From contig OX393567.1 in NCBI GenBank assembly GCA_947652115.1, forward strand, positions 16,408,786-16,472,785: a DNA stretch of 64,000 nucleotides. The letters are read 5' to 3'. Shown here piece by piece: positions 1 to 64,000 of the stretch. The number at the start of each line of letters is the position of its first letter. Positions within the stretch are counted from its first letter, which is position 1. Under the pieces are notes generated by a model. It worked only from the letters and a program-made list of their open reading frames with translations. It searched no databases and was not told the origin of the DNA. Source of the DNA: Blastomussa wellsi (Eukaryota; Cnidaria; Anthozoa; Scleractinia; Plerogyridae). Position numbers and translations under genes: made by a program.

Positions 1-1426
1 GAGACAGCGAAATGAAGCATAAAATGACATGCACTTTTAGCCGACGAACACTAAGCCTTGCCATCAAAACTTCATTAAACTTTCTTTGTTTAAATCATAA
101 GCTCACCTCAGAGAGGAGAAAAAGCATTTCGATGTTGATACTCGAACTTTATCTGTTCGTTTCCTTGCTAGCGCTTGCTGAAGCAAATATATATACGCCC
201 GAATCTGGAATATCAATTAACATAAAGGTTTGAAATATATTACCATCTAAATATTTGTGTTACTAGGGGTACGTGAGATTTCATCAAGGAAGTGTGAACG
301 CCAAGATACCTATTTGCTGAAACAGAAATAGGCAAAAATACCCAAACGAAGCAGAAAAACCGCACTGAAGCCCATTTTAGCCACAATTCACGGAAGAGGC
401 AAAAGAACTGGAAGGAAGGGAGGAAGGAAAGGTTTCTAATAAAAAAATATGTCAGTGTCTTATTACATGAACGAAGGTATTATGTTACATACATAATGAC
501 AACTGAAAGTATCATATATCATGTACAATCAAGGCTGACAAAAGCATTTTTAGTTTCTAAAGCAGCTGTGTAAACCCATTTAAAATGCTACGTACTAAGA
601 GAGAATTCGAAATTAGGTAATGTTCATTAAAATATCTACAGTATACAACAGTTTGTTGTAATCAGTAACAAGTTCGAACATCGCAATGGTACGACATCCG
701 GATCTCAAAATCCAAATCTGGACTCTCCAAACTTGCTGAATGCACCATACCTCGATATTGCACGCAACAGCATGAATCAATTGTTAATTAATGGTTGAGA
801 AATATTACCATCTACATGTTAATGTTGCAGGGTATGTGTGATTTCAGGAAGGAAGTGTCGACGCCCCAACGAACAGTTAGATACCTGTTTGCTGAAACTG
901 AAAACTGAGCAGCAGGTAAAAACAAGGAAACTAAGCTGAAATATCACACGGAAGCATAAAAAGATGCAAATATATTTTATAGCCGCAATTCACATCGATA
1001 TGTTTCTATTCCTAGAAAGCGAAAGTGTCGTATTGTATGCGTGAGGTGTATATGGACAATGAAGTGCCAAAGGCCAAGTTTCAGGTGCGCTGAAACGGAA
1101 CAAGTAAATGGTGCATCAAGCAAAACAAGGAAGCCAAGCGCAACCAAGAGCATCAAGTTTGATCAACGAAGGTCTACAAGAGATGCTACTTTTGACAATA
1201 ATGTCACGTACCGACAAACGACGTTCAGTTCTACAAGGTGATCAAAGGCTAGGTAATGGTAGCAAACTGCTGCAACCGGTACACATTTCAACATGCAGTG
1301 GCATTCAATTTCCATGCTTGCTGAAAGCATTCAGCACAAGCAATACACCGTTTTCCAGGAAGGACTTAATAGTAGCCCGTGCTAAAACATAAAATTCCGC
1401 GCACGCATATGCACATATGCATAGCA
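1..1426. other. upstream intergenic stretch, no gene seen
   Basis: No exon is supported here. An open frame at 12-233 ends in a signal-peptide-like stretch, but the downstream gene has its own promoter and signal exon, so it was not accepted. The stretch contains an imperfect direct duplication, listed separately. Confidence 0.5.
229..1000. repeat. imperfect direct duplication (about 170-200 bp, two copies)
   Basis: About 229-400 and 795-1000 share blocks in the same order, including ATATTACCATCTA, a stretch around GATTTCA..GGAAGTGT and TTTGCTGAAAC. The copies differ by small indels. This looks like an old local duplication. Confidence 0.6.
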
Positions 1427-1460
1427 TATAAAAAGGCAAACCCTGGCGCAAGTGCATCAG
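1427..1460 (+). promoter_or_regulatory. TATA box and initiator of BRICHOS copy A
   Basis: TATAAAAAGG begins at 1427. A TCAGTT initiator-like sequence lies at 1457-1462, about 32 bases downstream, which is normal TATA-to-start spacing. A purine-rich leader of about 78 bases follows, then an ATG at 1538 and a consensus donor at 1547. The arrangement reads as a core promoter; the exact start site is inferred. Confidence 0.6.
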
Positions 1461-1537
1461 TTCAACGAGCGAAGAAGACAAGAAGACGACAAAACCTAGA
1501 TCGAAGAAGATAACAAAGTTAAAGAAGCGATTTAGCC

Positions 1538-1546
1538 ATGCTGGAT
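1538..1546 (+). CDS. copy A exon 1 (three codons)
   Basis: ATG CTG GAT is followed at once by GTAAGT. The exon ends in phase 0, matching exon 2. Confidence 0.6.
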
Positions 1547-1813
1547 GTAAGTGAACGAAGAAAGTCTGAAGAAACTCTTTCACTTCATGTTCTCTCTGTG
1601 CTAATAACGGCATTTTAATGGTGTTTCCACAACATCCCACAACCTAAGATAATTTGATATATTCGAGTTCTTTATCTGATTACTCGAGTGCCAGAAATTC
1701 GTCTGGGCAAGACTTGAGACTTACTTATTTGGTTTGAGGTTCACACTTCTCCTGATTCATTGAAATTTAATCTTCTCGATGTCTATATTTGAACTGGTTT
1801 TGTTTCTTCACAG

Positions 1814-1906
1814 AAAACATCCCTTCTTAGAAGCCAGGTGGCGTTCACTTTTGTGTTGTTTCTTGCCTACCCACACTTGGCATCTGCAGATTTGGCCTCT
1901 GAAAAG
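1814..1906 (+). CDS. copy A exon 2, signal peptide
   Basis: The exon lies between a TTCTTCACAG acceptor and a GTGGGT donor, 31 codons, phase 0 at both ends. It has a basic start, a hydrophobic core (AFTFVLFLAY) and a small-residue cleavage region (LASA), as in a secretory signal peptide. Confidence 0.7.
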
Positions 1907-2316
1907 GTGGGTGTTTCCAGCGTCCATACTGATAAAACAACTTGTACCTGACGTAGAGAAATTATGGTACACAATCTATTCTTCATCTTATTTACAATTC
2001 CAGAAGCGTGGTTTCCGGCAGCTACAGAAAGCTTGACATTAATTACGTTGTTGCAATATGTGCGTTTTCTGAAATCCTGTTTGCAGTTTTCTTTAATTTA
2101 ATTTCTCCTTCTGATGGATGGGGTGGAATTTAGATATATCCTTTTCTTATTACTTAATCAACAATGCGAACCATGAGTTCACAGTACCGTAACCGAAAAA
2201 AATGGAAAGTCATCAGAGCTGTGTCTGGGCTGTGTCATCAAAACGTGTAGCCTCTTTCGTTGCAAGTCAAATGATCAATGACCTAACCCATGATTTTTAT
2301 TCGTTTCATATCTCAG

Positions 2317-2463
2317 ATTGTGGATTACAACGTTGAGTAAAGTGAGTCTGGCGAAAAATTCAACGAGACGATCGAGGTGGACACGGAGAAGCAAACAGAA
2401 AAGATTGAAGTTCCCGCACATAACGACAAGGAGAACAGCAATATCTTGCATGACTTCAAGACG
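2317..2463 (+). CDS. copy A exon 3, BRICHOS N-terminal part, with in-frame TAA
   Basis: The acceptor is ATCTCAG and the donor GTAAGA; 49 codons, phase 0. It aligns throughout with copy B exon 16643-16789, sharing IEVDTEKQTE and NILHDFKT. Codon 8 is TAA (2338-2340). The next AG acceptor at 2342 does not rescue the frame. Confidence 0.75.
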
Positions 2464-2962
2464 GTAAGACTGATCATTTATAAAAGACTAATTGGCCTTG
2501 TCATCGTAGTAATGGGTGGGTTATTTAAAAGTTTATAAAAACTGAAAATGGTTGCTGGAAGTCGAATGTTAGAATATGTAGATTTATTCCCCTCCTCTCG
2601 ATATGCAAAAATTGCGCACACACTAGAACGTGACTTTTCATTCCACCAACCGATATCTCCTCATCTGTTTTGCTGGCAGCACCAGGTTCCCTGCACTACT
2701 CAAGCTGCCATCGTATCTGTCTCTTAACTGAAGTAGCTACGTCACGATATTTTGAATCACTTTTTGTCACCAACTAAATTTCCCTTAAAATGAAGGAAAC
2801 CTAAAACTAATAGTCTACTAAGGAAAAATACACCAAAGAGGTGATAGTAAACCAAAAAAGAACAAGGATGGTTAAGGATGGAGAAGATACAGACGGATTA
2901 CAAATGACGATTTTGAAAAATTTGGGCTAACTTTTTAAAGTGTTTTATTATTTTTGCCACAG

Positions 2963-3070
2963 AATATGAGCATGCTGCTGTTACCGGAAGCAAAGATCTG
3001 TTACCTTCTGCCCCTGGAAAAACAGTTGACGATGCCAAAGAAACTCGTCAGCGACATGGATGAAGCTCGG
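2963..3070 (+). CDS. copy A exon 4, BRICHOS core
   Basis: 36 codons in phase 0, with a GCCACAG acceptor and a GTATGT donor. It contains LLLPEAKICYLLPL, the BRICHOS core around its first conserved cysteine. Confidence 0.8.
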
Positions 3071-3318
3071 GTATGTATGTAAAACACCTCGTGTGGCTCA
3101 CCACAGATTTGCTTATAATTGCAGAGTAAGTGACACTTTTTGTCGACTATCACTGGAGGTAGTTTCAATAAGTTTGGCATAAACTCGCGTATAGGGGGAT
3201 TTACTAGCGGTACGGTACATATATAATTTATATCGTGCACTGAATTGTCTGAACAGGATTTCTGCACACACCTTATCAACTCGAGAATGTAAGTTTTTAT
3301 CTATGCTTAAACTTGCAG

Positions 3319-3484
3319 GAAACCAACAGCAAAACAACAATTATTGACAACAAATGGACAATGGATAGTAAATTGACTGACCGGTCTGCACTCAGCGATG
3401 AGCTTGCGCGTTTTTGTCCAGATTACCCGATATATCACGTCAAAAAGATGGCGGACTCGATGAAGGCGACAAGGATTCAAACAG
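3319..3484 (+). CDS. copy A exon 5, BRICHOS C-terminal part, unusual donor
   Basis: It follows a CTTGCAG acceptor and contains DNKWT and DELARFCPDYPIYHVK, with the second BRICHOS cysteine. Copy B has a GT donor three bases further on. Here that position reads AGCA, so only a GC donor (ACAG/GCGAGC) would keep the frame into exon 6. Confidence 0.65.
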
Positions 3485-5251
3485 GCGAGCATTTATCTGA
3501 GTTTATTGCAGGCAAATGCAGTTTTTGCCCACCTCCTAGATATTATCAACAAAAAATTTCTCACATATATTCATGTTTTCCCCCAAATACAGTACAGAAC
3601 GCTTTCCATTTGGCCAAAAATTCCAAGCCTTTGGCTTCTGTATGCGACATACTTTAAATCGAAATTATCGCTATGAGCCGTCACATATTGCAAACTGTTC
3701 ACTTCGTACTTTTGTATGACAAAGGAAAAACAAAAACCACAACGGCAACGAAAAGGGCACCAAACAAAATGATTAATGAAGAAAAGCAAATGCCCAGCTC
3801 ACAGGATCGTCGTCTACTAAGATAGAAGTTTATAAGTGTGAGGGTGAGACTTCAAGATATACAATTTATTCTGATTGCTTTATTTCACTATATTCTCAAG
3901 TGGATAGCTTGAGTTTCATGTTCACATGGAATGCGAAATGCGTACTCGCATCCACTGTGTTGATTGTTTTCGATCTCTCGGTTAAATTTTAGGTCATTTG
4001 ACGGTTGACGGTTAATTTTTTGGAATGTCTTTTATAAAACGGAATTTAAGCGCGAATTTGGCTGTAATTTTTCTTTAAAGATTACAATTTTTCCCATATC
4101 ATTAATAATCCAGTTAATCTTATAATTTGTGCGTTAGATGACGTCATAAGATGTGATCGTATGGGTGTAAAAACACAAAATATAGCATATCTCTGCAAGT
4201 AAAGATAAAATGAAATTGAAACTTGGTGAGCATGTTATAGTCTAAGACATACATCAGATGGTGTATGTTTGGGTGTTGCTGCTATGGCAACACATCCGCT
4301 CCGAGATCTCTAATATACAGGAATGGTTATTCCTGTATTTGATCTTGAGCAAACATCGTCCACTTCCTTAAGGTTAATTAGGAGAGGTAGTGCAATAAAG
4401 GCATTGCGCACGCTTTAAATGAGATCAGTCATTTGCCCTATACAGTCACAAACGAGTAATGTTTGAGTTAAATAGGAAAGAGACTGGAACCAAGATTGTT
4501 GCCATAGCAACATCAAAATATGTATCAAGAGATGTATTTCTTAGGGTGCAATGTGCTTGCAAAGTTCCAATTGCATTGCATCAATACTTGCAGAGATGTG
4601 CCATATTTTGTGTTTTTACACCCATACTATCACACCTTATGACGTCATCAGTACCTAATTTGCATAATTCGAAAATCTTGAATATCTTTGGAACGAGAGG
4701 AGATATCACAAAAAGGAAAACGCCATTTTTCTTCGTTTTTTAAGGCCTTTCAAATAAGCTTATTTTTCAATAGCACTTTAAGACAATCGTTTAGCTCTTA
4801 ATTCAGGAAATCCGAGACATCTGACAGCTAACATTGGCTTCATTATTCGACGGTTGACGGTAAAAATATTGCGTTTTTGACGGTTAACCCCATTGAGACC
4901 CTCTTGTGTATGCCTCCATTTTTCAAGACTAAAAATGCGGATCAAGGATTTTTCTTGGGAGGGGGTGCACCACTAAGGAATGACGCAAGCCGAATACTAG
5001 ATCCGTCTTTGAGCGGAATCAATCATCGGTTTCGAAACCAAGCCACAGTGTGACAAATGTCCAGCGGTCTTCCTGGGGTACGCAAATGCCCCACCAGCGG
5101 GTCTGACAACGCAAGCAAATGCCCCGCTGTTTCCCGTGGGGGATGAGCATTGCTGGAATTGACTGATGCATAATGCACACAAATTAAAGCCCTAGAGTGT
5201 CACTGACAAAAGAGACGGCGTAATCCTATGCGTTCTTTCTTAATTTCACAG
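3485..5251 (+). other. last intron of copy A
   Basis: No exon seen. It holds an inverted-repeat element at about 4131-4655 and GACGGTTGACGGT motifs on both sides of it (about 4000 and 4850). Confidence 0.5.
4131..4655. mobile_element. fold-back (MITE-like) element with CRE-bearing arms
   Basis: The arm near 4138-4200 (TGACGTCATAAGATGTGAT, then GTGTAAAAACACAAAATAT) recurs inverted at about 4590-4647. Further inside, TGTTGC..TATGGCAACA near 4275 matches GTTGCCATAGCAACA near 4500 on the other strand. Both arms carry a perfect TGACGTCA (4139-4146 and 4640-4647). Confidence 0.7.
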
Positions 5252-5550
5252 GCACAAAGAACCGAAGGCGCCGACAGGCCATGTTACCTTCATATGGCGG
5301 CATTTCCTATCCCGAAATTGATGATTACTTACTCTGCCCTGGTGGAAAAAAACAACCTTCTCCCGAGGACATTGGATACTGTTTTATTCAAAGGAAAAGG
5401 TGGCAGCTGAAGTGCAGAGCATTAAGACGAACCTGTTATTATATTCGTGTGTGCCGATCGGCATATAATTGTTTTAGGCTGCACCTCATAAATACTGTTT
5501 ACTGTTGTGAGTACATTTGTGCTGGGCCAAATCCTGTCTATGTTAAGTAA
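5252..5550 (+). CDS. copy A exon 6, basic cleavage site and cysteine-rich C-terminus
   Basis: After a TTTCACAG acceptor the exon encodes RRRRQ, then about 90 residues with nine cysteines, including a CC pair and a CxxxC near the end. Arg and Lys are frequent. It stops at TAA 5548-5550. The cysteine spacing matches the last exon of copy B except in the first gap, which differs by one residue. Confidence 0.8.
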
Positions 5551-5837
5551 CTCTCATCTCTACAATTATCACGGTACATTGCCTAATGAACAGTACACAA
5601 ACGAATAGTATGTCTTATCTTCGAAGATTCGGAAGAAAAAAAGTTGACATCTTCTGCATCGAGTCAATTTGCTCAGTTTGAATAATTAGTTTTTCAATCC
5701 ATCAGCGGTTACATGACACTGTATTCTAAGATCGAGTCTTTGATACACTGCACGTAGTCTCTCTTCTGTTCTGAAGTCAGCGAGGAGAAGCGCGGAAATA
5801 GTGAAGCGTGAAAAACAGGTGGCCAAGCTGCGAGCTA

Positions 5838-5892
5838 CGAGTGGCGCGGGATACCACGCCACTCTTCTTCCGGCGCCCGCGCTACTCGTAGA
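5838..5892. repeat. GC-rich inverted repeat
   Basis: CTACGAGTGGCGCGGG near 5838 pairs with CCCGCGCTACTCGTAG near 5876, with one mismatch. The GC content contrasts with the AT-rich flanks, so it is probably part of a dispersed repeat. Confidence 0.6.
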
Positions 5893-6935
5893 TCGAGGCT
5901 TCCCGCTCGTGTAAGACTGAAAAGCGAGATTTCTAGCAGCATGATCTCTGTGGGGAGTGTTCCTCTAAAACTTCTGTCCATCCATTTTTCACTGTAATCA
6001 AGTTTTTCTTTTTTTAATCGAAAGTTGTGTAGCCAAGTAACTTTTTAGCAGTTGTATAGGGTATTTTGTGAGTCGAGAATTCAGACAATTCACACGCTTT
6101 TCCTCGTGAAACGAACCTCAGATCACTAAACAGCTGTATCGAGCTGTGAGCCATTGTATGCTGTAAATGAACAGCCTTGAAACGAGAATCAAGGTTTAGT
6201 TTTCTGAAAACTAAGAGTTTGTAATCGCCAACCCGGAAAGAACGCAATCAGACTGTTTTATTTTTCGGGAAATTAAACATGAGTTTATAAAGCCTGTTTT
6301 ATTTTGCAAAAAATGAAGGCTTTTTTTCTCCATGACCCTACAGGGGAGAAAATGGTTGACTTTTCTTTTCGCAAATACATTCTGAGTTTGCAGGTAACGC
6401 TTGATGATCAGATTTAGATTTACGTTGCGTCTTGTGTTTTTTTGTATGTAGATGAGTGTGTTGAAAGTAGATGTAATGATTAGATTTTCATTTATTAAAT
6501 TTTTTTTTATTTATTCTTGCTGGAAACCGAATCAAAACTAATTATGTAAGTAATATGGTCACGTTGCTTAAGCTTTCTACATTATGTTCTTGAACGTGAT
6601 TTAAGTAAGAACCTTAAGCATTAATGGGACAGTCTGCATGCAAGGCCAGAAAAACGTTCCCAGTGAGGTACTTTTGTAAGCCTGCTATATATTACTCTCC
6701 AGGAGCCCCACCTGTTTAATCGTGGTCCCTACTTTGTATGTACGCCTTATCAAGCCACTTGTAAGAATTCCTAAGCAACTATCAGTATTTGTAAGCTGTG
6801 TAATATTAAGGTTTGCTTTTATGCGCTTGTAACTAAGTACCGTTAGTAAGGCAATAAAAAAAAGAAACGAATCAAAGGGTGATACAATGTTCAGTTAACA
6901 CAATCTCTGTGATTACAACTTATTGTGGCCAGTTC

Positions 6936-6967
6936 GGGGGGAGGGGGGGGAGGGGGTGAGAGAGGGG
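6936..6967 (+). other. G-quadruplex-type G runs
   Basis: Four runs of four or more G are separated by A, A and TGAGAGA, which satisfies the usual G4 motif. The two short frames over it are low-complexity artefacts. Confidence 0.5.
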
Positions 6968-7231
6968 CAGCGGTTGAGAGCGGGCCTTCTCATATCAAAG
7001 GGAAGAAAACTACTAAGTTGTTTACCTATCGCGTTCTCTTTTCACAAACATCTCTACATCCTAAGAACATCTTCGAAAATGTTTATTCTACATTCAAATG
7101 CCACAAAAATAACTAGAGAGGAAAACTCGAAAACGCAGACAGCTAATGAATTTGAATATTAACTTTGCTGCGCTCCAGAAAGAAGCCGAAGAAACGTACA
7201 AAGGCAAGGAACTGTGTGTTAGTGCAATGAC

Positions 7232-7851
7232 TTAGGGCCTGTTTACATGGAACGAGGGTAACCCCCCCCCCCCCAGAAGGGTTACCCGGTAGGAGGGTCA
7301 ACTTTTTGTTTGTTTAAGCCATGTAAACGCTCGATGTAGGGTTACCCTCTGAGAAAAGTCGACTTTGCGAGACAACAACCTGACAGAAACCGATAAAACA
7401 GGGCTGCAACCATGGACAGCTGTTTCGTTCTTATTGGAACTCGTTGGAACTCGTCGAGTTCCAATAAGAACGAAACGGCTTTCCACGTTTGCAGCCCTGT
7501 TTTATCGGTTTCTGTCGGGTTGTTGTCTCGCAAAGTCAACTTTTTCACGTAGTATCAGCCTCGCAGTTATGTTTGTGTTACAATTTATTTTTGGCTGATT
7601 AGGTCTTGCAGATTCTACGTAACTAGCAGCATTATCGTCCGCGGTCCTTTGCAGATTTCACGTTTACCCTCTTAGGAGGGTCAAGTTTAGGGCGATCAGA
7701 TTACTGTCACATTCCCGCCGACTACAAACATTGTTGGCAGAGATAGCCCTAGGGATAACCCTTCGCATGTAAAGGAGGGCTATCTTTTGGCCCTTCTAGG
7801 AGGGTAACCCTTCTAGAAGGCTTACCCTCCTTCCATCTAAACAGGGCCTTA
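7232..7851. mobile_element. PIF/Harbinger-like MITE with TTA target duplication
   Basis: The terminal inverted repeats are GGGCCTGTTTACATGGAAC at 7235 and, inverted, TTCCATCTAAACAGGGCC ending at 7848. TTA flanks both ends (7232-7234, 7849-7851), the three-base duplication typical of PIF/Harbinger. GAGGGTAACCC motifs recur inside. An inner palindrome is listed separately. Confidence 0.75.
7351..7545. repeat. palindrome inside the Harbinger-like MITE
   Basis: The arm from about 7351 to 7440, including GACTTTGCGAGACAACAACC and CGATAAAACAGGGCTGCAA, returns inverted between about 7452 and 7541. The centre lies near GGAACTCGTCGAGTTCC. The overlapping 60-77 residue frames on both strands mirror this palindrome and are not genes. 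Confidence 0.8.
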
Positions 7852-8304
7852 CTGCCGTTAATTTTACAAAGGAAATCCTGAAATTGTGAAGTGCGGAATA
7901 ACTAATAAAACCGATGAAAGTATTACAGTTTATCTATGTTGGCTCTAAGTTATGAATATCATGCAAACCCTTGCCTCACATCTCCAGCTTCGTAGATGTA
8001 TCAGTATTGAAGGTAATTTGATACTTTTTCGGGTCAATTTATATTTAATAAGACACGCAAGCGCAGTAGCAGTAGCCACGAAGATGATAATCGATATACT
8101 TGGCACAATTAGCTGAAAATGGCCGAGGTAATTAGTATGGAAGAAAATAAAGAAAATATCTTACCTCTATATCCGATCTAACCTAGTTCGGAAGTTTTGG
8201 GGCCTCTCTCTTGCCGTAAAAATTACAGATAACCCAAGCATAATGTGTATCTAAATGGCGACCTGTAACACAAGACCATACAAGCACATCATTTGCATAT
8301 AAAT

Positions 8305-8854
8305 GGCGACCTCTCAAAAGATAAGAGTTTGTACGAGTTTTAAATGCGAAACTTTAAAGCAAGAAATTTAAGAGAAATTAATAAATAAAGTTGACGAAAC
8401 ACATCAAGGTGTTGTTTGTAATCGCTACAAAGTGTTTGCAACGAATTTAGAGCCATTTTCAACGTCTATACACCTTATTCCAAAAACGAGGCAAGAAGGG
8501 CTAATTTGAATACAAACAAAAGAATATTAAGATGGTAGCCATTTTAAGGTGTATTAATTTACTGAATTGGGTGTATAATAACATGACAAGGTAGGGAGTT
8601 CAGGCGCTTCTGCACGGGACACTTGTCGAAATTGGCTCGAATTTCACCCCCAAAAAATAGTTTTGGCCCAAGTTCTGACTTCACATCTTTATCAAGGCAT
8701 AAACACCCGACTGCTCTTTTGAAAACTGCTTGTTCTTACCTCATAATTCTCAGCAAGTAGGCGCTTCCAAAATTCCAAAATTCGTTTCGAAATGGCCGCC
8801 ACAACGTCCGAGATGCCCACGTACTCAAAATGAACTGGACACAAGTCAAATCCA
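8305..8854. repeat. dispersed repeat, copy 1 (partner at 21054-21900)
   Basis: Blocks such as GTTGACGAAACACATC, GTGTTGTTTGTAATCG, GAAATTGGCTCG and TCTGACTTCACATCTTT occur in the same order here and near 21.1-21.9 kb. This copy is split by a small MITE at 8469-8553. Confidence 0.65.
8469..8553. mobile_element. short Tc1/mariner-like MITE, internally deleted
   Basis: It begins TACACCTTATTCCAAAA and ends ATTTTAAGGTGTA, with TA at both ends. The inner GGGCTAATTTGAAT and CAAAAGAATATTAAGATGG are shared with the fuller copy at 18263-18434. Confidence 0.6.
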
Positions 8855-9238
8855 ATTCTCGTACCCAGAGCCGCTTGTCCCTCTTAGCTGGCTAGGCCTG
8901 TGCACTAGAATGCAACTGGGACTGGAGAGAGGGGCACGATATTTTTGATGGGAGTGTCCCATTCTTCCGCTTGTCCCTCTTAGCCGGCTGGGCCTGTGCA
9001 CAAGGAAAACGTGGCTCTGGGGACACATGATTGGATTGGCTAGAATCTGACAAAGGGAGTCCAATAACATCAGCCGTTCCAAAAATCCCTTTGACATAAG
9101 ATAGTTTAAAACAGCTAATGTGATTGGACTGCCTTTGTTATCTTCTAGCCAATCAAATCATGTGTTCCCTTGGCCACTTGTTCTTGTGCACAGTCCCAGC
9201 TGGCTAAGAGGGATAAGCGGCTCTGGGGACGAGAATGG
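8855..9238. mobile_element. MITE of the CTCGTCCCCAGAGCC family, copy 1
   Basis: The left end reads ATTCTCGTACCCAGAGCCGC and the right end GCGGCTCTGGGGACGAGAAT. The left terminal region is duplicated in part (CCGCTTGTCCCTCTTAG near 8872 and 8969). Related copies lie at 18721-19012 and 24689-24930. The frames over it are not genes. Confidence 0.7.
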
Positions 9239-10555
9239 GAGTGACCATTCATCACTCAGTTCATTTGTTCACTACATGAACTGAGTGTTACATGGTATAA
9301 TATGTCATCAAATGTCTCACCAGAAGGACTGAGTGCAGAATATTTTTGACCGCGCTTGAAATTGTTTTCTTCTACCAAACAGTGAGGATAAAATTATCGT
9401 TTTGTTTACATCGCCACGGCGACTCCTTTAGCAAGCCATACAAATCACCGGGAGAGGAACAAATCCACCTTTTACAAATCCACCTTTCACAAATCCAGTC
9501 CATGTTTTACAAATCCAGTCCAGTCCACTCCACTCCAGTCGATATTTTACAATATGCCGGCTGGTTTCCCTTTCCGTACCATTGTTTCCTCCGTCAACAC
9601 CTACAATTACAATCTTGGGTCTTAATCAAAAGAAGTTTTTATCAAGATGGAGTTGTACCCGACAGGCTTGATACTGAAAAGAGCATTTATATGCATCTGT
9701 ACCTTTCTCATACTTTTACTAAATATAAGTCTTTGTTTGCGCTGCTCACTAGTCTTCATTAACAAAAGTCACTTGCTCATTTACAAATTATAGTCAGTCT
9801 CTACGATTTTCAAACTCTACTATCGACGATTGCGTTCCTCACTGTCGTCAGTCATCTGATGGGACCGTTTCCACAGTTCGCTTCAACAGGCTCTAACGAT
9901 TAATTCAGTGGGTTGTGGTTGTTTCTTTCTTCTTCTTTTTATTTATTTTTTTTTCCTTGGGTCGTTTCTGACGGTTTTTTCTTTAGAGTGCGCAAGCACG
10001 TTAAATCTCGCGCCTGGATTTAGCTCTTATAAAGGGCCCGCAAACACATGCAACTGCCAAAATATAAAATTCAGTTTGGCAGAATATTTATTCTTGTGAT
10101 CTTACCTGCCAGTCTGCAGTTAGCCTTTTCCAACTGCCAAGAGGGTATATATTTAGAAGGAGCGAAATCATCAAATTATCAAAAGAAATTTTCAAAACTA
10201 CAGTTGTTAGGCCCGTTGACAGCACGAACAGACTGATGCAATTCACGTGATGGGCGCAGTAAGCCATCGTTAGGTAATAATGACTAAATTCTTTAAAATG
10301 GGTCAGAAGCTGGAGATCTGAGAAGCACATACCCAACGAAAACCTAACTGAGCCTAAAACAGGGGGAGAAAATAAATAATTCTGCTCACTAAAATGGAAG
10401 TACTGCCTTTCCTATAAAATTACTTACAGCTTACAAAAACTAAACTAAAAACGACAAGATATACCTATTACATGGGAAAAAATGAAAAGAAACACTCGAG
10501 CTACTACAAAATCACGCTTTTTATTCGTACGTTAGTTTTGTGTACGATAAACAGA
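9239..10555. other. intergenic, no gene seen
   Basis: It contains a short direct-repeat tract near 9450-9550 (repeats around ACAAATCCA and CAGTCCA). AATAAA on the minus strand (10520-10525) is about 35 bases past the GPCR stop and is the likely poly(A) signal for that gene. Confidence 0.4.
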
Positions 10556-11491
10556 TCAGTTAGGCTGTGGATGCACAGCTTGGGTTTTAATGCGAAAAAC
10601 AAACTGTCTCATTTCTTTCTGTCTCCAGCAGTAGATTAATGGGTTGAGGAGAGAGTTCAACATGACAAACGTACGTGACCATGGGCACAACGCGCAAGTG
10701 TCCAGTATTTCTAAGTCTAGATTTGCAAAATTTCGAGCTAAAATGTGTATAGCCGATGGCAAGAGACATAACATAACAGCGCCGACAACAAACACAGTTG
10801 TCTTGAGCGCTTTGCTCTCTTTAGCGAATCTCTCCGCTTCTTCTTGCGGCAGCTGCTGAGTTTTGATCATCTTCTGATGGCGAAGTGTTTCACGATACAA
10901 TATTGCGTAAGAAGTAGAAATGAAAAGAACACACGAAATAAGAACTACTGGTACTAAAAGTTGTACAAATACTACTAAGCCTGAACTCCACTTAACAAAT
11001 TCACAGAAAAGAACAAAACTCCAAGATGCGATCACTGCAACCTTAATTTTTTGCGATGTGACAATGTAAGAGTAATGCATGGTAAATTTAATCGCTATAA
11101 GCCTCTCGCAAGTAACTAACATCAGATGAAGCGATGAACAAACCGACAAGGCGCGTATAAGAGAGTTATGGAAACCACCAACTGTGTCAGTCACATTGTA
11201 TGTCATACCAAGTAGCTCAAATGTTTGCCACAGGATGAGCGATGGCTGTGCTGTCAGACCAGTTAATGCATCAGTCGCCGCTAAACAGGCCAGCAAGATG
11301 TTGGTGTAACTCTTGAGTCTTAGTCTTCTTTTCACGGCCATTATCACCAGCACATTAAGCAGAACTGCCAATGGACAAGTGATGCTGTTAATGATGATGG
11401 TGATTATCAAATTTACTTCCCTCGTTCCATAATCATTTGATAAAAGACCGGTTCGGTTCGAGGTAAAATTTAGCTCGGTGAACTTGCCCAT
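10556..11491 (-). CDS. class A (rhodopsin-like) G-protein-coupled receptor, single exon
   Basis: 311 codons from the ATG at 11491. An upstream in-frame ATG at 11566 exists, but this start is preferred because homology to the inverted copy carries a stop just upstream. The short N-terminus has sequons NFT and NRT. Seven hydrophobic segments are visible. Landmarks are N in LLNVLVI (TM1), LAATD (TM2), CERLIAI in place of DRY (TM3), the Trp of ASWSF (TM4), CLLP in place of CWxP (TM6) and NPLIYCW (TM7). The second extracellular loop is very short, and the usual TM3-loop disulphide cysteines are not evident, as in melanocortin/adenosine-type receptors. The ligand is unknown. It lies between the two BRICHOS copies on the opposite strand. 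Confidence 0.85.
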   Translation of the reverse strand: MGKFTELNFTSNRTGLLSNDYGTREVNLIITIIINSITCPLAVLLNVLVIMAVKRRLRLKSYTNILLACLAATDALTGLTAQPSLILWQTFELLGMTYNVTDTVGGFHNSLIRALSVCSSLHLMLVTCERLIAIKFTMHYSYIVTSQKIKVAVIASWSFVLFCEFVKWSSGLVVFVQLLVPVVLISCVLFISTSYAILYRETLRHQKMIKTQQLPQEEAERFAKESKALKTTVFVVGAVMLCLLPSAIHILARNFANLDLEILDTCALCPWSRTFVMLNSLLNPLIYCWRQKEMRQFVFRIKTQAVHPQPN

Positions 11492-13524
11492 ATTCGAAAG
11501 ACGACTGATCCAAAGGGTTTGAAGTTTACTTGAACTCGGCTGAAATGCCTTTTTTATACCGATCACTGTATTTAAAATGTGTCCAAATGTTTTCGGAAGT
11601 TGTTTTCACATGAAGAGTAACTTTTAGGCAAATGAATTAATTTAGGAAATTCGTTTGTTGTTTAAAATTTCATTTTGCTGTTAGTGTTAATTTCGTTGAT
11701 TTAATTCCGGCACCAAATTACTTTCTTACTGCCTGAAGTTAATTGCAGATATCAATTACTCGATCACTGATGTGCTGTCATAAATATGTTTAACAAGACA
11801 AATACTTCTTCGGACGAAAATTAATAACTCAATTGAAGACCGATTACAAGATGGAATTAAAGAAAATTGGAACATGTGACTAGACCTTTGTTTTCTCGTG
11901 CAGAGTTTTGGGGTAATCAGTTAATTTATCATTTCAAAAATTCACTTTCTGATTTAAAGTCTATTTTTCTGAGATATTTTTAACTTACTTAATTACGTTC
12001 CACCAATTTAATTTTTATTACTGTTAAAAATTTATTAGTAATTCTTCATAACCCGGTGTTCATTTCTTTCCGATCATATGAATCATCTTTTCGGGCAAAA
12101 TAATACACAATAAATTAATTAATAATTTAGACCGGCTATTCAGGTCGGTTGAAGTACTAAGGAATGCCGATTGAATTATAAGCTATAGAAATAAAAACAA
12201 ACCTGAATATTTTGCTGGGATAAAACATTAATATGTCGTCTGACGAACACGGATACACCTTCACCTTGAGTTCTGTTGGTAATTTACTGACACCGTTCAC
12301 ATCATAGTTGATAGACAGAACTGCCGGTTTTGAAGCACGGCAAAGTTCTTTGCTGTATGTGTTTGCTCGTTATTTTGGGGGTTTGCAGTGCACAAAAACC
12401 AGGCAAAATACAATGAGCGATTACATATTGTAACAGATAGAAACATTGCGATTATGTAATAGTCATGCGCAAAACAAAAGATGTGCGGTGTCGTGTACCT
12501 TCTAACATAAATCGTGTCCTCTTCGTTAGCTCCTTTCACGTTTTCCGAGCTTCATAAACATTTTCCACTATTAATTACGGTTCACGTTAATTAAAAATCT
12601 CTATTATATGGCGTTGGTTCACTGTGCGGTACCCGAGTTTTGCAATATAGAAGGCAAAAATGAACCGCTCACAAACTATAGTTTCGGTTTGCTCTTTCAA
12701 AACACTGCTCACTGTTCTTCGATTTTTTTTATCTTCATGTCTGGTCGAAATTCAATTTTCGGTTAAACTTTCCCGAGAATTACGTGAGAAACACAATTAT
12801 ATACTAAATTACAAACATTCTTTACCCGAGAATGGATCGAGAAATAAATTTAGCAGCAGAGTTTTTATAAAAGCCGTGCATTTTAATGAACATTTTCTTG
12901 AACTAGCTTTTTTGGTTTGAGAGAATATTGGCAAAATAGACTATATACATTTTTTACTGTAACATCTTGCTTTCAAGTTGGGCTTTTGAACTAAGTTTTT
13001 TTACTGAAATCGGAACTAGAAATTTGGCTTGAAACCTTATTTTATAAGTCGATTCTAGTAAAGAATCGCCGAAATTAAAGTTAGTAATTAATAATTGATG
13101 TGAAGGCTATTTGTTCAAATTAATTCAGTCCTCTAATTCCCAGCTTACAGTTAACTTTTATTTCCCAAGTCCTAAATATACGATGAATTAGTTTTCGTCA
13201 AAAAATGTGATTCACAAACAAGTTAATGGCAACGTCTAAACGCAAAATGAGATATATTGGCAATTCAATAATTTGTCATTCGATTATAGCAAAGTTATTT
13301 TGGTGAATTCAATTAACGAAATTAATAATCTCAGGAAAATAAACTTTCAAACATAAGCGACCTCTGTTAATTATCTGCTTGGCCGAAAAAGTTACTCTGC
13401 ATGATATGGGGTAAACACATTTCCAAAACATGGGCACACTTACATCTTAATACAAAAGTACGACCACAAACACCATTTAGCCAAGCTTTAGTAAACTTCA
13501 AACACTTTAAATCAATTTCCGAAC
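11492..13524. other. AT-rich spacer between the GPCR and its inverted copy
   Basis: No exon or RNA gene is recognised. It presumably holds the GPCR promoter on the minus strand, but no TATA box stands out. The frames here are short and lack family features. Confidence 0.4.
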
Positions 13525-13911
13525 ATGGCAACTTCACCGAACGAGCTTAATTTTACCTCAAACAGAACCAATCAATTTATTATGGAATGAAGTAAGTTTG
13601 ATCATCATTAACAGCATCTAACGTGCTGGTGATAATGGCCGTGAAAAAAAGACCAAGACTCAAGAGTTACACCAACATCTTGCTGGCCTTTTTAGCGGCG
13701 ACTGATGCATCAACTGGTCTCACAGCACAGCCATCGTTGCGGCATCCTGTGAAAACCATTTGAGCTATACATGTACTTGGCATGACCTACAATGACTCTT
13801 ACGATATGGTTCGCACGTGCACGTCTTTTCGCAACTCTTTTTTTTCATCGCTTCATCTGATGTTAGTTACTTGCGAGAGGCTTATACCGATTAAATTTAC
13901 TATGTACTACT

Positions 13912-14279
13912 AATTCTTTGTTCAAAGGCGAAACATTGGACAGCAGAGTGATCGTTCTTAAGCTTTAGATATTTTCGCTTTCTTGTGAGGTATGGTAAGT
14001 AGTATTTCAAGTCGCGTCAGTTCGTCTTTTTCTAATTTCATCATATCATATCATATCATATCATATCCTTTATTTAAACACGATAAAATTTAAAGCTAAA
14101 GCTTGTGGGGTCGTGTAAAAAATAGTTACAATATGAAACGATGTTAAAATATGGATAAAATTACTCATACAACTAACATGAATGTACAATTAATTCCTAA
14201 AAAGAGTAATATTTAAATAAGTTCGCGTAACTACATCTAAATAAAAATAACTGCTAATTTCGTCTTCTTCAGTGGACTC
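13912..14279 (-). mobile_element. insertion in GPCR pseudogene, non-LTR retrotransposon tail likely
   Basis: Read on the minus strand, the middle ends TAAATAAAGG followed by about five GATAT-type pentamers (14036-14067 on +). A short tandem repeat after AATAAAG is the usual 3' end of CR1/L2-type LINEs. It replaces part of the receptor rather than only interrupting it. Confidence 0.45.
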
Positions 14280-14584
14280 TTCTTAATTACGCAATATTGT
14301 ATCGTTACACTTGGCCCGTCAGAAGATGATCAGAACGCAACAGCTACTAGGGAAAGATTCGTGAAAGACAGCAAAGCGCTCAAGACAACAGTGTTGGTAG
14401 TCGTTGCTAAGGTGTTGTGTCTTTTGCCTGCGGCTTTTGAGATTTTTGCTCGAAATGTTGTAAAGTTAAACTTAGAAGTGTTGTAAAGTTAAAAGTGTTG
14501 TTAGAAGTGTTGTAAAGTTAAACTTAGAAGTGTTCGCAAGTTGCGCGTTATACCCATGTGTCCGTAGGTTTGTCATGTATGATG

Positions 14585-14940
14585 TTAAGACGGAATCCGC
14601 CAAGACTTCTAGTATTTATTGGACAAAATTATGTAGCAAAATGATTTACACCTTATTGCAAGCTTTGTGTTACTGCTTCCAATATCTTATCAAGAGAAAT
14701 CTTTTCTAACAACAGCAAACATCGAAAACAAATTTCGAAGTTCCACTTTTCTCAAGCTCTGATAAGAAATTGTTGTACCAAAATTATTTACACCTTATTG
14801 CAAACGTTTGTGTTACTGCTTCAAATATCTTATCAAAAGAAATCTTTTCTAACAACACCAAACATCGCAAACAGATTTTTACTCGATTTTTGTCCAACCT
14901 AGATAAATATTACTCGACTTCCTGATGGATTCCGTCTTAA
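14585..14940. mobile_element. TTAA-flanked MITE (piggyBac-like)
   Basis: The ends are TTAAGACGGAATCC at 14585 and the exact inverse GGATTCCGTCTTAA ending at 14940, so TTAA flanks both sides. Removing it restores the GPCR alignment. Inside is an imperfect direct repeat of about 110 bases (about 14638-14745 and 14770-14877) sharing GATTTACACCTTATTGCAA and TTTCTAACAACA. A related single end lies at 27094. Confidence 0.65.
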
Positions 14941-15547
14941 ACTCTCTCCTTAATCCTTTAATTTATTGCTGGCGAAAGAAAGAGATAAGGCAATTTTTTT
15001 AGAATTAAAACCCAAGCCGTGCATCCGCTGGCTAACTCATAAAAAGTGAAACTCGAGCAAAGCTAACGAATACTATGTGTTAGTAATAAAAAATATTTTA
15101 AAGTTATTAACAAGTGTTTTCACACTTTCTTTTTATGTAATGCCTAGGGTGTGGTGTATCTCGTTTCTTGTTGTTGTTGTAAATTATAGGTTTTTTCGCT
15201 CGGTAACGGTCAATGTTACTTTCATTTTAGCGAGCAGAATTATTTATTTCAGTTTTGCAGCAACAAAATGCTGACCTTTTCTCGGGCATGTTCATCTTGT
15301 TTGCAAATCTTTGTTCCTTTTTGCCAGTTTTGATTTCGGTTGCACTTTCCGGCAGCACGGTATTTCCTTAGATCTCTGGCATATCATGTTATCTTGTTTG
15401 CAAAACTGGATGCGGGAACAGCACTAGAGAGTCTGACCCCTCTAAAAAGGTGAGTTCAGTTTTCAGGGTAAAAAAGGCATCCATGCATGGGCATTAAACC
15501 GGTATATTATGAGAAAGACGTTTGCAATTGGCACGCTTTAATATTTA

Positions 15548-15648
15548 GCAATTATTGAATGAGGCTGAGTAGGATATGAAGAATTCTGCAGATCAAGGAG
15601 AGATCTGCAGAATTCTTCATATCCTACTCAGCCTCATTCAGTAATTGC
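15548..15648. repeat. near-perfect hairpin, 47-base arms, 7-base loop
   Basis: The left arm 15548-15594 pairs with 15602-15648 with one mismatch. The loop is AAGGAGA. The arms contain GAGGCTGAGTAGGATATGAA and its inverse. No TE end or target duplication is obvious. It could be a small-RNA hairpin precursor or a simple inverted duplication. Confidence 0.75.
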
Positions 15649-15762
15649 TTTATTATTCATTCAAAATATTTCCCCGTTCTTAAAGGAGTTTCGCCATTTC
15701 GCCCTCTGTTTTTCTGCTCACCCAAAATAACACAATCTCGTTCCCAGGTTTTCTCGGTCAAC

Positions 15763-15860
15763 GGTTCAATAATCTGCAGCGGGCTGCACTTTTGACGTCA
15801 TTGGTTCAATAATCTGCAGCGGGCTGCACTTTTGACGTCATCGATTCAATAATCTGCAGC

Positions 15861-15890
<30 letters not shown>
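15763..15890. repeat. three tandem 40-bp units, each with a CRE palindrome
   Basis: The unit contains TTCAATAATCTGCAGCGGGC and CACTTTTGACGTCAT, with an exact 40-base period. TGACGTCA occurs at 15793, 15833 and 15873. The copies differ at only a few bases, so the array is recent. CREB/ATF binding is possible but not shown. Confidence 0.8.
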
Positions 15891-15896
<6 letters not shown>

Positions 15897-16473
15897 AAGA
15901 TTCTTTCCAAATCTGGTGAACAGCTGCTGGTTATCGTGAATTACAGAAACGGGGAAATAATGAATAACAATGAAACTTATGCAATTCAAAAATAGTTTGC
16001 CGACTAAAACTTGTAAGTACGCACGCTGTAGGTTATGGTCAAGGCACACGAGTAGCACGCAATGAAGAATACGATTAAGCAGACTGTAGGGTTTTTTATT
16101 AGGTTTCTTCCAACTGCTGTTGCCCGAATTCTGAGCGTTTTGCCCGAAAAAATGTCCACAATTTTCGAAACTGGGGGCGGCAGCCCTCTCGATTCCCTGG
16201 CTCGTGTGTGGGAAAGTTCTCTCGCTGTTAACGTCTTTCTTTATTTCAAATAACCCGTCATTTCTTTTCCTGATTTTTCATTGTTATTTCAGCAGTTTTA
16301 GGCCGTTTCTAAAATATGTTAAATGTTGAATTGATTGAGAGAGATTTCTTCAGAATTCTTATTTGTACTTCTCTCGCCCTTCCAGGAATCGGGGTGAAGT
16401 TTGCAAAGTAATATGTTTAGTCTGTGGTAAAGAAGAAAGCTGTCTTCTATTTGCTTATGTTACTCAGCAGTAT

Positions 16474-16641
16474 TTTCTTTGGAAAATATAAAGCCTTAGT
16501 CCACCAGCTGGTTGAGGAAGTTATAAACTGACTCATGGTTATTCGCTGCATACCTCATTTCTTTGGAAAATATAAAGCCTTAGTCCACCAGCTGGTTGAG
16601 GTAGTTATAAACTGACTCATGGTTATTCGCTGCATACCTCA
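16474..16641. repeat. 84-bp tandem duplication at the copy B acceptor
   Basis: 16474-16557 and 16558-16641 are identical but for one base (GAGGAAG against GAGGTAG). The second unit ends in CATACCTCAGG, the acceptor of exon 16643. The first ends CATACCTCATT and has lost the AG. Confidence 0.85.
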
Positions 16642-16642
16642 G

Positions 16643-16789
16643 GTTGTGAAATTTAACGTTCAAATCACCGAGTCAGGAGCACAATACAACGAGATGATCG
16701 AGGTGGACACAGAGAAGCAAACCGAACTGTTTAAAGTTCCCGCTCATAATAACGTGGATCATAGCAATATTTTGCATGACTTTAAGACG
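16643..16789 (+). CDS. copy B exon, BRICHOS N-terminal part
   Basis: 49 codons in phase 0, between a TACCTCAG acceptor and a GTAAGC donor. It contains IEVDTEKQTE and NILHDFKT, and has no stop where copy A has TAA. Confidence 0.85.
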
Positions 16790-19700
16790 GTAAGCTTAGT
16801 CTCTTTTAAAGAAAAAGCCCAAACAAGCTTTGTCAGGGGGAGCAATGTCGTTTGGTTAAACACCCTAAACCAGAATTAGATGACTGACTCCGTGTTTTCA
16901 CTAGAGGGATTCAAATTTTCACTGAATTTATATCCTTAGTGAATGTCGGAACAAACAAACACCCACAGCAACGACATAAAGGGTAACCCAAGTTTGGTAT
17001 AGGATAAAGAAAGTGAGACCGAGTATTGCAATCATTGTAAAACCTAGTTTTGATTTATTACAAGATGAAAACTACTTGTAGATGGAATTATTTAAGCTTT
17101 AAAGTGCTACTGCGATGAAAGAAAATTATTTGTTCTTATTCGGCTCTCTCGATTCCGATTTCACATTTGACAAGAATGCATAATGCCAATACTCAGATTG
17201 TGCGTCAGTTTTCAAAATAAGCCAGTGTTTTTAAACGACGATTTCTTTTTTAAACTGTCCACCATTATATACCAGGTTATATTTCATTCGAGTTGCATCG
17301 AGAGAGCTGGATCGAGAAAGAGAAAATGGCGTCATCTACTCATGAGTTTCATTTTTTACTGTGTGAACCCGGCTAATTTGGTATACAGAACAGCAACTTG
17401 CTTTGAAAGCTCGGCTGGATACTAATCAGCTGGCTGGGTTCTCAAATTGACCTGCTATTTACATAAAATTTAATGAATTTAAGGAAAATTTTTAACAAAA
17501 CGTTCCGACCAGAAAAAGCCAAATTTCCACCAACTTGGTAGTTTGTTGGATGTGTGAGAGAAAAACTCATGAAATGGAACTGTTAGAGCGTGTTCACCTG
17601 TGAAACTAAATTTTTACACCTTTTTGTCGCTAAGATTCAGTTATGCCTAATATCAAATTAAAATAAATGCCGGACTTCAAATAAACACCCGTAGCGTTTA
17701 TTTAAAACTGGACCTGACAGATCTGGCGTTCAATCCAGAAAATAGGGGGCTTAAGCAAACTATGAGGTGAAAGTTGATACGGCCTTCGGCCTCATCAACT
17801 GTCACCCATAGAAATCTCCAGCTCATAATCTAATTGTTAATTAGTATAAATCTACTAGCGTTCTATCACGAATGACGTTCTCTGACTGGCTACACTACCC
17901 ACTATCTATTCTATGATAGATAGTGAGTAGCGTAGCAGTGCGGTTGCCAACAAAATGGCGGCTGCTTCTTCACGTTTTCGAAATGTCCGTGAAGAAGATT
18001 TAGACAGTTTACTGGTCGAGGCTGTTCCAGAAAAGACAAAAGTCGCCACGACTAGTAGATTTATACTAAAACAATTAGATTATTCGCCTGTTCGCTCTCG
18101 ATTTCTATGCGAAAAACTATCGAAATCTAAGGTAAAAAGATCACCATTCTGCCAGTACACTCTGGTCACGACACACGACCGTTACTGTGGAATATGCCTG
18201 GAATTTTGATTAGTGACAAAATGCAATGCCCGTTTCATTACAAAGCAAAAACAACTGTTGAATACACCTTATTCCAAAATGGCCGCTGATTTATGCACAT
18301 ACAAATTGGCTCTTGTTGTCTCGTTCAAGGTAAAATATTCTATTGCTTTTTGAGCTTAACAACGAGACAAGAAGGGCTAATTTGAATTCCAACAAAAGAA
18401 TATTAAGATGGCAGTCATTTTGGAATAAGGTGTATAGTAATGCAGATCCAGTCCAGATCCAGGGTTGGTTCGTACCCCCGTTACCCGTACCCTTCCCCTA
18501 GATCCTCCCCTGTAGAACTAATGGTTGCTTACCATTTACCGAAAAATTCAGGAAATTTCGGTTGGGACGTAAATGGTAAGTCTGCTTTGGTTTACCCGAA
18601 CGGACATTTTCCAAAATAAACGGAACGTCTTGAAAGGTAGTCCAAAATTCCCAACCGGAGTATCCGAACGGAAAATGTGCCGTACCATTTGCCATTCGCA
18701 ACCAGTTCTAGGACCTACGCATTCTCGTCCCCATAGCCCTTTTCGTTTCTCTTAGCTGGCAGGGCCTTGGCACAAAAAACGAAGGGATCTGAGGACATAC
18801 GATTTAAAAAAAATCGAATTTTTTTATTGGCTGTTGAGAACAAAGAAATCTTAAACGGAAGTCAAAATGTTCGCCGGCCGCCATATTACAACACAACATA
18901 TAGAAACCTAGAATCTCGGACTAGAAATAGTAAGTCTGCAGAGCCCTTCGTTTTTCGTGCCAAGGCCCCGCCGGCTAAGAGAAACGAAAAGGGATATGGG
19001 GATGAGAATGGGCCCTACGCCAGTATGTCCAACTCGTACAAGTCTCTCTCGGTAAGTTGGATCTGTTTTGCAAATGGTATACGCCAATCCCGAACGGGCA
19101 TTTCCATTGGGGATTTTTGCTTTCCATTTGCACAAGCCGTCAACCAACCGGCTTCCCCATGTAAATGGTAAACAACCAATGTGTCGTCCACATATCTTAT
19201 TAGTAGAACTTGATAGTACCATCTGAAGCCAATTTGGATACGACTTGCTTTCTAATTCAGTCAAAGATGTTAGCTCAGACGGCCCCATTTCCTGTGTATC
19301 AGTCCGCATCAACTTCCCTGATCACCTTGTTATATAAGCTGTCAAGTTGTAAAATTGGCACTGCATGATTATACCTCTGGAATAGAGGCGAAATATTGTA
19401 TAATTCCATCTACTGATAGGACATGTCTAGGACTCGGAGGATCAGAAAAAAAACGAAATCCCTGATCCCCTAATGCCCGATTCTTTTCTTCCTGGAGATG
19501 GTAATGGAGTATCTAGCTTAAAGTGAGCCTCTTTAGCGTATCAGAGCCGGGGCACGTAGTATTGGCAGTCTATTATTACAATTTGTAAGAACCGGGTACA
19601 AGCCTATCGTTTTGGCTGCAGTGCATGCTGCATGACGGCACCAAACTCCCCGCAACGTGACTTATCTGTTTGAAAAGGCGACTCATTTTTCTTTTCTATA

Positions 19701-22700
19701 GAACATGAGCTTGCTGCTGTTGCCTGAAAAGAAGATCTGTTACCTTCTGCCCCTGCATGACAGGCTGTTGACGCCAAGGCAACTTATAAGTGACATTGAT
19801 AAAGCTGAGGTGAGGCCGTGCAACTAACCGTACCGAGAACTGCGCTTTATAGCGGAGCTCCGGAGCGCGCTCTAGCGGAGCACCTTGGGTAAGCATTTTT
19901 GGAAACCCATAAAACCGAGAAATTTGGTAGTCACGTGACCTAAGAACGTCCGTCCGTGTGTACAGACTCTGGTAGACTGTTCCAGGCGTTCGGTTAGTGG
20001 GAAACTGCGCGAAGGAAAACGGCGAACGAAAACAATAGTGTATACGTAAAGGCCAGCTAGTGTCTGCGGTTGTGGCTGCCTTGTGCTACAGAAACCGGAG
20101 TTACGTGTCCGTTCTTGTGCACAGCTGAGCTTTACCACTAATTTGCGTGCATCTCATCATTGAAATATTCAGCATAATACATGTATTTGCTTATTGACAG
20201 AGTAGTTTTGGATATGTCACATGTAATAGAAATTCTTCTCACCACTCAGATTTTACTCGACTGCCGAGGACGTATATAACCCTTAGGCATGCTTACGTCA
20301 GCCAAGCCTCACTTTCGAAGTGCAAACTTGTAAATTTCTAGTGAAGGAATTCCCAAAGCAGCAAAGATTAAATGAATATCGGCCCTCGATGCAATAATTC
20401 GCGTAAACTAGGCTTCGAAGTGAATTTTGTACATATATCGCTATCATGCATTAGGCCCTATCTGACAAGTTCTTGATCTCTGCTCATCGTTACAGAAAGC
20501 AAATAGCCCTATCAGAGAGACGAGGATTATTAACAACAAGTGGACAGCGAGCAGTGAAGTCACTGACCGTTCTGTGCTCAGTGACGAGTTGGCAAATTTT
20601 TGTGCAAATTACCCGATTTACAAAGTGAAAATGATGGAGGATTCTCTCAAAACCACAAGGATTCAAACAGGCGGTGAGAAAACTGATAAATTTCAGTGTA
20701 AACCCAGTCTGATCACAGGTACACCAAGCATAAAATTCTTGACCTCTGCTCATCGTTACAGAGAGCAAATAGCCCTATCAGAGAGACGAGGATTAGTTCG
20801 CAATTTAACGGGTTAATTTATTTTTCGTTGTTTTCCTTATTACTTTTTCTTGTCAGTAACTGTGCTCACATCGTGGGTGGCTCCACCTGAAATGTTCTGC
20901 AATTGGTATAGGATTTAATGGAACCGAAACCAATTGTGGAATTACAAGCATTTTAGGCATCCTACTGATGAACGGTTATGGCAATTAGATATTTATTGCA
21001 GGAGCCAACGTTGAGATTGTGGTCTGTCGCCTTTGAATTTGTATGTAAAGGGCGGCCAGTAAAAATATAAGATGTTTGGGTTTTACACGCGGAGCTTTTA
21101 AGGCAAGAAATTAAAGAGAAGGTAATAAATGGCTAAATGAAGTTGACGAAACACATCGAGGTGTTTCGAGGGGTGTTGTTTGTAATCGTTACGAAGTGTT
21201 TGCAAGGAATTTAGAGCTATTTTTAACGTATAATTATATAGCTACATCAAAATCCATTATTGTCAACAGATGCATTTTTTATTAATTTTTGCCAACTGTC
21301 CAAATTTAAAATAAATTGGACAGTTTTTGTTCAAACTGTCCAATTTAAGAAAAATCTGGATACCTTCCATAAACCAATCAATTGTCAAGAAAAACTAGTT
21401 TGTAGGGCGAACTATTTGCCATGTTCATACATTTTTGGATGCTATATAATTAATAGGTAACAGGACTACATGCTTGTCCAATTTGGAAATAAGTGGATTC
21501 CAAAAAATTCCTCGAACTGCCAAATTGGACTCGGCCTACGGCCTCGTCCAATTTCGTAGTCCTCGGAATTTTTTCTCATCCAATTATTTTCAAATTGGAC
21601 AGCATGTAGTGACTAACTGTGCGCCGTGTATAATAAAACGTGACAAGGCAGGAGAGTTCATGGCACGTGTTGAAATTGGCTCGGATTTTACCCACAAAAC
21701 TAGTTTTGGCTCTAATTCTGACTTCACATCTTTGTCATCAAAGTATGACACACGAATGTTTTTTTTTTTCTAACTCCTTGCTCTTACCCCGTAATCCTCA
21801 GAAAGTACTGGGCCTTTTCTGAAAATCCAAAATGGTTTCGAAATAGCCTCCACGACCGTAACGGAAGTTCCACAATGGACTGGACACTAGTCAAATCAAG
21901 CCCCAACCGGGAGGACATGATATTTTTTATCGTTCTTCTACCATACGATGAGGACAAAACTGTTGCCGTGGACGATGTAGCAAAGCGTACTTTGTTTTAT
22001 TATCCAGCAAATTGTCACTTTGCCAATGATGGTCATGAAGCGATTGAGTGACAGATATCCTGCGATATACGTTAAGTTATGACAATTCGGCCGAGTCTCG
22101 CAAAACGTAGCATAACGGCAACTTTTCTAACTGTAAAATACACTTCGTTGACAATCTTGCGGAATATAGACTGATTTTTACTTAGCTAACTCGGCCTACT
22201 GCCTCGTCGGCTAAGTGTCAGGCGATACTCCGCGCGATTTCTCATGATAATTGTTAATTGTCCTCCCGCCCACATCCTTGTCGTTGTCTTATTAATAATG
22301 TTTAGTTAATAATTTATGTAAATCGAAAATTATTTAGTGTTACCTAACGCTGTTTGCACGGGGCCGGACCGAACCAGACCGGATCGGGTCATCTTCTGTT
22401 TACATAGAGCCGTTTGGAACCAACCCGGGTGTTTACACTGGACGTTTATGGAGCCGGTCCAGCACGGATCCACTGGACATGCAAAACGTCAGGTCCCGTT
22501 TTTGTTTAGATCCGTTCCGGACCTGTTCCAGAACGATCCCGTGTAAACAGAAGGCCTATCCGGTCCAATTTACATGTACAGACCAGCTCCATTTGGATCC
22601 CGGCGTTTGAAACCGGTCCCTTATAAAAATGACCTAAACGTGGTGGGAAATGAATTGTAAATCATGGTGTAAAAGCTGCCAGATGCCAATGTTGTGGCTG

Positions 22701-23360
22701 TGTGGTGGTTTAGAAGACAACATAATCCTATTTGAAAGCGAAGAATGATCATCGCAGAAAAAATCAGGGCGAGCCCGTGACCTCAGTTCAAATATGGATC
22801 ATTTCATATACTTCACGTTTCACTCCTCACGGGAAAATATATGAACTCAATAAATTGACCTCGCTACCAATGTGTGTCTTCATAGCTCAGTTGGTAGAGC
22901 AGCGCACCGGTATCGCGAAGTCACGGGTTCGAATCCCGTTGAAGCCCTAATTTTCCAGGCTTCTTATTTGTGCTTATTTCCAATTGCTTAAATTGGAAAT
23001 TCACTGCGATGATCATTCTTCACTTTCATCTACGTCCGCAGTTCAAATATGAATTATTTCATCATAATCATATTTCTTTCTTCTCTTTTAACAGGGACAA
23101 AAAGTCGAAAACGTCGAGAAGAAGTTTACGCTCCGCAGTATCCAGTCATTGAACCTGACTTCCTGTGCAATGGTGGAAAGGCCGAAGTCTTACCAGGGGA
23201 CTTTTCCAGCTGCGTTGTTTTTCAAGGGAAAGCCTGGCAAGTGAAATGCAAGATATATACCAGTACTTGCTATAAGATTAAGGTGTGCCGTTCATTTGAT
23301 TACTGTTACGAAAATCACCTCCGGAATAATATGTACTGTTGCGAATGGATTTGCGTTTGA
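16643..23360 (+). CDS. BRICHOS-domain secreted peptide precursor, copy B (5' exons not found)
   Basis: Four intact exons are joined in phase: 16643-16789, 19702-19809, 20496-20673 and 23095-23360 (699 bases, 233 codons including stop). They encode a full BRICHOS domain with its two cysteines (CYLLPL and NFC). A basic processing site RKRR follows, then a C-terminal part with nine cysteines ordered as in copy A. All donors are GT, and no stop interrupts. Phases match copy A exon for exon. AATAAA at 23674 would end the transcript. No signal exon or promoter is visible nearby, so the 5' end is open: it may be diverged, or supplied by copy A exons 1-2, which end in the right phase. Known family role: chaperone-type propeptide for a C-terminal mature peptide. 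The antimicrobial reading is inference. Confidence 0.82.
17886..17941. repeat. imperfect hairpin
   Basis: CACTATCTAT and ATAGATAGTG face each other, and the flanks extend the match imperfectly (GGCTACACTACC against GAGTAGCGTAGC). It lies just before the ATG of the small frame at 17955. Confidence 0.6.
17955..18209 (+). pseudogene. possible Crypton/KIAA1958-type N-terminal coding remnant
   Basis: An 84-codon frame starts MAAASSRFRNVREEDLDSLL and continues with EKTKVATTSRFILKQL. This resembles the SRF..(E/D)LxxLL..NTKxAT..F N-terminus of Crypton-derived tyrosine-recombinase proteins. A donor-like GTAAAA follows SKSK. No recombinase catalytic domain is seen downstream, so it is a fragment or a lone exon. 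The family call is tentative. Confidence 0.35.
18263..18434. mobile_element. Tc1/mariner-like MITE
   Basis: TA flanks inverted repeats CACCTTATTCCAAAATGGC and GTCATTTTGGAATAAGGTG. Inner sequences TTGTTGTCTCGTT and AACGAGACAAGAAGGGCTAA also mirror each other. Confidence 0.75.
18521..19180. mobile_element. outer MITE interrupted by a second element
   Basis: The ends are ATGGTTGCTTACCATTTACC at 18521 and, inverted, GTAAATGGTAAACAACCAAT ending at 19180. The body is split at 18721 by another MITE. Confidence 0.7.
18721..19012. mobile_element. nested MITE of the CTCGTCCCCAGAGCC family, copy 2
   Basis: The left end is ATTCTCGTCCCCATAGCCC and the right end GGGATATGGGGATGAGAATG. The flanks ACCTACGC (18713-18720) and CCCTACGC (19013-19020) could be an eight-base target duplication with one change. 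It sits wholly inside the 18521-19180 element, so it inserted later. Confidence 0.7.
19702..19809 (+). CDS. copy B exon, BRICHOS core
   Basis: 36 codons in phase 0, acceptor TTTCTATAG, donor GTGAGG. It contains LLLPEKKICYLLPL. Confidence 0.88.
19810..20495 (+). other. copy B intron
   Basis: No exon or clear repeat recognised. Confidence 0.4.
20496..20673 (+). CDS. copy B exon, BRICHOS C-terminal part
   Basis: 178 bases, acceptor CGTTACAG, donor GTGAGA. It contains NNKWT and DELANFCANYPIYKVK, with the second BRICHOS cysteine. Its first 35 bases and the acceptor are duplicated at 20736-20796. Confidence 0.87.
20736..20796 (+). repeat. partial duplicate of the copy B exon start and its acceptor
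   Basis: 20470-20530 and 20736-20796 match nearly base for base over the intron end (TCTGCTCATCGTTACAG) and the first 35 bases of the exon. The copy then diverges and has no donor. Confidence 0.85.
21054..21900. repeat. dispersed repeat, copy 2 (partner at 8305-8854)
   Basis: It shares ordered blocks with 8.3-8.85 kb (GTTGACGAAACACATCG, GAAATTGGCTCG, TCTGACTTCACATCTTTG, GGACTGGACAC). It is interrupted between about 21.23 and 21.63 kb by unrelated fold-back DNA. Confidence 0.6.
21463..21613. mobile_element. fold-back element around CTTGTCCAATTTGG
   Basis: GACTACATGCTTGTCCAATT at 21463 faces AATTGGACAGCATGTAGT ending near 21611. Inner copies of CCAAATTGGAC and a GGCCTACGGCC palindrome lie between them. 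Confidence 0.65.
22350..22550. mobile_element. GC-rich MITE-like inverted repeat
   Basis: CTGTTTGCACGGGGCCGG at 22350 is mirrored by GATCCCGTGTAAACAG ending at 22550. Degenerate GGACCGG/CCGGTCC motifs fill the inside. Confidence 0.5.
22876..23085 (+). mobile_element. tRNA-derived SINE
   Basis: A tRNA-like head (22876-22947) has a D-arm/A-box TAGCTCAGTTGGTAGAGC and a B-box GGTTCGAATCCC. It lacks a clean anticodon loop and has an acceptor-stem mismatch, so it is not a tRNA gene. The body includes CCAGGCTTCTTATTTG, a CAATTGCTTAAATTG palindrome and CCGCAGTTCAAATATGAA. A related tail precedes it at about 22780. It ends about ten bases before the copy B splice acceptor. Confidence 0.75.
23095..23360 (+). 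CDS. copy B last exon, basic site and cysteine-rich C-terminus
   Basis: The acceptor is CTCTTTTAACAG. RKRR is followed by about 80 residues with nine cysteines, including CKIYTSTCYKIKVC and YCCEWIC, and TGA at 23358-23360. The intron just upstream ends in a SINE. Confidence 0.87.
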
Positions 23361-24155
23361 AAAACTGGAATTTAACTAAGTAAGCCTCACTTAATTCTAC
23401 TGTGCTTACAAGTTTAACCTCAGTTTAAGTCGGCGAACTATTTTTTTAATTGTAAAAGTCTTGATTTTTGTAAATTTCGGGCGTCTGTATACCAGTTTAA
23501 CGCTAACACATTCGGGCACTTGTGTATTGCTTTCGGGAAGGAAGGCCACAGCCCCCCAAGTCCAAAGGTGTCCGTACGCCTAAGCTTGTATGCGAATCTT
23601 ATATGCCAGCTAAGTCACAAAGTAAAGAAATGTTTGTTTTTGAGTCAGCTTGTGAATTGGTACTGAGTGAAGTAATAAATAAAAAATTGAGTTAGGTCTA
23701 TGTAACACTTCTAACTTATAAGGGCGAGGATTTACACTGTTTAAGGTCATACCGTTGAAAACTAACCGAGAACAGATTTCGTTTAAGCTTATTCAGTTGT
23801 GCATCTTACCGAAATAAAAATGGCGTCCTCATATTCGTTTAGGAGCAGGAGGACCTTTGATATACCCCATAATTCCTTACAGTATCAGCTTTCAGAAACA
23901 TTTTTTGAACAGTTCACTTCACGTTTCGTGTGAGACGAAAAAAGGAGAAAGCAAAACGCCGAACGTCACATTAGCTGTACTGCATCGCCAGAGAAATGTT
24001 TTCATTTTCATTTTGTGGAAAGAAGGTAATTGCTCGACGTAGGAAAAAAATGATAGGTTGTTAACAAGAAACGTCGATTTATCTCTCTCGTAAGCCAAAT
24101 GGTAAAGAAAAAACGCCATTTCTAATGCAATACTAATGATTCACCCTAATTGTGT

Positions 24156-24318
24156 CAGGGCCGTACATAGCGAGGGGGGCAGGGGAGGCAGTCGCTTCCG
24201 CCAGGAAAGCTAAATGTTTTTTTCTAATATAGTGTTTGACTTTGCTGGGCTATTTCTTGTAGGAAGTGAAGGTGTGCGGAGTTTGCCCCGCAGACAAAAC
24301 ATCCTAGGTGCAGCCCTG
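24156..24318. mobile_element. hAT-like MITE
   Basis: The ends CAGGGCCG and CAGCCCTG are imperfect inverted repeats of the CAG..CTG type used by hAT elements. No clear eight-base duplication is seen, so the call is weak. Confidence 0.4.
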
Positions 24319-24688
24319 TGTGATGACAATATTAAGTTAATATTAAATTGCCAAACTTCTAAAAGGAAATTCTGCTATACTTCACCAAACTGAGAGCACA
24401 TCAGTGCAAAGTTACTACAAAAAGCTAGGAAATCATAGCAGGCAAAAGAAAAACTGTCATGGGTCTCCAAAAAAATCTTCTCTCATTCCCTGAACCCGTA
24501 AATAGCGACTGGGTACGAGTCTGTAGTGCGATCGAGCGGAAGGGTCTGGCCCGGCCCACCCCCATCTTTTCTGAAAGAAAGTAAAGTGAAGAAGGGTGCC
24601 AAAATATTTAAAGTCAAGTACATATTCAACCTGATCCTCGACCAGTTACAAGTTTGGATCTGTTAATAAAATCATACACCCTGTAGGC

Positions 24689-24930
24689 ATTCTTGTCCCC
24701 AGAGCCGCTTGTCCCTCTTAGCCGGCTGGGCCTGTACACGAAGAACAAGTCAGCTGGGGACACATGATTTGGTTGGCTGGATTCTAACAAAGGGAGTCCA
24801 ATCAAATCAATTGTGTTAAACATGCTTACTTAAACGGTTGATGTAATTGGACTCCTTTCAGCCAATCAAATCACGTGTCCCCAGGCCCCGCTGGCTACGA
24901 GGGAGAAGCGGCTCTAAGGATGGCTGAATT
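24689..24930. mobile_element. MITE of the CTCGTCCCCAGAGCC family, copy 3
   Basis: ATTCTTGTCCCCAGAGCCGC at the left is answered by GAGAAGCGGCTCTAAGGAT at the right. The inner GGAGTCCAATCA is mirrored by TGTAATTGGACTCC. Confidence 0.7.
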
Positions 24931-25594
24931 GAAGATGTTTGAAAATGATGGACAGTTTCAATCCCAGTTCTCTTTTTTTACCAGCTAAACGTTTTGCACT
25001 TTCCCAATCACTTTCTCGCGTCCCCTCTCCCCATTCCTTTCCAACTCTTTTCTTTGCAGTGAAATTCTCCCTAATCAAGTGAATTTAATAGGCTGGTTTC
25101 GAATTCCGTTCTGCTGATCCCAAACAAAGGAGTGAAGGCGAGGTAGGATGTGCCTGTGATCAAGGAAGCATAATTGGAAACAAGCCTTTTGCTGCCTCGT
25201 ACCCAGGCGCCTCAAAGTCACGCGCGCTGGGAATTTGAGAAGGTTTCTTGTAGACGCATATGGGAAGGCTCAACGAAAATTTAAGCGTTATTCGCTCTTC
25301 CAAAGACCTTTGCGCGCTTCTGAAGTCTTTGCTCACCTGCAAAAAAACTAACTCACTGCGCTTACTGATCATGTGACCAGTAAGTCAGTTTCCAACTTTG
25401 TCGTCACTCTCAGTGCATGTGCAGCGATTTGATTTCTGAACGAGCGGACTACTGGTTGGTTTCTGTGACATGAATTATTGAACACCGAGATAAAGAGGTT
25501 TTAAAGGCACGTGATTTACGTTTTTCTATTCTATTTCGTCGTCAATGGACTTCGTTGTACGATACAGGATGGTTCAAACTCAACTTTTAATCAC

Positions 25595-26128
25595 CTATAG
25601 ACCCTTTTCATAAAAGGCTGCCAATTATAAATTCTTTTGTAAGTATTAAAGGCCATTTCCAACCCGTACTGTGCAATCTCCGCCTGTAATGTTTAAGAGT
25701 CTCACACGATGAAAAGTAAACAAACCAAAATGAAAATTACGGGTAAAATCTTACCTTTTTCTTCCTTATTAACATCTGATATCCTTGCAAAACAATAATA
25801 AAGAGTAGACGAACCTCGACGATATTCCAAACCGACGTTTCAGTTCATTGCGAACTCCCAAACAAAACGACCCGCAATGGCGGACTCAAAAACTTCATGT
25901 ACGCAGTTAGCGAAGTGTAACGTATCAACGAATTCAAAACAGAAATGTAAACAAATCCGGAGACTGCGCAGTACGGACTGGAAATGGCCTTCAAAATTGG
26001 CCCGACTAACCTCGTTCTTGAGTTGATAATTCAAAAGAATTTTTACTCCCAAACGAGTTTAGTGTGGCTAATTTGAATGCATACAAAAGAATTTTAAATT
26101 GGCAGCCATTTATGAAAAGGATCTATTG
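25595..26128. mobile_element. long-TIR fold-back element downstream of Axin
   Basis: CTATAGACCCTTTTCATAAA at the left faces TTTATGAAAAGGATCTATTG at the right. Further in, GGCCATTTCCAACCCGTACT pairs with AGTACGGACTGGAAATGGCC. Its right end shares GGCTAATTTGAAT and ACAAAAGAAT with the 18.26-kb MITE family. Confidence 0.7.
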
Positions 26129-26550
26129 TGTGGCCATTTAAAAACAGCTTTTTAGCAGTATTAAAATTAGTGCAAAGTAGCAAAATTAAGGATTTAATTT
26201 TGACCATGATCTCTCTTGGGAATGACTGGACGAACTGTAGCAGTAGATTCCAAGTTTATTTCCTTTTTTCTGTGGAAAGTAGTGATCAAACAAATGAACA
26301 AACTCAAACCAGCCATTTTCTATGGAAAATAATATTTTAATCTCGGTAACCATAAAATTATACAACATTAACATAGCATTTACAAATATATTATACGTCT
26401 ATTTACAAATGCAACGCCAATTCTCTGGCACTCCAAAGGGTTCACATACCCTGTATTCTTTATAATATTTAAAAATCATTTTCTGAATATAAAACATTCA
26501 GTATTAAAAGTACAATTTTCCTTTTAAAAATGGTAAGATTTTCTGAGCAC

Positions 26551-26680
26551 TTATGGGTCCACTCTTTCCACTTTGCCCACAACTTTGCCATTATACGTAG
26601 GTAAAACAACATTGTCATCTTTAACTTCTTCGTAAACAACTTCACATTCTCTGTCATCAGTCGATGTCTTAAAATAGAAT
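26551..26680 (-). CDS. AXIN: Axin exon 7, end of the DIX domain
   Basis: The acceptor is CTGTTTTCAG. The exon encodes [19 protein letters not shown] to [12 protein letters not shown] and stops at TAA (26551-26553). Too short for simple frame finding, it was recovered from the splice site and DIX homology. Confidence 0.95.
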
Positions 26681-29600
26681 CTGAAAACAGAAAAGAGAAG
26701 ATAGTGAGTTTTTTTGCTTCAAGTCAAAGTTACAAAATTCTTTAGAACAATGCTTAAATTGGATCGAGAGTTCTGCATGGAGAAATTAACTTTTCAATTT
26801 AATGACAAATTCAAGCGGGTACATGACTCGGTAGTCTGTGGAAGCAGGTGGGATCTAGCTGCAATGGACCAACAAACCAGAAGCTACTGGAGTGGGTAGT
26901 AGCCAAATACCCCACTACTCAGTCACTTTTCAACCACAGGGCACCCAAACTCTTTATAGCTAAATGATTGTACATGAACAAACAACATTGGGGCATGAAT
27001 GAGAGTTAATTTTAAGGTGACCTGGATTTGGTGGCCTTTTGACAGAATTGGCTGTCTTGCAGATTTTATAAGATGCACACAAACTTATTTGTTTTAAGAC
27101 GGATTCCGCTCAAAGTTCGAGCAATAAGCGCCAAAATTATTTACCAAATATCTACTCACGACACGGTAACTTTTTGAATACTATTTAAAACATCTCACTG
27201 TAATTCATTTCTCTAGGTGACCCCGTGATTAAATCCCCACGCATTCTGGAGAAATTTAATGTCAAACCTCGTAAGAATGCTCAAAGCGTGTGTTATTGTG
27301 TTTTCAACTAATGTGAAAGGTCCCTTTAATTGAAATATGGATAACTTCAAATTCAATTTTCTCTCACGGGGGCAGCTTGAGAGCTTAAGTCTTGATAAGA
27401 TCCTCTTACCTTTAGTTAAAATATTACCATGCTATGAGATTTTTTTGGTAACTTTATTTTTGCTATTATTGCTCGAATGTTCTGCCGAAATCATCTTAAA
27501 GGCCTTTCTTATCTAAGGATTAGGATAATTTATGATAGAGTGGACAAAAGACATTTTAAGTCACGCGTCACGCAATTTAATGCGTAGTTTTCTGCAGAGA
27601 ATCGGATTTCATTTTTGATTGACAGTTATTTTATTGTGTAATTTGCACGCGGTCAGGGTTTTTTAGTGTCGGTACCGTAGACGTCGCTAGAGTCTAGAGC
27701 AATGGAAAAGCTAGGGAAACCGTGAATTAAACCGTGAGTTTACTGTTCTGAATTACCGTTTGTTGTCTACGCAACATAGAGTGTTTTCACATGACGTCAA
27801 GCTGCCCATATTGGTGTCCCAAAGCAATCCTCCGGAAATTGAACTCTATTGTTATGAAAATATCATCTTTTGTTTCAGCAATCCAATATGGCCGCTTGTC
27901 AGTTGTGTGAAAATACCCTATTAACTAGAAATTGTACCAGAGATGTACTTTGGAATTTTATGTAACATTTAGGGTTTTGAGGTACATGTTTATAATTCAC
28001 AAACATTGTCATTTGCAGCTGAAAATGTTTTACTGAATTCTGTGCAATACAAATTATTATTATTGTTAATATCAATATTATAATAATAATGACTATTATT
28101 ATTATTATTAATGAATCTTACCTGTAACTGCCTCTCCTTGGAGGTAACAAAGTTTTGAACTGTCCAAGTGTAACACACTTTTCAGGGAGTGATGTTCTAT
28201 AAGGAATAGGTTCTCCCCATAACCAGTATGTTATCATTATTGAATCACGTTTGTCCTTCCTTTTCACGGATCCACTGAATCCACTGTCTTTACTTATTGA
28301 ATCAGAATGCGATACAGAAGACATCAAGGACGACCCTGTCACAGATGGTGCAGCCCTATGATGCCTCTCCTGGGTAACGCAAGAAGATTGACAGTAACTT
28401 GAATAGTCTGTAGTGGAATAACAAGACGATGCGCTGGTCTTTTCTCTGTGTGATGAGGCATCTGGGTCTGGTAAATGGGACCTGCATGAAAAGCAAAACA
28501 TTATATATAAGACACATGGCAAGTTGACAGTCCCTCGTGCCTCGATCCTCAATTAGTTTCGAGTATACAGTTTCAAGTCGCTTGACTGACCTCTCAAGAA
28601 ATAAATTGGTCAAACAGACCGCAGTCGTGTTTGCTGAACAGCAAATTTTAACTTGTGCGTCCGGAATCGAGCTGATGATTTCAAATGTAAACAATCTGTT
28701 TTTGCGGTAAAGAAATTCCACAAAGTCTTGCCGTGTCAAACATTAATTTTTTTATTGACAAATAAAATAAATTTGACTGCTTGTTTACCAAAAAATATTC
28801 CACTATTTCAGTTTTGATAAATCTAGAGCAACACTTGCCGTTCAAACTTACAAATTTATCATGAATGTATTTCCAAAGCAGCAGAGATGAATTCACATAA
28901 ATGAGAATGTGTGGTAAATTTTGAGTAAGGCCTACCTGGTAATTAAATTCAATTTGCTGAGCATGAACCAAATGATGCTCACATTTTTTGTTGCACCTGT
29001 TCACAGTTCCAGGGGAACCAGTCATCATTGTACATGTACATTGGCCATTTCCACATCGCCCATAATACACCTTGTTTGCCCCCAAATTTTGCATAACCTT
29101 TGTTTCCCATTGCTCCTGGATATTAGTCATCCCAAGAGAAACTAAAGACAATGTATATGCAAACGTTTTATTTTATTATTTGGGGGGAGGGGGGTAGAGG
29201 GGGCAAACAAGGTGTATTATGCAGGGTTTGAATTAAAAAAACCTTCAGTTGCCATTTGGTGACCAAGTGGTGAAAAATAGTCGTCAAATTCAAATTTTTA
29301 GTTGCCAGATTGCATTACACATAAATTAAACACCTTTCAGTACAATTTTCTGAAGGGACAACGTCTAAGAAAAGGGCCATTCTGTATTGTTGATACAAAG
29401 AAAGGTAGTTGCCATTTGGCAATTAAACCTGAACTTTTAGTCACCACAGATGAAATTTTAGTCGCATTGGCGACCAAATTGGTTGCAATTTTGGACCCTG
29501 TGATGGGAGATGTAAAAGTGGCAAATACACCGTACAATATTGATCTATAAACATAGTTTCTGGCTGCATGCTTACCTTTGCTTTGAATGATGTTTGCTCC

Positions 29601-32600
29601 TTTTCTCGCTCTCTTTTAACTCAATTAACCTCCTATTGGTTTCTTCCAAAACAGACGAAGCATGAGGTGCTGGGAGCGGTGGCATCAAAGGGTCTGAAGC
29701 AATGGGTTGGTTAGGTAAATGTCGAGATGAGCTCTTTTCTGACTGCCTTATGGAACCAGCCGTCGACTGTCTACTCCTTGAGCTAGTTCTTGTTGAAGGA
29801 GAATGGTGACGGTGTGGTTTCGACTCTCTAGTAGGACTTTGCTGAGCTTGCTCACCTTCTTCCATCCACTGCAAAATGCGATGATGATTGACAGTTAGGA
29901 AAGGGATGTCATCATCCTTGCGACTAGGTTGAACTTCCCAGACATTTCCATCCTTGACCGCATCACATGGTTGCGGTTCAACCGCTGTTTCTTTCATCTC
30001 AGGAGCCGGTGGTTTTGGCCTCGGATTTTGCTGGTGTTGATTGTGTCGATTGTATGTATCAGGAACTACTGGTACAGCAGAAGTGTGCGCACCACAGCTC
30101 TCTACTCCAGCAACAGGGTTTTCATTATGATAAGCTTCTCTATAAGTTGCTGCAGCTTCGGGAACAACTGACATTGCCATGGTGCTGAGTGGAATTTTTT
30201 TACTGGCTTCAATGGCCTGCTGGAGAATCGATTTTCGAGGTGCCTAAAAGTAAATGAGAACAAGACAAATTTGAAAATAATACGAGCTTGGGCATTTACA
30301 TCGTAAGATCATCTTGCAAACAAGGGTAGGGGGATTTTTGTAGCACTAATACTAATACCTGCCAGGCAACTACAGTTACTAGCTAAAAGGAACGAAACTG
30401 ATTGTTTGTACTGCAAGGGGTTTCTGTATTATTAAGGTAGCTGATCTTTTTCTGGGACCAAGTGAACTGTCTACAATATACAGGTGTCTGTATTATGGAG
30501 ATGTCCATAAAGTGTTTCAACACTTTTCAATACTAAGGACAGACAACCAATCAAGAAATGCTTGTAGTCGACTTGACATGAAAAAGACAGACCAAGATAC
30601 AATAATGGTGAACTTAACCATTAGCTTCACTCAGCAAATAGAAATGTTTTTCTTTATGAAAAATCCTGCCATTGCTCAAGAAAGGCTGAGATCTGACCCC
30701 AAATGGCATACATTAGATACTGAAGACGTAGATTGACAGTCACTAACTTACCTCAAAATGGGCTGACAAGTTGTGAGCTTCTCTCTCATGAAGTTCTCGC
30801 TCAAGCTTGACCTTCTCCAGTTTCTCTATAAGTATCTTTGCGAATTCTTCAGGATTACTTGGGTGTCTTGCATCCTTGGGAACTCGCTGCGTGCGCTGCA
30901 GAGATCAAACAATTCATCATCAGTTATATCGTACAAATGCAAGCACTTGACCAGAATCAAGGTCTCCCAGAAGTATTACAAGCATTGTATGAAAAGCAGT
31001 AAGCAGAATTTCAAAATGACCTGGTGCATGTTGGTTTGACTATTCAAAATTTTGAAAATGCAAGTAAACATAATCTCCCCATACTTTTAATTTTAATAAG
31101 GCCTTTGTTGTCTCTTTCTTTTGATATGCAAATATTTGATCCAAATTAAATAACACCAAGACAAAAGGTTAATAATGACCTAAGTACCTTGATACAGGGT
31201 AGGCACTTTGAAAACAAATTGTAAACAAAACGGTAATTCCTTACTTTATTAGCCCTTTTACTAAAACAATGAACCCAGGAAACAAGATATAAATAATCAA
31301 ATTGATTTGTCTTGATCTTTACAAAGTCATTACATAAAACCAAAATATTGAATGAAAACAACAGTGCTCGAAATTTATAGCAGTCATCCGGTTGTCCCAG
31401 ACGACCAAAAAGTTTACCAGGCAACCAATTATTGGCAAAATTAAGAGGCTGGTTGCCTGAGGAAAAAACAACAGACAACCCAGCAAAACAATAGAAAAAA
31501 ATTAATCATAAACAGCACCTGACTTACGTGATGGTTTTTAATTGTCAATGTCTGATAGTAACTTGTCTCAGTGTTTTCCTGTAATTTGGATATCTGTAAA
31601 TTTTACAAAACATTGCAGGTACGAAAATGTAAGAGACAAACACAAAGTTTCACGTCTGGTGGAGATCAAGATCAAAGACGTCATTTTGAATATGCCACAA
31701 CTTAAACCCAAACTGAAACCCAAGATTGTTCTAAAATTCTTTATTTTGGCTTTGATTTTTCATGTCTTCAATGAACAGTACAGAATCTTTATTTCCATTC
31801 AGTCAATGTGGCATTTTTTGACTGGTGTAAACCCGCCTCCTCAAAAGAAAGTGAAACTGAGTGAGACAGATGCACGATATATGAAAGAAAAGAGAAAACG
31901 AGAATTGCAGATTGCAGTTCACACCAGGTGGCATGATGATTTGCAGTTATTATGCTGACGCAAAAATTCCAGAAACCAAAACTAAAATTGTAGCAAGCAT
32001 TAACAAGACAAAATGGATGTCGTGCACTTAAAATATGTAGGGTTGGTTGCCTGGCTTTTGAAATAGGGACAACCTGGATGTTTTTAATTTCGAGCACTGG
32101 GACAATTCCCCAAACATACTCACCAAGACTATTTTGTACTACCAATGTTTTGTTCTGCAAAATACAGCAAAATTTCACCACTTACTGGAATAAAATTATG
32201 CATCATCGGAAGACCATGATGGTGGGCAGACTTCTTGTTACGCGATGAGCACTTTCTTCTTCCACTACATCTAGATGATGCATCACTGTAAAAGGATTTT
32301 TAGAAGAGAATAAAAATGATACACATATCTGGAAGTTTACTACTCTAGCCCTAAAGGAATCTTATTATAGTGAAATCAAAGGCATGGACATGTTTAACTG
32401 TTACACACAAATACTTATTTAATCTATCTGGCAACTACATTTCTCTCTGTCTTCAATCATAATTATGGCAACAGCCAACAAAACTTGAACTGAAACAAGC
32501 AAAATGGATTGAAATCTATCAATCACAACTGGCAAACATTGCCTTTTTGAACTATTTGAAGCAGACATCTGTTTACAAAATGTCCGCCTAGAAGATTGTT

Positions 32601-35600
32601 GACAGTGAATAATCAATCACTGATCTGAGCAGATTTTCGGTGTTTTCTAAAGGTACAGTCACAAAGTAACTTACTCAGTCAAACAACTATCTGTAGTCAC
32701 TGAGAGAGTGTCCTCTGTCATAGCATCACTAGATAAACTTTGGTTCTCAGATTCAATTCGGGATCCCACTGGTGCTGTAGGATAATGGTACGGGGACAAC
32801 ATTTCGTTCATGGGAACATGCAATAGACACCTGAAAATGGGAAAATTAGACACACTTCAAAATACAAAATAAATAAATGGTGATCTGCACTTACAATGTG
32901 AAGGTTTTCACTTTGCACAATTTATGCTGAAATCTTACTGTATGTTTAAGTATGAAGATAAGATAGAATTTTTTATTATAATGTGAGCTGACAGAATCTA
33001 CAGAAAATATAGTATCGGTATTTACAAGAATATATTATTTACTTGACATAATAAAGATAACTAAGCTCTAGTTTTTCATTAAGAGGAATGTATGTTCTTA
33101 GAAACTAGCTCAAAGAATCTATCATGTACTTTCAAATCCTGGGTGCACATTTGCAAATACATAAATTTGTCATATATCAGTTTCTTAAGGTAAGAGGTAC
33201 CTTGGTCAAGTGCTTGAGGTTAATGATTTTGATTGTAAATAATTCTTTTACACTTCTCAGTAAAGACCATTGCACTTGACTTTAACTCAATTCACCAAAT
33301 TGATGCAGGCACAACTATCAGCAAAGAAAACAGTTCTGAAAAAAGTACTTCAAGAAAACAAACCAAATTGTGCAAAGGGTAGTAAGGAATACTAATGTAC
33401 AATGTATATCTGGAGTAAATATCATTAAACCTAACTGATTTATATCACGCCTGATCACACACTGACAGTTAACCAGAGAGTCATTCATCATGACTGCACT
33501 TTTGCTATCCAATCATAATTCAAGGGCAAAATAGCCTGTTAGGTAGCAAAACAGATGTGCTTCAAAAAAACAACGAAAAATAGAATAAATTGCCTGAAAG
33601 ACTGGTCAAGGTTTTACATATTAAATTTTGCAATACAATGCATCTCAATAGCAAGTGAAGTAAACAAAGTTAATTCATTACTTTAATTTTTCTCCTAAAA
33701 TGTGAATGCTGATCATTCAGCTCAGTGGGGGGTCAAGAAAATAGTGATGGTATGAGCATTTTGAATTAAAAGCAAAAGCAAATCATCTATGAAATGAACT
33801 CATTCCACTGCAAGAGTTTTAAAGAGCAGCTCTTACGAAAGTTCTTTTGGCAAAAGTATAACCAAACAATGGTGAAACAATTCAAGAATCTGGTAGATTG
33901 TTGACCCCTTGGGAACAAAAACATCCTTCTTGAGATCAATGGTCAAGCTTCAGTGAATCTTGATGAAAGAAAACTTTATTGAGGGTACAAAAAAAACACA
34001 AGGTTTGTCAACAGCACTAGCCGTAATCTTGATATTTTGAGAAAATCTAAACATGCTGGAAAAACTGGGCTTCTTCAGTTTATAACAACTGAATGAATCT
34101 CACCAATGCAATAAGTTGAGTAGCATGCCCTCTTCAGCCAAGCTAAATCTGTTGCCTAGTTTGAACAATTCTGTACAAGTGCAATTTCACTAAATTACAG
34201 TTGATGCGCTCTGTGAATTTTTTCCATTATTTCTTGACAGCTCAGTAGCGAATGTTAATGCATGTTTGCAGACTCAATTTGACATCTATTGCTAAGCATT
34301 TTTACGCAGAGCTTTCATCGTGCCTCCCTTTTAAGTTGACACAAGAATTCATAAAAACGCAACCCAATCAAGTTCCTTGGTTCGAATAGAAATGAAACCA
34401 TTTGAAAACCACAACAGAAGTTGGCACGAGAAAATGTAATCACTTCGCCCCATCAGACATCTTCAAGTTTCATATCAACCCGATACTGGTTCTCGAGTGT
34501 CTTGGCACGGCTGGATGCAGCAGAACAAGAATTCGCACCCTCTCCAAATTACAAGTACTTCTGACCAAACAACAGAATACACAAGTTACATGTTTACCCG
34601 GCAGAATGAGAAATCGTTTCGAAAAAGATTCACGAATCAATTATAAACCGCACACTGTTGGGTTTTACTCAAACACGATTGATTCTACTCAAAAATTGAT
34701 ATATTTAACAGATTTTAAGATCATTCGGGGATATCAAAAGACTCCCTTGACTTTCAAACGTCATTTTGTTACACAAAACAAAGTATGTCGAGCTGTAGTC
34801 CGAAGTTTGTTGATAAATCACTGGCGTGTATTTCAAACAGCGCGAATCACATGCCGGAACGAAAAAGAGCAGTGAACTCGGCAAAAACACAATAAGTTTC
34901 CAATCAAAAGAATGGCAATTAATCTTGTCGTTTTTTGGACTTCTAATTTTATCTGGGGGTCAAACAACTAAAACACTATCACTTCTACATTTCAAAAGGC
35001 ACCGTACAGCGCATTTTCTGCGGTGCAAACACCCACTACGAGCCTTGAAAAAATTCATGCGCTAAAGTGCTACACATTCTAAGCAGTTCATAACACTTCC
35101 GACAATAACAGATCATCATTCCTTGGAATGAAAATAGATCTCGATTGAGAGCATAGCAGCGGTGGAGTATTATACACAGTTAGTATTCAAATATTCACTA
35201 CGCGATCGAGAAGTTGACAAACTTCTAAATTCTAAACTTAACCTTTTCGAAAACTAAATAAAAGCAATATTCCTTTCTAAAAGCGATACTGACGATTTTA
35301 GCCCTAATCTCTGCCGCGGCACCGAAAATAAAATCACTCGACTTGGCCGCTTTCATTAACTACAAAGTCGGTAAGATTATCGTTCGAAAACAACAGAAAC
35401 CAAATTGCAATAACATTGCTTAACAACCACCCAATAGCCTTCGGAAAACACTGAATGTAAATTGCCGCTGATAACTATACACTAGAGCTGTCAAGCAATT
35501 CAATGAGATAGTTCGAGTGTAGAATCCGGAAAAGTAATTGTAATGCCGCCAAGAATAAAAAAGCGGTTTGTTATGGTAGGAATTAAGCGAGTATAACTTA

Positions 35601-36554
35601 CCGCGCATTATGTTCATCGGAACCCGATCTCTTTCCACAATGAGACAATCCTTTCACACTTTTGCGATGTTGTTCAAATTCAAATTGGTCTCCATCGTCC
35701 TCAATCTCATCAAATCCCAAAACTTTCTCCTCAGGAAGGGTAGGTAAATATCCCCCGTGAAATCTGGCCGTATGCGAATACCGTTCACATAGCCCTTTTG
35801 GACTCTCGCCGCCGCTTTGAATACACTCCTTGTACAGTGTTGTGTTCATAAACCGGGTATAATGATTATTTTTCATGTTCGCCATGACTTCTGACAAAGC
35901 CTCCTCAAAAAGCCCACAGTCCATAGGCTGATCATTAACATGCTGTGCTATTTTCGTTCTCGTTGGGTCACTGATTTCCAAAGCATCGCAATTCCCAGAG
36001 AATATAAACTTCTGGAAAATCGCTTTGGCGGTTGTCCGCATTTCATGTGAAATCGGCGCCATTCGCTTGAATGACTCGATCGCTCGCCAAAAATCTAGAA
36101 GAATTTCACTGTTCTCCTGCCGTAGAAACTGGTAAAAGGAGTTAAATCCCTGGCAGTCCATAAGCATATCGCTCATACTGCTGGGCCATCGCTCGCATTG
36201 TGGAGTCGAAGCTGCGCTACCCTCTGGTTCAAAGCCCAGCGGCGCAATCTTTTCTTCCTCTGTCTCCAGTCCCGAAAAACCACGCATGTCGACCGATTCC
36301 TTTTTCGAAAACCTTCTCGGCGTCATCCGAGGACTCGAAAGGAACGAAACTGGCTTCAAAGAAGCCAGCAAATTTCCTTTGGAGCACTCAGTGTCGTTCG
36401 AATCTTCGCCGGTTGGAGCGGGTCGCATAGTTGTGGGGCAGTCGGCCGCTGATCCGGCCTGTAATGTTTCACGTGCGGTGGATTTCTGTTGTGATTTTCT
36501 GTGACCATAATAAATCTTTCGAGAGCCTTTAGGAAGCGTTTGCTCCAAATCCAT
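26551..36554 (-). CDS. AXIN: Axin, scaffold of the beta-catenin destruction complex
   Basis: Seven coding exons: 35602-36554, 32675-32830, 32186-32285, 30752-30895, 29576-30243, 28122-28481 and 26551-26680. They sum to 2511 bases, 836 codons plus stop, with every phase consistent; vertebrate Axins are of similar size. The start at 36554 sits in GCCATGG, and an in-frame ATG 44 codons upstream is less favoured. Visible in order: RPAPTGED, a tankyrase-type motif (residues 44-51); RGS domain (about 126-246), which in Axin binds APC; IPRTQRVPK and the GSK3-binding helix [26 protein letters not shown] and the [12 protein letters not shown] linker; the DIX polymerisation domain ([11 protein letters not shown] to the end). 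The usual beta-catenin-binding helix is not obvious. Axin is cytoplasmic and promotes beta-catenin phosphorylation and decay. Identification is firm. Confidence 0.96.
26681..28121 (-). other. Axin intron 6
   Basis: It holds a single TTAAGACGGATTCCG end at 27094, related to the MITE at 14585, and a TA-flanked MITE at 27777-27921. ATT/AAT trinucleotide tracts lie near 28050-28110. Confidence 0.5.
27777..27921. mobile_element. Tc1/mariner-like MITE with CRE motif
   Basis: TA flanks GAGTGTTTTCACA and TGTGAAAATACCC. GCCCATATTGG and CCAATATGGCC extend the inverted repeats. TGACGTCA lies at 27792. Confidence 0.7.
28122..28481 (-). CDS. AXIN: Axin exon 6, start of the DIX domain
   Basis: 360 bases, acceptor TTTTCATGCAG, donor GTAAGA. 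A Ser-rich stretch leads into [11 protein letters not shown] and [15 protein letters not shown]. Confidence 0.95.
28482..29575 (-). other. Axin intron 5
   Basis: A minus-strand open stretch at 28681-29151 is long but matches no family I know. A fold-back pairs ATAATACACCTTGTTTGCCC (near 29061) with its inverse near 29200. A hAT-like repeat follows at 29222-29500. Confidence 0.45.
29222..29500. mobile_element. hAT-like MITE
   Basis: The ends CAGGGTTTGAATT and AATTTTGGACCCTG form imperfect CAG..CTG inverted repeats. GTTGCCATTTGG motifs recur inside. Target duplication is unclear. Confidence 0.45.
29576..30243 (-). CDS. AXIN: Axin exon 5, central region
   Basis: 668 bases, acceptor TTACTTTTAG, donor GTAAGC. 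It contains [11 protein letters not shown] and [11 protein letters not shown], then the E/R-rich helix ending HSKQ(R), all conserved in Axins. Confidence 0.94.
30752..30895 (-). CDS. AXIN: Axin exon 4, GSK3-binding helix
   Basis: 48 codons in phase 0, acceptor CTCTGCAG, donor GTAAGT. It encodes RTQRVPK and the amphipathic helix [17 protein letters not shown]. Confidence 0.93.
30896..32185 (-). other. Axin intron 3, contains a hAT-type element
   Basis: Most of it is the inverted-repeat element at 31362-32099. Nothing else is recognised. Confidence 0.5.
31362..32099 (+). mobile_element. hAT-like element with ZNF862-type coding remnant
   Basis: The termini CAGTGCTCGAAATTTATA and TTTTTAATTTCGAGCACTG are inverted repeats, and CCGGTTGTCCC faces GGGACAACCTGG inside. 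The frame at 31542-31958 ends with [20 protein letters not shown] and KRKREL, like the charged N-terminal stretch of hAT-derived ZNF862-type proteins. No transposase catalytic core is present. It is fixed in the Axin intron, antisense to the gene. Confidence 0.5.
32186..32285 (-). CDS. AXIN: Axin exon 3
   Basis: 100 bases between TTTTACAG and GTAAGT. Basic and His-rich, it ends HNFIP, which joins exon 4 to make the conserved IPRTxRVPK. Confidence 0.92.
32675..32830 (-). CDS. AXIN: Axin exon 2
   Basis: The acceptor is CCATTTTCAG and the donor GTAAGT. It encodes the Ser/Thr-rich link containing [18 protein letters not shown], which corresponds to the SSDA..D..S..TDSS block of other Axins. Confidence 0.93.
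32831..35601 (-). other. Axin intron 1
   Basis: The largest Axin intron. A + strand 157-codon frame at 34402-34875 has no domain or splice context and was not accepted. No repeat is recognised with confidence. Confidence 0.4.
35602..36554 (-). CDS. AXIN: Axin exon 1: N-terminus and RGS domain
   Basis: 317 codons plus two bases, ending at donor GTAAGT. The RGS domain begins near [19 protein letters not shown] and includes [13 protein letters not shown]. Confidence 0.95.
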
Positions 36555-39500
36555 GGCTACGAATCGCTGAAAACTGTGGACCACATTCAGTCGAGCTGAG
36601 CTAACAACCTGTTTTACAGTCGCTCGTCGGATTTTACTAAGAGAATGCCTCGCAGAGATCAAACGTACGCCGCGGTGAGCCCCCAAAGCAAATATTCAAA
36701 TACATATATCACTTGCGACGCTCCGATGAACTGCTCAAAATGTGCTTTGTAACCGATCACTGAAAAATCCCAAACGAAAAATGGCCACACGATTGACGAT
36801 CCAGACGTTTGCGTATTGATCTTTAAAGGTTTCTGGCGCAAGAAAGGCTTCGCAGCGTTCGACAGCGCTCCGCATTTAGTCTAAGTGTTTTCAAGTGCGG
36901 TAGGCTTGCAAAACTACTTCAAACGATGCCGCTTAGCAAAAGGCGGCGCACAAACGATCAATCCCTCGGGAGAGAACGTCACAACGGCGAAAGACACCGC
37001 ACCAATCAGATGGCGAGGATTGGTGCCCCGGGTGATAGCACGTGCTTTATGCCAACTTCACACATGTTGACGGTGGCTTTAATTAAGTGCAGCTGGTTGA
37101 ATGTTCTCTGATTGCTTTGCAATGAGAGGTACTGAAAACCCATCGATTCGGGACCGATCTGGGAATAAAGCGGCCTTTTACGACCATCTCAATAACTGAT
37201 TGGGCCGCATCTTCTCTCAGAGCTATTGTGTTCCGTGCTAAATGAGGATTTAGTGCGGCGAATCGTCTTAAACCACAAAATGAATTAAACGCTCTCATTA
37301 CCAATCTTGGATAAGCAAAGAGCGGCGAGTCAAAAGGATATCAATGTCAATCAAATTCGACAAGTGAGTTCTGGTGATTGTTTGGTTGGCGGGGAAATTT
37401 GTTTGTAATTTTTAATCAGCATTCACGCCATACTTTTCAAAATGGCTTCGTTGGAGAGCCAGCTCCAAACGAACTAGAGACCTGTTTTAGACCGCTTTTC
37501 ATAGCTTTTTAATCCTTTTTGGGAAAGGCAAACATTTTTCAGTGTCCCTCGCCATTTATTTAACCGACCGCTTTCTGAAATCTCCTGCATTCTCATTCAA
37601 AATATCTGCTAATGAAATTTTTTTATTTGATGAAGTGTCGGGCCCATGCAATTCACTTAACACTTTATTGGCTGTATTACGGGATAATATTTTTCTGCAA
37701 TGGTCGTTCTTGTGAACGAAAGCGGCGTCCTTTTTCACCAGGCTTAGTTAAAATTAAGTTAAGGACCGAGAAAGATCTCAAGTTAACGTTGGCAGCAATA
37801 ATTATTTGTCCTTTCGGGTTCCTTTTTGTGTCGCTACAGACTGTTTACTGGAGTAATTTACGAGTAAAAAGTTTATTATAACGGAGAGGAGTACAAACAC
37901 TGCTTAGAATTTGCTTACCTTACTTTTCAGAAACTGAAAACCGCTCTTTGTCATAGAACTTATCTCAAGTAGCGGGGACACAAATTTTAATATTTCACGG
38001 AACACAAGCGCTTTGGCGGCGCCTTTTATGTATCACCGGTTCTTTTGATGAGAAAAAGTTATGTTTTCTTATCATCCCTTTTTCTTGCGTTTTTCAAGTT
38101 TGATACTCTGGGTACCGGTGATAGGAGATTTTTGTCCTTCGCAAACCCAACATTTGCGCCAATTCCTGAGGATAATATGCGCCCGGAGAAAATGATATTT
38201 CGATCACAGTTGTTGTTTGGAAATTCTGTAAAAGAAACCCTTCTTAAAATAACGACTTTCAAATGAGCATGCTGGGCATTTTTGATTGCCAAGTGATTTT
38301 TCCCGACGTGTTTGTGATATTGCAATACGCTTTGCCGGTCACGCAGCAAATAATAACAAAGTCAAAATGGATCTTTCCCAGCCTTTTGGTGCGCGAAAAT
38401 AGTGCAGTTTTGCCACGAAAACTTAATTTATCGTAGAAAGTAAATGTGTTAGTTTTCCTGTCTGTAATGTTACCAACGCAAACTATTTAATTTCGCCAGG
38501 CGGCGCGGATGTGAAGGTTCGAACAGTTAAAACATTCGAGAAACCAACCGAAAGGAAAATTGTTAACCCTACCCACGGCGACCTATAGACTTTCAACGGC
38601 GACTTTTGTTTTCGAATCATTAAAAGTTTCGAGCTATAAATCCACAATTGGCCACCTTCGTTTTTGCACGTTATAACGAGAGCCTATTTTAGAATCGTTT
38701 GAACTTGCCGCTTTTCATTGCCGAAGTGTCAATTACTCAGTGAATCGAAAAAAATTGAAGATGGCACTGCTTTGGCGGCGGCATCTTCTTGTAGTTTTAT
38801 AGTCTCATAGCGTTGTCTGTTTCCGATAGTAATAAAAATTTAACATAGGCGATCTCTACATTCGTCGAAAATTAAAAACTGCTCAAAGCTGCGCGATCGC
38901 GCGAATTTCATGAGGAAAATAAGCGGAAATCAAGCCAGCGTTCAAACCGGAAGTGCGTTGTTTTAAACCGGAAATAGAAATGCTATCACGTCAAATACGT
39001 GCGGGCGGACGGACTTCTTGTCTCTTCGTTATTTCGACAAATTACGCTGGCTTAGTGAGGCCAATTAAGGAAAGAAAAAAATGCTGTCGTTTTAATGGGA
39101 GCGTTTAGCATATGTTGACTAGCACTTGGAATGGCGTACGATCAGAAAACTGGTGTTATTGTCGCTTTCAATCAGTGAAGAACCACATCAAAGCAGATAA
39201 CCCTAACGATCATAATTCAAGAAACCGAGGTTAATGCCTAATCATAAACTAATAAGTTCACAGAGAGCATAGCATGCCGCTCTTGCACCCCAAAGAAGAG
39301 TGATTTACGATAGGCGGGAAAAGATAGCTTTAGCCTTTCTCTCAAAGCCACATGGAAAATTCAATACTTTCAGAAATTTAATATGAAAATTTAATGAACT
39401 GAAATTTGAGCCCAGTCAAAGTGGTGCACTCTAAAATTCCATCTAATATCGGCGCGTCAAAAAAGATCCGATATTTGTTAAATTTTTATTTTGGGCAACT

Positions 39501-42500
39501 CTTGGCTTTAAGACTCTTGAAATTGTTTTAGTATTGATAAATTCTGCATTTTAAGGAATGTCTTAAATTTAACTCTTTTATTTGTATAATTATATTTTTT
39601 CACGCATGATTTTCTAAAAAATGTTTCAAGTGGAACCATTCTGAGTACCTAGGGCAGTTTTGTTTCATTGAAATATGGTACTCAGTTTTAGCAGAACAAA
39701 AACAAGAAAAATACTGAGAAAAAAAAACCGAATCAGTTATGTATGTCACCTTTCATTGCTAAAATAATTTTTCTTCTTAAATGGAAAAAAGTATTTTTGA
39801 AATTGACTCATGGTTAATGACTTTTTAAGTATATTTACAGATAGAGCAAGAAAAATATTTCGTAAATTTAAATAAAAAAAGGTTGGAAAATACGTCAAGT
39901 GATCGCTGGTTATTGCCAGTTTTTTCTTCTTATTTTATCATTTGTTTTTAATGATAATTACCTAAGCAATGCCACTGAGATACTTTCGACATTTAGAATT
40001 TACGATTCTTGTAACTCGCATTTTTCCATTCATTCTTATTTCAAGCATGTCAAACTCTATCACATGGCATGGGTAGGGTTGGTTCGGACGCGATTGCAAT
40101 CGATGAGAAGTATTTAATTCGCTGATATGCAGTCCGACAAAGTTATCAAACTCTGACAATGAAATGGCTGTTTTAAAATCTCATTAACAGAAATATAAAA
40201 ACATGCAAGGATGACTTACCGGTGTGTACCGCATTTTTTAGCTCTTTCGTTGACTTCCAACAATGCTATGAATTTTTCTCAATTTTGACCGCATCTTCTT
40301 GGAAACTGTCTCTGAATGTCGTTTATTGCTAATATTTGCGAACCATATACTGCAGAGGAAAATAGGAATTGTTGAAAGCCGGATAATCAGGGCAAATGAA
40401 GAAAAAGTGTTTCCGAGCAGAGTATCAGTATTTTTCAGATTTTTATGCTTGGCCGAATCAGTCAATTTAAAGAGCAGAATTTATACAGAAGTCCGACGTC
40501 CTGATGAGTCTGCTTTAGTATTTAAACAGATGGTTGAAAGTACATTGTTTACTAAAAACTTGAACACTCACCAAACTGTCTCGAAATCACTTTCTAATCC
40601 CTCCCGGCAAGCTCTTGACTACTGACAAAGCCGGCTCATGAAAATAAATTGCGTTTTTAGTCAAAAGTGATTTGAGTCGGTGTATTGTGATGAAACAAAA
40701 CTAGGCTTGATGGATAAATTGTCTAGACTCTCTGCCATATACAAGCTGTACTGGACCGACTTCAAGCCGGGTTTTGGGGCGTTGTTTTTTCTGTTCTATC
40801 CCTACTTTTTAACATTTCTTATTAAATACGAGAATGAAAACCATTAATTTTACTCAGCCCGCCTTTGCTACTACTGAGAGAAAAGCCAATTAAAGTCAGT
40901 TTAGACAAACGATTTGAAATGTCGGCTGTTTTCCGAAACTATTACATTCCAACTGGCTCCTTTGGATACCATAATTAAAACGTGCTTGCCCTGTACAAGA
41001 AGGGCCGAAACATTCAAGCCAGAAATTCATTTAAGGGAGCTTAAGGCATATAAAAACAAATAATAATGTTTTAAGAAAGATAAAACTGAGAAAAGCGTCA
41101 GAAAGTCTGTTAATCTGAAATCGGCTAAAACAATGACTAACAAGGCGATGTAAAGCGGCTAGAACACAGAACAATTTCAATAAAGCGGAAAACTAGCCTC
41201 ATTTTCTATTTAATTATGAAATTGCTTTAAACAAGCCCCGAAACCTCAGGTCAATTTAAAGGCTATTAATTGACACGAGAAACTGCAAAAAATACACTCG
41301 AAAAATAAGATCTTAACTTTTCAGACAAAATCAAGTAACGGGGGTAAAATTAAAAGATTAATTTTTTTGGCTCATTTCATGGCCTTGCTATTCATGTTTT
41401 AGGCGCCAAGCTTCATCATCCAACTTCAAAGCTGAGTTTTAACTGTCTCATCTAATTGTTATTTTGTATTCAAGCGGAAAAGTGGTATGCCGCCGCGGGC
41501 TCATTAAGATACGATAAACGGCCACAAAAGCAAACTGCTGCCACATTTTAAGTGCTTTCAGTTCAAAAATTATCTTTTGACACGCCGCCAAAGTTTAAAC
41601 AGGCCTTGACCGAAACAAGCCTTTATACTCACAGCTTTTCTGTTTCGATCGGCCTCCCTTGAAATGCTGATAAGAACGCTATAATTATAATTGTTGGAGT
41701 CCACCTGATCCTGCAAAAACATATTTATCATAATTAGGAAAAAAGTCTCGTTAAAATCCTGAGCAAAAATGGGCGCCTAATTGCCCAATTTGGGCATGCG
41801 CAAAGACTCTCGCTTTCTGTTCGGTTCGTATGTCAATAATACTTATCTGACAAATACGATTTCCCTCTTCCATTCAAAGTATTTCTAACTTTTGCTCCTT
41901 GTTTAGTAAGTAACAGCTAAATTTGTTTTAGTATAGTGACAGCTTTTCATGACTGCCATCCAAGCATTTTCTCCATCGTGTTAATTTAGCTTTAATAAAT
42001 GCGAAATGAAAAGAACATGTAATCGATAACATTGAACAAATTCAGGTTGGAACGACAAAGAAAACAAGACTGAACTTGATCCAACATTAATCAAACGTTA
42101 AATCCTTAAACTTTAAGAGTTGGATGTCCAATGCACAATTGTCAAAAAAAAAGAACAGTTATGGACAATGAGCTGTCTACCGTGAATACACCACTTAACC
42201 AAAAGGTAACTGGTCACATCGCCCCCAAGCAAAAACGCCCTCTTCACAGCATGCAGGGGAAAAAATTAGCGTAAGACAACAACTTCTCTCAAGGAAAAAA
42301 ACTGGCGGTGATTGTTTTAGGACAAAATGATAGTGTTGCTCAGTGCTGGACCATAAGATCGCTCGATTTTAGTACCTTGAAACGCTTCTTATAAAGGCAA
42401 GCCATTTCTCTTCGAGGCTTGACATTCAAGATAAAGTATCTTCATTTTCAATTCACACCTCTGCATTACCTTTTGTCTTGTTGCACAAGGAGTGTACACC

Positions 42501-43404
42501 ACTTGCTCGCTCAACCTCCTAGGTGAAGCATATTAAGGCCGCAAGCTACACCTGGCGTGAGAGAGATAATTTGGTGAAAGAACGGATTCGGCAGATAAAG
42601 GAAACCAGTGGGACGATTCCTTCGTTTTCCTATAAAAACTTCCTTTCCTCGCGGACAAAGCGTGTTTACGAAAATGTACACAATTAACTCTCTCTTAGAC
42701 GGAAAACAGTGGGAACGGAATACCAACTTTCCATCTTAGATAAGTGAAAAAATGACTGAAAAACTACGCGCAGGGAACAACAAACGTTGTCCGTCTCATA
42801 GAGGAGTCCGTTTGTAGAGAAATGACTGTCCTACACAATAAGACTTCCGCGCCATTTTTTTATGCACAGGTTCCTGTCTAGCGCCCGCTTTTGTTGGTTC
42901 ACCTGTGTAATTATCCGGAAACTATTCAACGGAGAAAAATTTACAAGTGAAACGATAAAAGTCTATTGGCCTGAAATGCAAAAAAAGGTGGCGTTCTAAA
43001 CGCGGCTACAACGCCTAAAAAGATCCATAAATCGGGAACAGAAGCTTATTACCGTGACTAGTTGATAACCTACTGATCGGGAAACATACAATTTTATTAT
43101 ATTTTATTACACAGTTTACTGGAAAATACAACCGATTTTATCGAAATACATGTAGTTTATTAACGAAATACATACCTAAGTACAAAATATACACGAATGT
43201 CATTCAACTATCAATAGAAACAGGGATTTAAAACTTCTCCTGTTGAAAGTGATGTTTCGGTTATCCATATGTCTCGCACATTTGCAAATCAGACTGAACT
43301 ATCTGCAATGATAACAAAGTAGACTTTGCTTTCTCTAACGTCTTCACTGGGTTTCCAAACGCTGACTTTAATTCTCCGAGTTAATCTTTGCTCAGCCGCC
43401 AACC
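36555..43404. other. intergenic between Axin and the NUP85 3' end
   Basis: About 6.8 kb, AT-rich, without supported exons or RNA genes. The Axin promoter must lie near 36.6-36.9 kb, but no TATA box stands out. Reversed AATAAA signals at 43156-43161 and near 43093 would end the NUP85 transcript. Confidence 0.45.
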
Positions 43405-43485
43405 TCATAAAATAGTTCTTGACAGGTTTCGCGCCAGAGCTAACCGGATCAGGTCGATCTTGTCTCTCTCTTCGTCTTCCTGTGC
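43405..43485 (-). CDS. NUP85: NUP85 terminal exon
   Basis: The acceptor is TATTTCTTCCCAG. The exon has 27 codons including TGA (43405-43407). RLALARNLSRTIL matches the conserved RLxLARNLxRxI end. Confidence 0.9.
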   Translation of the reverse strand, partial: AQEDEERDKIDLIRLALARNLSRTIL

Positions 43486-46400
43486 CTGGGAAGAAATAAG
43501 ACCAAGTCAGATTTTGCAGAGAAATTGGAACATAATAAGCCCGTGATTTGCGAGACTAGTTAACATATCACAACGGCGTTAATCTGCGATTTTCATGGTA
43601 GAATAGGCGACCAGGGTTATTGCTACATGCACCGCCTGGATGGAAAGCTATCGTTCACAGATACTTCATGCGAACTTTTTTGCGAGATTCCTCTAACTGT
43701 GAATTTGCCGGTACCATTTATACAGCTATCAGGTGAAGAGAGCGGCTCTGTGGAGCGAGAGTAAATTGTCTTAGCCGAGAGAACAACAAAAAATATCAAT
43801 CAGGACTTCAACCCAAACCTCTCGATCAGAGTTGGACGAACCATCCCTGTAGCGCTTCCAATTCCTGACAGGAACACAACAGTGTATCACCAAACGTATG
43901 CGTCATGTAAGCATCACGTAAATATCAAGCTAAAAACTCGGTAGTGGGGGAATTTTATCAAGAGCACTGAGAAAGCAAGAACACATTGTTACGCATTGTT
44001 ACACATTGTAACCCGGTTTGCATGCAAATTAGCTAGTATCTTATCTAATGAAAATATATCCAAGACAATGGTATCCTTTCGTGCAAATAAACGCAACGTT
44101 GGCATAAAAGTCCTAAAAAGAAACAGTCAAGCGAAACCCACTCAAGTTCAGGGTTCAGGGATTCAAGTGCATAGGGCGCATTAAGATGGTTTACTAACGC
44201 ACTTGTCTATAACAGCACTTAGATGGAGTCAGAGCAAGCAACAGCACGTCACAAACAGGAAATTCGTACAAGTGGCTCTCTAAACATATTCTATCACCGA
44301 AGCATCGACATTCGTCAAATACATCTGACTCTTCGGCGACAAGTGCAGGTCAAGGCCTCGTGTCTGCCTGGTTTCTGCAGTCTAACCAAACATAAACACT
44401 TATAGAACAGGCGGCGGGTCTAATCGCGAGTAACTCTGTGATCATCTTCTATAAGAACATGCAAGGTCAAATATTTTTAGAACGACTTCAAGCAGCTTAA
44501 AAGCATATATTAATCACGCGAATCACAACAATAATGGATTGATTTTGTTGAACAGCACTCGATAAATGAAAGGACTCGTGAGCATAACTAGCGATGGCGA
44601 GGATGGAAATGAAAAAAACCTGAAAACGCGACGCTTGCGGTTAGAAGTTTCACTGCTACATAATTTCCCGCTTGACGCTTGACTGAAACTAACTCCACTC
44701 CAACAAACCGCACTCACAACAAAGCTAAAACTTGTTCAAAAACTGCTCAGCTTTGCTTACAAAGGTTGGTGTTTAGATGCCGGTGCGGAACGCATGAACT
44801 ATAAACGATAAACGCTTGAACAACAGAAGGAAAATAATTCCCTTCTCTAGACCTTGCACAGTGGCACTAGCGAACTTCAAGTTCGATAGAACAGACGATT
44901 CAAATGAAAATAAATAAAAAACTAAAGAACTAAATAAAAAAGACAAGATAATTTCGCATTGAAAAAGGAGTATAAAAGTTCGTAAATGTCAATGGTGTTC
45001 AATAATCGGTAGCACAAGGTTATTAAAACAATCCTTTGGTCCATTGCTTCTTCTGTTACGGTTAACTCAAACCATCCTGTCTTTCGTAAATTCGCAAACG
45101 ATTGCAGCAAGCCGAATGTTCGCTTAAGTGTCGCTTGGCTTTATTCGTCCCCGACACTGATTTGGAATTCACATCGATATTTTTAGACTGCTAAATTCAG
45201 ACAGGTATATTTTGGGGAAAGCCGTTTTTCCGTCATTTAAAATGCAAATATCTCGTTTGCGTTTTAAGGAATGCAAAAACCCTTAGCTCAGAACACCAAT
45301 CAATGTTTTGTGGTGATTTGTAAATTTTTGGATGATTTTTGGGTATATTTGGGAGCTGGGAGTTTTTCTTAAAGGAGAAGGAAATTTTGGGGAAATAAGA
45401 AATAGTGAAGATTTAATGCAGTTTGAATATTAGAATTTGAAGTTTAAAATTAGAAAATGCACACCCAAACAATTCCCCTACCAAGCTGGGGTGCTCTTGG
45501 GTCAACTGTCTGTGGGTGTTTCAAAACTAATTTTCTTCCTTTCATACCTACTCTAAACCTCCCAAAATTTCATTCATATTCCCAAGTTTTTTTCTTTTCT
45601 TTGGATTGCCAACATGCGATTTGCAGTTATCAGTAAATAAAAGGAGCCGCATACTACCGTACCCCCAAATTCGTGATAGAAAATATTCAAATCTGAAAGA
45701 TAAATATTGAATTTGGCGCTGATACCTTCTTTCGCGCTACAAACTCGCCGACTGACTGCAGGAGAAATTATGCGTGTTTGATACTCAGCGGGGCGGTAAA
45801 ATAGCTCAATCAATAACCGAGCACGGTATATGTACTGAAAGCAACACCATGTATCACAAATAGACACCCTTATTTTAGAAGCTTAGCATTAATCTCACTT
45901 CCGGATGGCAGATTCACTTCAGACGAAATACACTGAAAAAAATTGACCTTGAGGGAGACTTGATTGTCAGTATCGTTTCGTGGCCGATTCCCAAGGGAGC
46001 AAATTAACAGACGAGGCACGCGATCAAAGTTATCATATCACGAGTCAATTTTATCGGCCCTATCAAAACTTTGCAGATAAACAAGCCGCAAAACACACCT
46101 TTGAAAGCACGAGAATTCGCGGAGTTAATTTCAAGCCGATATTCAATGATCTAGGCATTTATTTCTTGTGAGTTTTACGCCTCGTTTCGCTTGAAATACG
46201 GTGTAAAGCTGCGAAGACGCAGCAGGAGAAAGCTTGTCACTCAACTTCGCAGACTTCGACTGCACGTGCCCGCGCAACTACTGATGATATACCGGCTGCC
46301 TTTGATCAGCTTACAGCGTTGCAGATGCCTTACGAAACGATAAGCCAAGACTAAACCTTATTGATGCCCGTTTCAAAACACACAACAAGTAAAGTAAACA

Positions 46401-49400
46401 AGGATGAAAAGAAAAATCGCGCAAGGAAAACAAAGGACCCGACAGTTTTTGCACCACTGAGACAGGATCAGAGTACTTCCGATTACTGCTTCTGGAACGT
46501 TTAACCAAAACTGAAAACATTCGCGATCTAGACCACAAAACAAACTCTCCTCGTTCGAGCCTCACCAGACATGGAAAGTAAAAATAATAAGAAAGAAAAT
46601 AGAACCATCAAGTTCGAAGCACGAATGAATGTTCAAAATCACGAGAAATTGTACCAGCGATTCCACTCCTTTTAGGAAACCTGACACTGAACAGTCTTCA
46701 GCCTCGATATTTTTGTCTGTTCACAAAGATCGAGACAAATTAGAAACATATTTCGGTCGAGGCACACCGGCAGTGGGAACACAGAGACATCATATCGGTG
46801 CTAAATGTTGATGTAATTCGTGTAAACAATTCACCTTAAATCCAGCCCCCTGTCATCAAAAATATAAACTATAGAATTATTTTAAGAAAAGGAACTATTT
46901 AATGCAAAAGATACACTTCGGAAGGTAGGATGAAAACAGCTGACTAAAAATATACGACTGAACAGCCAGATTAACTTGCCGGCAAAAATGAGCTTTAAAA
47001 TGAAGGTCTCCCATGTAAAATAAAAACGCAACTCGCGTAATAGCTATTCAGTAATTCTAATTCATTTTCCGTTTCTAAGGAATGTGTATTTCCAGCTATT
47101 TATTTGAAACAAGAGTATCTGCATCTTAAAGCATTGGTAGAAAGTAGAATTCGTTTGTTGCTAGTTTTAAATTATAAATTGGTTGTCGCCATTTACCAAG
47201 GGATAGTTACGAGTTTCGCTTCGCGAGCACGTGCGCAAAAACAGTCAGTGAGGTCTTCGGCGGGGAACCCAACTCAATAATTCATCAAAGAAAACTCCGA
47301 CAAAACTTAACTTTAATTGCCTGAATTGAAACGGCACATGTGGCCTCTAGAATATAACACAAGTATTAATTTGATTTTTTTGCGCGTCCATAGCACAATA
47401 ACTTTCTAAACACTCCAAGGCGGGGCGCTTATTTCGGAGCGGAGGGCGGCAGTAGCTTGTTTAGGTCGGTGACCGTTTACAACACAGCGCCTTCCATTGC
47501 TGTGAACAAAACCGCCTCCCGGCTTGCTGTGAAATAACTATGTGCACATGAAACATTTATTTCTGTTTTAAGGATGGCGGCTTCTTTGAAGGACAGTCTG
47601 CAAAGCTGGAGATATATTTTACGTCTGATGCTAGACGAACGAAGAAGACAAAACAAAACAAAAATAAGAAAGAGGATTACCATCACGAGGTAAAAATGTT
47701 TTCAAATTTGAATCGAGTTCGAGGAGATTGCTGTTACAATAAAATGGTTCCTTCAGAAAAAAAAGACGTTAAAAGGGTTTCTATTAAAGCGCCAGGTTTT
47801 CTTTGAAGTTCTCAACTGGTTAGAGCGGGTATGAAACGTTTCTATTTAAAAGGTTTGCTCAAGAGTTTTAAACGGTTTTCTTATTAAAGTTTTGAAAGGT
47901 TTTCTTCGAAGGAGTCTTTAAAAGGCTTCTGTCGCAGATGTTTTCAAATGGTTTCATTTGTAAAAGAAAAACGTTAAAAAGGTTTCACATCTTTGAAAGG
48001 GTTTCCTGCATCAAAGTGTCTCAAGTGTTTACTGCACGCGGTACTGGTTCCCACAGCTTTTCACAGGAACAAAAGGGTTACCAGAGGTAACGATTTACTT
48101 AACGGCGCGGTGTTGAACAATAAGAACTCACCTGTACACAGGCACAGGTCTTCATCACCAAATTGGAAAAGCGTTTTCATTGTATATATATATATAAAAA
48201 AAATAAATAAAAATAATACTGAAAAACCCGTTATTGGATTTTATAAGACGAAGTTGCGCCTTCATTTCAAAAGCCTGTTGTAGGCTCACAGATCGTGACG
48301 TGAATATAAACAGCGAACAGCTACAGTTACGCAACGCCGCGAGCCAATATCAAGCAAGATATCGACAATTGCACGTACGGATACGCTAAATGCACGGAAA
48401 TCGAATCTCGTCCAGCTATGGGGCATTAAAGAGCCACACACGAACAAGGAGAGCGACACGCGAATTAACAATTTTCCTACTGCGAGTCCCCCAGCTGACG
48501 TGACAAATTAAGAGATAAAGCATTTATTTCATTTCGGATAAAAAGTGCTCATCAACGCAGAATTTGCTAAATAAATTAGAAACATGCATGTGTACTGAAA
48601 ATATTAAAGAAACTAAAGAAACAATAGTCACCCTAAGAAGAAAAATTCTAAATGGTATTACGAAATGTATGGGGCTACTGAATAACGTGAATTTAAATGC
48701 TAAACAAATTAGAAACATGCATGTGTACTGAAAATATTAAAGAAACTAAAGAAACAATAGTCACCCTAAGAAGAAAAATTCTAAATGGTGTTACGAAATG
48801 TATGGGGCTACTGAATAACGTGAATTTAAATGCTAAACAAATTAGAAACATGCATGTGTACTGAAAATATTAAAGAAACTGAAAAAAAAAAAAATAGCCA
48901 CCCTAAGAAGGAAAAATCTAACTGGTGTTAACGAAATGTATGGGGACTAATGAATAACGTGAATTTAAAAAAAATGAATGAATTTATATTTACCTACGAA
49001 TCTCTCGATACTCTTAAGTCATTTAGTCTGTTTCTTGCTGTCAAAACTATATCAAAACTGAATCTGGAACACAGCGATAAATTCGAAATAGAAATTTAAA
49101 CAATTAGCCTTCGTGATTCACGTTGCGCAGACAACGCAGAGTTTGGTCATTTCACGTTGTTGTTTTGCAGAGGACGGCAAAGAAATGTGCCAAGAACGAT
49201 AACGCACGTGCATACAAAGCCATTGTTCCGCTCATTAAACCTTTTGTTTAGCGACGTTCCCGTTGCCGTTAAATTGTGTAAAATTGCCCTCATATAAAAA
49301 ACTTTGAAATGATAGTTTTCTAAATAAGGACGAACAACGCCAGAGAAGTAATCAATTTAGAAGAAACAGGGATGGATTCGAATGAGAAACAATCAGGATT

Positions 49401-52400
49401 GAAGCTGACAAACTTGAAAAATTTAATCCGCGACAAAGCCCTTTGAAGAGTTTTTACGCTTTTTGGCTAAACAACTCAGGTAGTTTAACGGCTTTTGTTT
49501 CGTTTGTTGTCACTAATAGACCTTACAACATTGCCCATAGTACACGCTAGCTGTATATATAGTAAGAAAACAATTTTCGCTCGACGCACTGATCGTTCGA
49601 GTCTATTTTCGACTGTCCTTACAAGAACGGGTGGAATGGAATAATTAGCCAAACACAACTTATGATGTCAGTTATCGCAGCTTTATTTTGTCCAATCCCC
49701 ACCAAAAAGATTGACGAAGTAAATGGGCGATGAAAGACACTTGTTTTCGCAGGCAGGGGACACAATTTGTTCGGTCACAACTCAAGGGGTGTTTTCCATG
49801 CATAAGATATTTATTTTAATAATTTGGAGAGTTCCTTTATGTTCAACCAATTTGGACTGCAAAATACTGTAACAGTCTTAAATACACACAAGACGCAAAG
49901 CAGCGTCTGATTTCAAATTGTGTTTATCCCTTTCAAATTGTTAGCATTTCTGAAATGACGACGTTTGAAACAGCTGCGAAACACACCCATTCAAGCAGAC
50001 TCAGCTACAAACGATCACCAAATGACAATGTAAAACCCACACGGCCGACTTAAGACGATGAAAGCCAGTGATTGACAGGGAAGACGGGTGCCGACAGGTA
50101 CGAAGATCATTGTGTCTGATGAAACTGACAACCGTACTACTGTGTAGCAGGCTGTGAAAAGTCACTTGTTTTTGCCCCATGAATCGTCGATAGCAAAAAG
50201 CGAAATGCTAGTGTAAGATGGCCTGGCAGACAATTTTCCACGTCACGCAATAATATCCAGGATCAAAGAGCGTCTAATGATCAACACTTATATCAAAGGG
50301 CCCCAGTCAGCCACACCTTTGTTATTGTTTACATGCGAGAGTTTCTGTATTATATTTTACTCGGACCGTGTCGAAACGAAAGAGATCTCTGAGAAACTTA
50401 CTTTCAGTGAAACTACTGTAAGCGGTGCCACCCAGAAAAGGTTAACCAATCACAGGGCAGTATGAGAACAATATATTCCAACATTTTCTATTTGAGCCAA
50501 TGAAATGTCGATTACAAAACACTGAAATTGCAACTTTTTAGTTCGTCATATGTGAAAAAACTTTACGGCATTGGAATTAAGTTCAACCCTTTTGTTTCTG
50601 AGTAGTTTTCACCCAGGAAAGATTTTGATTTGGAAGTATGCGAGGTCATTGAAACAGCTGAAAAAGAAACGCCACCGGCACTGTGAACTGAACAGTGAAC
50701 GCGACGGCCATATGCGGTTTTCACAAACTTGAACACAGTTGAAAACAAAATCGGCGCTCGCAACGAATTCAAGTAACGGTGGCAACCTTCATTTTGTTTC
50801 TGAATAGTGTCGCGTGCTGGGCATTCCAAGGTACGAATTGGAAAGTAAATACACAAGATGCCAGAAGGGAAGAATGATTCCAAACAGCATGAAATAAATC
50901 AATGCGACGACCCGTATATTAGTAATTAAGGCGTTATCGTTTGTCTCACGATGTAGTCACTTGTGATGTGGACCGCGACATTTCGGCTTCATACTGCTAG
51001 CCTTCTTCAGGCGATAAGGTCGACTGGCTACGTGTAGCGTTATAAAGCATGGTGCTCCGCTGTGATTGGTTGGTTTTCAACAGCTGTGATTGGTGCGTTT
51101 AGCAGTATGCAGCCGAAACGTCGCGGTCCACATCACAAGTGACTACATCGTGAGACAAACGATAACTCCTTAATTACTGTACTTTATACCACGATGAACA
51201 ACAACAACCTTTTTCACGACCCGTATATTGTTTACGACAAAGCACCTGAAGCCGGTGCGCATACTTCCAAATAAAAATAGTTTCTCAGCAAACTCCATCC
51301 AGAAACGAACGGAAAAGTTGACATCTTATTGTTTTTGTACTCGACATTTGATTGGCTCAAATAGAAAACGTTGGAATGTATTGTTCTCATTCTGTACTGT
51401 GATTGGTTAACTTTGTCTGGGTGGCCCCGCTTACAGTAGTTTTACTGTAAGATAATTCAAACACGTCCAGTAACAAAACTTACAGCAATGCAACAAGATT
51501 TCGCTTCCCCGTGAACTTCGTCATCAAGTCAAGACTCCCCCACTCCCCTCACCGTCCCACCCCAAAAGACAAACAAACAAACAAACAAACACCAAATGGA
51601 GAGGAAATGACGGGGAATCCTGAGCCCGCAACTTTGTGCCAGCGAGGTCGCCAGGTAACATAAGGTCAAACCAAACCCATGCTTGCTGGCGCAAAAACTT
51701 TCGCACGAGGAGCAGGTTCGAGAATACGAAATACGATGCGCTACTAGGAAGGCGAGGACAAACATGTTAAAACCCAACGTAAGGAGTTATCATCGTAATG
51801 CTAAGAGAAATTGAAGCATACAAAACCGAACTACTTTGGTTCGCGCTATTTGAGAGTCCTGTCTTAGCCAGAAAAAAAAACGAACGAAAAATAAAAACGT
51901 AGCAGAGCAATGCACTACAAATCACCTTTGTGCTCTTAGCTGACTTCATTCCAGGGCCCTGTGTTAAGCTTCTCAATAAAGGCTCCCCGGCGGGCTCCTT
52001 GTCAGGATGGTCCAGGTATTCCTTGGTTCTGAACGAAAGCTTTATTTCCTCTAAACAGTGCATTAGTTCGTATGTCTGCGAGCTGGAAAAGATGACCTGG
52101 GAAAGAAAAAGAGGCAAGTTGCACTGAGTTGAGGGATATGATATGCAGGAGCGTCACTCTTCCAAGGTCTCCTTACTTACTGTCAAACAATTTTGTAACT
52201 CGACTTGAACGAATCTGGCTGTGGATCAAGAGTCACAGACGCTCTGGTGGCTCGTCACGCAATCGTTTCATTGTACTCTTCCCAGTTAATGTTTGTCACA
52301 CAAAGCTTCACAACGAGTGGCGAAAAAAGACATGAGATTTTTCCGCTTTGGAAAAATTGGTGTCGAGCTCCAATAGAATCACCTCTGTATACACTTGTAT

Positions 52401-53262
52401 GTTCTTTAAACAATGTTTTCAAAGTTATGCTGCTGTTTTCTCGAGCATGTAAATGAGCATGTTATTTAGCCCTACCTCTTTATGTTCCAACAGCGGTAAA
52501 GTATCCGTTAACAGCGTCAGCCACAACCTAAAGTTTTAGAAGAAAAACCTTGTGTTATGGTAATTGATTACAATAGGTCGCGGTTTTCTTTCACTCGGTG
52601 GGTAAGGCGTGACTGACTGCACAAGCATGGCTCCTTTAACAGGGGAGCCCCGTCGTCATCATCATCATCCTCAATTTCCCTCGGGTTGACGAAGCTTGCT
52701 AGGCCTCTAGCAATACTATGCTAATATGCCGAGCATTTTCCCACCCAACCTTCACATCACGACAGACCAGACCACAACACCGCTCCATGCCTTACTCTTT
52801 GGGATAAATGTGTAAAAAGGAGCACTGTCACGGTATTTTGGTGTCATTTTAAAATGCTGAAATATGTTCCTGCATCAATGGAAACCCCAAAATAATGGTT
52901 AAATTTTGTAAAGGCGGCAGCGCCTTCTCTTCACTTATTTTGAGAACCCGAGTGTTGGTCCGGTCTGGGAATCGAACCCGAGATCTCCCGCACAGTACAC
53001 GCTGTATCGAACTGGTTCCTCAGGCCCCAGCTCCTTTCACGAGGGAGGTGGGGGTGACTGATTGCCAGGCTATTTTCACAGAGGAGGGGAAAAGATAAAA
53101 CAGTGTGGACTGATGGTCATTAGTTATTTGGTCTGAAGATCCGATATGGACATGTTCATCAAAGCGGCCATGAAAAGACCGTGTCAGACTTCACCGGTTA
53201 CTTGAGAAAAAGTTTGACACGCGCACGATCTGAACCAAACTAAGTAATAGTTAGAGGGGGTG

Positions 53263-53299
<37 letters not shown>

Positions 53300-56200
53300 G
53301 TATAACAATATAATTTGGTTTTATCAACTGGGTTGATAATGTCAATTGGCCACCGTAAAGAGATTCAATTGCTGACGTTTCGAGCGTTAGCCCTTCGTCG
53401 GAGCGAATCCGACGAAGGGCTAACGCTCGAAACGTCAGCTCTCGAATCTCTTTACGGTGGCCAATTGACATTATCAACCCAGTTGATGAAACCAAATTAT
53501 ATAAGTAATAGTTAGCACGAATTACTCGGCGATGTAACAATATAATCATTGATTTCATTTCATTTTTCGCAAAAAATCAATCGCTAAGTTTGATAAAGCT
53601 CAGCATTGTCGAAAAAATTACATGACACCTTCAGAAGTTTAAAGAGTTTGAAACGCAATTTGTTCTTCCCTTGTTCAATAATCAGACGAAACTGACAATG
53701 AAAACTTGGCTTGTAAACATATCAAAGCCTTCAATTGAAAAGATAAGCTAACCTGAATTAAAATTAAATCCGGCAAATCCACTGGCTGCAGATTTGAATC
53801 GCATTTTAGATTCGGTGAACGCAATTTGTTTAAATCGACATCAGGATTCACGAGCTGGCACAAGGGTACACGGCAGCTTTGAAAACAAGACCGAGAAATC
53901 CTCTCCAAAATGAAGACCTCATAAAAAGCAAGCCTATTAAAAGCGCAGCGAATGGAAAAATGATTAACTTGTCCCTTTGAAAATCGGTCTAAAAATGTCA
54001 ACAAAATGAAAACAAAGAACAATTCTCAACAGTATGAATCCCGTCTGAAGTAAATTGATCGAAAATGTCAGAACTATTTTGTTGTAATTCGTCTCAAATT
54101 CTGGCCATCTATAGCGCAATTCAGTTTCCGCGTTCACATATATTTTCACGCCAGTTACCATTTATTACAACGGAATATTTGGAGTCTTCTTCCATTTTAG
54201 ACAATTTTGTACGAAAAAACAAAAACGCCAAAATAGCGTGATCGACGCCGTTGTATGAATGCCAAATCCACAAAACCTCGGGGTTGTTGTATATTGGAGA
54301 AAACGGCACGGAACACTTCACCCGGCTAGAGCAATTAATCAATAATTACTTCCTGCAAAACAACAAAACCACCGCCATTACTCGCCCAATATCTTTAATG
54401 CACCACGTGCCTGCAGAAGACTTTGTTTTCTTTCGCCGCAAAAGACGATATTGACGCAAATTTCAGACTATGACTCAGTGCGTTCATACACAAAAGCTCG
54501 GTCGGCGATTTCATGCGATCGTTAACGGCACTCTAAATTCCACGGTAAGCCAGGCAAAGCGGTGTACGTTTCAAAAGTAGCTGTGCGCGTATAACGGCTT
54601 TGCGTGCTGGACTGAAAGTTATTTCGGGCTAAAGCCGCCTCAAGAAAGAACGCACTCAAGATTTCATCTAAATGCGGATGGTAACTTTAATGATGGCTGA
54701 GGCGGCCGTCAAGCGGAGGTCATGGACCGTTATTTCGTATTCTTAAATATTATCCATTTCTCTCACCATTGTCGCAAAGAAAAACACTTATAACAGGGGT
54801 ATAAACAGCAAATCAACGAAAAAACGCACTTTGTACCAAGAAAGTACGGTATTTAGCGGCATTCGTAAAACATGTTTTCGTGACAAGGCGGCTGTTCACA
54901 AAGGCCAATTAACGGAATATAAGCGGAGATACCGTGATTCCAGCGCCAAATATTAATAACTGCGGTAAAAAAGACCTTTATGCTGTATTTCAAACGTCAC
55001 GAATAAAACGGCGGTGGAAGCAACTTCCTTGCGAAAAAAAGGTTTCCACGGCTATTAACTGAATTAATATCAATTATTTCTTGATGCTCACGGAGCACAC
55101 TTCCCATCTTTGCCTGAAGCCAACTGTTTCCGCATGCAAGAACCCAAATTACGAAGAGAAGCCTCATGAAAAGATCGTGAAAGATCGCACGCACTACAAA
55201 AATTCAATTGAAATTGGCAAATCTGATTTCTTTTGCTTAAATTTACTTAAACTTCGTTATATTTCCTCTTTACACATATCAAGGAACGCTTATAAAACGG
55301 GTTGTTTGCCTCGGTTTAGTTTTTAATGTTATTCAGCGATTTAGGAAGTGGAACATTTTTCGAGTTTCGTTAGAGCTTTAGGGCCACGAGTGAGTGTGAA
55401 CAAGAAATGCGGTGGCAACAAAGCCCTCAACGAAAAATGTTTTTAAAAGGCAGTTCTGAATTGCTCTATACTTTTAGGAGTGTTTGTGGTCCTTACAAAA
55501 TGGCCTTGACAAAAAGGCTACGCCTTGCTGAATATTCGCTCGTTAAAAATAATAAAAAAAATCACAACTTTCACCGCACGCGACAGAAATGTTTTGCGTT
55601 TGAGCGAGATAGAAAAGCAGTCTTTAGTTTTGTTGGTGTATCCTCGCGCGAAAAACAAAACACTGAAACCGATTCAAATAAATGAAGTCCCAGCTACTAC
55701 TGCTGCAGATTTAGCCTGAAAGTGGATTAAAATGCACCAATAGCGGCGAACCAAAGTGCTTCAAATAGCGGCATGTAAACAGTCAATCGACCCCATCGCT
55801 TAATGAAGACTACCCGTATAATCAACACCCTCCAAAAATGTGACTTTATTGTGCGACAAATGAATAAAGTTCATCTTTCCAAGGTAACAAATGCGAAAGA
55901 CTGGGAAGAGCAAAGGCCAAGATTGAAAACTGTATATGCTTTGGGCGTTGGCAGGAATGAAGTAAATCACCTTCTGGTTTGCAATGTGCAAATTATCTTT
56001 AAACAGAAGATGGTGATAACACAGCCCGGCACTCCCATTCGCAGACACCACCCCTTATCATATACTCGCACCCAGATAACAAATTTTTGATTTGTATCTC
56101 CCTTTTCACTTTAACCCAAAAGCAAACATGACCCCTTTCTCACCGCTTTATATAGTTCGCTCACTGAAAAAAAAAATCCCGTAAGCTGCGTTATCAAACT

Positions 56201-59200
56201 GTTTAACAACGCCCTTTTATTTACGACGTGACTCGACTTGAAGTATATCCAACCGCTCCGCGAGCTGGGGGTTCAGCTGTAATTTGACGGGGTAAAAAAT
56301 TATACGCACCCGGTTATCTGAAAGCCGATAAACGCCCATTCAGGATAGGAGTCAATTCGCGTCACAATTTTTCTTGAAAGAAAGCGTTCTTCACCGCTAA
56401 TTATAAATACACTTTGACATAGGTCAAAGTTAAAACTAAAGGACAGAGAACAGAAACTGAGAACCGCACCAAAAAAATACATACCTGAAACCAAAATGTA
56501 TGCTTATCCTAGATTAGCGTAATCGAACTTTACCAAAACGTCCGTATGAAAATTAAAACGGACTAAAATTTCACTTAACAAAAAAATCGACTGTAAGCCA
56601 CAATTTGGTAAATATGACTTCTCACGATAAAAGGCGTAGTTTTGTTAAATGTTTCAATGCTGTCTCGAGCCTACCCTACGAGACAGGGACTGATTGCTTC
56701 GTCTTCGACTTGTGCGCGTAAATCTCTGTCTTGTGGGGTATCTCGAGCCTATTGAGCTTGCCTTAAAGTGCCACTGTCACGGTAATTTTGCGTCACTTTA
56801 AAATGTTGAAATATGTTTCTGCATCAATGGAAACCCAAAAATAATGCCGTAGTTTTGTTACCCAGGACTCTATCACTACACTGAAACCGTTTATTGCCGC
56901 CCATCGCTTAGGAGGGCAAGGATGGAAGTGGATCGAAAGTTGAAAAACTCTAACCAGTTTTATTTCAAATTCTAGAGCCATTCCTTGAAAATATCGCCTG
57001 TCAGTACATCAGGAGCATTTTGAGCACGAGTAAAGATACAAGGTAATGGTTTTAGCAATGAATGAAGCTGAAAACACCAAAACTCCTGTGGCATTGCTCC
57101 TTTAACTGACACAGGCTCTTTACCGTCGATCAAGACATAACTACAGATGTCGTAATTGACCTTTCTTGAGCGTTTGCTTACAATTCGTGTTTTGATTTCT
57201 CACGTAAGATGAGAAAGATGTGTTTTAAAAATCTTTTAGCGTTTAACTTCTTGAGCAATTTTTTCTCAATCTCTCTCGTTACGTAACATGAAACTAAATA
57301 TAACATAATCGCGAAAATTACGTGAGAGTTCTGGCCACTACTGGGATAAAACAAAGCTAGCTTCCTGATACAGTCAGTTACCTTATTAAAAAATTTTCCG
57401 CGCGACATACGGCTTATACAGAAAACTATTCAACACTAATTTCACAGAGGTTTCAGTTTGGCCCGGGGTTCTCCCATAAATTCTAGACAGGCGTGTGCCG
57501 CGAAGGTTCTTAAACCCTGACCCTATTTAAGGATAAAGGAAACAGAATTTGCTACCCCATTTCAGGACCAAAACCGAAAAATGACACCCTATTCAAGGAA
57601 AAAACGAAAACTAAGAAAGGTGTTAACGGGTCAACTTTTTGTCGTTCCGTAACTTGTTCAGTTTGGCAGACAATTTCTTTTTCGTTTAGCGTGTTGTTTA
57701 CGCACTGCAAATTGCAAAATAGCCAAATAATACAATTTAGGTACCCTATCTAAGGATCACACCGTGAAGAATGCTAAAAGAAGCAAAAATGATACCCTAT
57801 TTAAGTAAACGAGAACCTCGAAAAACCATACCCTATCCCCCGGCACATACCTACCTATATACCCCATATGTGGAAGTACCCCCCCCCCTCCCCAGGCAGT
57901 ATGATGATGCACATTTTCTACACGCCTGGTATGTAAAAAATGCCTCGAGTAGTGCGCTACATCTTTGACCATGCAAATCACTAATTTCAACCCGCTCTTT
58001 TCAAGGAGTTTTCTGTCCAAGAAGAATATCAAGTGTAGAATAAAAGCCAAGGTGGTCCATAAACTGCCGCATGAACACTTAATGCCTCTACAGCACGACA
58101 TGAACCAAGCCGATTTTGCTGTCCTAGTCCAGACTAAATACAATATATATTTTACCCTCTCATATTCCAGACTAAGAAACTGAAATCCTGGTGTCTTCAT
58201 TTACGTTTGTCTTGTTTCTGGTTTCGGAAAAAAGGATACTCAAAACCCTCACCTACCCCACCCATAACCCAAGTTTTTGCATTAAACCCACAATTCACCA
58301 AGAAACATGGACTAGGAGAGGTAGGGTGGGGTTTTCGCAGGAACGACGATTGATCCAAATTTCTTTGACTCTAACATCACACCCGCCTCACTCCACCCCC
58401 TCCTTCCTATCCCCACCCTCAATATAATGTTCCTCTACGACAAAAAATCTAACTGAACCAATTAAGACTATTCTTGTCCCTTGTAAATAAATTTGGGAAA
58501 TGCAGTTACTTCCAAGCATTTCCGCACAGACGGACCAGCGTAGGAGTGTCTCCACAATGCCATTAAAAGATAAAGGGCGCAAGTACAAATCAGGTTGTAA
58601 AACGGATTATTCCCACAGCCAAAATTAGAATTATGCATTGTTCCGGGCCACCCTATTCCGATGATAACAATCCTAATTAGATTTACCCAGTCAACTTTGC
58701 CCGGTCTCCCGCAGGGGGGCAAAGTTGACTAAGATTCGAACACAAGTTTGCGGCGAATACTTAATTATTCTTTCTTCAAGTAACCGGCTCTGTATTTTAC
58801 AAGTCAGTTCAGCAGGAAGTAAAACCGGGGGAAACTCTGTATCTCTAGGTATATTTTATGATAACATAAAAAAATATATACTTGTACACGAGCAGATTTA
58901 TGGGGGCGAAAAAGTTAAAGCCCCTGTCAATATAATGGATTTATGAAAGCTTCTTAAAAGCTTAACTTGTTTTCGGAGGGCGAAAAATGTTAATGAATTT
59001 CAAAAAGCTTTACGCTCGTGTTCAAGACGTGTTGAGTGAAATGAGAGACTGATTCCATCAGCTTTTTATGGTTTATAAGTCCTTAACTTCTTTAGCCTAA
59101 AACAGCATTTCTATAGCTAAGCACTTGACATGTACGAAGACTGTGCTAATATAAATTAGTAAAAATCTTCTAGTATACTAATGAAAATGCCGCAATCTGA

Positions 59201-60104
59201 TTGGCTGAGCTACAGCTATTTTTGAAGCAAGCCCCTTTTCAACAGGCCTTGAAATAAAACAAGCCACTTCTGGAAGGGGATAAAAGCGCGTTCTGTACAT
59301 AGACCGATGAGTCCGAGCATGCTGCACAAATTGAGTTAACCAGTCACTGTACTGAGCGGATGTAAGCAGAGGTGATCCTAGTTTCGAAGGCTTCTAGCAA
59401 ACGTAGTTATAGAAGTTCAGTTCAGGACCTGTTACGATCACCATTCCCTCTGAGTCCGCGTGTTCCGTCAGCGGCATTGCTTGGAAACATGACAATTCCT
59501 TACAGTGCTTTGTTGTGATGAGAAGTTTTCCGAAAGGGCCAAACATGTATCCGCACATTAGAGCTAACCCAGCGAACTCCATAAAACAAAACACGAATTT
59601 CTTTTTACAGTATAAATAGCAAGGATACAGTATAAATAGTCCGCTTCATTCGACAAAAGAACGAAAAGGTTTTGGAGGGAACAGGGAGGTAAACGTGGTC
59701 GAGTGTTTAGGGCGCTGATGTTGTGATCCGGAGGACCCGTGTTCAAGGCCGCCAACATGCCATTAGCGGGATGTATTTCAAATCCTTGGTCACGCTTGTC
59801 AATAACCAACTTGTCTGCCTCCTGCCAGTTGGAATTTTTAACCGTGGGATGTTTATTTAAAATATTTGTTTCCTTTGTTCCAGTGACACGCCTGAAAACT
59901 AGCTACTTAGTGCTTCAGCTAAGTGCACGGTGACCACTTTAAATAACATTTACATTTTCACATTTTAAAATGAATGCAAGGGAAGTGAATAGCCTTTAAT
60001 TTACCTTTGTGGAGCAAGTTTTGATGTCAGCAAAGAAATCAGCAAGTGGCCAGCTTCTTGAAGCTTGCCCTCTTCGTACATTTTGTGAAACTCGCGGTAT
60101 TTCC
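43405..60104 (-). CDS. NUP85: NUP85, nuclear pore Y-complex component (3' exons only)
   Basis: Four exons of a minus-strand gene, phase-consistent: 60005-60104, 52476-52527, 51926-52096 and 43405-43485. Together they encode the C-terminal alpha-solenoid end: KYREFHKMYEEGKLQEA, then LISLLTSKLAPQ, WLTLLTDTLPLLE, VIFSSSQTYELMHCLEE, and finally IDLIRLALARNLSRTIL. These follow NUP85 of other animals in order and spacing, with a more divergent acidic linker in the last 50 residues. NUP85 bridges Seh1 and NUP43 into the Y complex of the pore scaffold. The 5' three quarters must lie beyond 60.1 kb. One candidate exon (61005-61070) is offered; the rest are outside the window or were not found. Introns of 8.4 and 7.5 kb are repeat-filled. 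Confidence 0.92.
48573..48970. repeat. 133-bp tandem repeat, three copies
   Basis: Units start at 48573, 48706 and 48839 (AAATTAGAAACATGCATG), an exact 133-base period. The first two are nearly identical. The third has an A-run in place of CTAAAGAAAC and small indels. Confidence 0.9.
50921..51216. mobile_element. palindromic element with 14-base target duplication and hammerhead-like core
   Basis: ACGACCCGTATATT occurs immediately before (50907-50920) and after (51217-51230) the element, a 14-base target duplication. Arms of about 75 bases (TAATTAAGGCGTTATCG through GATGTGGACCGCGAC) return inverted at about 51100-51177. A non-palindromic right tail with ACAACAACAACC follows. A duplication this long suggests target-primed retrotransposition, and the arms resemble hammerhead-bearing repeats of Penelope-like elements. 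Confidence 0.7.
50974..51013 (-). ncRNA. hammerhead ribozyme-like core
   Basis: On the minus strand: CGC, CTGAAGA, stem GGCT..AGCC, GAAA, TGTC, GCG. This is the type I hammerhead order: stem I CGC/GCG, the CUGANGA box, a four-pair stem II, the GAAA box, a minimal stem III and a GUC cleavage site. Activity is not shown, and stem III is so short that dimer formation would be needed. Confidence 0.45.
51926..52096 (-). CDS. NUP85: NUP85 penultimate exon
   Basis: 57 codons, phase 0, acceptor TTTCTTTCCCAG, donor GTGATT. VIFSSSQTYELMHCLEE is the diagnostic stretch. Confidence 0.93.
52476..52527 (-). CDS. NUP85: NUP85 small exon
   Basis: 52 bases between AAACTTTAG and GTAGGG, encoding LWLTLLTDTLPLLEHKE. 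Too short for frame finding alone; the phases on both sides fit. Confidence 0.92.
52817..52911. repeat. dispersed repeat, copy 1 (partner 56764-56862)
   Basis: CACTGTCACGGTA, TTGAAATATGTT-like DNA and TGCATCAATGGAAACCC occur in the same order in both copies. Confidence 0.75.
52950..53045 (-). mobile_element. tRNA-like SINE remnant
   Basis: On the minus strand a B-box-like GGGTTCGATTCCCAGACC follows GTGCGGGAGATCTC. The A-box half is degraded. It does not fold as a tRNA. Confidence 0.4.
53310..53501. repeat. near-perfect palindrome with two hammerhead-like cores
   Basis: Arms of about 93 bases face each other around a GCGAA loop near 53404. Outer arms read ATAATTTGGTTTTATCAACT and its inverse, inner arms GGGCTAACGCTCGAAACGTC and its inverse. 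The arms differ only slightly, near 53365 and 53442. The overlapping frames on both strands are reflections of the palindrome. Confidence 0.85.
53409..53439 (+). ncRNA. degraded hammerhead-like core (right arm)
   Basis: CCGACGA, stem GGGC..GCTC, GAAAC, GTC, AGC. It follows the hammerhead order with one change in the first box (CC for CU). The left arm carries the same core on the minus strand (53371-53405), where GCT before the box can pair with AGC after the cleavage site. Confidence 0.4.
56764..56862. repeat. dispersed repeat, copy 2 (partner 52817-52911)
   Basis: It matches copy 1 over about 95 bases, from CACTGTCACGGTAATTTTG to the CCAAAAATAATG block. Confidence 0.75.
57460..57895 (-). 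repeat. dispersed repeat, copy 1 (related to 62880-62960)
   Basis: Repeated ACCCTATTTAAGGA-like phrases lead to a TACCTATATACCCCATAT block and a poly-C run. The minus-strand frame GGGGVLPHMGYIGRY is echoed by GGGGVLSYETYTGMY at 62.9 kb, so the two share an ancestor. Neither is a host gene. Confidence 0.5.
59688..59936 (+). mobile_element. tRNA-derived SINE (second family)
   Basis: The head GTGGTCGAGTGTTTAGGGCG (A-box) and CCGTGTTCAAGGCC (B-box), with a TTGTGAT anticodon-loop relic, resembles a tRNA-His-like SINE. The body continues with TGCCTCCTGCCAGTTGG and CAGTGACACGCCTGAAAACT. Confidence 0.7.
60005..60104 (-). CDS. NUP85: NUP85 exon (KYREFHKMY)
   Basis: 100 bases, acceptor TTTTGCTACAG, donor GTAAAT. 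It encodes KYREFHKMYEEGKLQEAGHL and LLTSKLAPQ, in phase with the 52476 exon. Confidence 0.9.
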
Positions 60105-60167
60105 CTGTAGCAAAATAAATATATAAATAAATAAACAAACAATAATAAACAATTATTGGATGAGGTT

Positions 60168-60277
60168 AAGCATGATAGCGAGAATTATCACGGCCGAGGT
60201 TTGTGTTATCCGCCTAAGCCGAACACTCAGGCGGATAATACAAGCCGAACCTTAATAATTCTTGCTATCATGCGAAA
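60168..60277. repeat. fold-back palindrome
   Basis: GCATGATAGCGAGAATTATC pairs with AATAATTCTTGCTATCATGC, and TTATCCGCCT with AGGCGGATAA, around a short loop. Confidence 0.8.
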
Positions 60278-60451
60278 ACTCGAGTGAATCTGTATAAAAC
60301 AGTTCTAATAGGTTTGCTAGGGCTTCTTGCGCTTCAGGTTCGTCTAAATACTGTCTGAAAACTTTAAGGTCGACTTGGTGGCCCTTTTTCGTATTTGTTT
60401 TTGCGTCTTTATTAAATTGTTAGCAAACTGTTAAGCATGTTCGGTGATGCG

Positions 60452-60640
60452 ACTATTGCCTGTAGGAATTACGTCACTGCTACATCAACAAAAACTATTG
60501 TCTGTAGTTATGACGTCACGTCTACGCATATGAAAACTATTGTCTGTAGGTATGACGCCACTTCTACACATGAAAACGTTTGTCTGTGGGTATGACGTCA
60601 CTTCTACACATATGAAAACGTTTGCCTGTAGGTATGACGG
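60452..60640. repeat. about 42-bp tandem repeat with TGACGTCA
   Basis: Four and a half units start near 60452, 60494, 60536, 60576 and 60618. The consensus is around ACTATTGTCTGTAGGTATGA, CGTCACTTCTACACATATGA. Perfect TGACGTCA at 60511 and 60593; other units have one change. Confidence 0.8.
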
Positions 60641-60712
60641 AACGAAACAGTGTCAGCAAGATTTAACCGGGTGCTTTTAGCAAATCGGAATTAAAACGGT
60701 AACACTAATAGG

Positions 60713-60803
60713 GTATTAACATGACTTTTTGAGGAATTATTGTTTATTGGCGCCCGCGGGTGGCAATAAACAATATTCCCGATAAAAGTCATGTTAATGT
60801 CAT
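60713..60803. repeat. fold-back palindrome
   Basis: ATTAACATGACTTTT faces AAAAGTCATGTTAAT, and ATTGTTTATTG faces CAATAAACAAT, around a GC-rich loop. Confidence 0.8.
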
Positions 60804-61004
60804 TATTATCAATATACAAGGCCAAATAACATCCCGATGACTAACAAATTTAATAACGTTTTCAAGAATACATGTAAGAACGTACCTCAGGCTGAAAACG
60901 TTATATATATGTTCTGAACAGGTGCAGAACTTTGCCGATATAGCTACAAAGTCTCTGAAAATAATCGCGAACTCATAGATAATCATAATATTTAACGAAC
61001 TTAC

Positions 61005-61070
61005 AATTTCCAGTTGATCGTCGGTGTAAAATTCCCGCAGTACTTCAGTCAAGTGAACGACGTTTCGCTT
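61005..61070 (-). CDS. candidate upstream NUP85 exon
   Basis: 22 codons between TTGTCTTTACAAG and GTAAGT, encoding NVVHLTEVLREFYTDDQLEI. This loosely resembles the FLRDY..xDLDLI part of NUP85. It ends in phase 0, whereas the 60005 exon needs one base of carry-over, so another exon would have to lie between. None was found. Confidence 0.3.
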
Positions 61071-61514
61071 CTTGTAAAGACAAGAACTTTCTTTGTTTCT
61101 TCTGGATCGTGCTCTTGCTTCTAGCCTATCTTCAAGTCTAAATCCGAATTTTTTGTCTGTATTCTTCCCATTTATAACAAGTAGACCGATTTTTCTCTCT
61201 GAAAACTATGCGTTTTGTGTGAAACTGAACTTCAAAGCTTGCTGTTTGCTCGTACGCACCTCGATGGGTTTCCCGCTTCAAACGGTCTGAACGTAATCTG
61301 ATTGGTTTAAATTCATCGCGTGAACCAATCAGCTTCAGGGCCGTTGCGGCCCGCACAGCGTGTGTTTTGACGATTAATTTGGCCGAGTATATGGCTAATA
61401 ATATGCATTAATTAATAATATACAGGCGTTTGGCAATAACAATACAAAACTCTTCTCTTCTTTTAGTTTTTAACTTGCAAAACTTTACTGATGATTTTCG
61501 GTGTTTAAATAAAG

Positions 61515-61579
<65 letters not shown>

Positions 61580-61780
61580 CTACTCCTACTCCTACTCCTA
61601 CTCCTACTCCTACTCCTACTCCTACTCCTACTCCTCCTACTGCTACTGCTACTGCTACTGCTGCTGCTGCTGCTACTGCTACTGCTACTGCTACTGCTAC
61701 TGCTGCTGCTGCTGCTACTGCTACTGCTACTGCTACTGCTACTGCTACTGCTGCTGCTACTGCTACTGCTACTGCTACTG

Positions 61781-61855
<75 letters not shown>

Positions 61856-61927
61856 CTACTGCTACTGCTACTGCTACTGCTACTGCTACTGCTGCTGCTG
61901 CTACTGCTACTGCTACTGCTACTGCTA
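61515..61927. repeat. compound triplet repeat CTA / CTC / CTG, about 410 bp
   Basis: It starts with about 20 pure TAC units, then TCC-TAC alternation, then mixtures of TGC and TAC with runs of up to about ten TGC. The frames over it are nearly pure Ser on one strand and Leu on the other and are not genes. Confidence 0.95.
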
Positions 61928-62225
61928 GGGTTCAACGAATATTTGCAAGAAACGCCACCTTTCCTTGCCACTGAGAGAGGGGAAACTTTGCTAAAAGAGA
62001 AGGACAATTTCTAGCTTTTTACCAAGAAACGTAAGCCGATCACTGAGAAGCATGGCGGAGCCAAGATTGTCAATCAAATCAAGGTTTGAAAATCCTCCAC
62101 TCTTGCAGTACTCTGACAAAAACCTGTTGAATTGAAAAAAGTACACATTAGGTCACAATTGCGTACATGTGCATGGAGGAAGCCTCAGACAGAAACACGC
62201 TTGACTAGTCGGCGACGCACGCGTC

Positions 62226-62667
62226 CGTTTCGTAAACGGTCGATGCCATTTTTTCGACACTTTTTTTGGCTATCATCGAATTTTTTTCTCACAAAAAAGA
62301 AAGAAAAATTGTTCGTCAATGACCAGAATCGAACCCTGAACCTCTGGCATGCCAACGTCCCTATTCACCACTACACTACCAGGCTGATCCGCCAAAACCC
62401 CACAAAATTTCATTATAAAGATGACTTTCTTAGTCTATTTTACTTATAGTATGGCCCGACCCAAGTTTGAACCAACAAATAAAAGCTAGCCGGAAGCAAA
62501 CCATTGTGAAATTGAACAATTAAGCATTTGGTAAGTGTGTATTAGTCTATCACCAACTTCTAACCAGTTTCGACCTAGTCCAGGCCTAAACTAGAGCAGA
62601 TATAGCATCGTCCATTCCGAAAAGCTTGGTTACTAATTATGGCATCGACCGTTTACGAAACGGAAAT
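62226..62667. mobile_element. inverted-repeat element enclosing a tRNA-like segment
   Basis: CCGTTTCGTAAACGGTCGAT near 62228 returns inverted as ATCGACCGTTTACGAAACGG ending near 62665. CCGTTTCGTAAACGG is itself palindromic. Confidence 0.6.
62325..62392 (-). mobile_element. tRNA-like SINE head
   Basis: On the minus strand, CCTGGTAGTGTAGTGGTGAA (A-box) and CAGGGTTCGATTCTGG (B-box) have tRNA spacing. The anticodon arm (GTTGGCATGCCAG) does not give a proper loop, so a SINE is more likely than a tRNA gene. Confidence 0.5.
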
Positions 62668-62879
62668 CAAAGACGGCGACATTGAGCGGAGAGTTTGCAC
62701 CCCAGTGTCCGCTAGCTTCCTAACGATCTACCAAGCCTGATTAGTTTGCAGAGTTTGTACTCTTGAGCTTTTGAAATTGTATGACTTTCCATGACTTCTT
62801 CAAGATTTCCATGACATAAATTTGACAATTTTCTTGGAAATTATCTTTAATTTTGGGTACGTTTTTACCATTTCCTTCA

Positions 62880-62960
62880 CGAAAAAAACCACGCCCTATC
62901 TCACAGTACATACCTGTATAGGTCTCATATGACAGTACCCCCCCCCCCCCTTCACCAGGA
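62880..62960 (-). repeat. dispersed repeat, copy 2 (related to 57460-57895)
   Basis: CACGCCCTATCTCACAGTAC, TACCTGTATAGGTCTCATAT and a poly-C run match the end of the 57.8-kb repeat. Confidence 0.5.
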
Positions 62961-63436
62961 GTTAACGGCGACAGCGCTTGTAAATGAATAGCCTCCAATA
63001 CAGACTCGTCACGGAAACTGGGGAAAGGTTGTGTGACAAGCCAAAAGAACCTTTGCATAGGAGACTAGTAAATGGCGGGAATGGGCGGGTTTTTAGCGCA
63101 TATCACATATTTGGGAGGTCGGTAATAGGTTTTTAAAATACACCTATCAATGTTGCGCCACAGACGGGGTAGGCGGGATATAAGTGGGGGATTTGACAGA
63201 AAATATCGTCCCATAGTGAGGCCTTTTGACCGTTTTAGTGGACTTTCTCACTTCACTCGCAGTTTCATACCGTGAGTTACTGGGTCGAGTGCGGACTTTG
63301 GCGGACAAATTAAAAGAAAAGAATGACTTCCGCACTTGCGAAGGAAAAGGCGTCCTCATTATGAGCGTATTGTTTTAAAAACAAAAGGATTACGGAAGCG
63401 GATAAGTCATCGGAACTTTACAGTTTTGTATCTCAC

Positions 63437-63712
63437 GTTATGAAACTGGGCAATGCCCTTTATGCCGGGTGGCATGTAGAGCAGCAACATAGTCCCTCCA
63501 CAACTGCCGGTCCTTCGTCATGACTCGAATGTTGCTCTAGGTCTCTTCCATTTCCTTCTCAACCGTCCGCCAACATGTGATTTTTGGCGGCCCCTCTTTC
63601 GTTTTCCCTCAGGTGTCCAGTGCGGAGCGGCTTTGGCAGTGGAGGTTTCTTGGCGGATGACATGGTCAATCCACCTCCAACATCTCCTCACCAAAATGAT
63701 GGCCATGGATTT
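63437..63712 (-). mobile_element. LINE reverse-transcriptase C-terminal remnant, frameshifted
   Basis: The minus strand encodes VRRCWRWIDHVIRQ and HWTPEGKRKRGRQK, the RRWRWIGHVxR..GKRxRGRP signature after LINE reverse transcriptase. A shift then moves the frame to TVEKEME and DRQLWRDYVAALHATR. Only the last part of the element is present and it is dead. Confidence 0.75.
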
Positions 63713-64000
63713 AGTGCCGCACCGTTCAACAGGTGTTTGTTTGAGATGGTATTAGGCCAGTGCACTTTCTAGTAACATTTTAGTAAAGTTCAGTGAATAT
63801 ATTGACCATCCACAAATCAAATGCCATACGGAAGGGTTTTTGAAGAAAAACTCCCAGTACAGTTCAAATGTCCCGCCTATGCCCGGCCTCTCCAACTGCG
63901 GCTTAATATTGATAGGTGCAAAAATGGCGCGTTCTGTTCAAAAGCAATTCTACATATAAGGCCCAGGCCAAAAAAGTATTAGGTAAACTAAACAATGTAA

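Follow-up and report, generated by a model that had tools for sequence, protein, structure and literature searches.

A tandem array of BRICHOS-precursor genes in the stony coral Blastomussa wellsi and the conserved nine-cysteine domain of their last exons

The annelid antimicrobial peptides arenicin, alvinellacin, and capitellacin are short and cationic. They share with nicomicin, a cationic peptide of 33 residues (PMC6265681), and with the coral genes described here a layout of signal or signal-like segment, BRICHOS propeptide, convertase site, and disulfide-containing peptide (PMC6265681, PMC9714404). PMC9714404 lists a signal or anchor, a convertase site, and a nested-cysteine hairpin as general BRICHOS features, along with a conserved aspartate at a BRICHOS strand end. 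ITM2B/BRI2, chondromodulin, tenomodulin, and OAF have a signal or anchor, the BRICHOS cysteine pair, a convertase site, and a stapled hairpin (PMC9714404) in common with the coral family, in which the signal is putative and the hairpin predicted. In stony corals, 238 BRICHOS sequences from 15 species were reported with strong heat induction, rising in warming (PMC5299404), two BRICHOS genes were among the most induced in early heat stress (PMC8590396), and two BRICHOS proteins of Pocillopora settlers were called predicted antimicrobials in 2026 (PMC12960093). These stony-coral genes probably belong to the same gene family at large as those analyzed here. Unlike the present analysis, the accessible sections of the three papers mention neither a peptide domain nor its cysteines, fold, or arrayed genes, and a literature search found no description of the peptide domain of coral BRICHOS precursors in the text available. 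The SCRiP coral neurotoxins (PMC10892658, PMC2652719) are likewise small, cysteine-rich, and from stony corals, a likeness by description only.

The window is a 64,000-nucleotide stretch of contig OX393567.1. Two loci in it were annotated as follows.

1427..1434, plus strand: copy 1 TATA box TATAAAAA (from sequence)
1538..1546, plus strand: copy 1 exon 1, start codon, M-L-D (GTAAGT donor; family N-termini MLDQ..)
1814..1906, plus strand: copy 1 exon 2, putative signal segment (judged hydrophobic by reading)
2317..2463, plus strand: copy 1 exon 3, initial BRICHOS segment, interrupted in frame by TAA at 2338-2340 (from sequence)
2963..3070, plus strand: copy 1 exon 4, BRICHOS, first conserved cysteine (KICYLLP; from sequence and HMM)
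3319..3484, plus strand: copy 1 exon 5, BRICHOS, second conserved cysteine (RFCPDYPIY), followed by GC, not GT (from sequence)
5252..5550, plus strand: copy 1 exon 6, RRRRQ followed by the nine-cysteine peptide, whose net charge is +7 (from sequence)
16643..16789, plus strand: copy 2 exon 3, initial BRICHOS segment, stop-free (from sequence)
19702..19809, plus strand: copy 2 exon 4, BRICHOS (KICYLLP; from sequence)
20496..20673, plus strand: copy 2 exon 5, BRICHOS (NFCANYPIY), GT donor (from sequence)
23095..23360, plus strand: copy 2 exon 6, RKRR followed by the nine-cysteine peptide, whose net charge is -1, modeled as helix and hairpin (from sequence and structure prediction)

Both loci are BRICHOS precursor genes, as the preliminary description had proposed. 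A BRICHOS HMM run on the joined exons matched, and the outcome named beforehand as a refutation, an HMM without a hit, was thus not observed: Pfam PF04089 was found with E about 1e-9 and above its 25-bit cut-off in joined copy 2 (7.9e-10) and in the part of copy 1 exons 3 to 5 downstream of the stop (9.8e-10). The span between the ATG at 1538 and the stop ending at 23360 agrees with the coordinates first given. The polybasic sites that open the last exons (RRRRQ in copy 1, RKRRE in copy 2) and the nine cysteines in the same order in both were confirmed. The HMM matched 36 of 39 alignment members (reported as a count only); it did not match the two window last exons or the fragment P0038. The ITM2B BRICHOS structure was matched by sequence (E 1.6e-5, or 6.2e-6 with a 17-row profile). 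The putative BRICHOS cysteine pair (KICY and FC..YPIY) occurs in both copies, with each column at least 90% conserved. Across 17 aligned coral rows, the RR of the polybasic site is invariant, and so is D92 of P0001 (in HDFK), a candidate counterpart of the strand-end aspartate (PMC9714404). The structure model of a full-length Oculina protein was poor (mean pLDDT 56.6).

Judged by sequence, the window's two members of this repeated BRICHOS-precursor gene family are each damaged or incomplete. The in-frame TAA in exon 3 and the missing GT donor after exon 5 make copy 1 a probable decaying gene or pseudogene; at the donor position it reads only CAG|GCGAGC, where GT is present in copies 2, C, and D. 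Splicing to an alternative in-frame acceptor at 2346/2347, which would skip the TAA, was considered; this acceptor lacks a pyrimidine tract and was judged unlikely from the sequence. A signal exon had been claimed for both copies and is recognizable in copy 1, but none was recognizable for copy 2 between 5551 and 16642 (best plus-strand match E 0.10). It is conceivable that the promoter and signal exons of copy 1 serve copy 2, splicing in phase onto its intact exons.

The pair first described as tandem is real but forms part of a longer array. The 32 kb just upstream of the window contain three further copies, and another is found on this contig at a distance of 1.2 Mb; the array itself thus counts five copies, with copy D in addition. 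Relatives better preserved than the window copies occur both upstream and at the distant site. Exon 2 reads as hydrophobic in copy 1 and in copies A to D. In copy C, which lies upstream, the proposed exon 1 is preceded by a TATA-plus-leader stretch that resembles that of copy 1 when the two are set side by side. All named relatives found were from stony corals, and P0033 was left out of the tree.

It had been suggested that the peptide may represent an undescribed family. Coral BRICHOS genes are already published; the last exon is a conserved nine-cysteine domain. Neither window last exon reached any Pfam cut-off, NCBIfam returned nothing for five proteins, and a PDB sequence search with the peptide half found no match. 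The last exon of copy 2 was predicted to fold as a short helix and a long two-stranded hairpin (strands 47-64 and 70-86; mean pLDDT 90.0, 39 sequences), and a C-terminal, disulfide-stapled antiparallel hairpin is present in this prediction. Foldseek and VIA-align gave no usable structural match for the predicted peptide fold. Weak matches to ribosomal proteins, pore-toxin hairpins, and growth factors were taken as chance, and a ribosomal uS10 profile match (E 0.71) was dismissed. CD59 was a weak match in three of 39 members (best E 0.023), but a three-finger fold was rejected because the model has a single hairpin and a helix.

In 38 of 58 rows every one of the nine cysteines is present; the table scores alignment gaps as absent cysteines, includes the shortened models P0023, P0027, P0028, and P0081, and leaves out the fused models P0055, P0056, and P0068. 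Cys 51 and Cys 82 probably form a disulfide, because they are both present or both absent in 54 of the 58 rows (jointly lost in 13). A 64-70 bond is predicted as well, and one of the nine cysteines would be left without a partner or would link two peptides into a dimer. The claim of a Lys/Arg-rich, basic peptide holds for copy 1 (net +7, pI 9.0) and fails for copy 2 (net -1, pI 5.7). After the basic site, copies C and D carry net charges of 0 and +3, and the aligned rows range from -4 to +16, with many peptides neutral or acidic; the peptide is not cationic in general. This range was counted against a defensive reading, as were the values for copies 2 and C. With 80–91 residues, nine cysteines, and net charges that, across the four measured copies, span -1 to +7, the coral peptides are unlike the short cationic annelid type. 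General BRICHOS precursors differ from the coral family in that the latter has the nine-cysteine helix-plus-hairpin, a tandem array, and strong peptide divergence.

Over 1,176 pairs of 49 proteins, median pairwise identity was 56 per cent in the BRICHOS half and 34 per cent in the peptide half. The peptide was less identical than BRICHOS in 1,173 of these 1,176 pairs, a recount without the three fused models (1,276 of 1,326 when they are included). For P0010 and P0012, for instance, identity is 98 per cent in the BRICHOS half but drops to 62 per cent in the peptide half. Because dN/dS was below 1 in both halves for all six pairs of copies 1, 2, C, and D, and dS was higher in the last exon (1.0–2.7) than in the BRICHOS exons (0.5–0.8), gene conversion among BRICHOS exons can account for part of this contrast without positive selection. 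On average, dN/dS did not point to positive selection, a test weakened by near-saturated last-exon dS. Part of the contrast is general, since it was also seen in a third, more constrained coral BRICHOS family with an R-x-x-R site and a seven-cysteine core in the same order (the peptide was the less conserved half in 117 of 120 pairs). Twenty-two members of this family were found, and 15 of the 16 examined keep the seven cysteines. When pairs were sorted into six bins by BRICHOS identity, its peptide was more conserved than that of the array families in every bin (44 versus 31 per cent in the 45–55 per cent bin; the top bin holds only two pairs). The first binning still included P0055, P0056, and P0068, which the recount left out.

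On balance, we lean toward the reading that these genes encode hairpin peptides of a coral family that are secreted, escorted by the BRICHOS chaperone, and freed by a convertase, and that are most likely defensive. The signal-like segment of copy 1 and its neighbors would direct the precursor into the secretory pathway, where the BRICHOS domain would stop the strand-prone peptide from aggregating while its disulfides form. A furin-like convertase would then cut the polybasic site that opens the last exon and release the hairpin peptide, whose most likely job would be host defense against microbes, competitors, or overgrowth, because a tandem array with decayed copies is combined with a peptide exon that diverges far more than the BRICHOS exons do. 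The preliminary description had left defense and signaling side by side; more of the evidence appears to fall on the defense side.

In a less probable but credible reading, the released hairpin is an endogenous signaling or tissue-regulating ligand that acts as mature chondromodulin, tenomodulin, or OAF does, and its paralogues diversified for different tissues or receptors. The neutral or acidic peptides fit such a ligand, as do the steadier seven-cysteine core and peptide of the third family, the growth-factor folds among the weak, non-significant matches, and the layout general to BRICHOS proteins, from signal or anchor to nested-cysteine hairpin (PMC9714404). A tandem array with decayed copies and strongly divergent peptides on near-identical BRICHOS halves would be unusual for a ligand with a fixed receptor. 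We consider it unlikely that the secreted BRICHOS domain is itself the product, a heat-induced extracellular anti-aggregation chaperone with the tail as a fast-drifting self-client. BRICHOS is the conserved half, and published induction in warming (PMC5299404) and early heat stress (PMC8590396), which was counted for defense, equally fits a stress chaperone; however, the polybasic site is retained, and the cysteine counts indicate a structurally constrained tail. Least likely of all is a venom or anti-predator component. Venom families are usually disulfide-rich, variable between copies, tandemly repeated, and secreted, as these peptides are or are predicted to be, but the window exons gave no significant toxin-family match, and the lone toxin model (E 0.28) was below its cut-off.

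Returning to the putative defensive peptides, we tentatively raise the possibility of a variable peptide arsenal in stony corals. A conserved, perhaps conversion-homogenized BRICHOS domain would escort a fast-changing, uncatalogued nine-cysteine helix-and-hairpin domain, related to the seven-cysteine form by one disulfide (51-82) gained or lost, and the copy 1 leader may splice to copy 2. Two published studies (PMC5299404, PMC8590396) place coral BRICHOS genes among the strongest responders to heat, and the accessible literature has so far treated the product as a chaperone or a predicted antimicrobial. Coral stress response and peptide defense could be linked through BRICHOS peptides, and the released domain, its framework, its likely disulfide, and the better-preserved copies provide concrete peptides to make and test.

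We also searched the whole genome. The Pfam BRICHOS model, run exon by exon for a domain that is split over exons, gave no match, and the 14 control genomes were also silent. Searches with individual exons, which bear on the array, located six last-exon places (weakest E 0.09); for BRICHOS exon 5 they gave 20 places at E ≤ 1, of which 13 had E below 0.001. At another genomic site, a weak match resembling BRICHOS exon 5 (E 0.005) precedes a reading frame that would encode a 44-residue, Trp/Arg-rich tail with eight cysteines and a net charge of +6, which looks antimicrobial and was counted among the points for defense.

A BRICHOS domain, proposed for both loci in the preliminary description, was recovered when the Pfam model was run on the exons (E 7.9e-10 and 9.8e-10), and the reading frame is preserved across the joined exons of copies 1 and 2. 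Among solved structures, the ITM2B BRICHOS domain was the sole sequence match at E ≤ 1. Neither window last exon reached any Pfam cut-off, and the last exon of copy 2 had no PDB sequence match at E ≤ 10. The surrounding genome comprises 368 Mb, with the window on contig C10. A genome search with the last exon of copy 1 hit six places (E ≤ 1), comprising both window copies, three others upstream of them and a sixth at a distance of 1.2 Mb. The extents of the upstream copies come from inspecting the 40 kb before the window (coordinate 0 is the base immediately preceding it).

BRICHOS precursor copies, in window positions unless a contig is named
1538–1546, 1814–1906, 2317–2463, 2963–3070, 3319–3484, 5252–5550: copy 1, six exons
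16643–16789, 19702–19809, 20496–20673, 23095–23360: copy 2, four recognisable exons
-31457 to -29072: copy A, stop in exon 4, last exon frame-shifted
-24951 to -19677: copy B, last exon recognisable in part only
-11553 to -5045: copy C, upstream of the window
C10:15.23 Mb, opposite strand: copy D

The joining of signal and BRICHOS exons described previously holds in part. Exon 2 of copy 1 is in frame with the BRICHOS exons, with an in-frame TAA in exon 3 (2338–2340) that may be a fixed change, an allele or an assembly error. Exon 5 of this copy ends CAG/GCGAGC and lacks a GT donor, which is present at the corresponding spot or three bases further on in copies 2, C and D. The exons of copy 2 are clean, but the 11 kb separating the two copies yielded no signal exon (best plus-strand match E 0.10), so completeness is established for neither window copy. 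Copies C and D have no internal stop from exon 2 through the end, and have GT-AG splice sites. A candidate exon 1 in copy C reads ATGCTACAC/GTAAG, and the TATA box and leader in front of it resemble those of copy 1; a search for exon 1 of copy D found none. Within the last intron of copy 2 lies a tRNA-Thr (GGT; 22876–22947, plus strand; ARAGORN and Rfam concur), and a short repeat of the start and acceptor of its exon 5 occurs directly downstream of that exon (~20745–20800).

The nine cysteines are complete in 38 of 58 protein rows, typically spaced C-x14-C-x10-C-x6-C-x5-C-x5-C-x10-CC-x3-C (positions 24, 39, 51, 58, 64, 70, 81, 82 and 86 in copy 2). Structure prediction for the copy 2 last exon with 38 aligned sequences (mean pLDDT 90.0) gave a helix at 33–42 and strands at 47–64 and 70–86, with cysteines 64 and 70 either side of the predicted hairpin turn. 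Cysteine stands at both positions 51 and 82 in 41 rows, at neither in 13 and at one of the two in 4 (Fisher p 3e-9, which overstates the association because the rows share kinship), and joint loss is seen in both subfamilies. This joint presence and absence, with the predicted hairpin register, supports a 51–82 disulfide. Pairs 24–81 and 39–86 with 58 free are a guess based on three rows missing both 24 and 81 (two are shortened models) and on one row in which 58 is the only cysteine missing. The odd cysteine number leaves one over, possibly for a dimer bond.

Searching with copy 2 returned 54 proteins at E ≤ 1 from 169 candidates, and a 17-row profile returned 89 at E ≤ 0.01 from 5,191. Named sources are all stony corals (Oculina, Pocillopora, Stylophora, Montipora, Acropora, Desmophyllum and Porites); the family may occur more widely. 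A tree of 36 BRICHOS halves separates the array type from a second type (support 100/99), the latter also present on contig C20 of the Blastomussa wellsi genome, and does not resolve the array-type backbone. For Pocillopora and Stylophora, too, tandem copies are suggested by two fused gene models (P0055, P0056). A hand-written exon-5 query matched the genome in at least 20 places spread over nine contigs (E ≤ 1), at least 13 of them with E below 0.001; these counts are lower bounds, and BRICHOS genes are thus numerous in this genome. More distant, partly clustered BRICHOS-like exons of the type V.KYKVK...AGEVDI.YDFK occur on contigs C12, C2, C4 and C9 (L034–L040), with a further cysteine-rich frame near one of them (L034, 3607–3696).

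In 1,173 of 1,176 pairs among 49 proteins, the peptide half shows lower identity than the BRICHOS half (median 33.8 versus 55.6 per cent) when three fused models are left out; counting them, this holds in 1,276 of 1,326. This contrast is real. Among copies 1, 2, C and D, dN/dS is 0.24–0.37 in BRICHOS and 0.22–0.57 in the last exon, where dS too exceeds that of BRICHOS; homogenised BRICHOS exons may therefore explain as much of the contrast as selection on the peptide.

Two more Blastomussa wellsi genes (L041 and L042, contigs C1 and C22) belong to a third BRICHOS family, whose 22 related proteins have only stony corals as named sources. One member, tested against Pfam, matches BRICHOS (2.1e-8). 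Seven cysteines occur in 15 of 16 members examined, and each has an R-x-x-R motif ahead of its first cysteine or close to it. By order and spacing, we read the seven as the nine-cysteine framework minus 51 and 82. The identity contrast recurs here (117 of 120 pairs), and the peptides are more conserved than array-family ones in six of six BRICHOS-identity bins (the top bin holds two pairs). This family may thus have an older role under tighter constraint, alongside diversifying copies.

In BRICHOS proteins generally, according to sections of PMC9714404, a chaperone propeptide protects a strand-forming peptide that a convertase frees. Sequence signs of this scheme are present in the window family, where the propeptide would guard the nine-cysteine peptide until its release by a convertase. 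A defence role is favoured by the array, its decay and divergence, a precursor layout like that of annelid BRICHOS antimicrobials, and the Trp/Arg-rich tail at L036. This locus (contig C12, minus strand) has a weak exon-5-like match (9344–9147, E 0.005); downstream, at ~8826–8659, an acceptor-like site precedes a frame with SKRG and a tail of 44 residues, 8 Cys and net charge +6, which looks antimicrobial. Net charges of -4 to +16 across rows, and of -1 in copy 2, argue against a simple cationic antimicrobial; the Lys/Arg-rich character described for both window peptides fails for copy 2. Coral BRICHOS genes are reported as heat-responsive in portions of PMC5299404 and PMC8590396, and two from Pocillopora settlers as predicted antimicrobials in part of PMC12960093. 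In this search of open-licence literature, those sections of the three papers give no description of the nine-cysteine domain, which may have been published elsewhere.

Between copies 1 and 2, a rhodopsin-family receptor occupies a single open frame (10559–11605, minus strand; Pfam 7tm_1, E 1.5e-20), and frames similar to portions of it lie on the plus strand near 13635 and at 14241–14486. An RGS-domain protein is encoded at 35601–36695 (minus strand, E 1.9e-22). A long simple-sequence tract at ~61510–61970 gives Ser, Leu and Thr runs in open frames on both strands.
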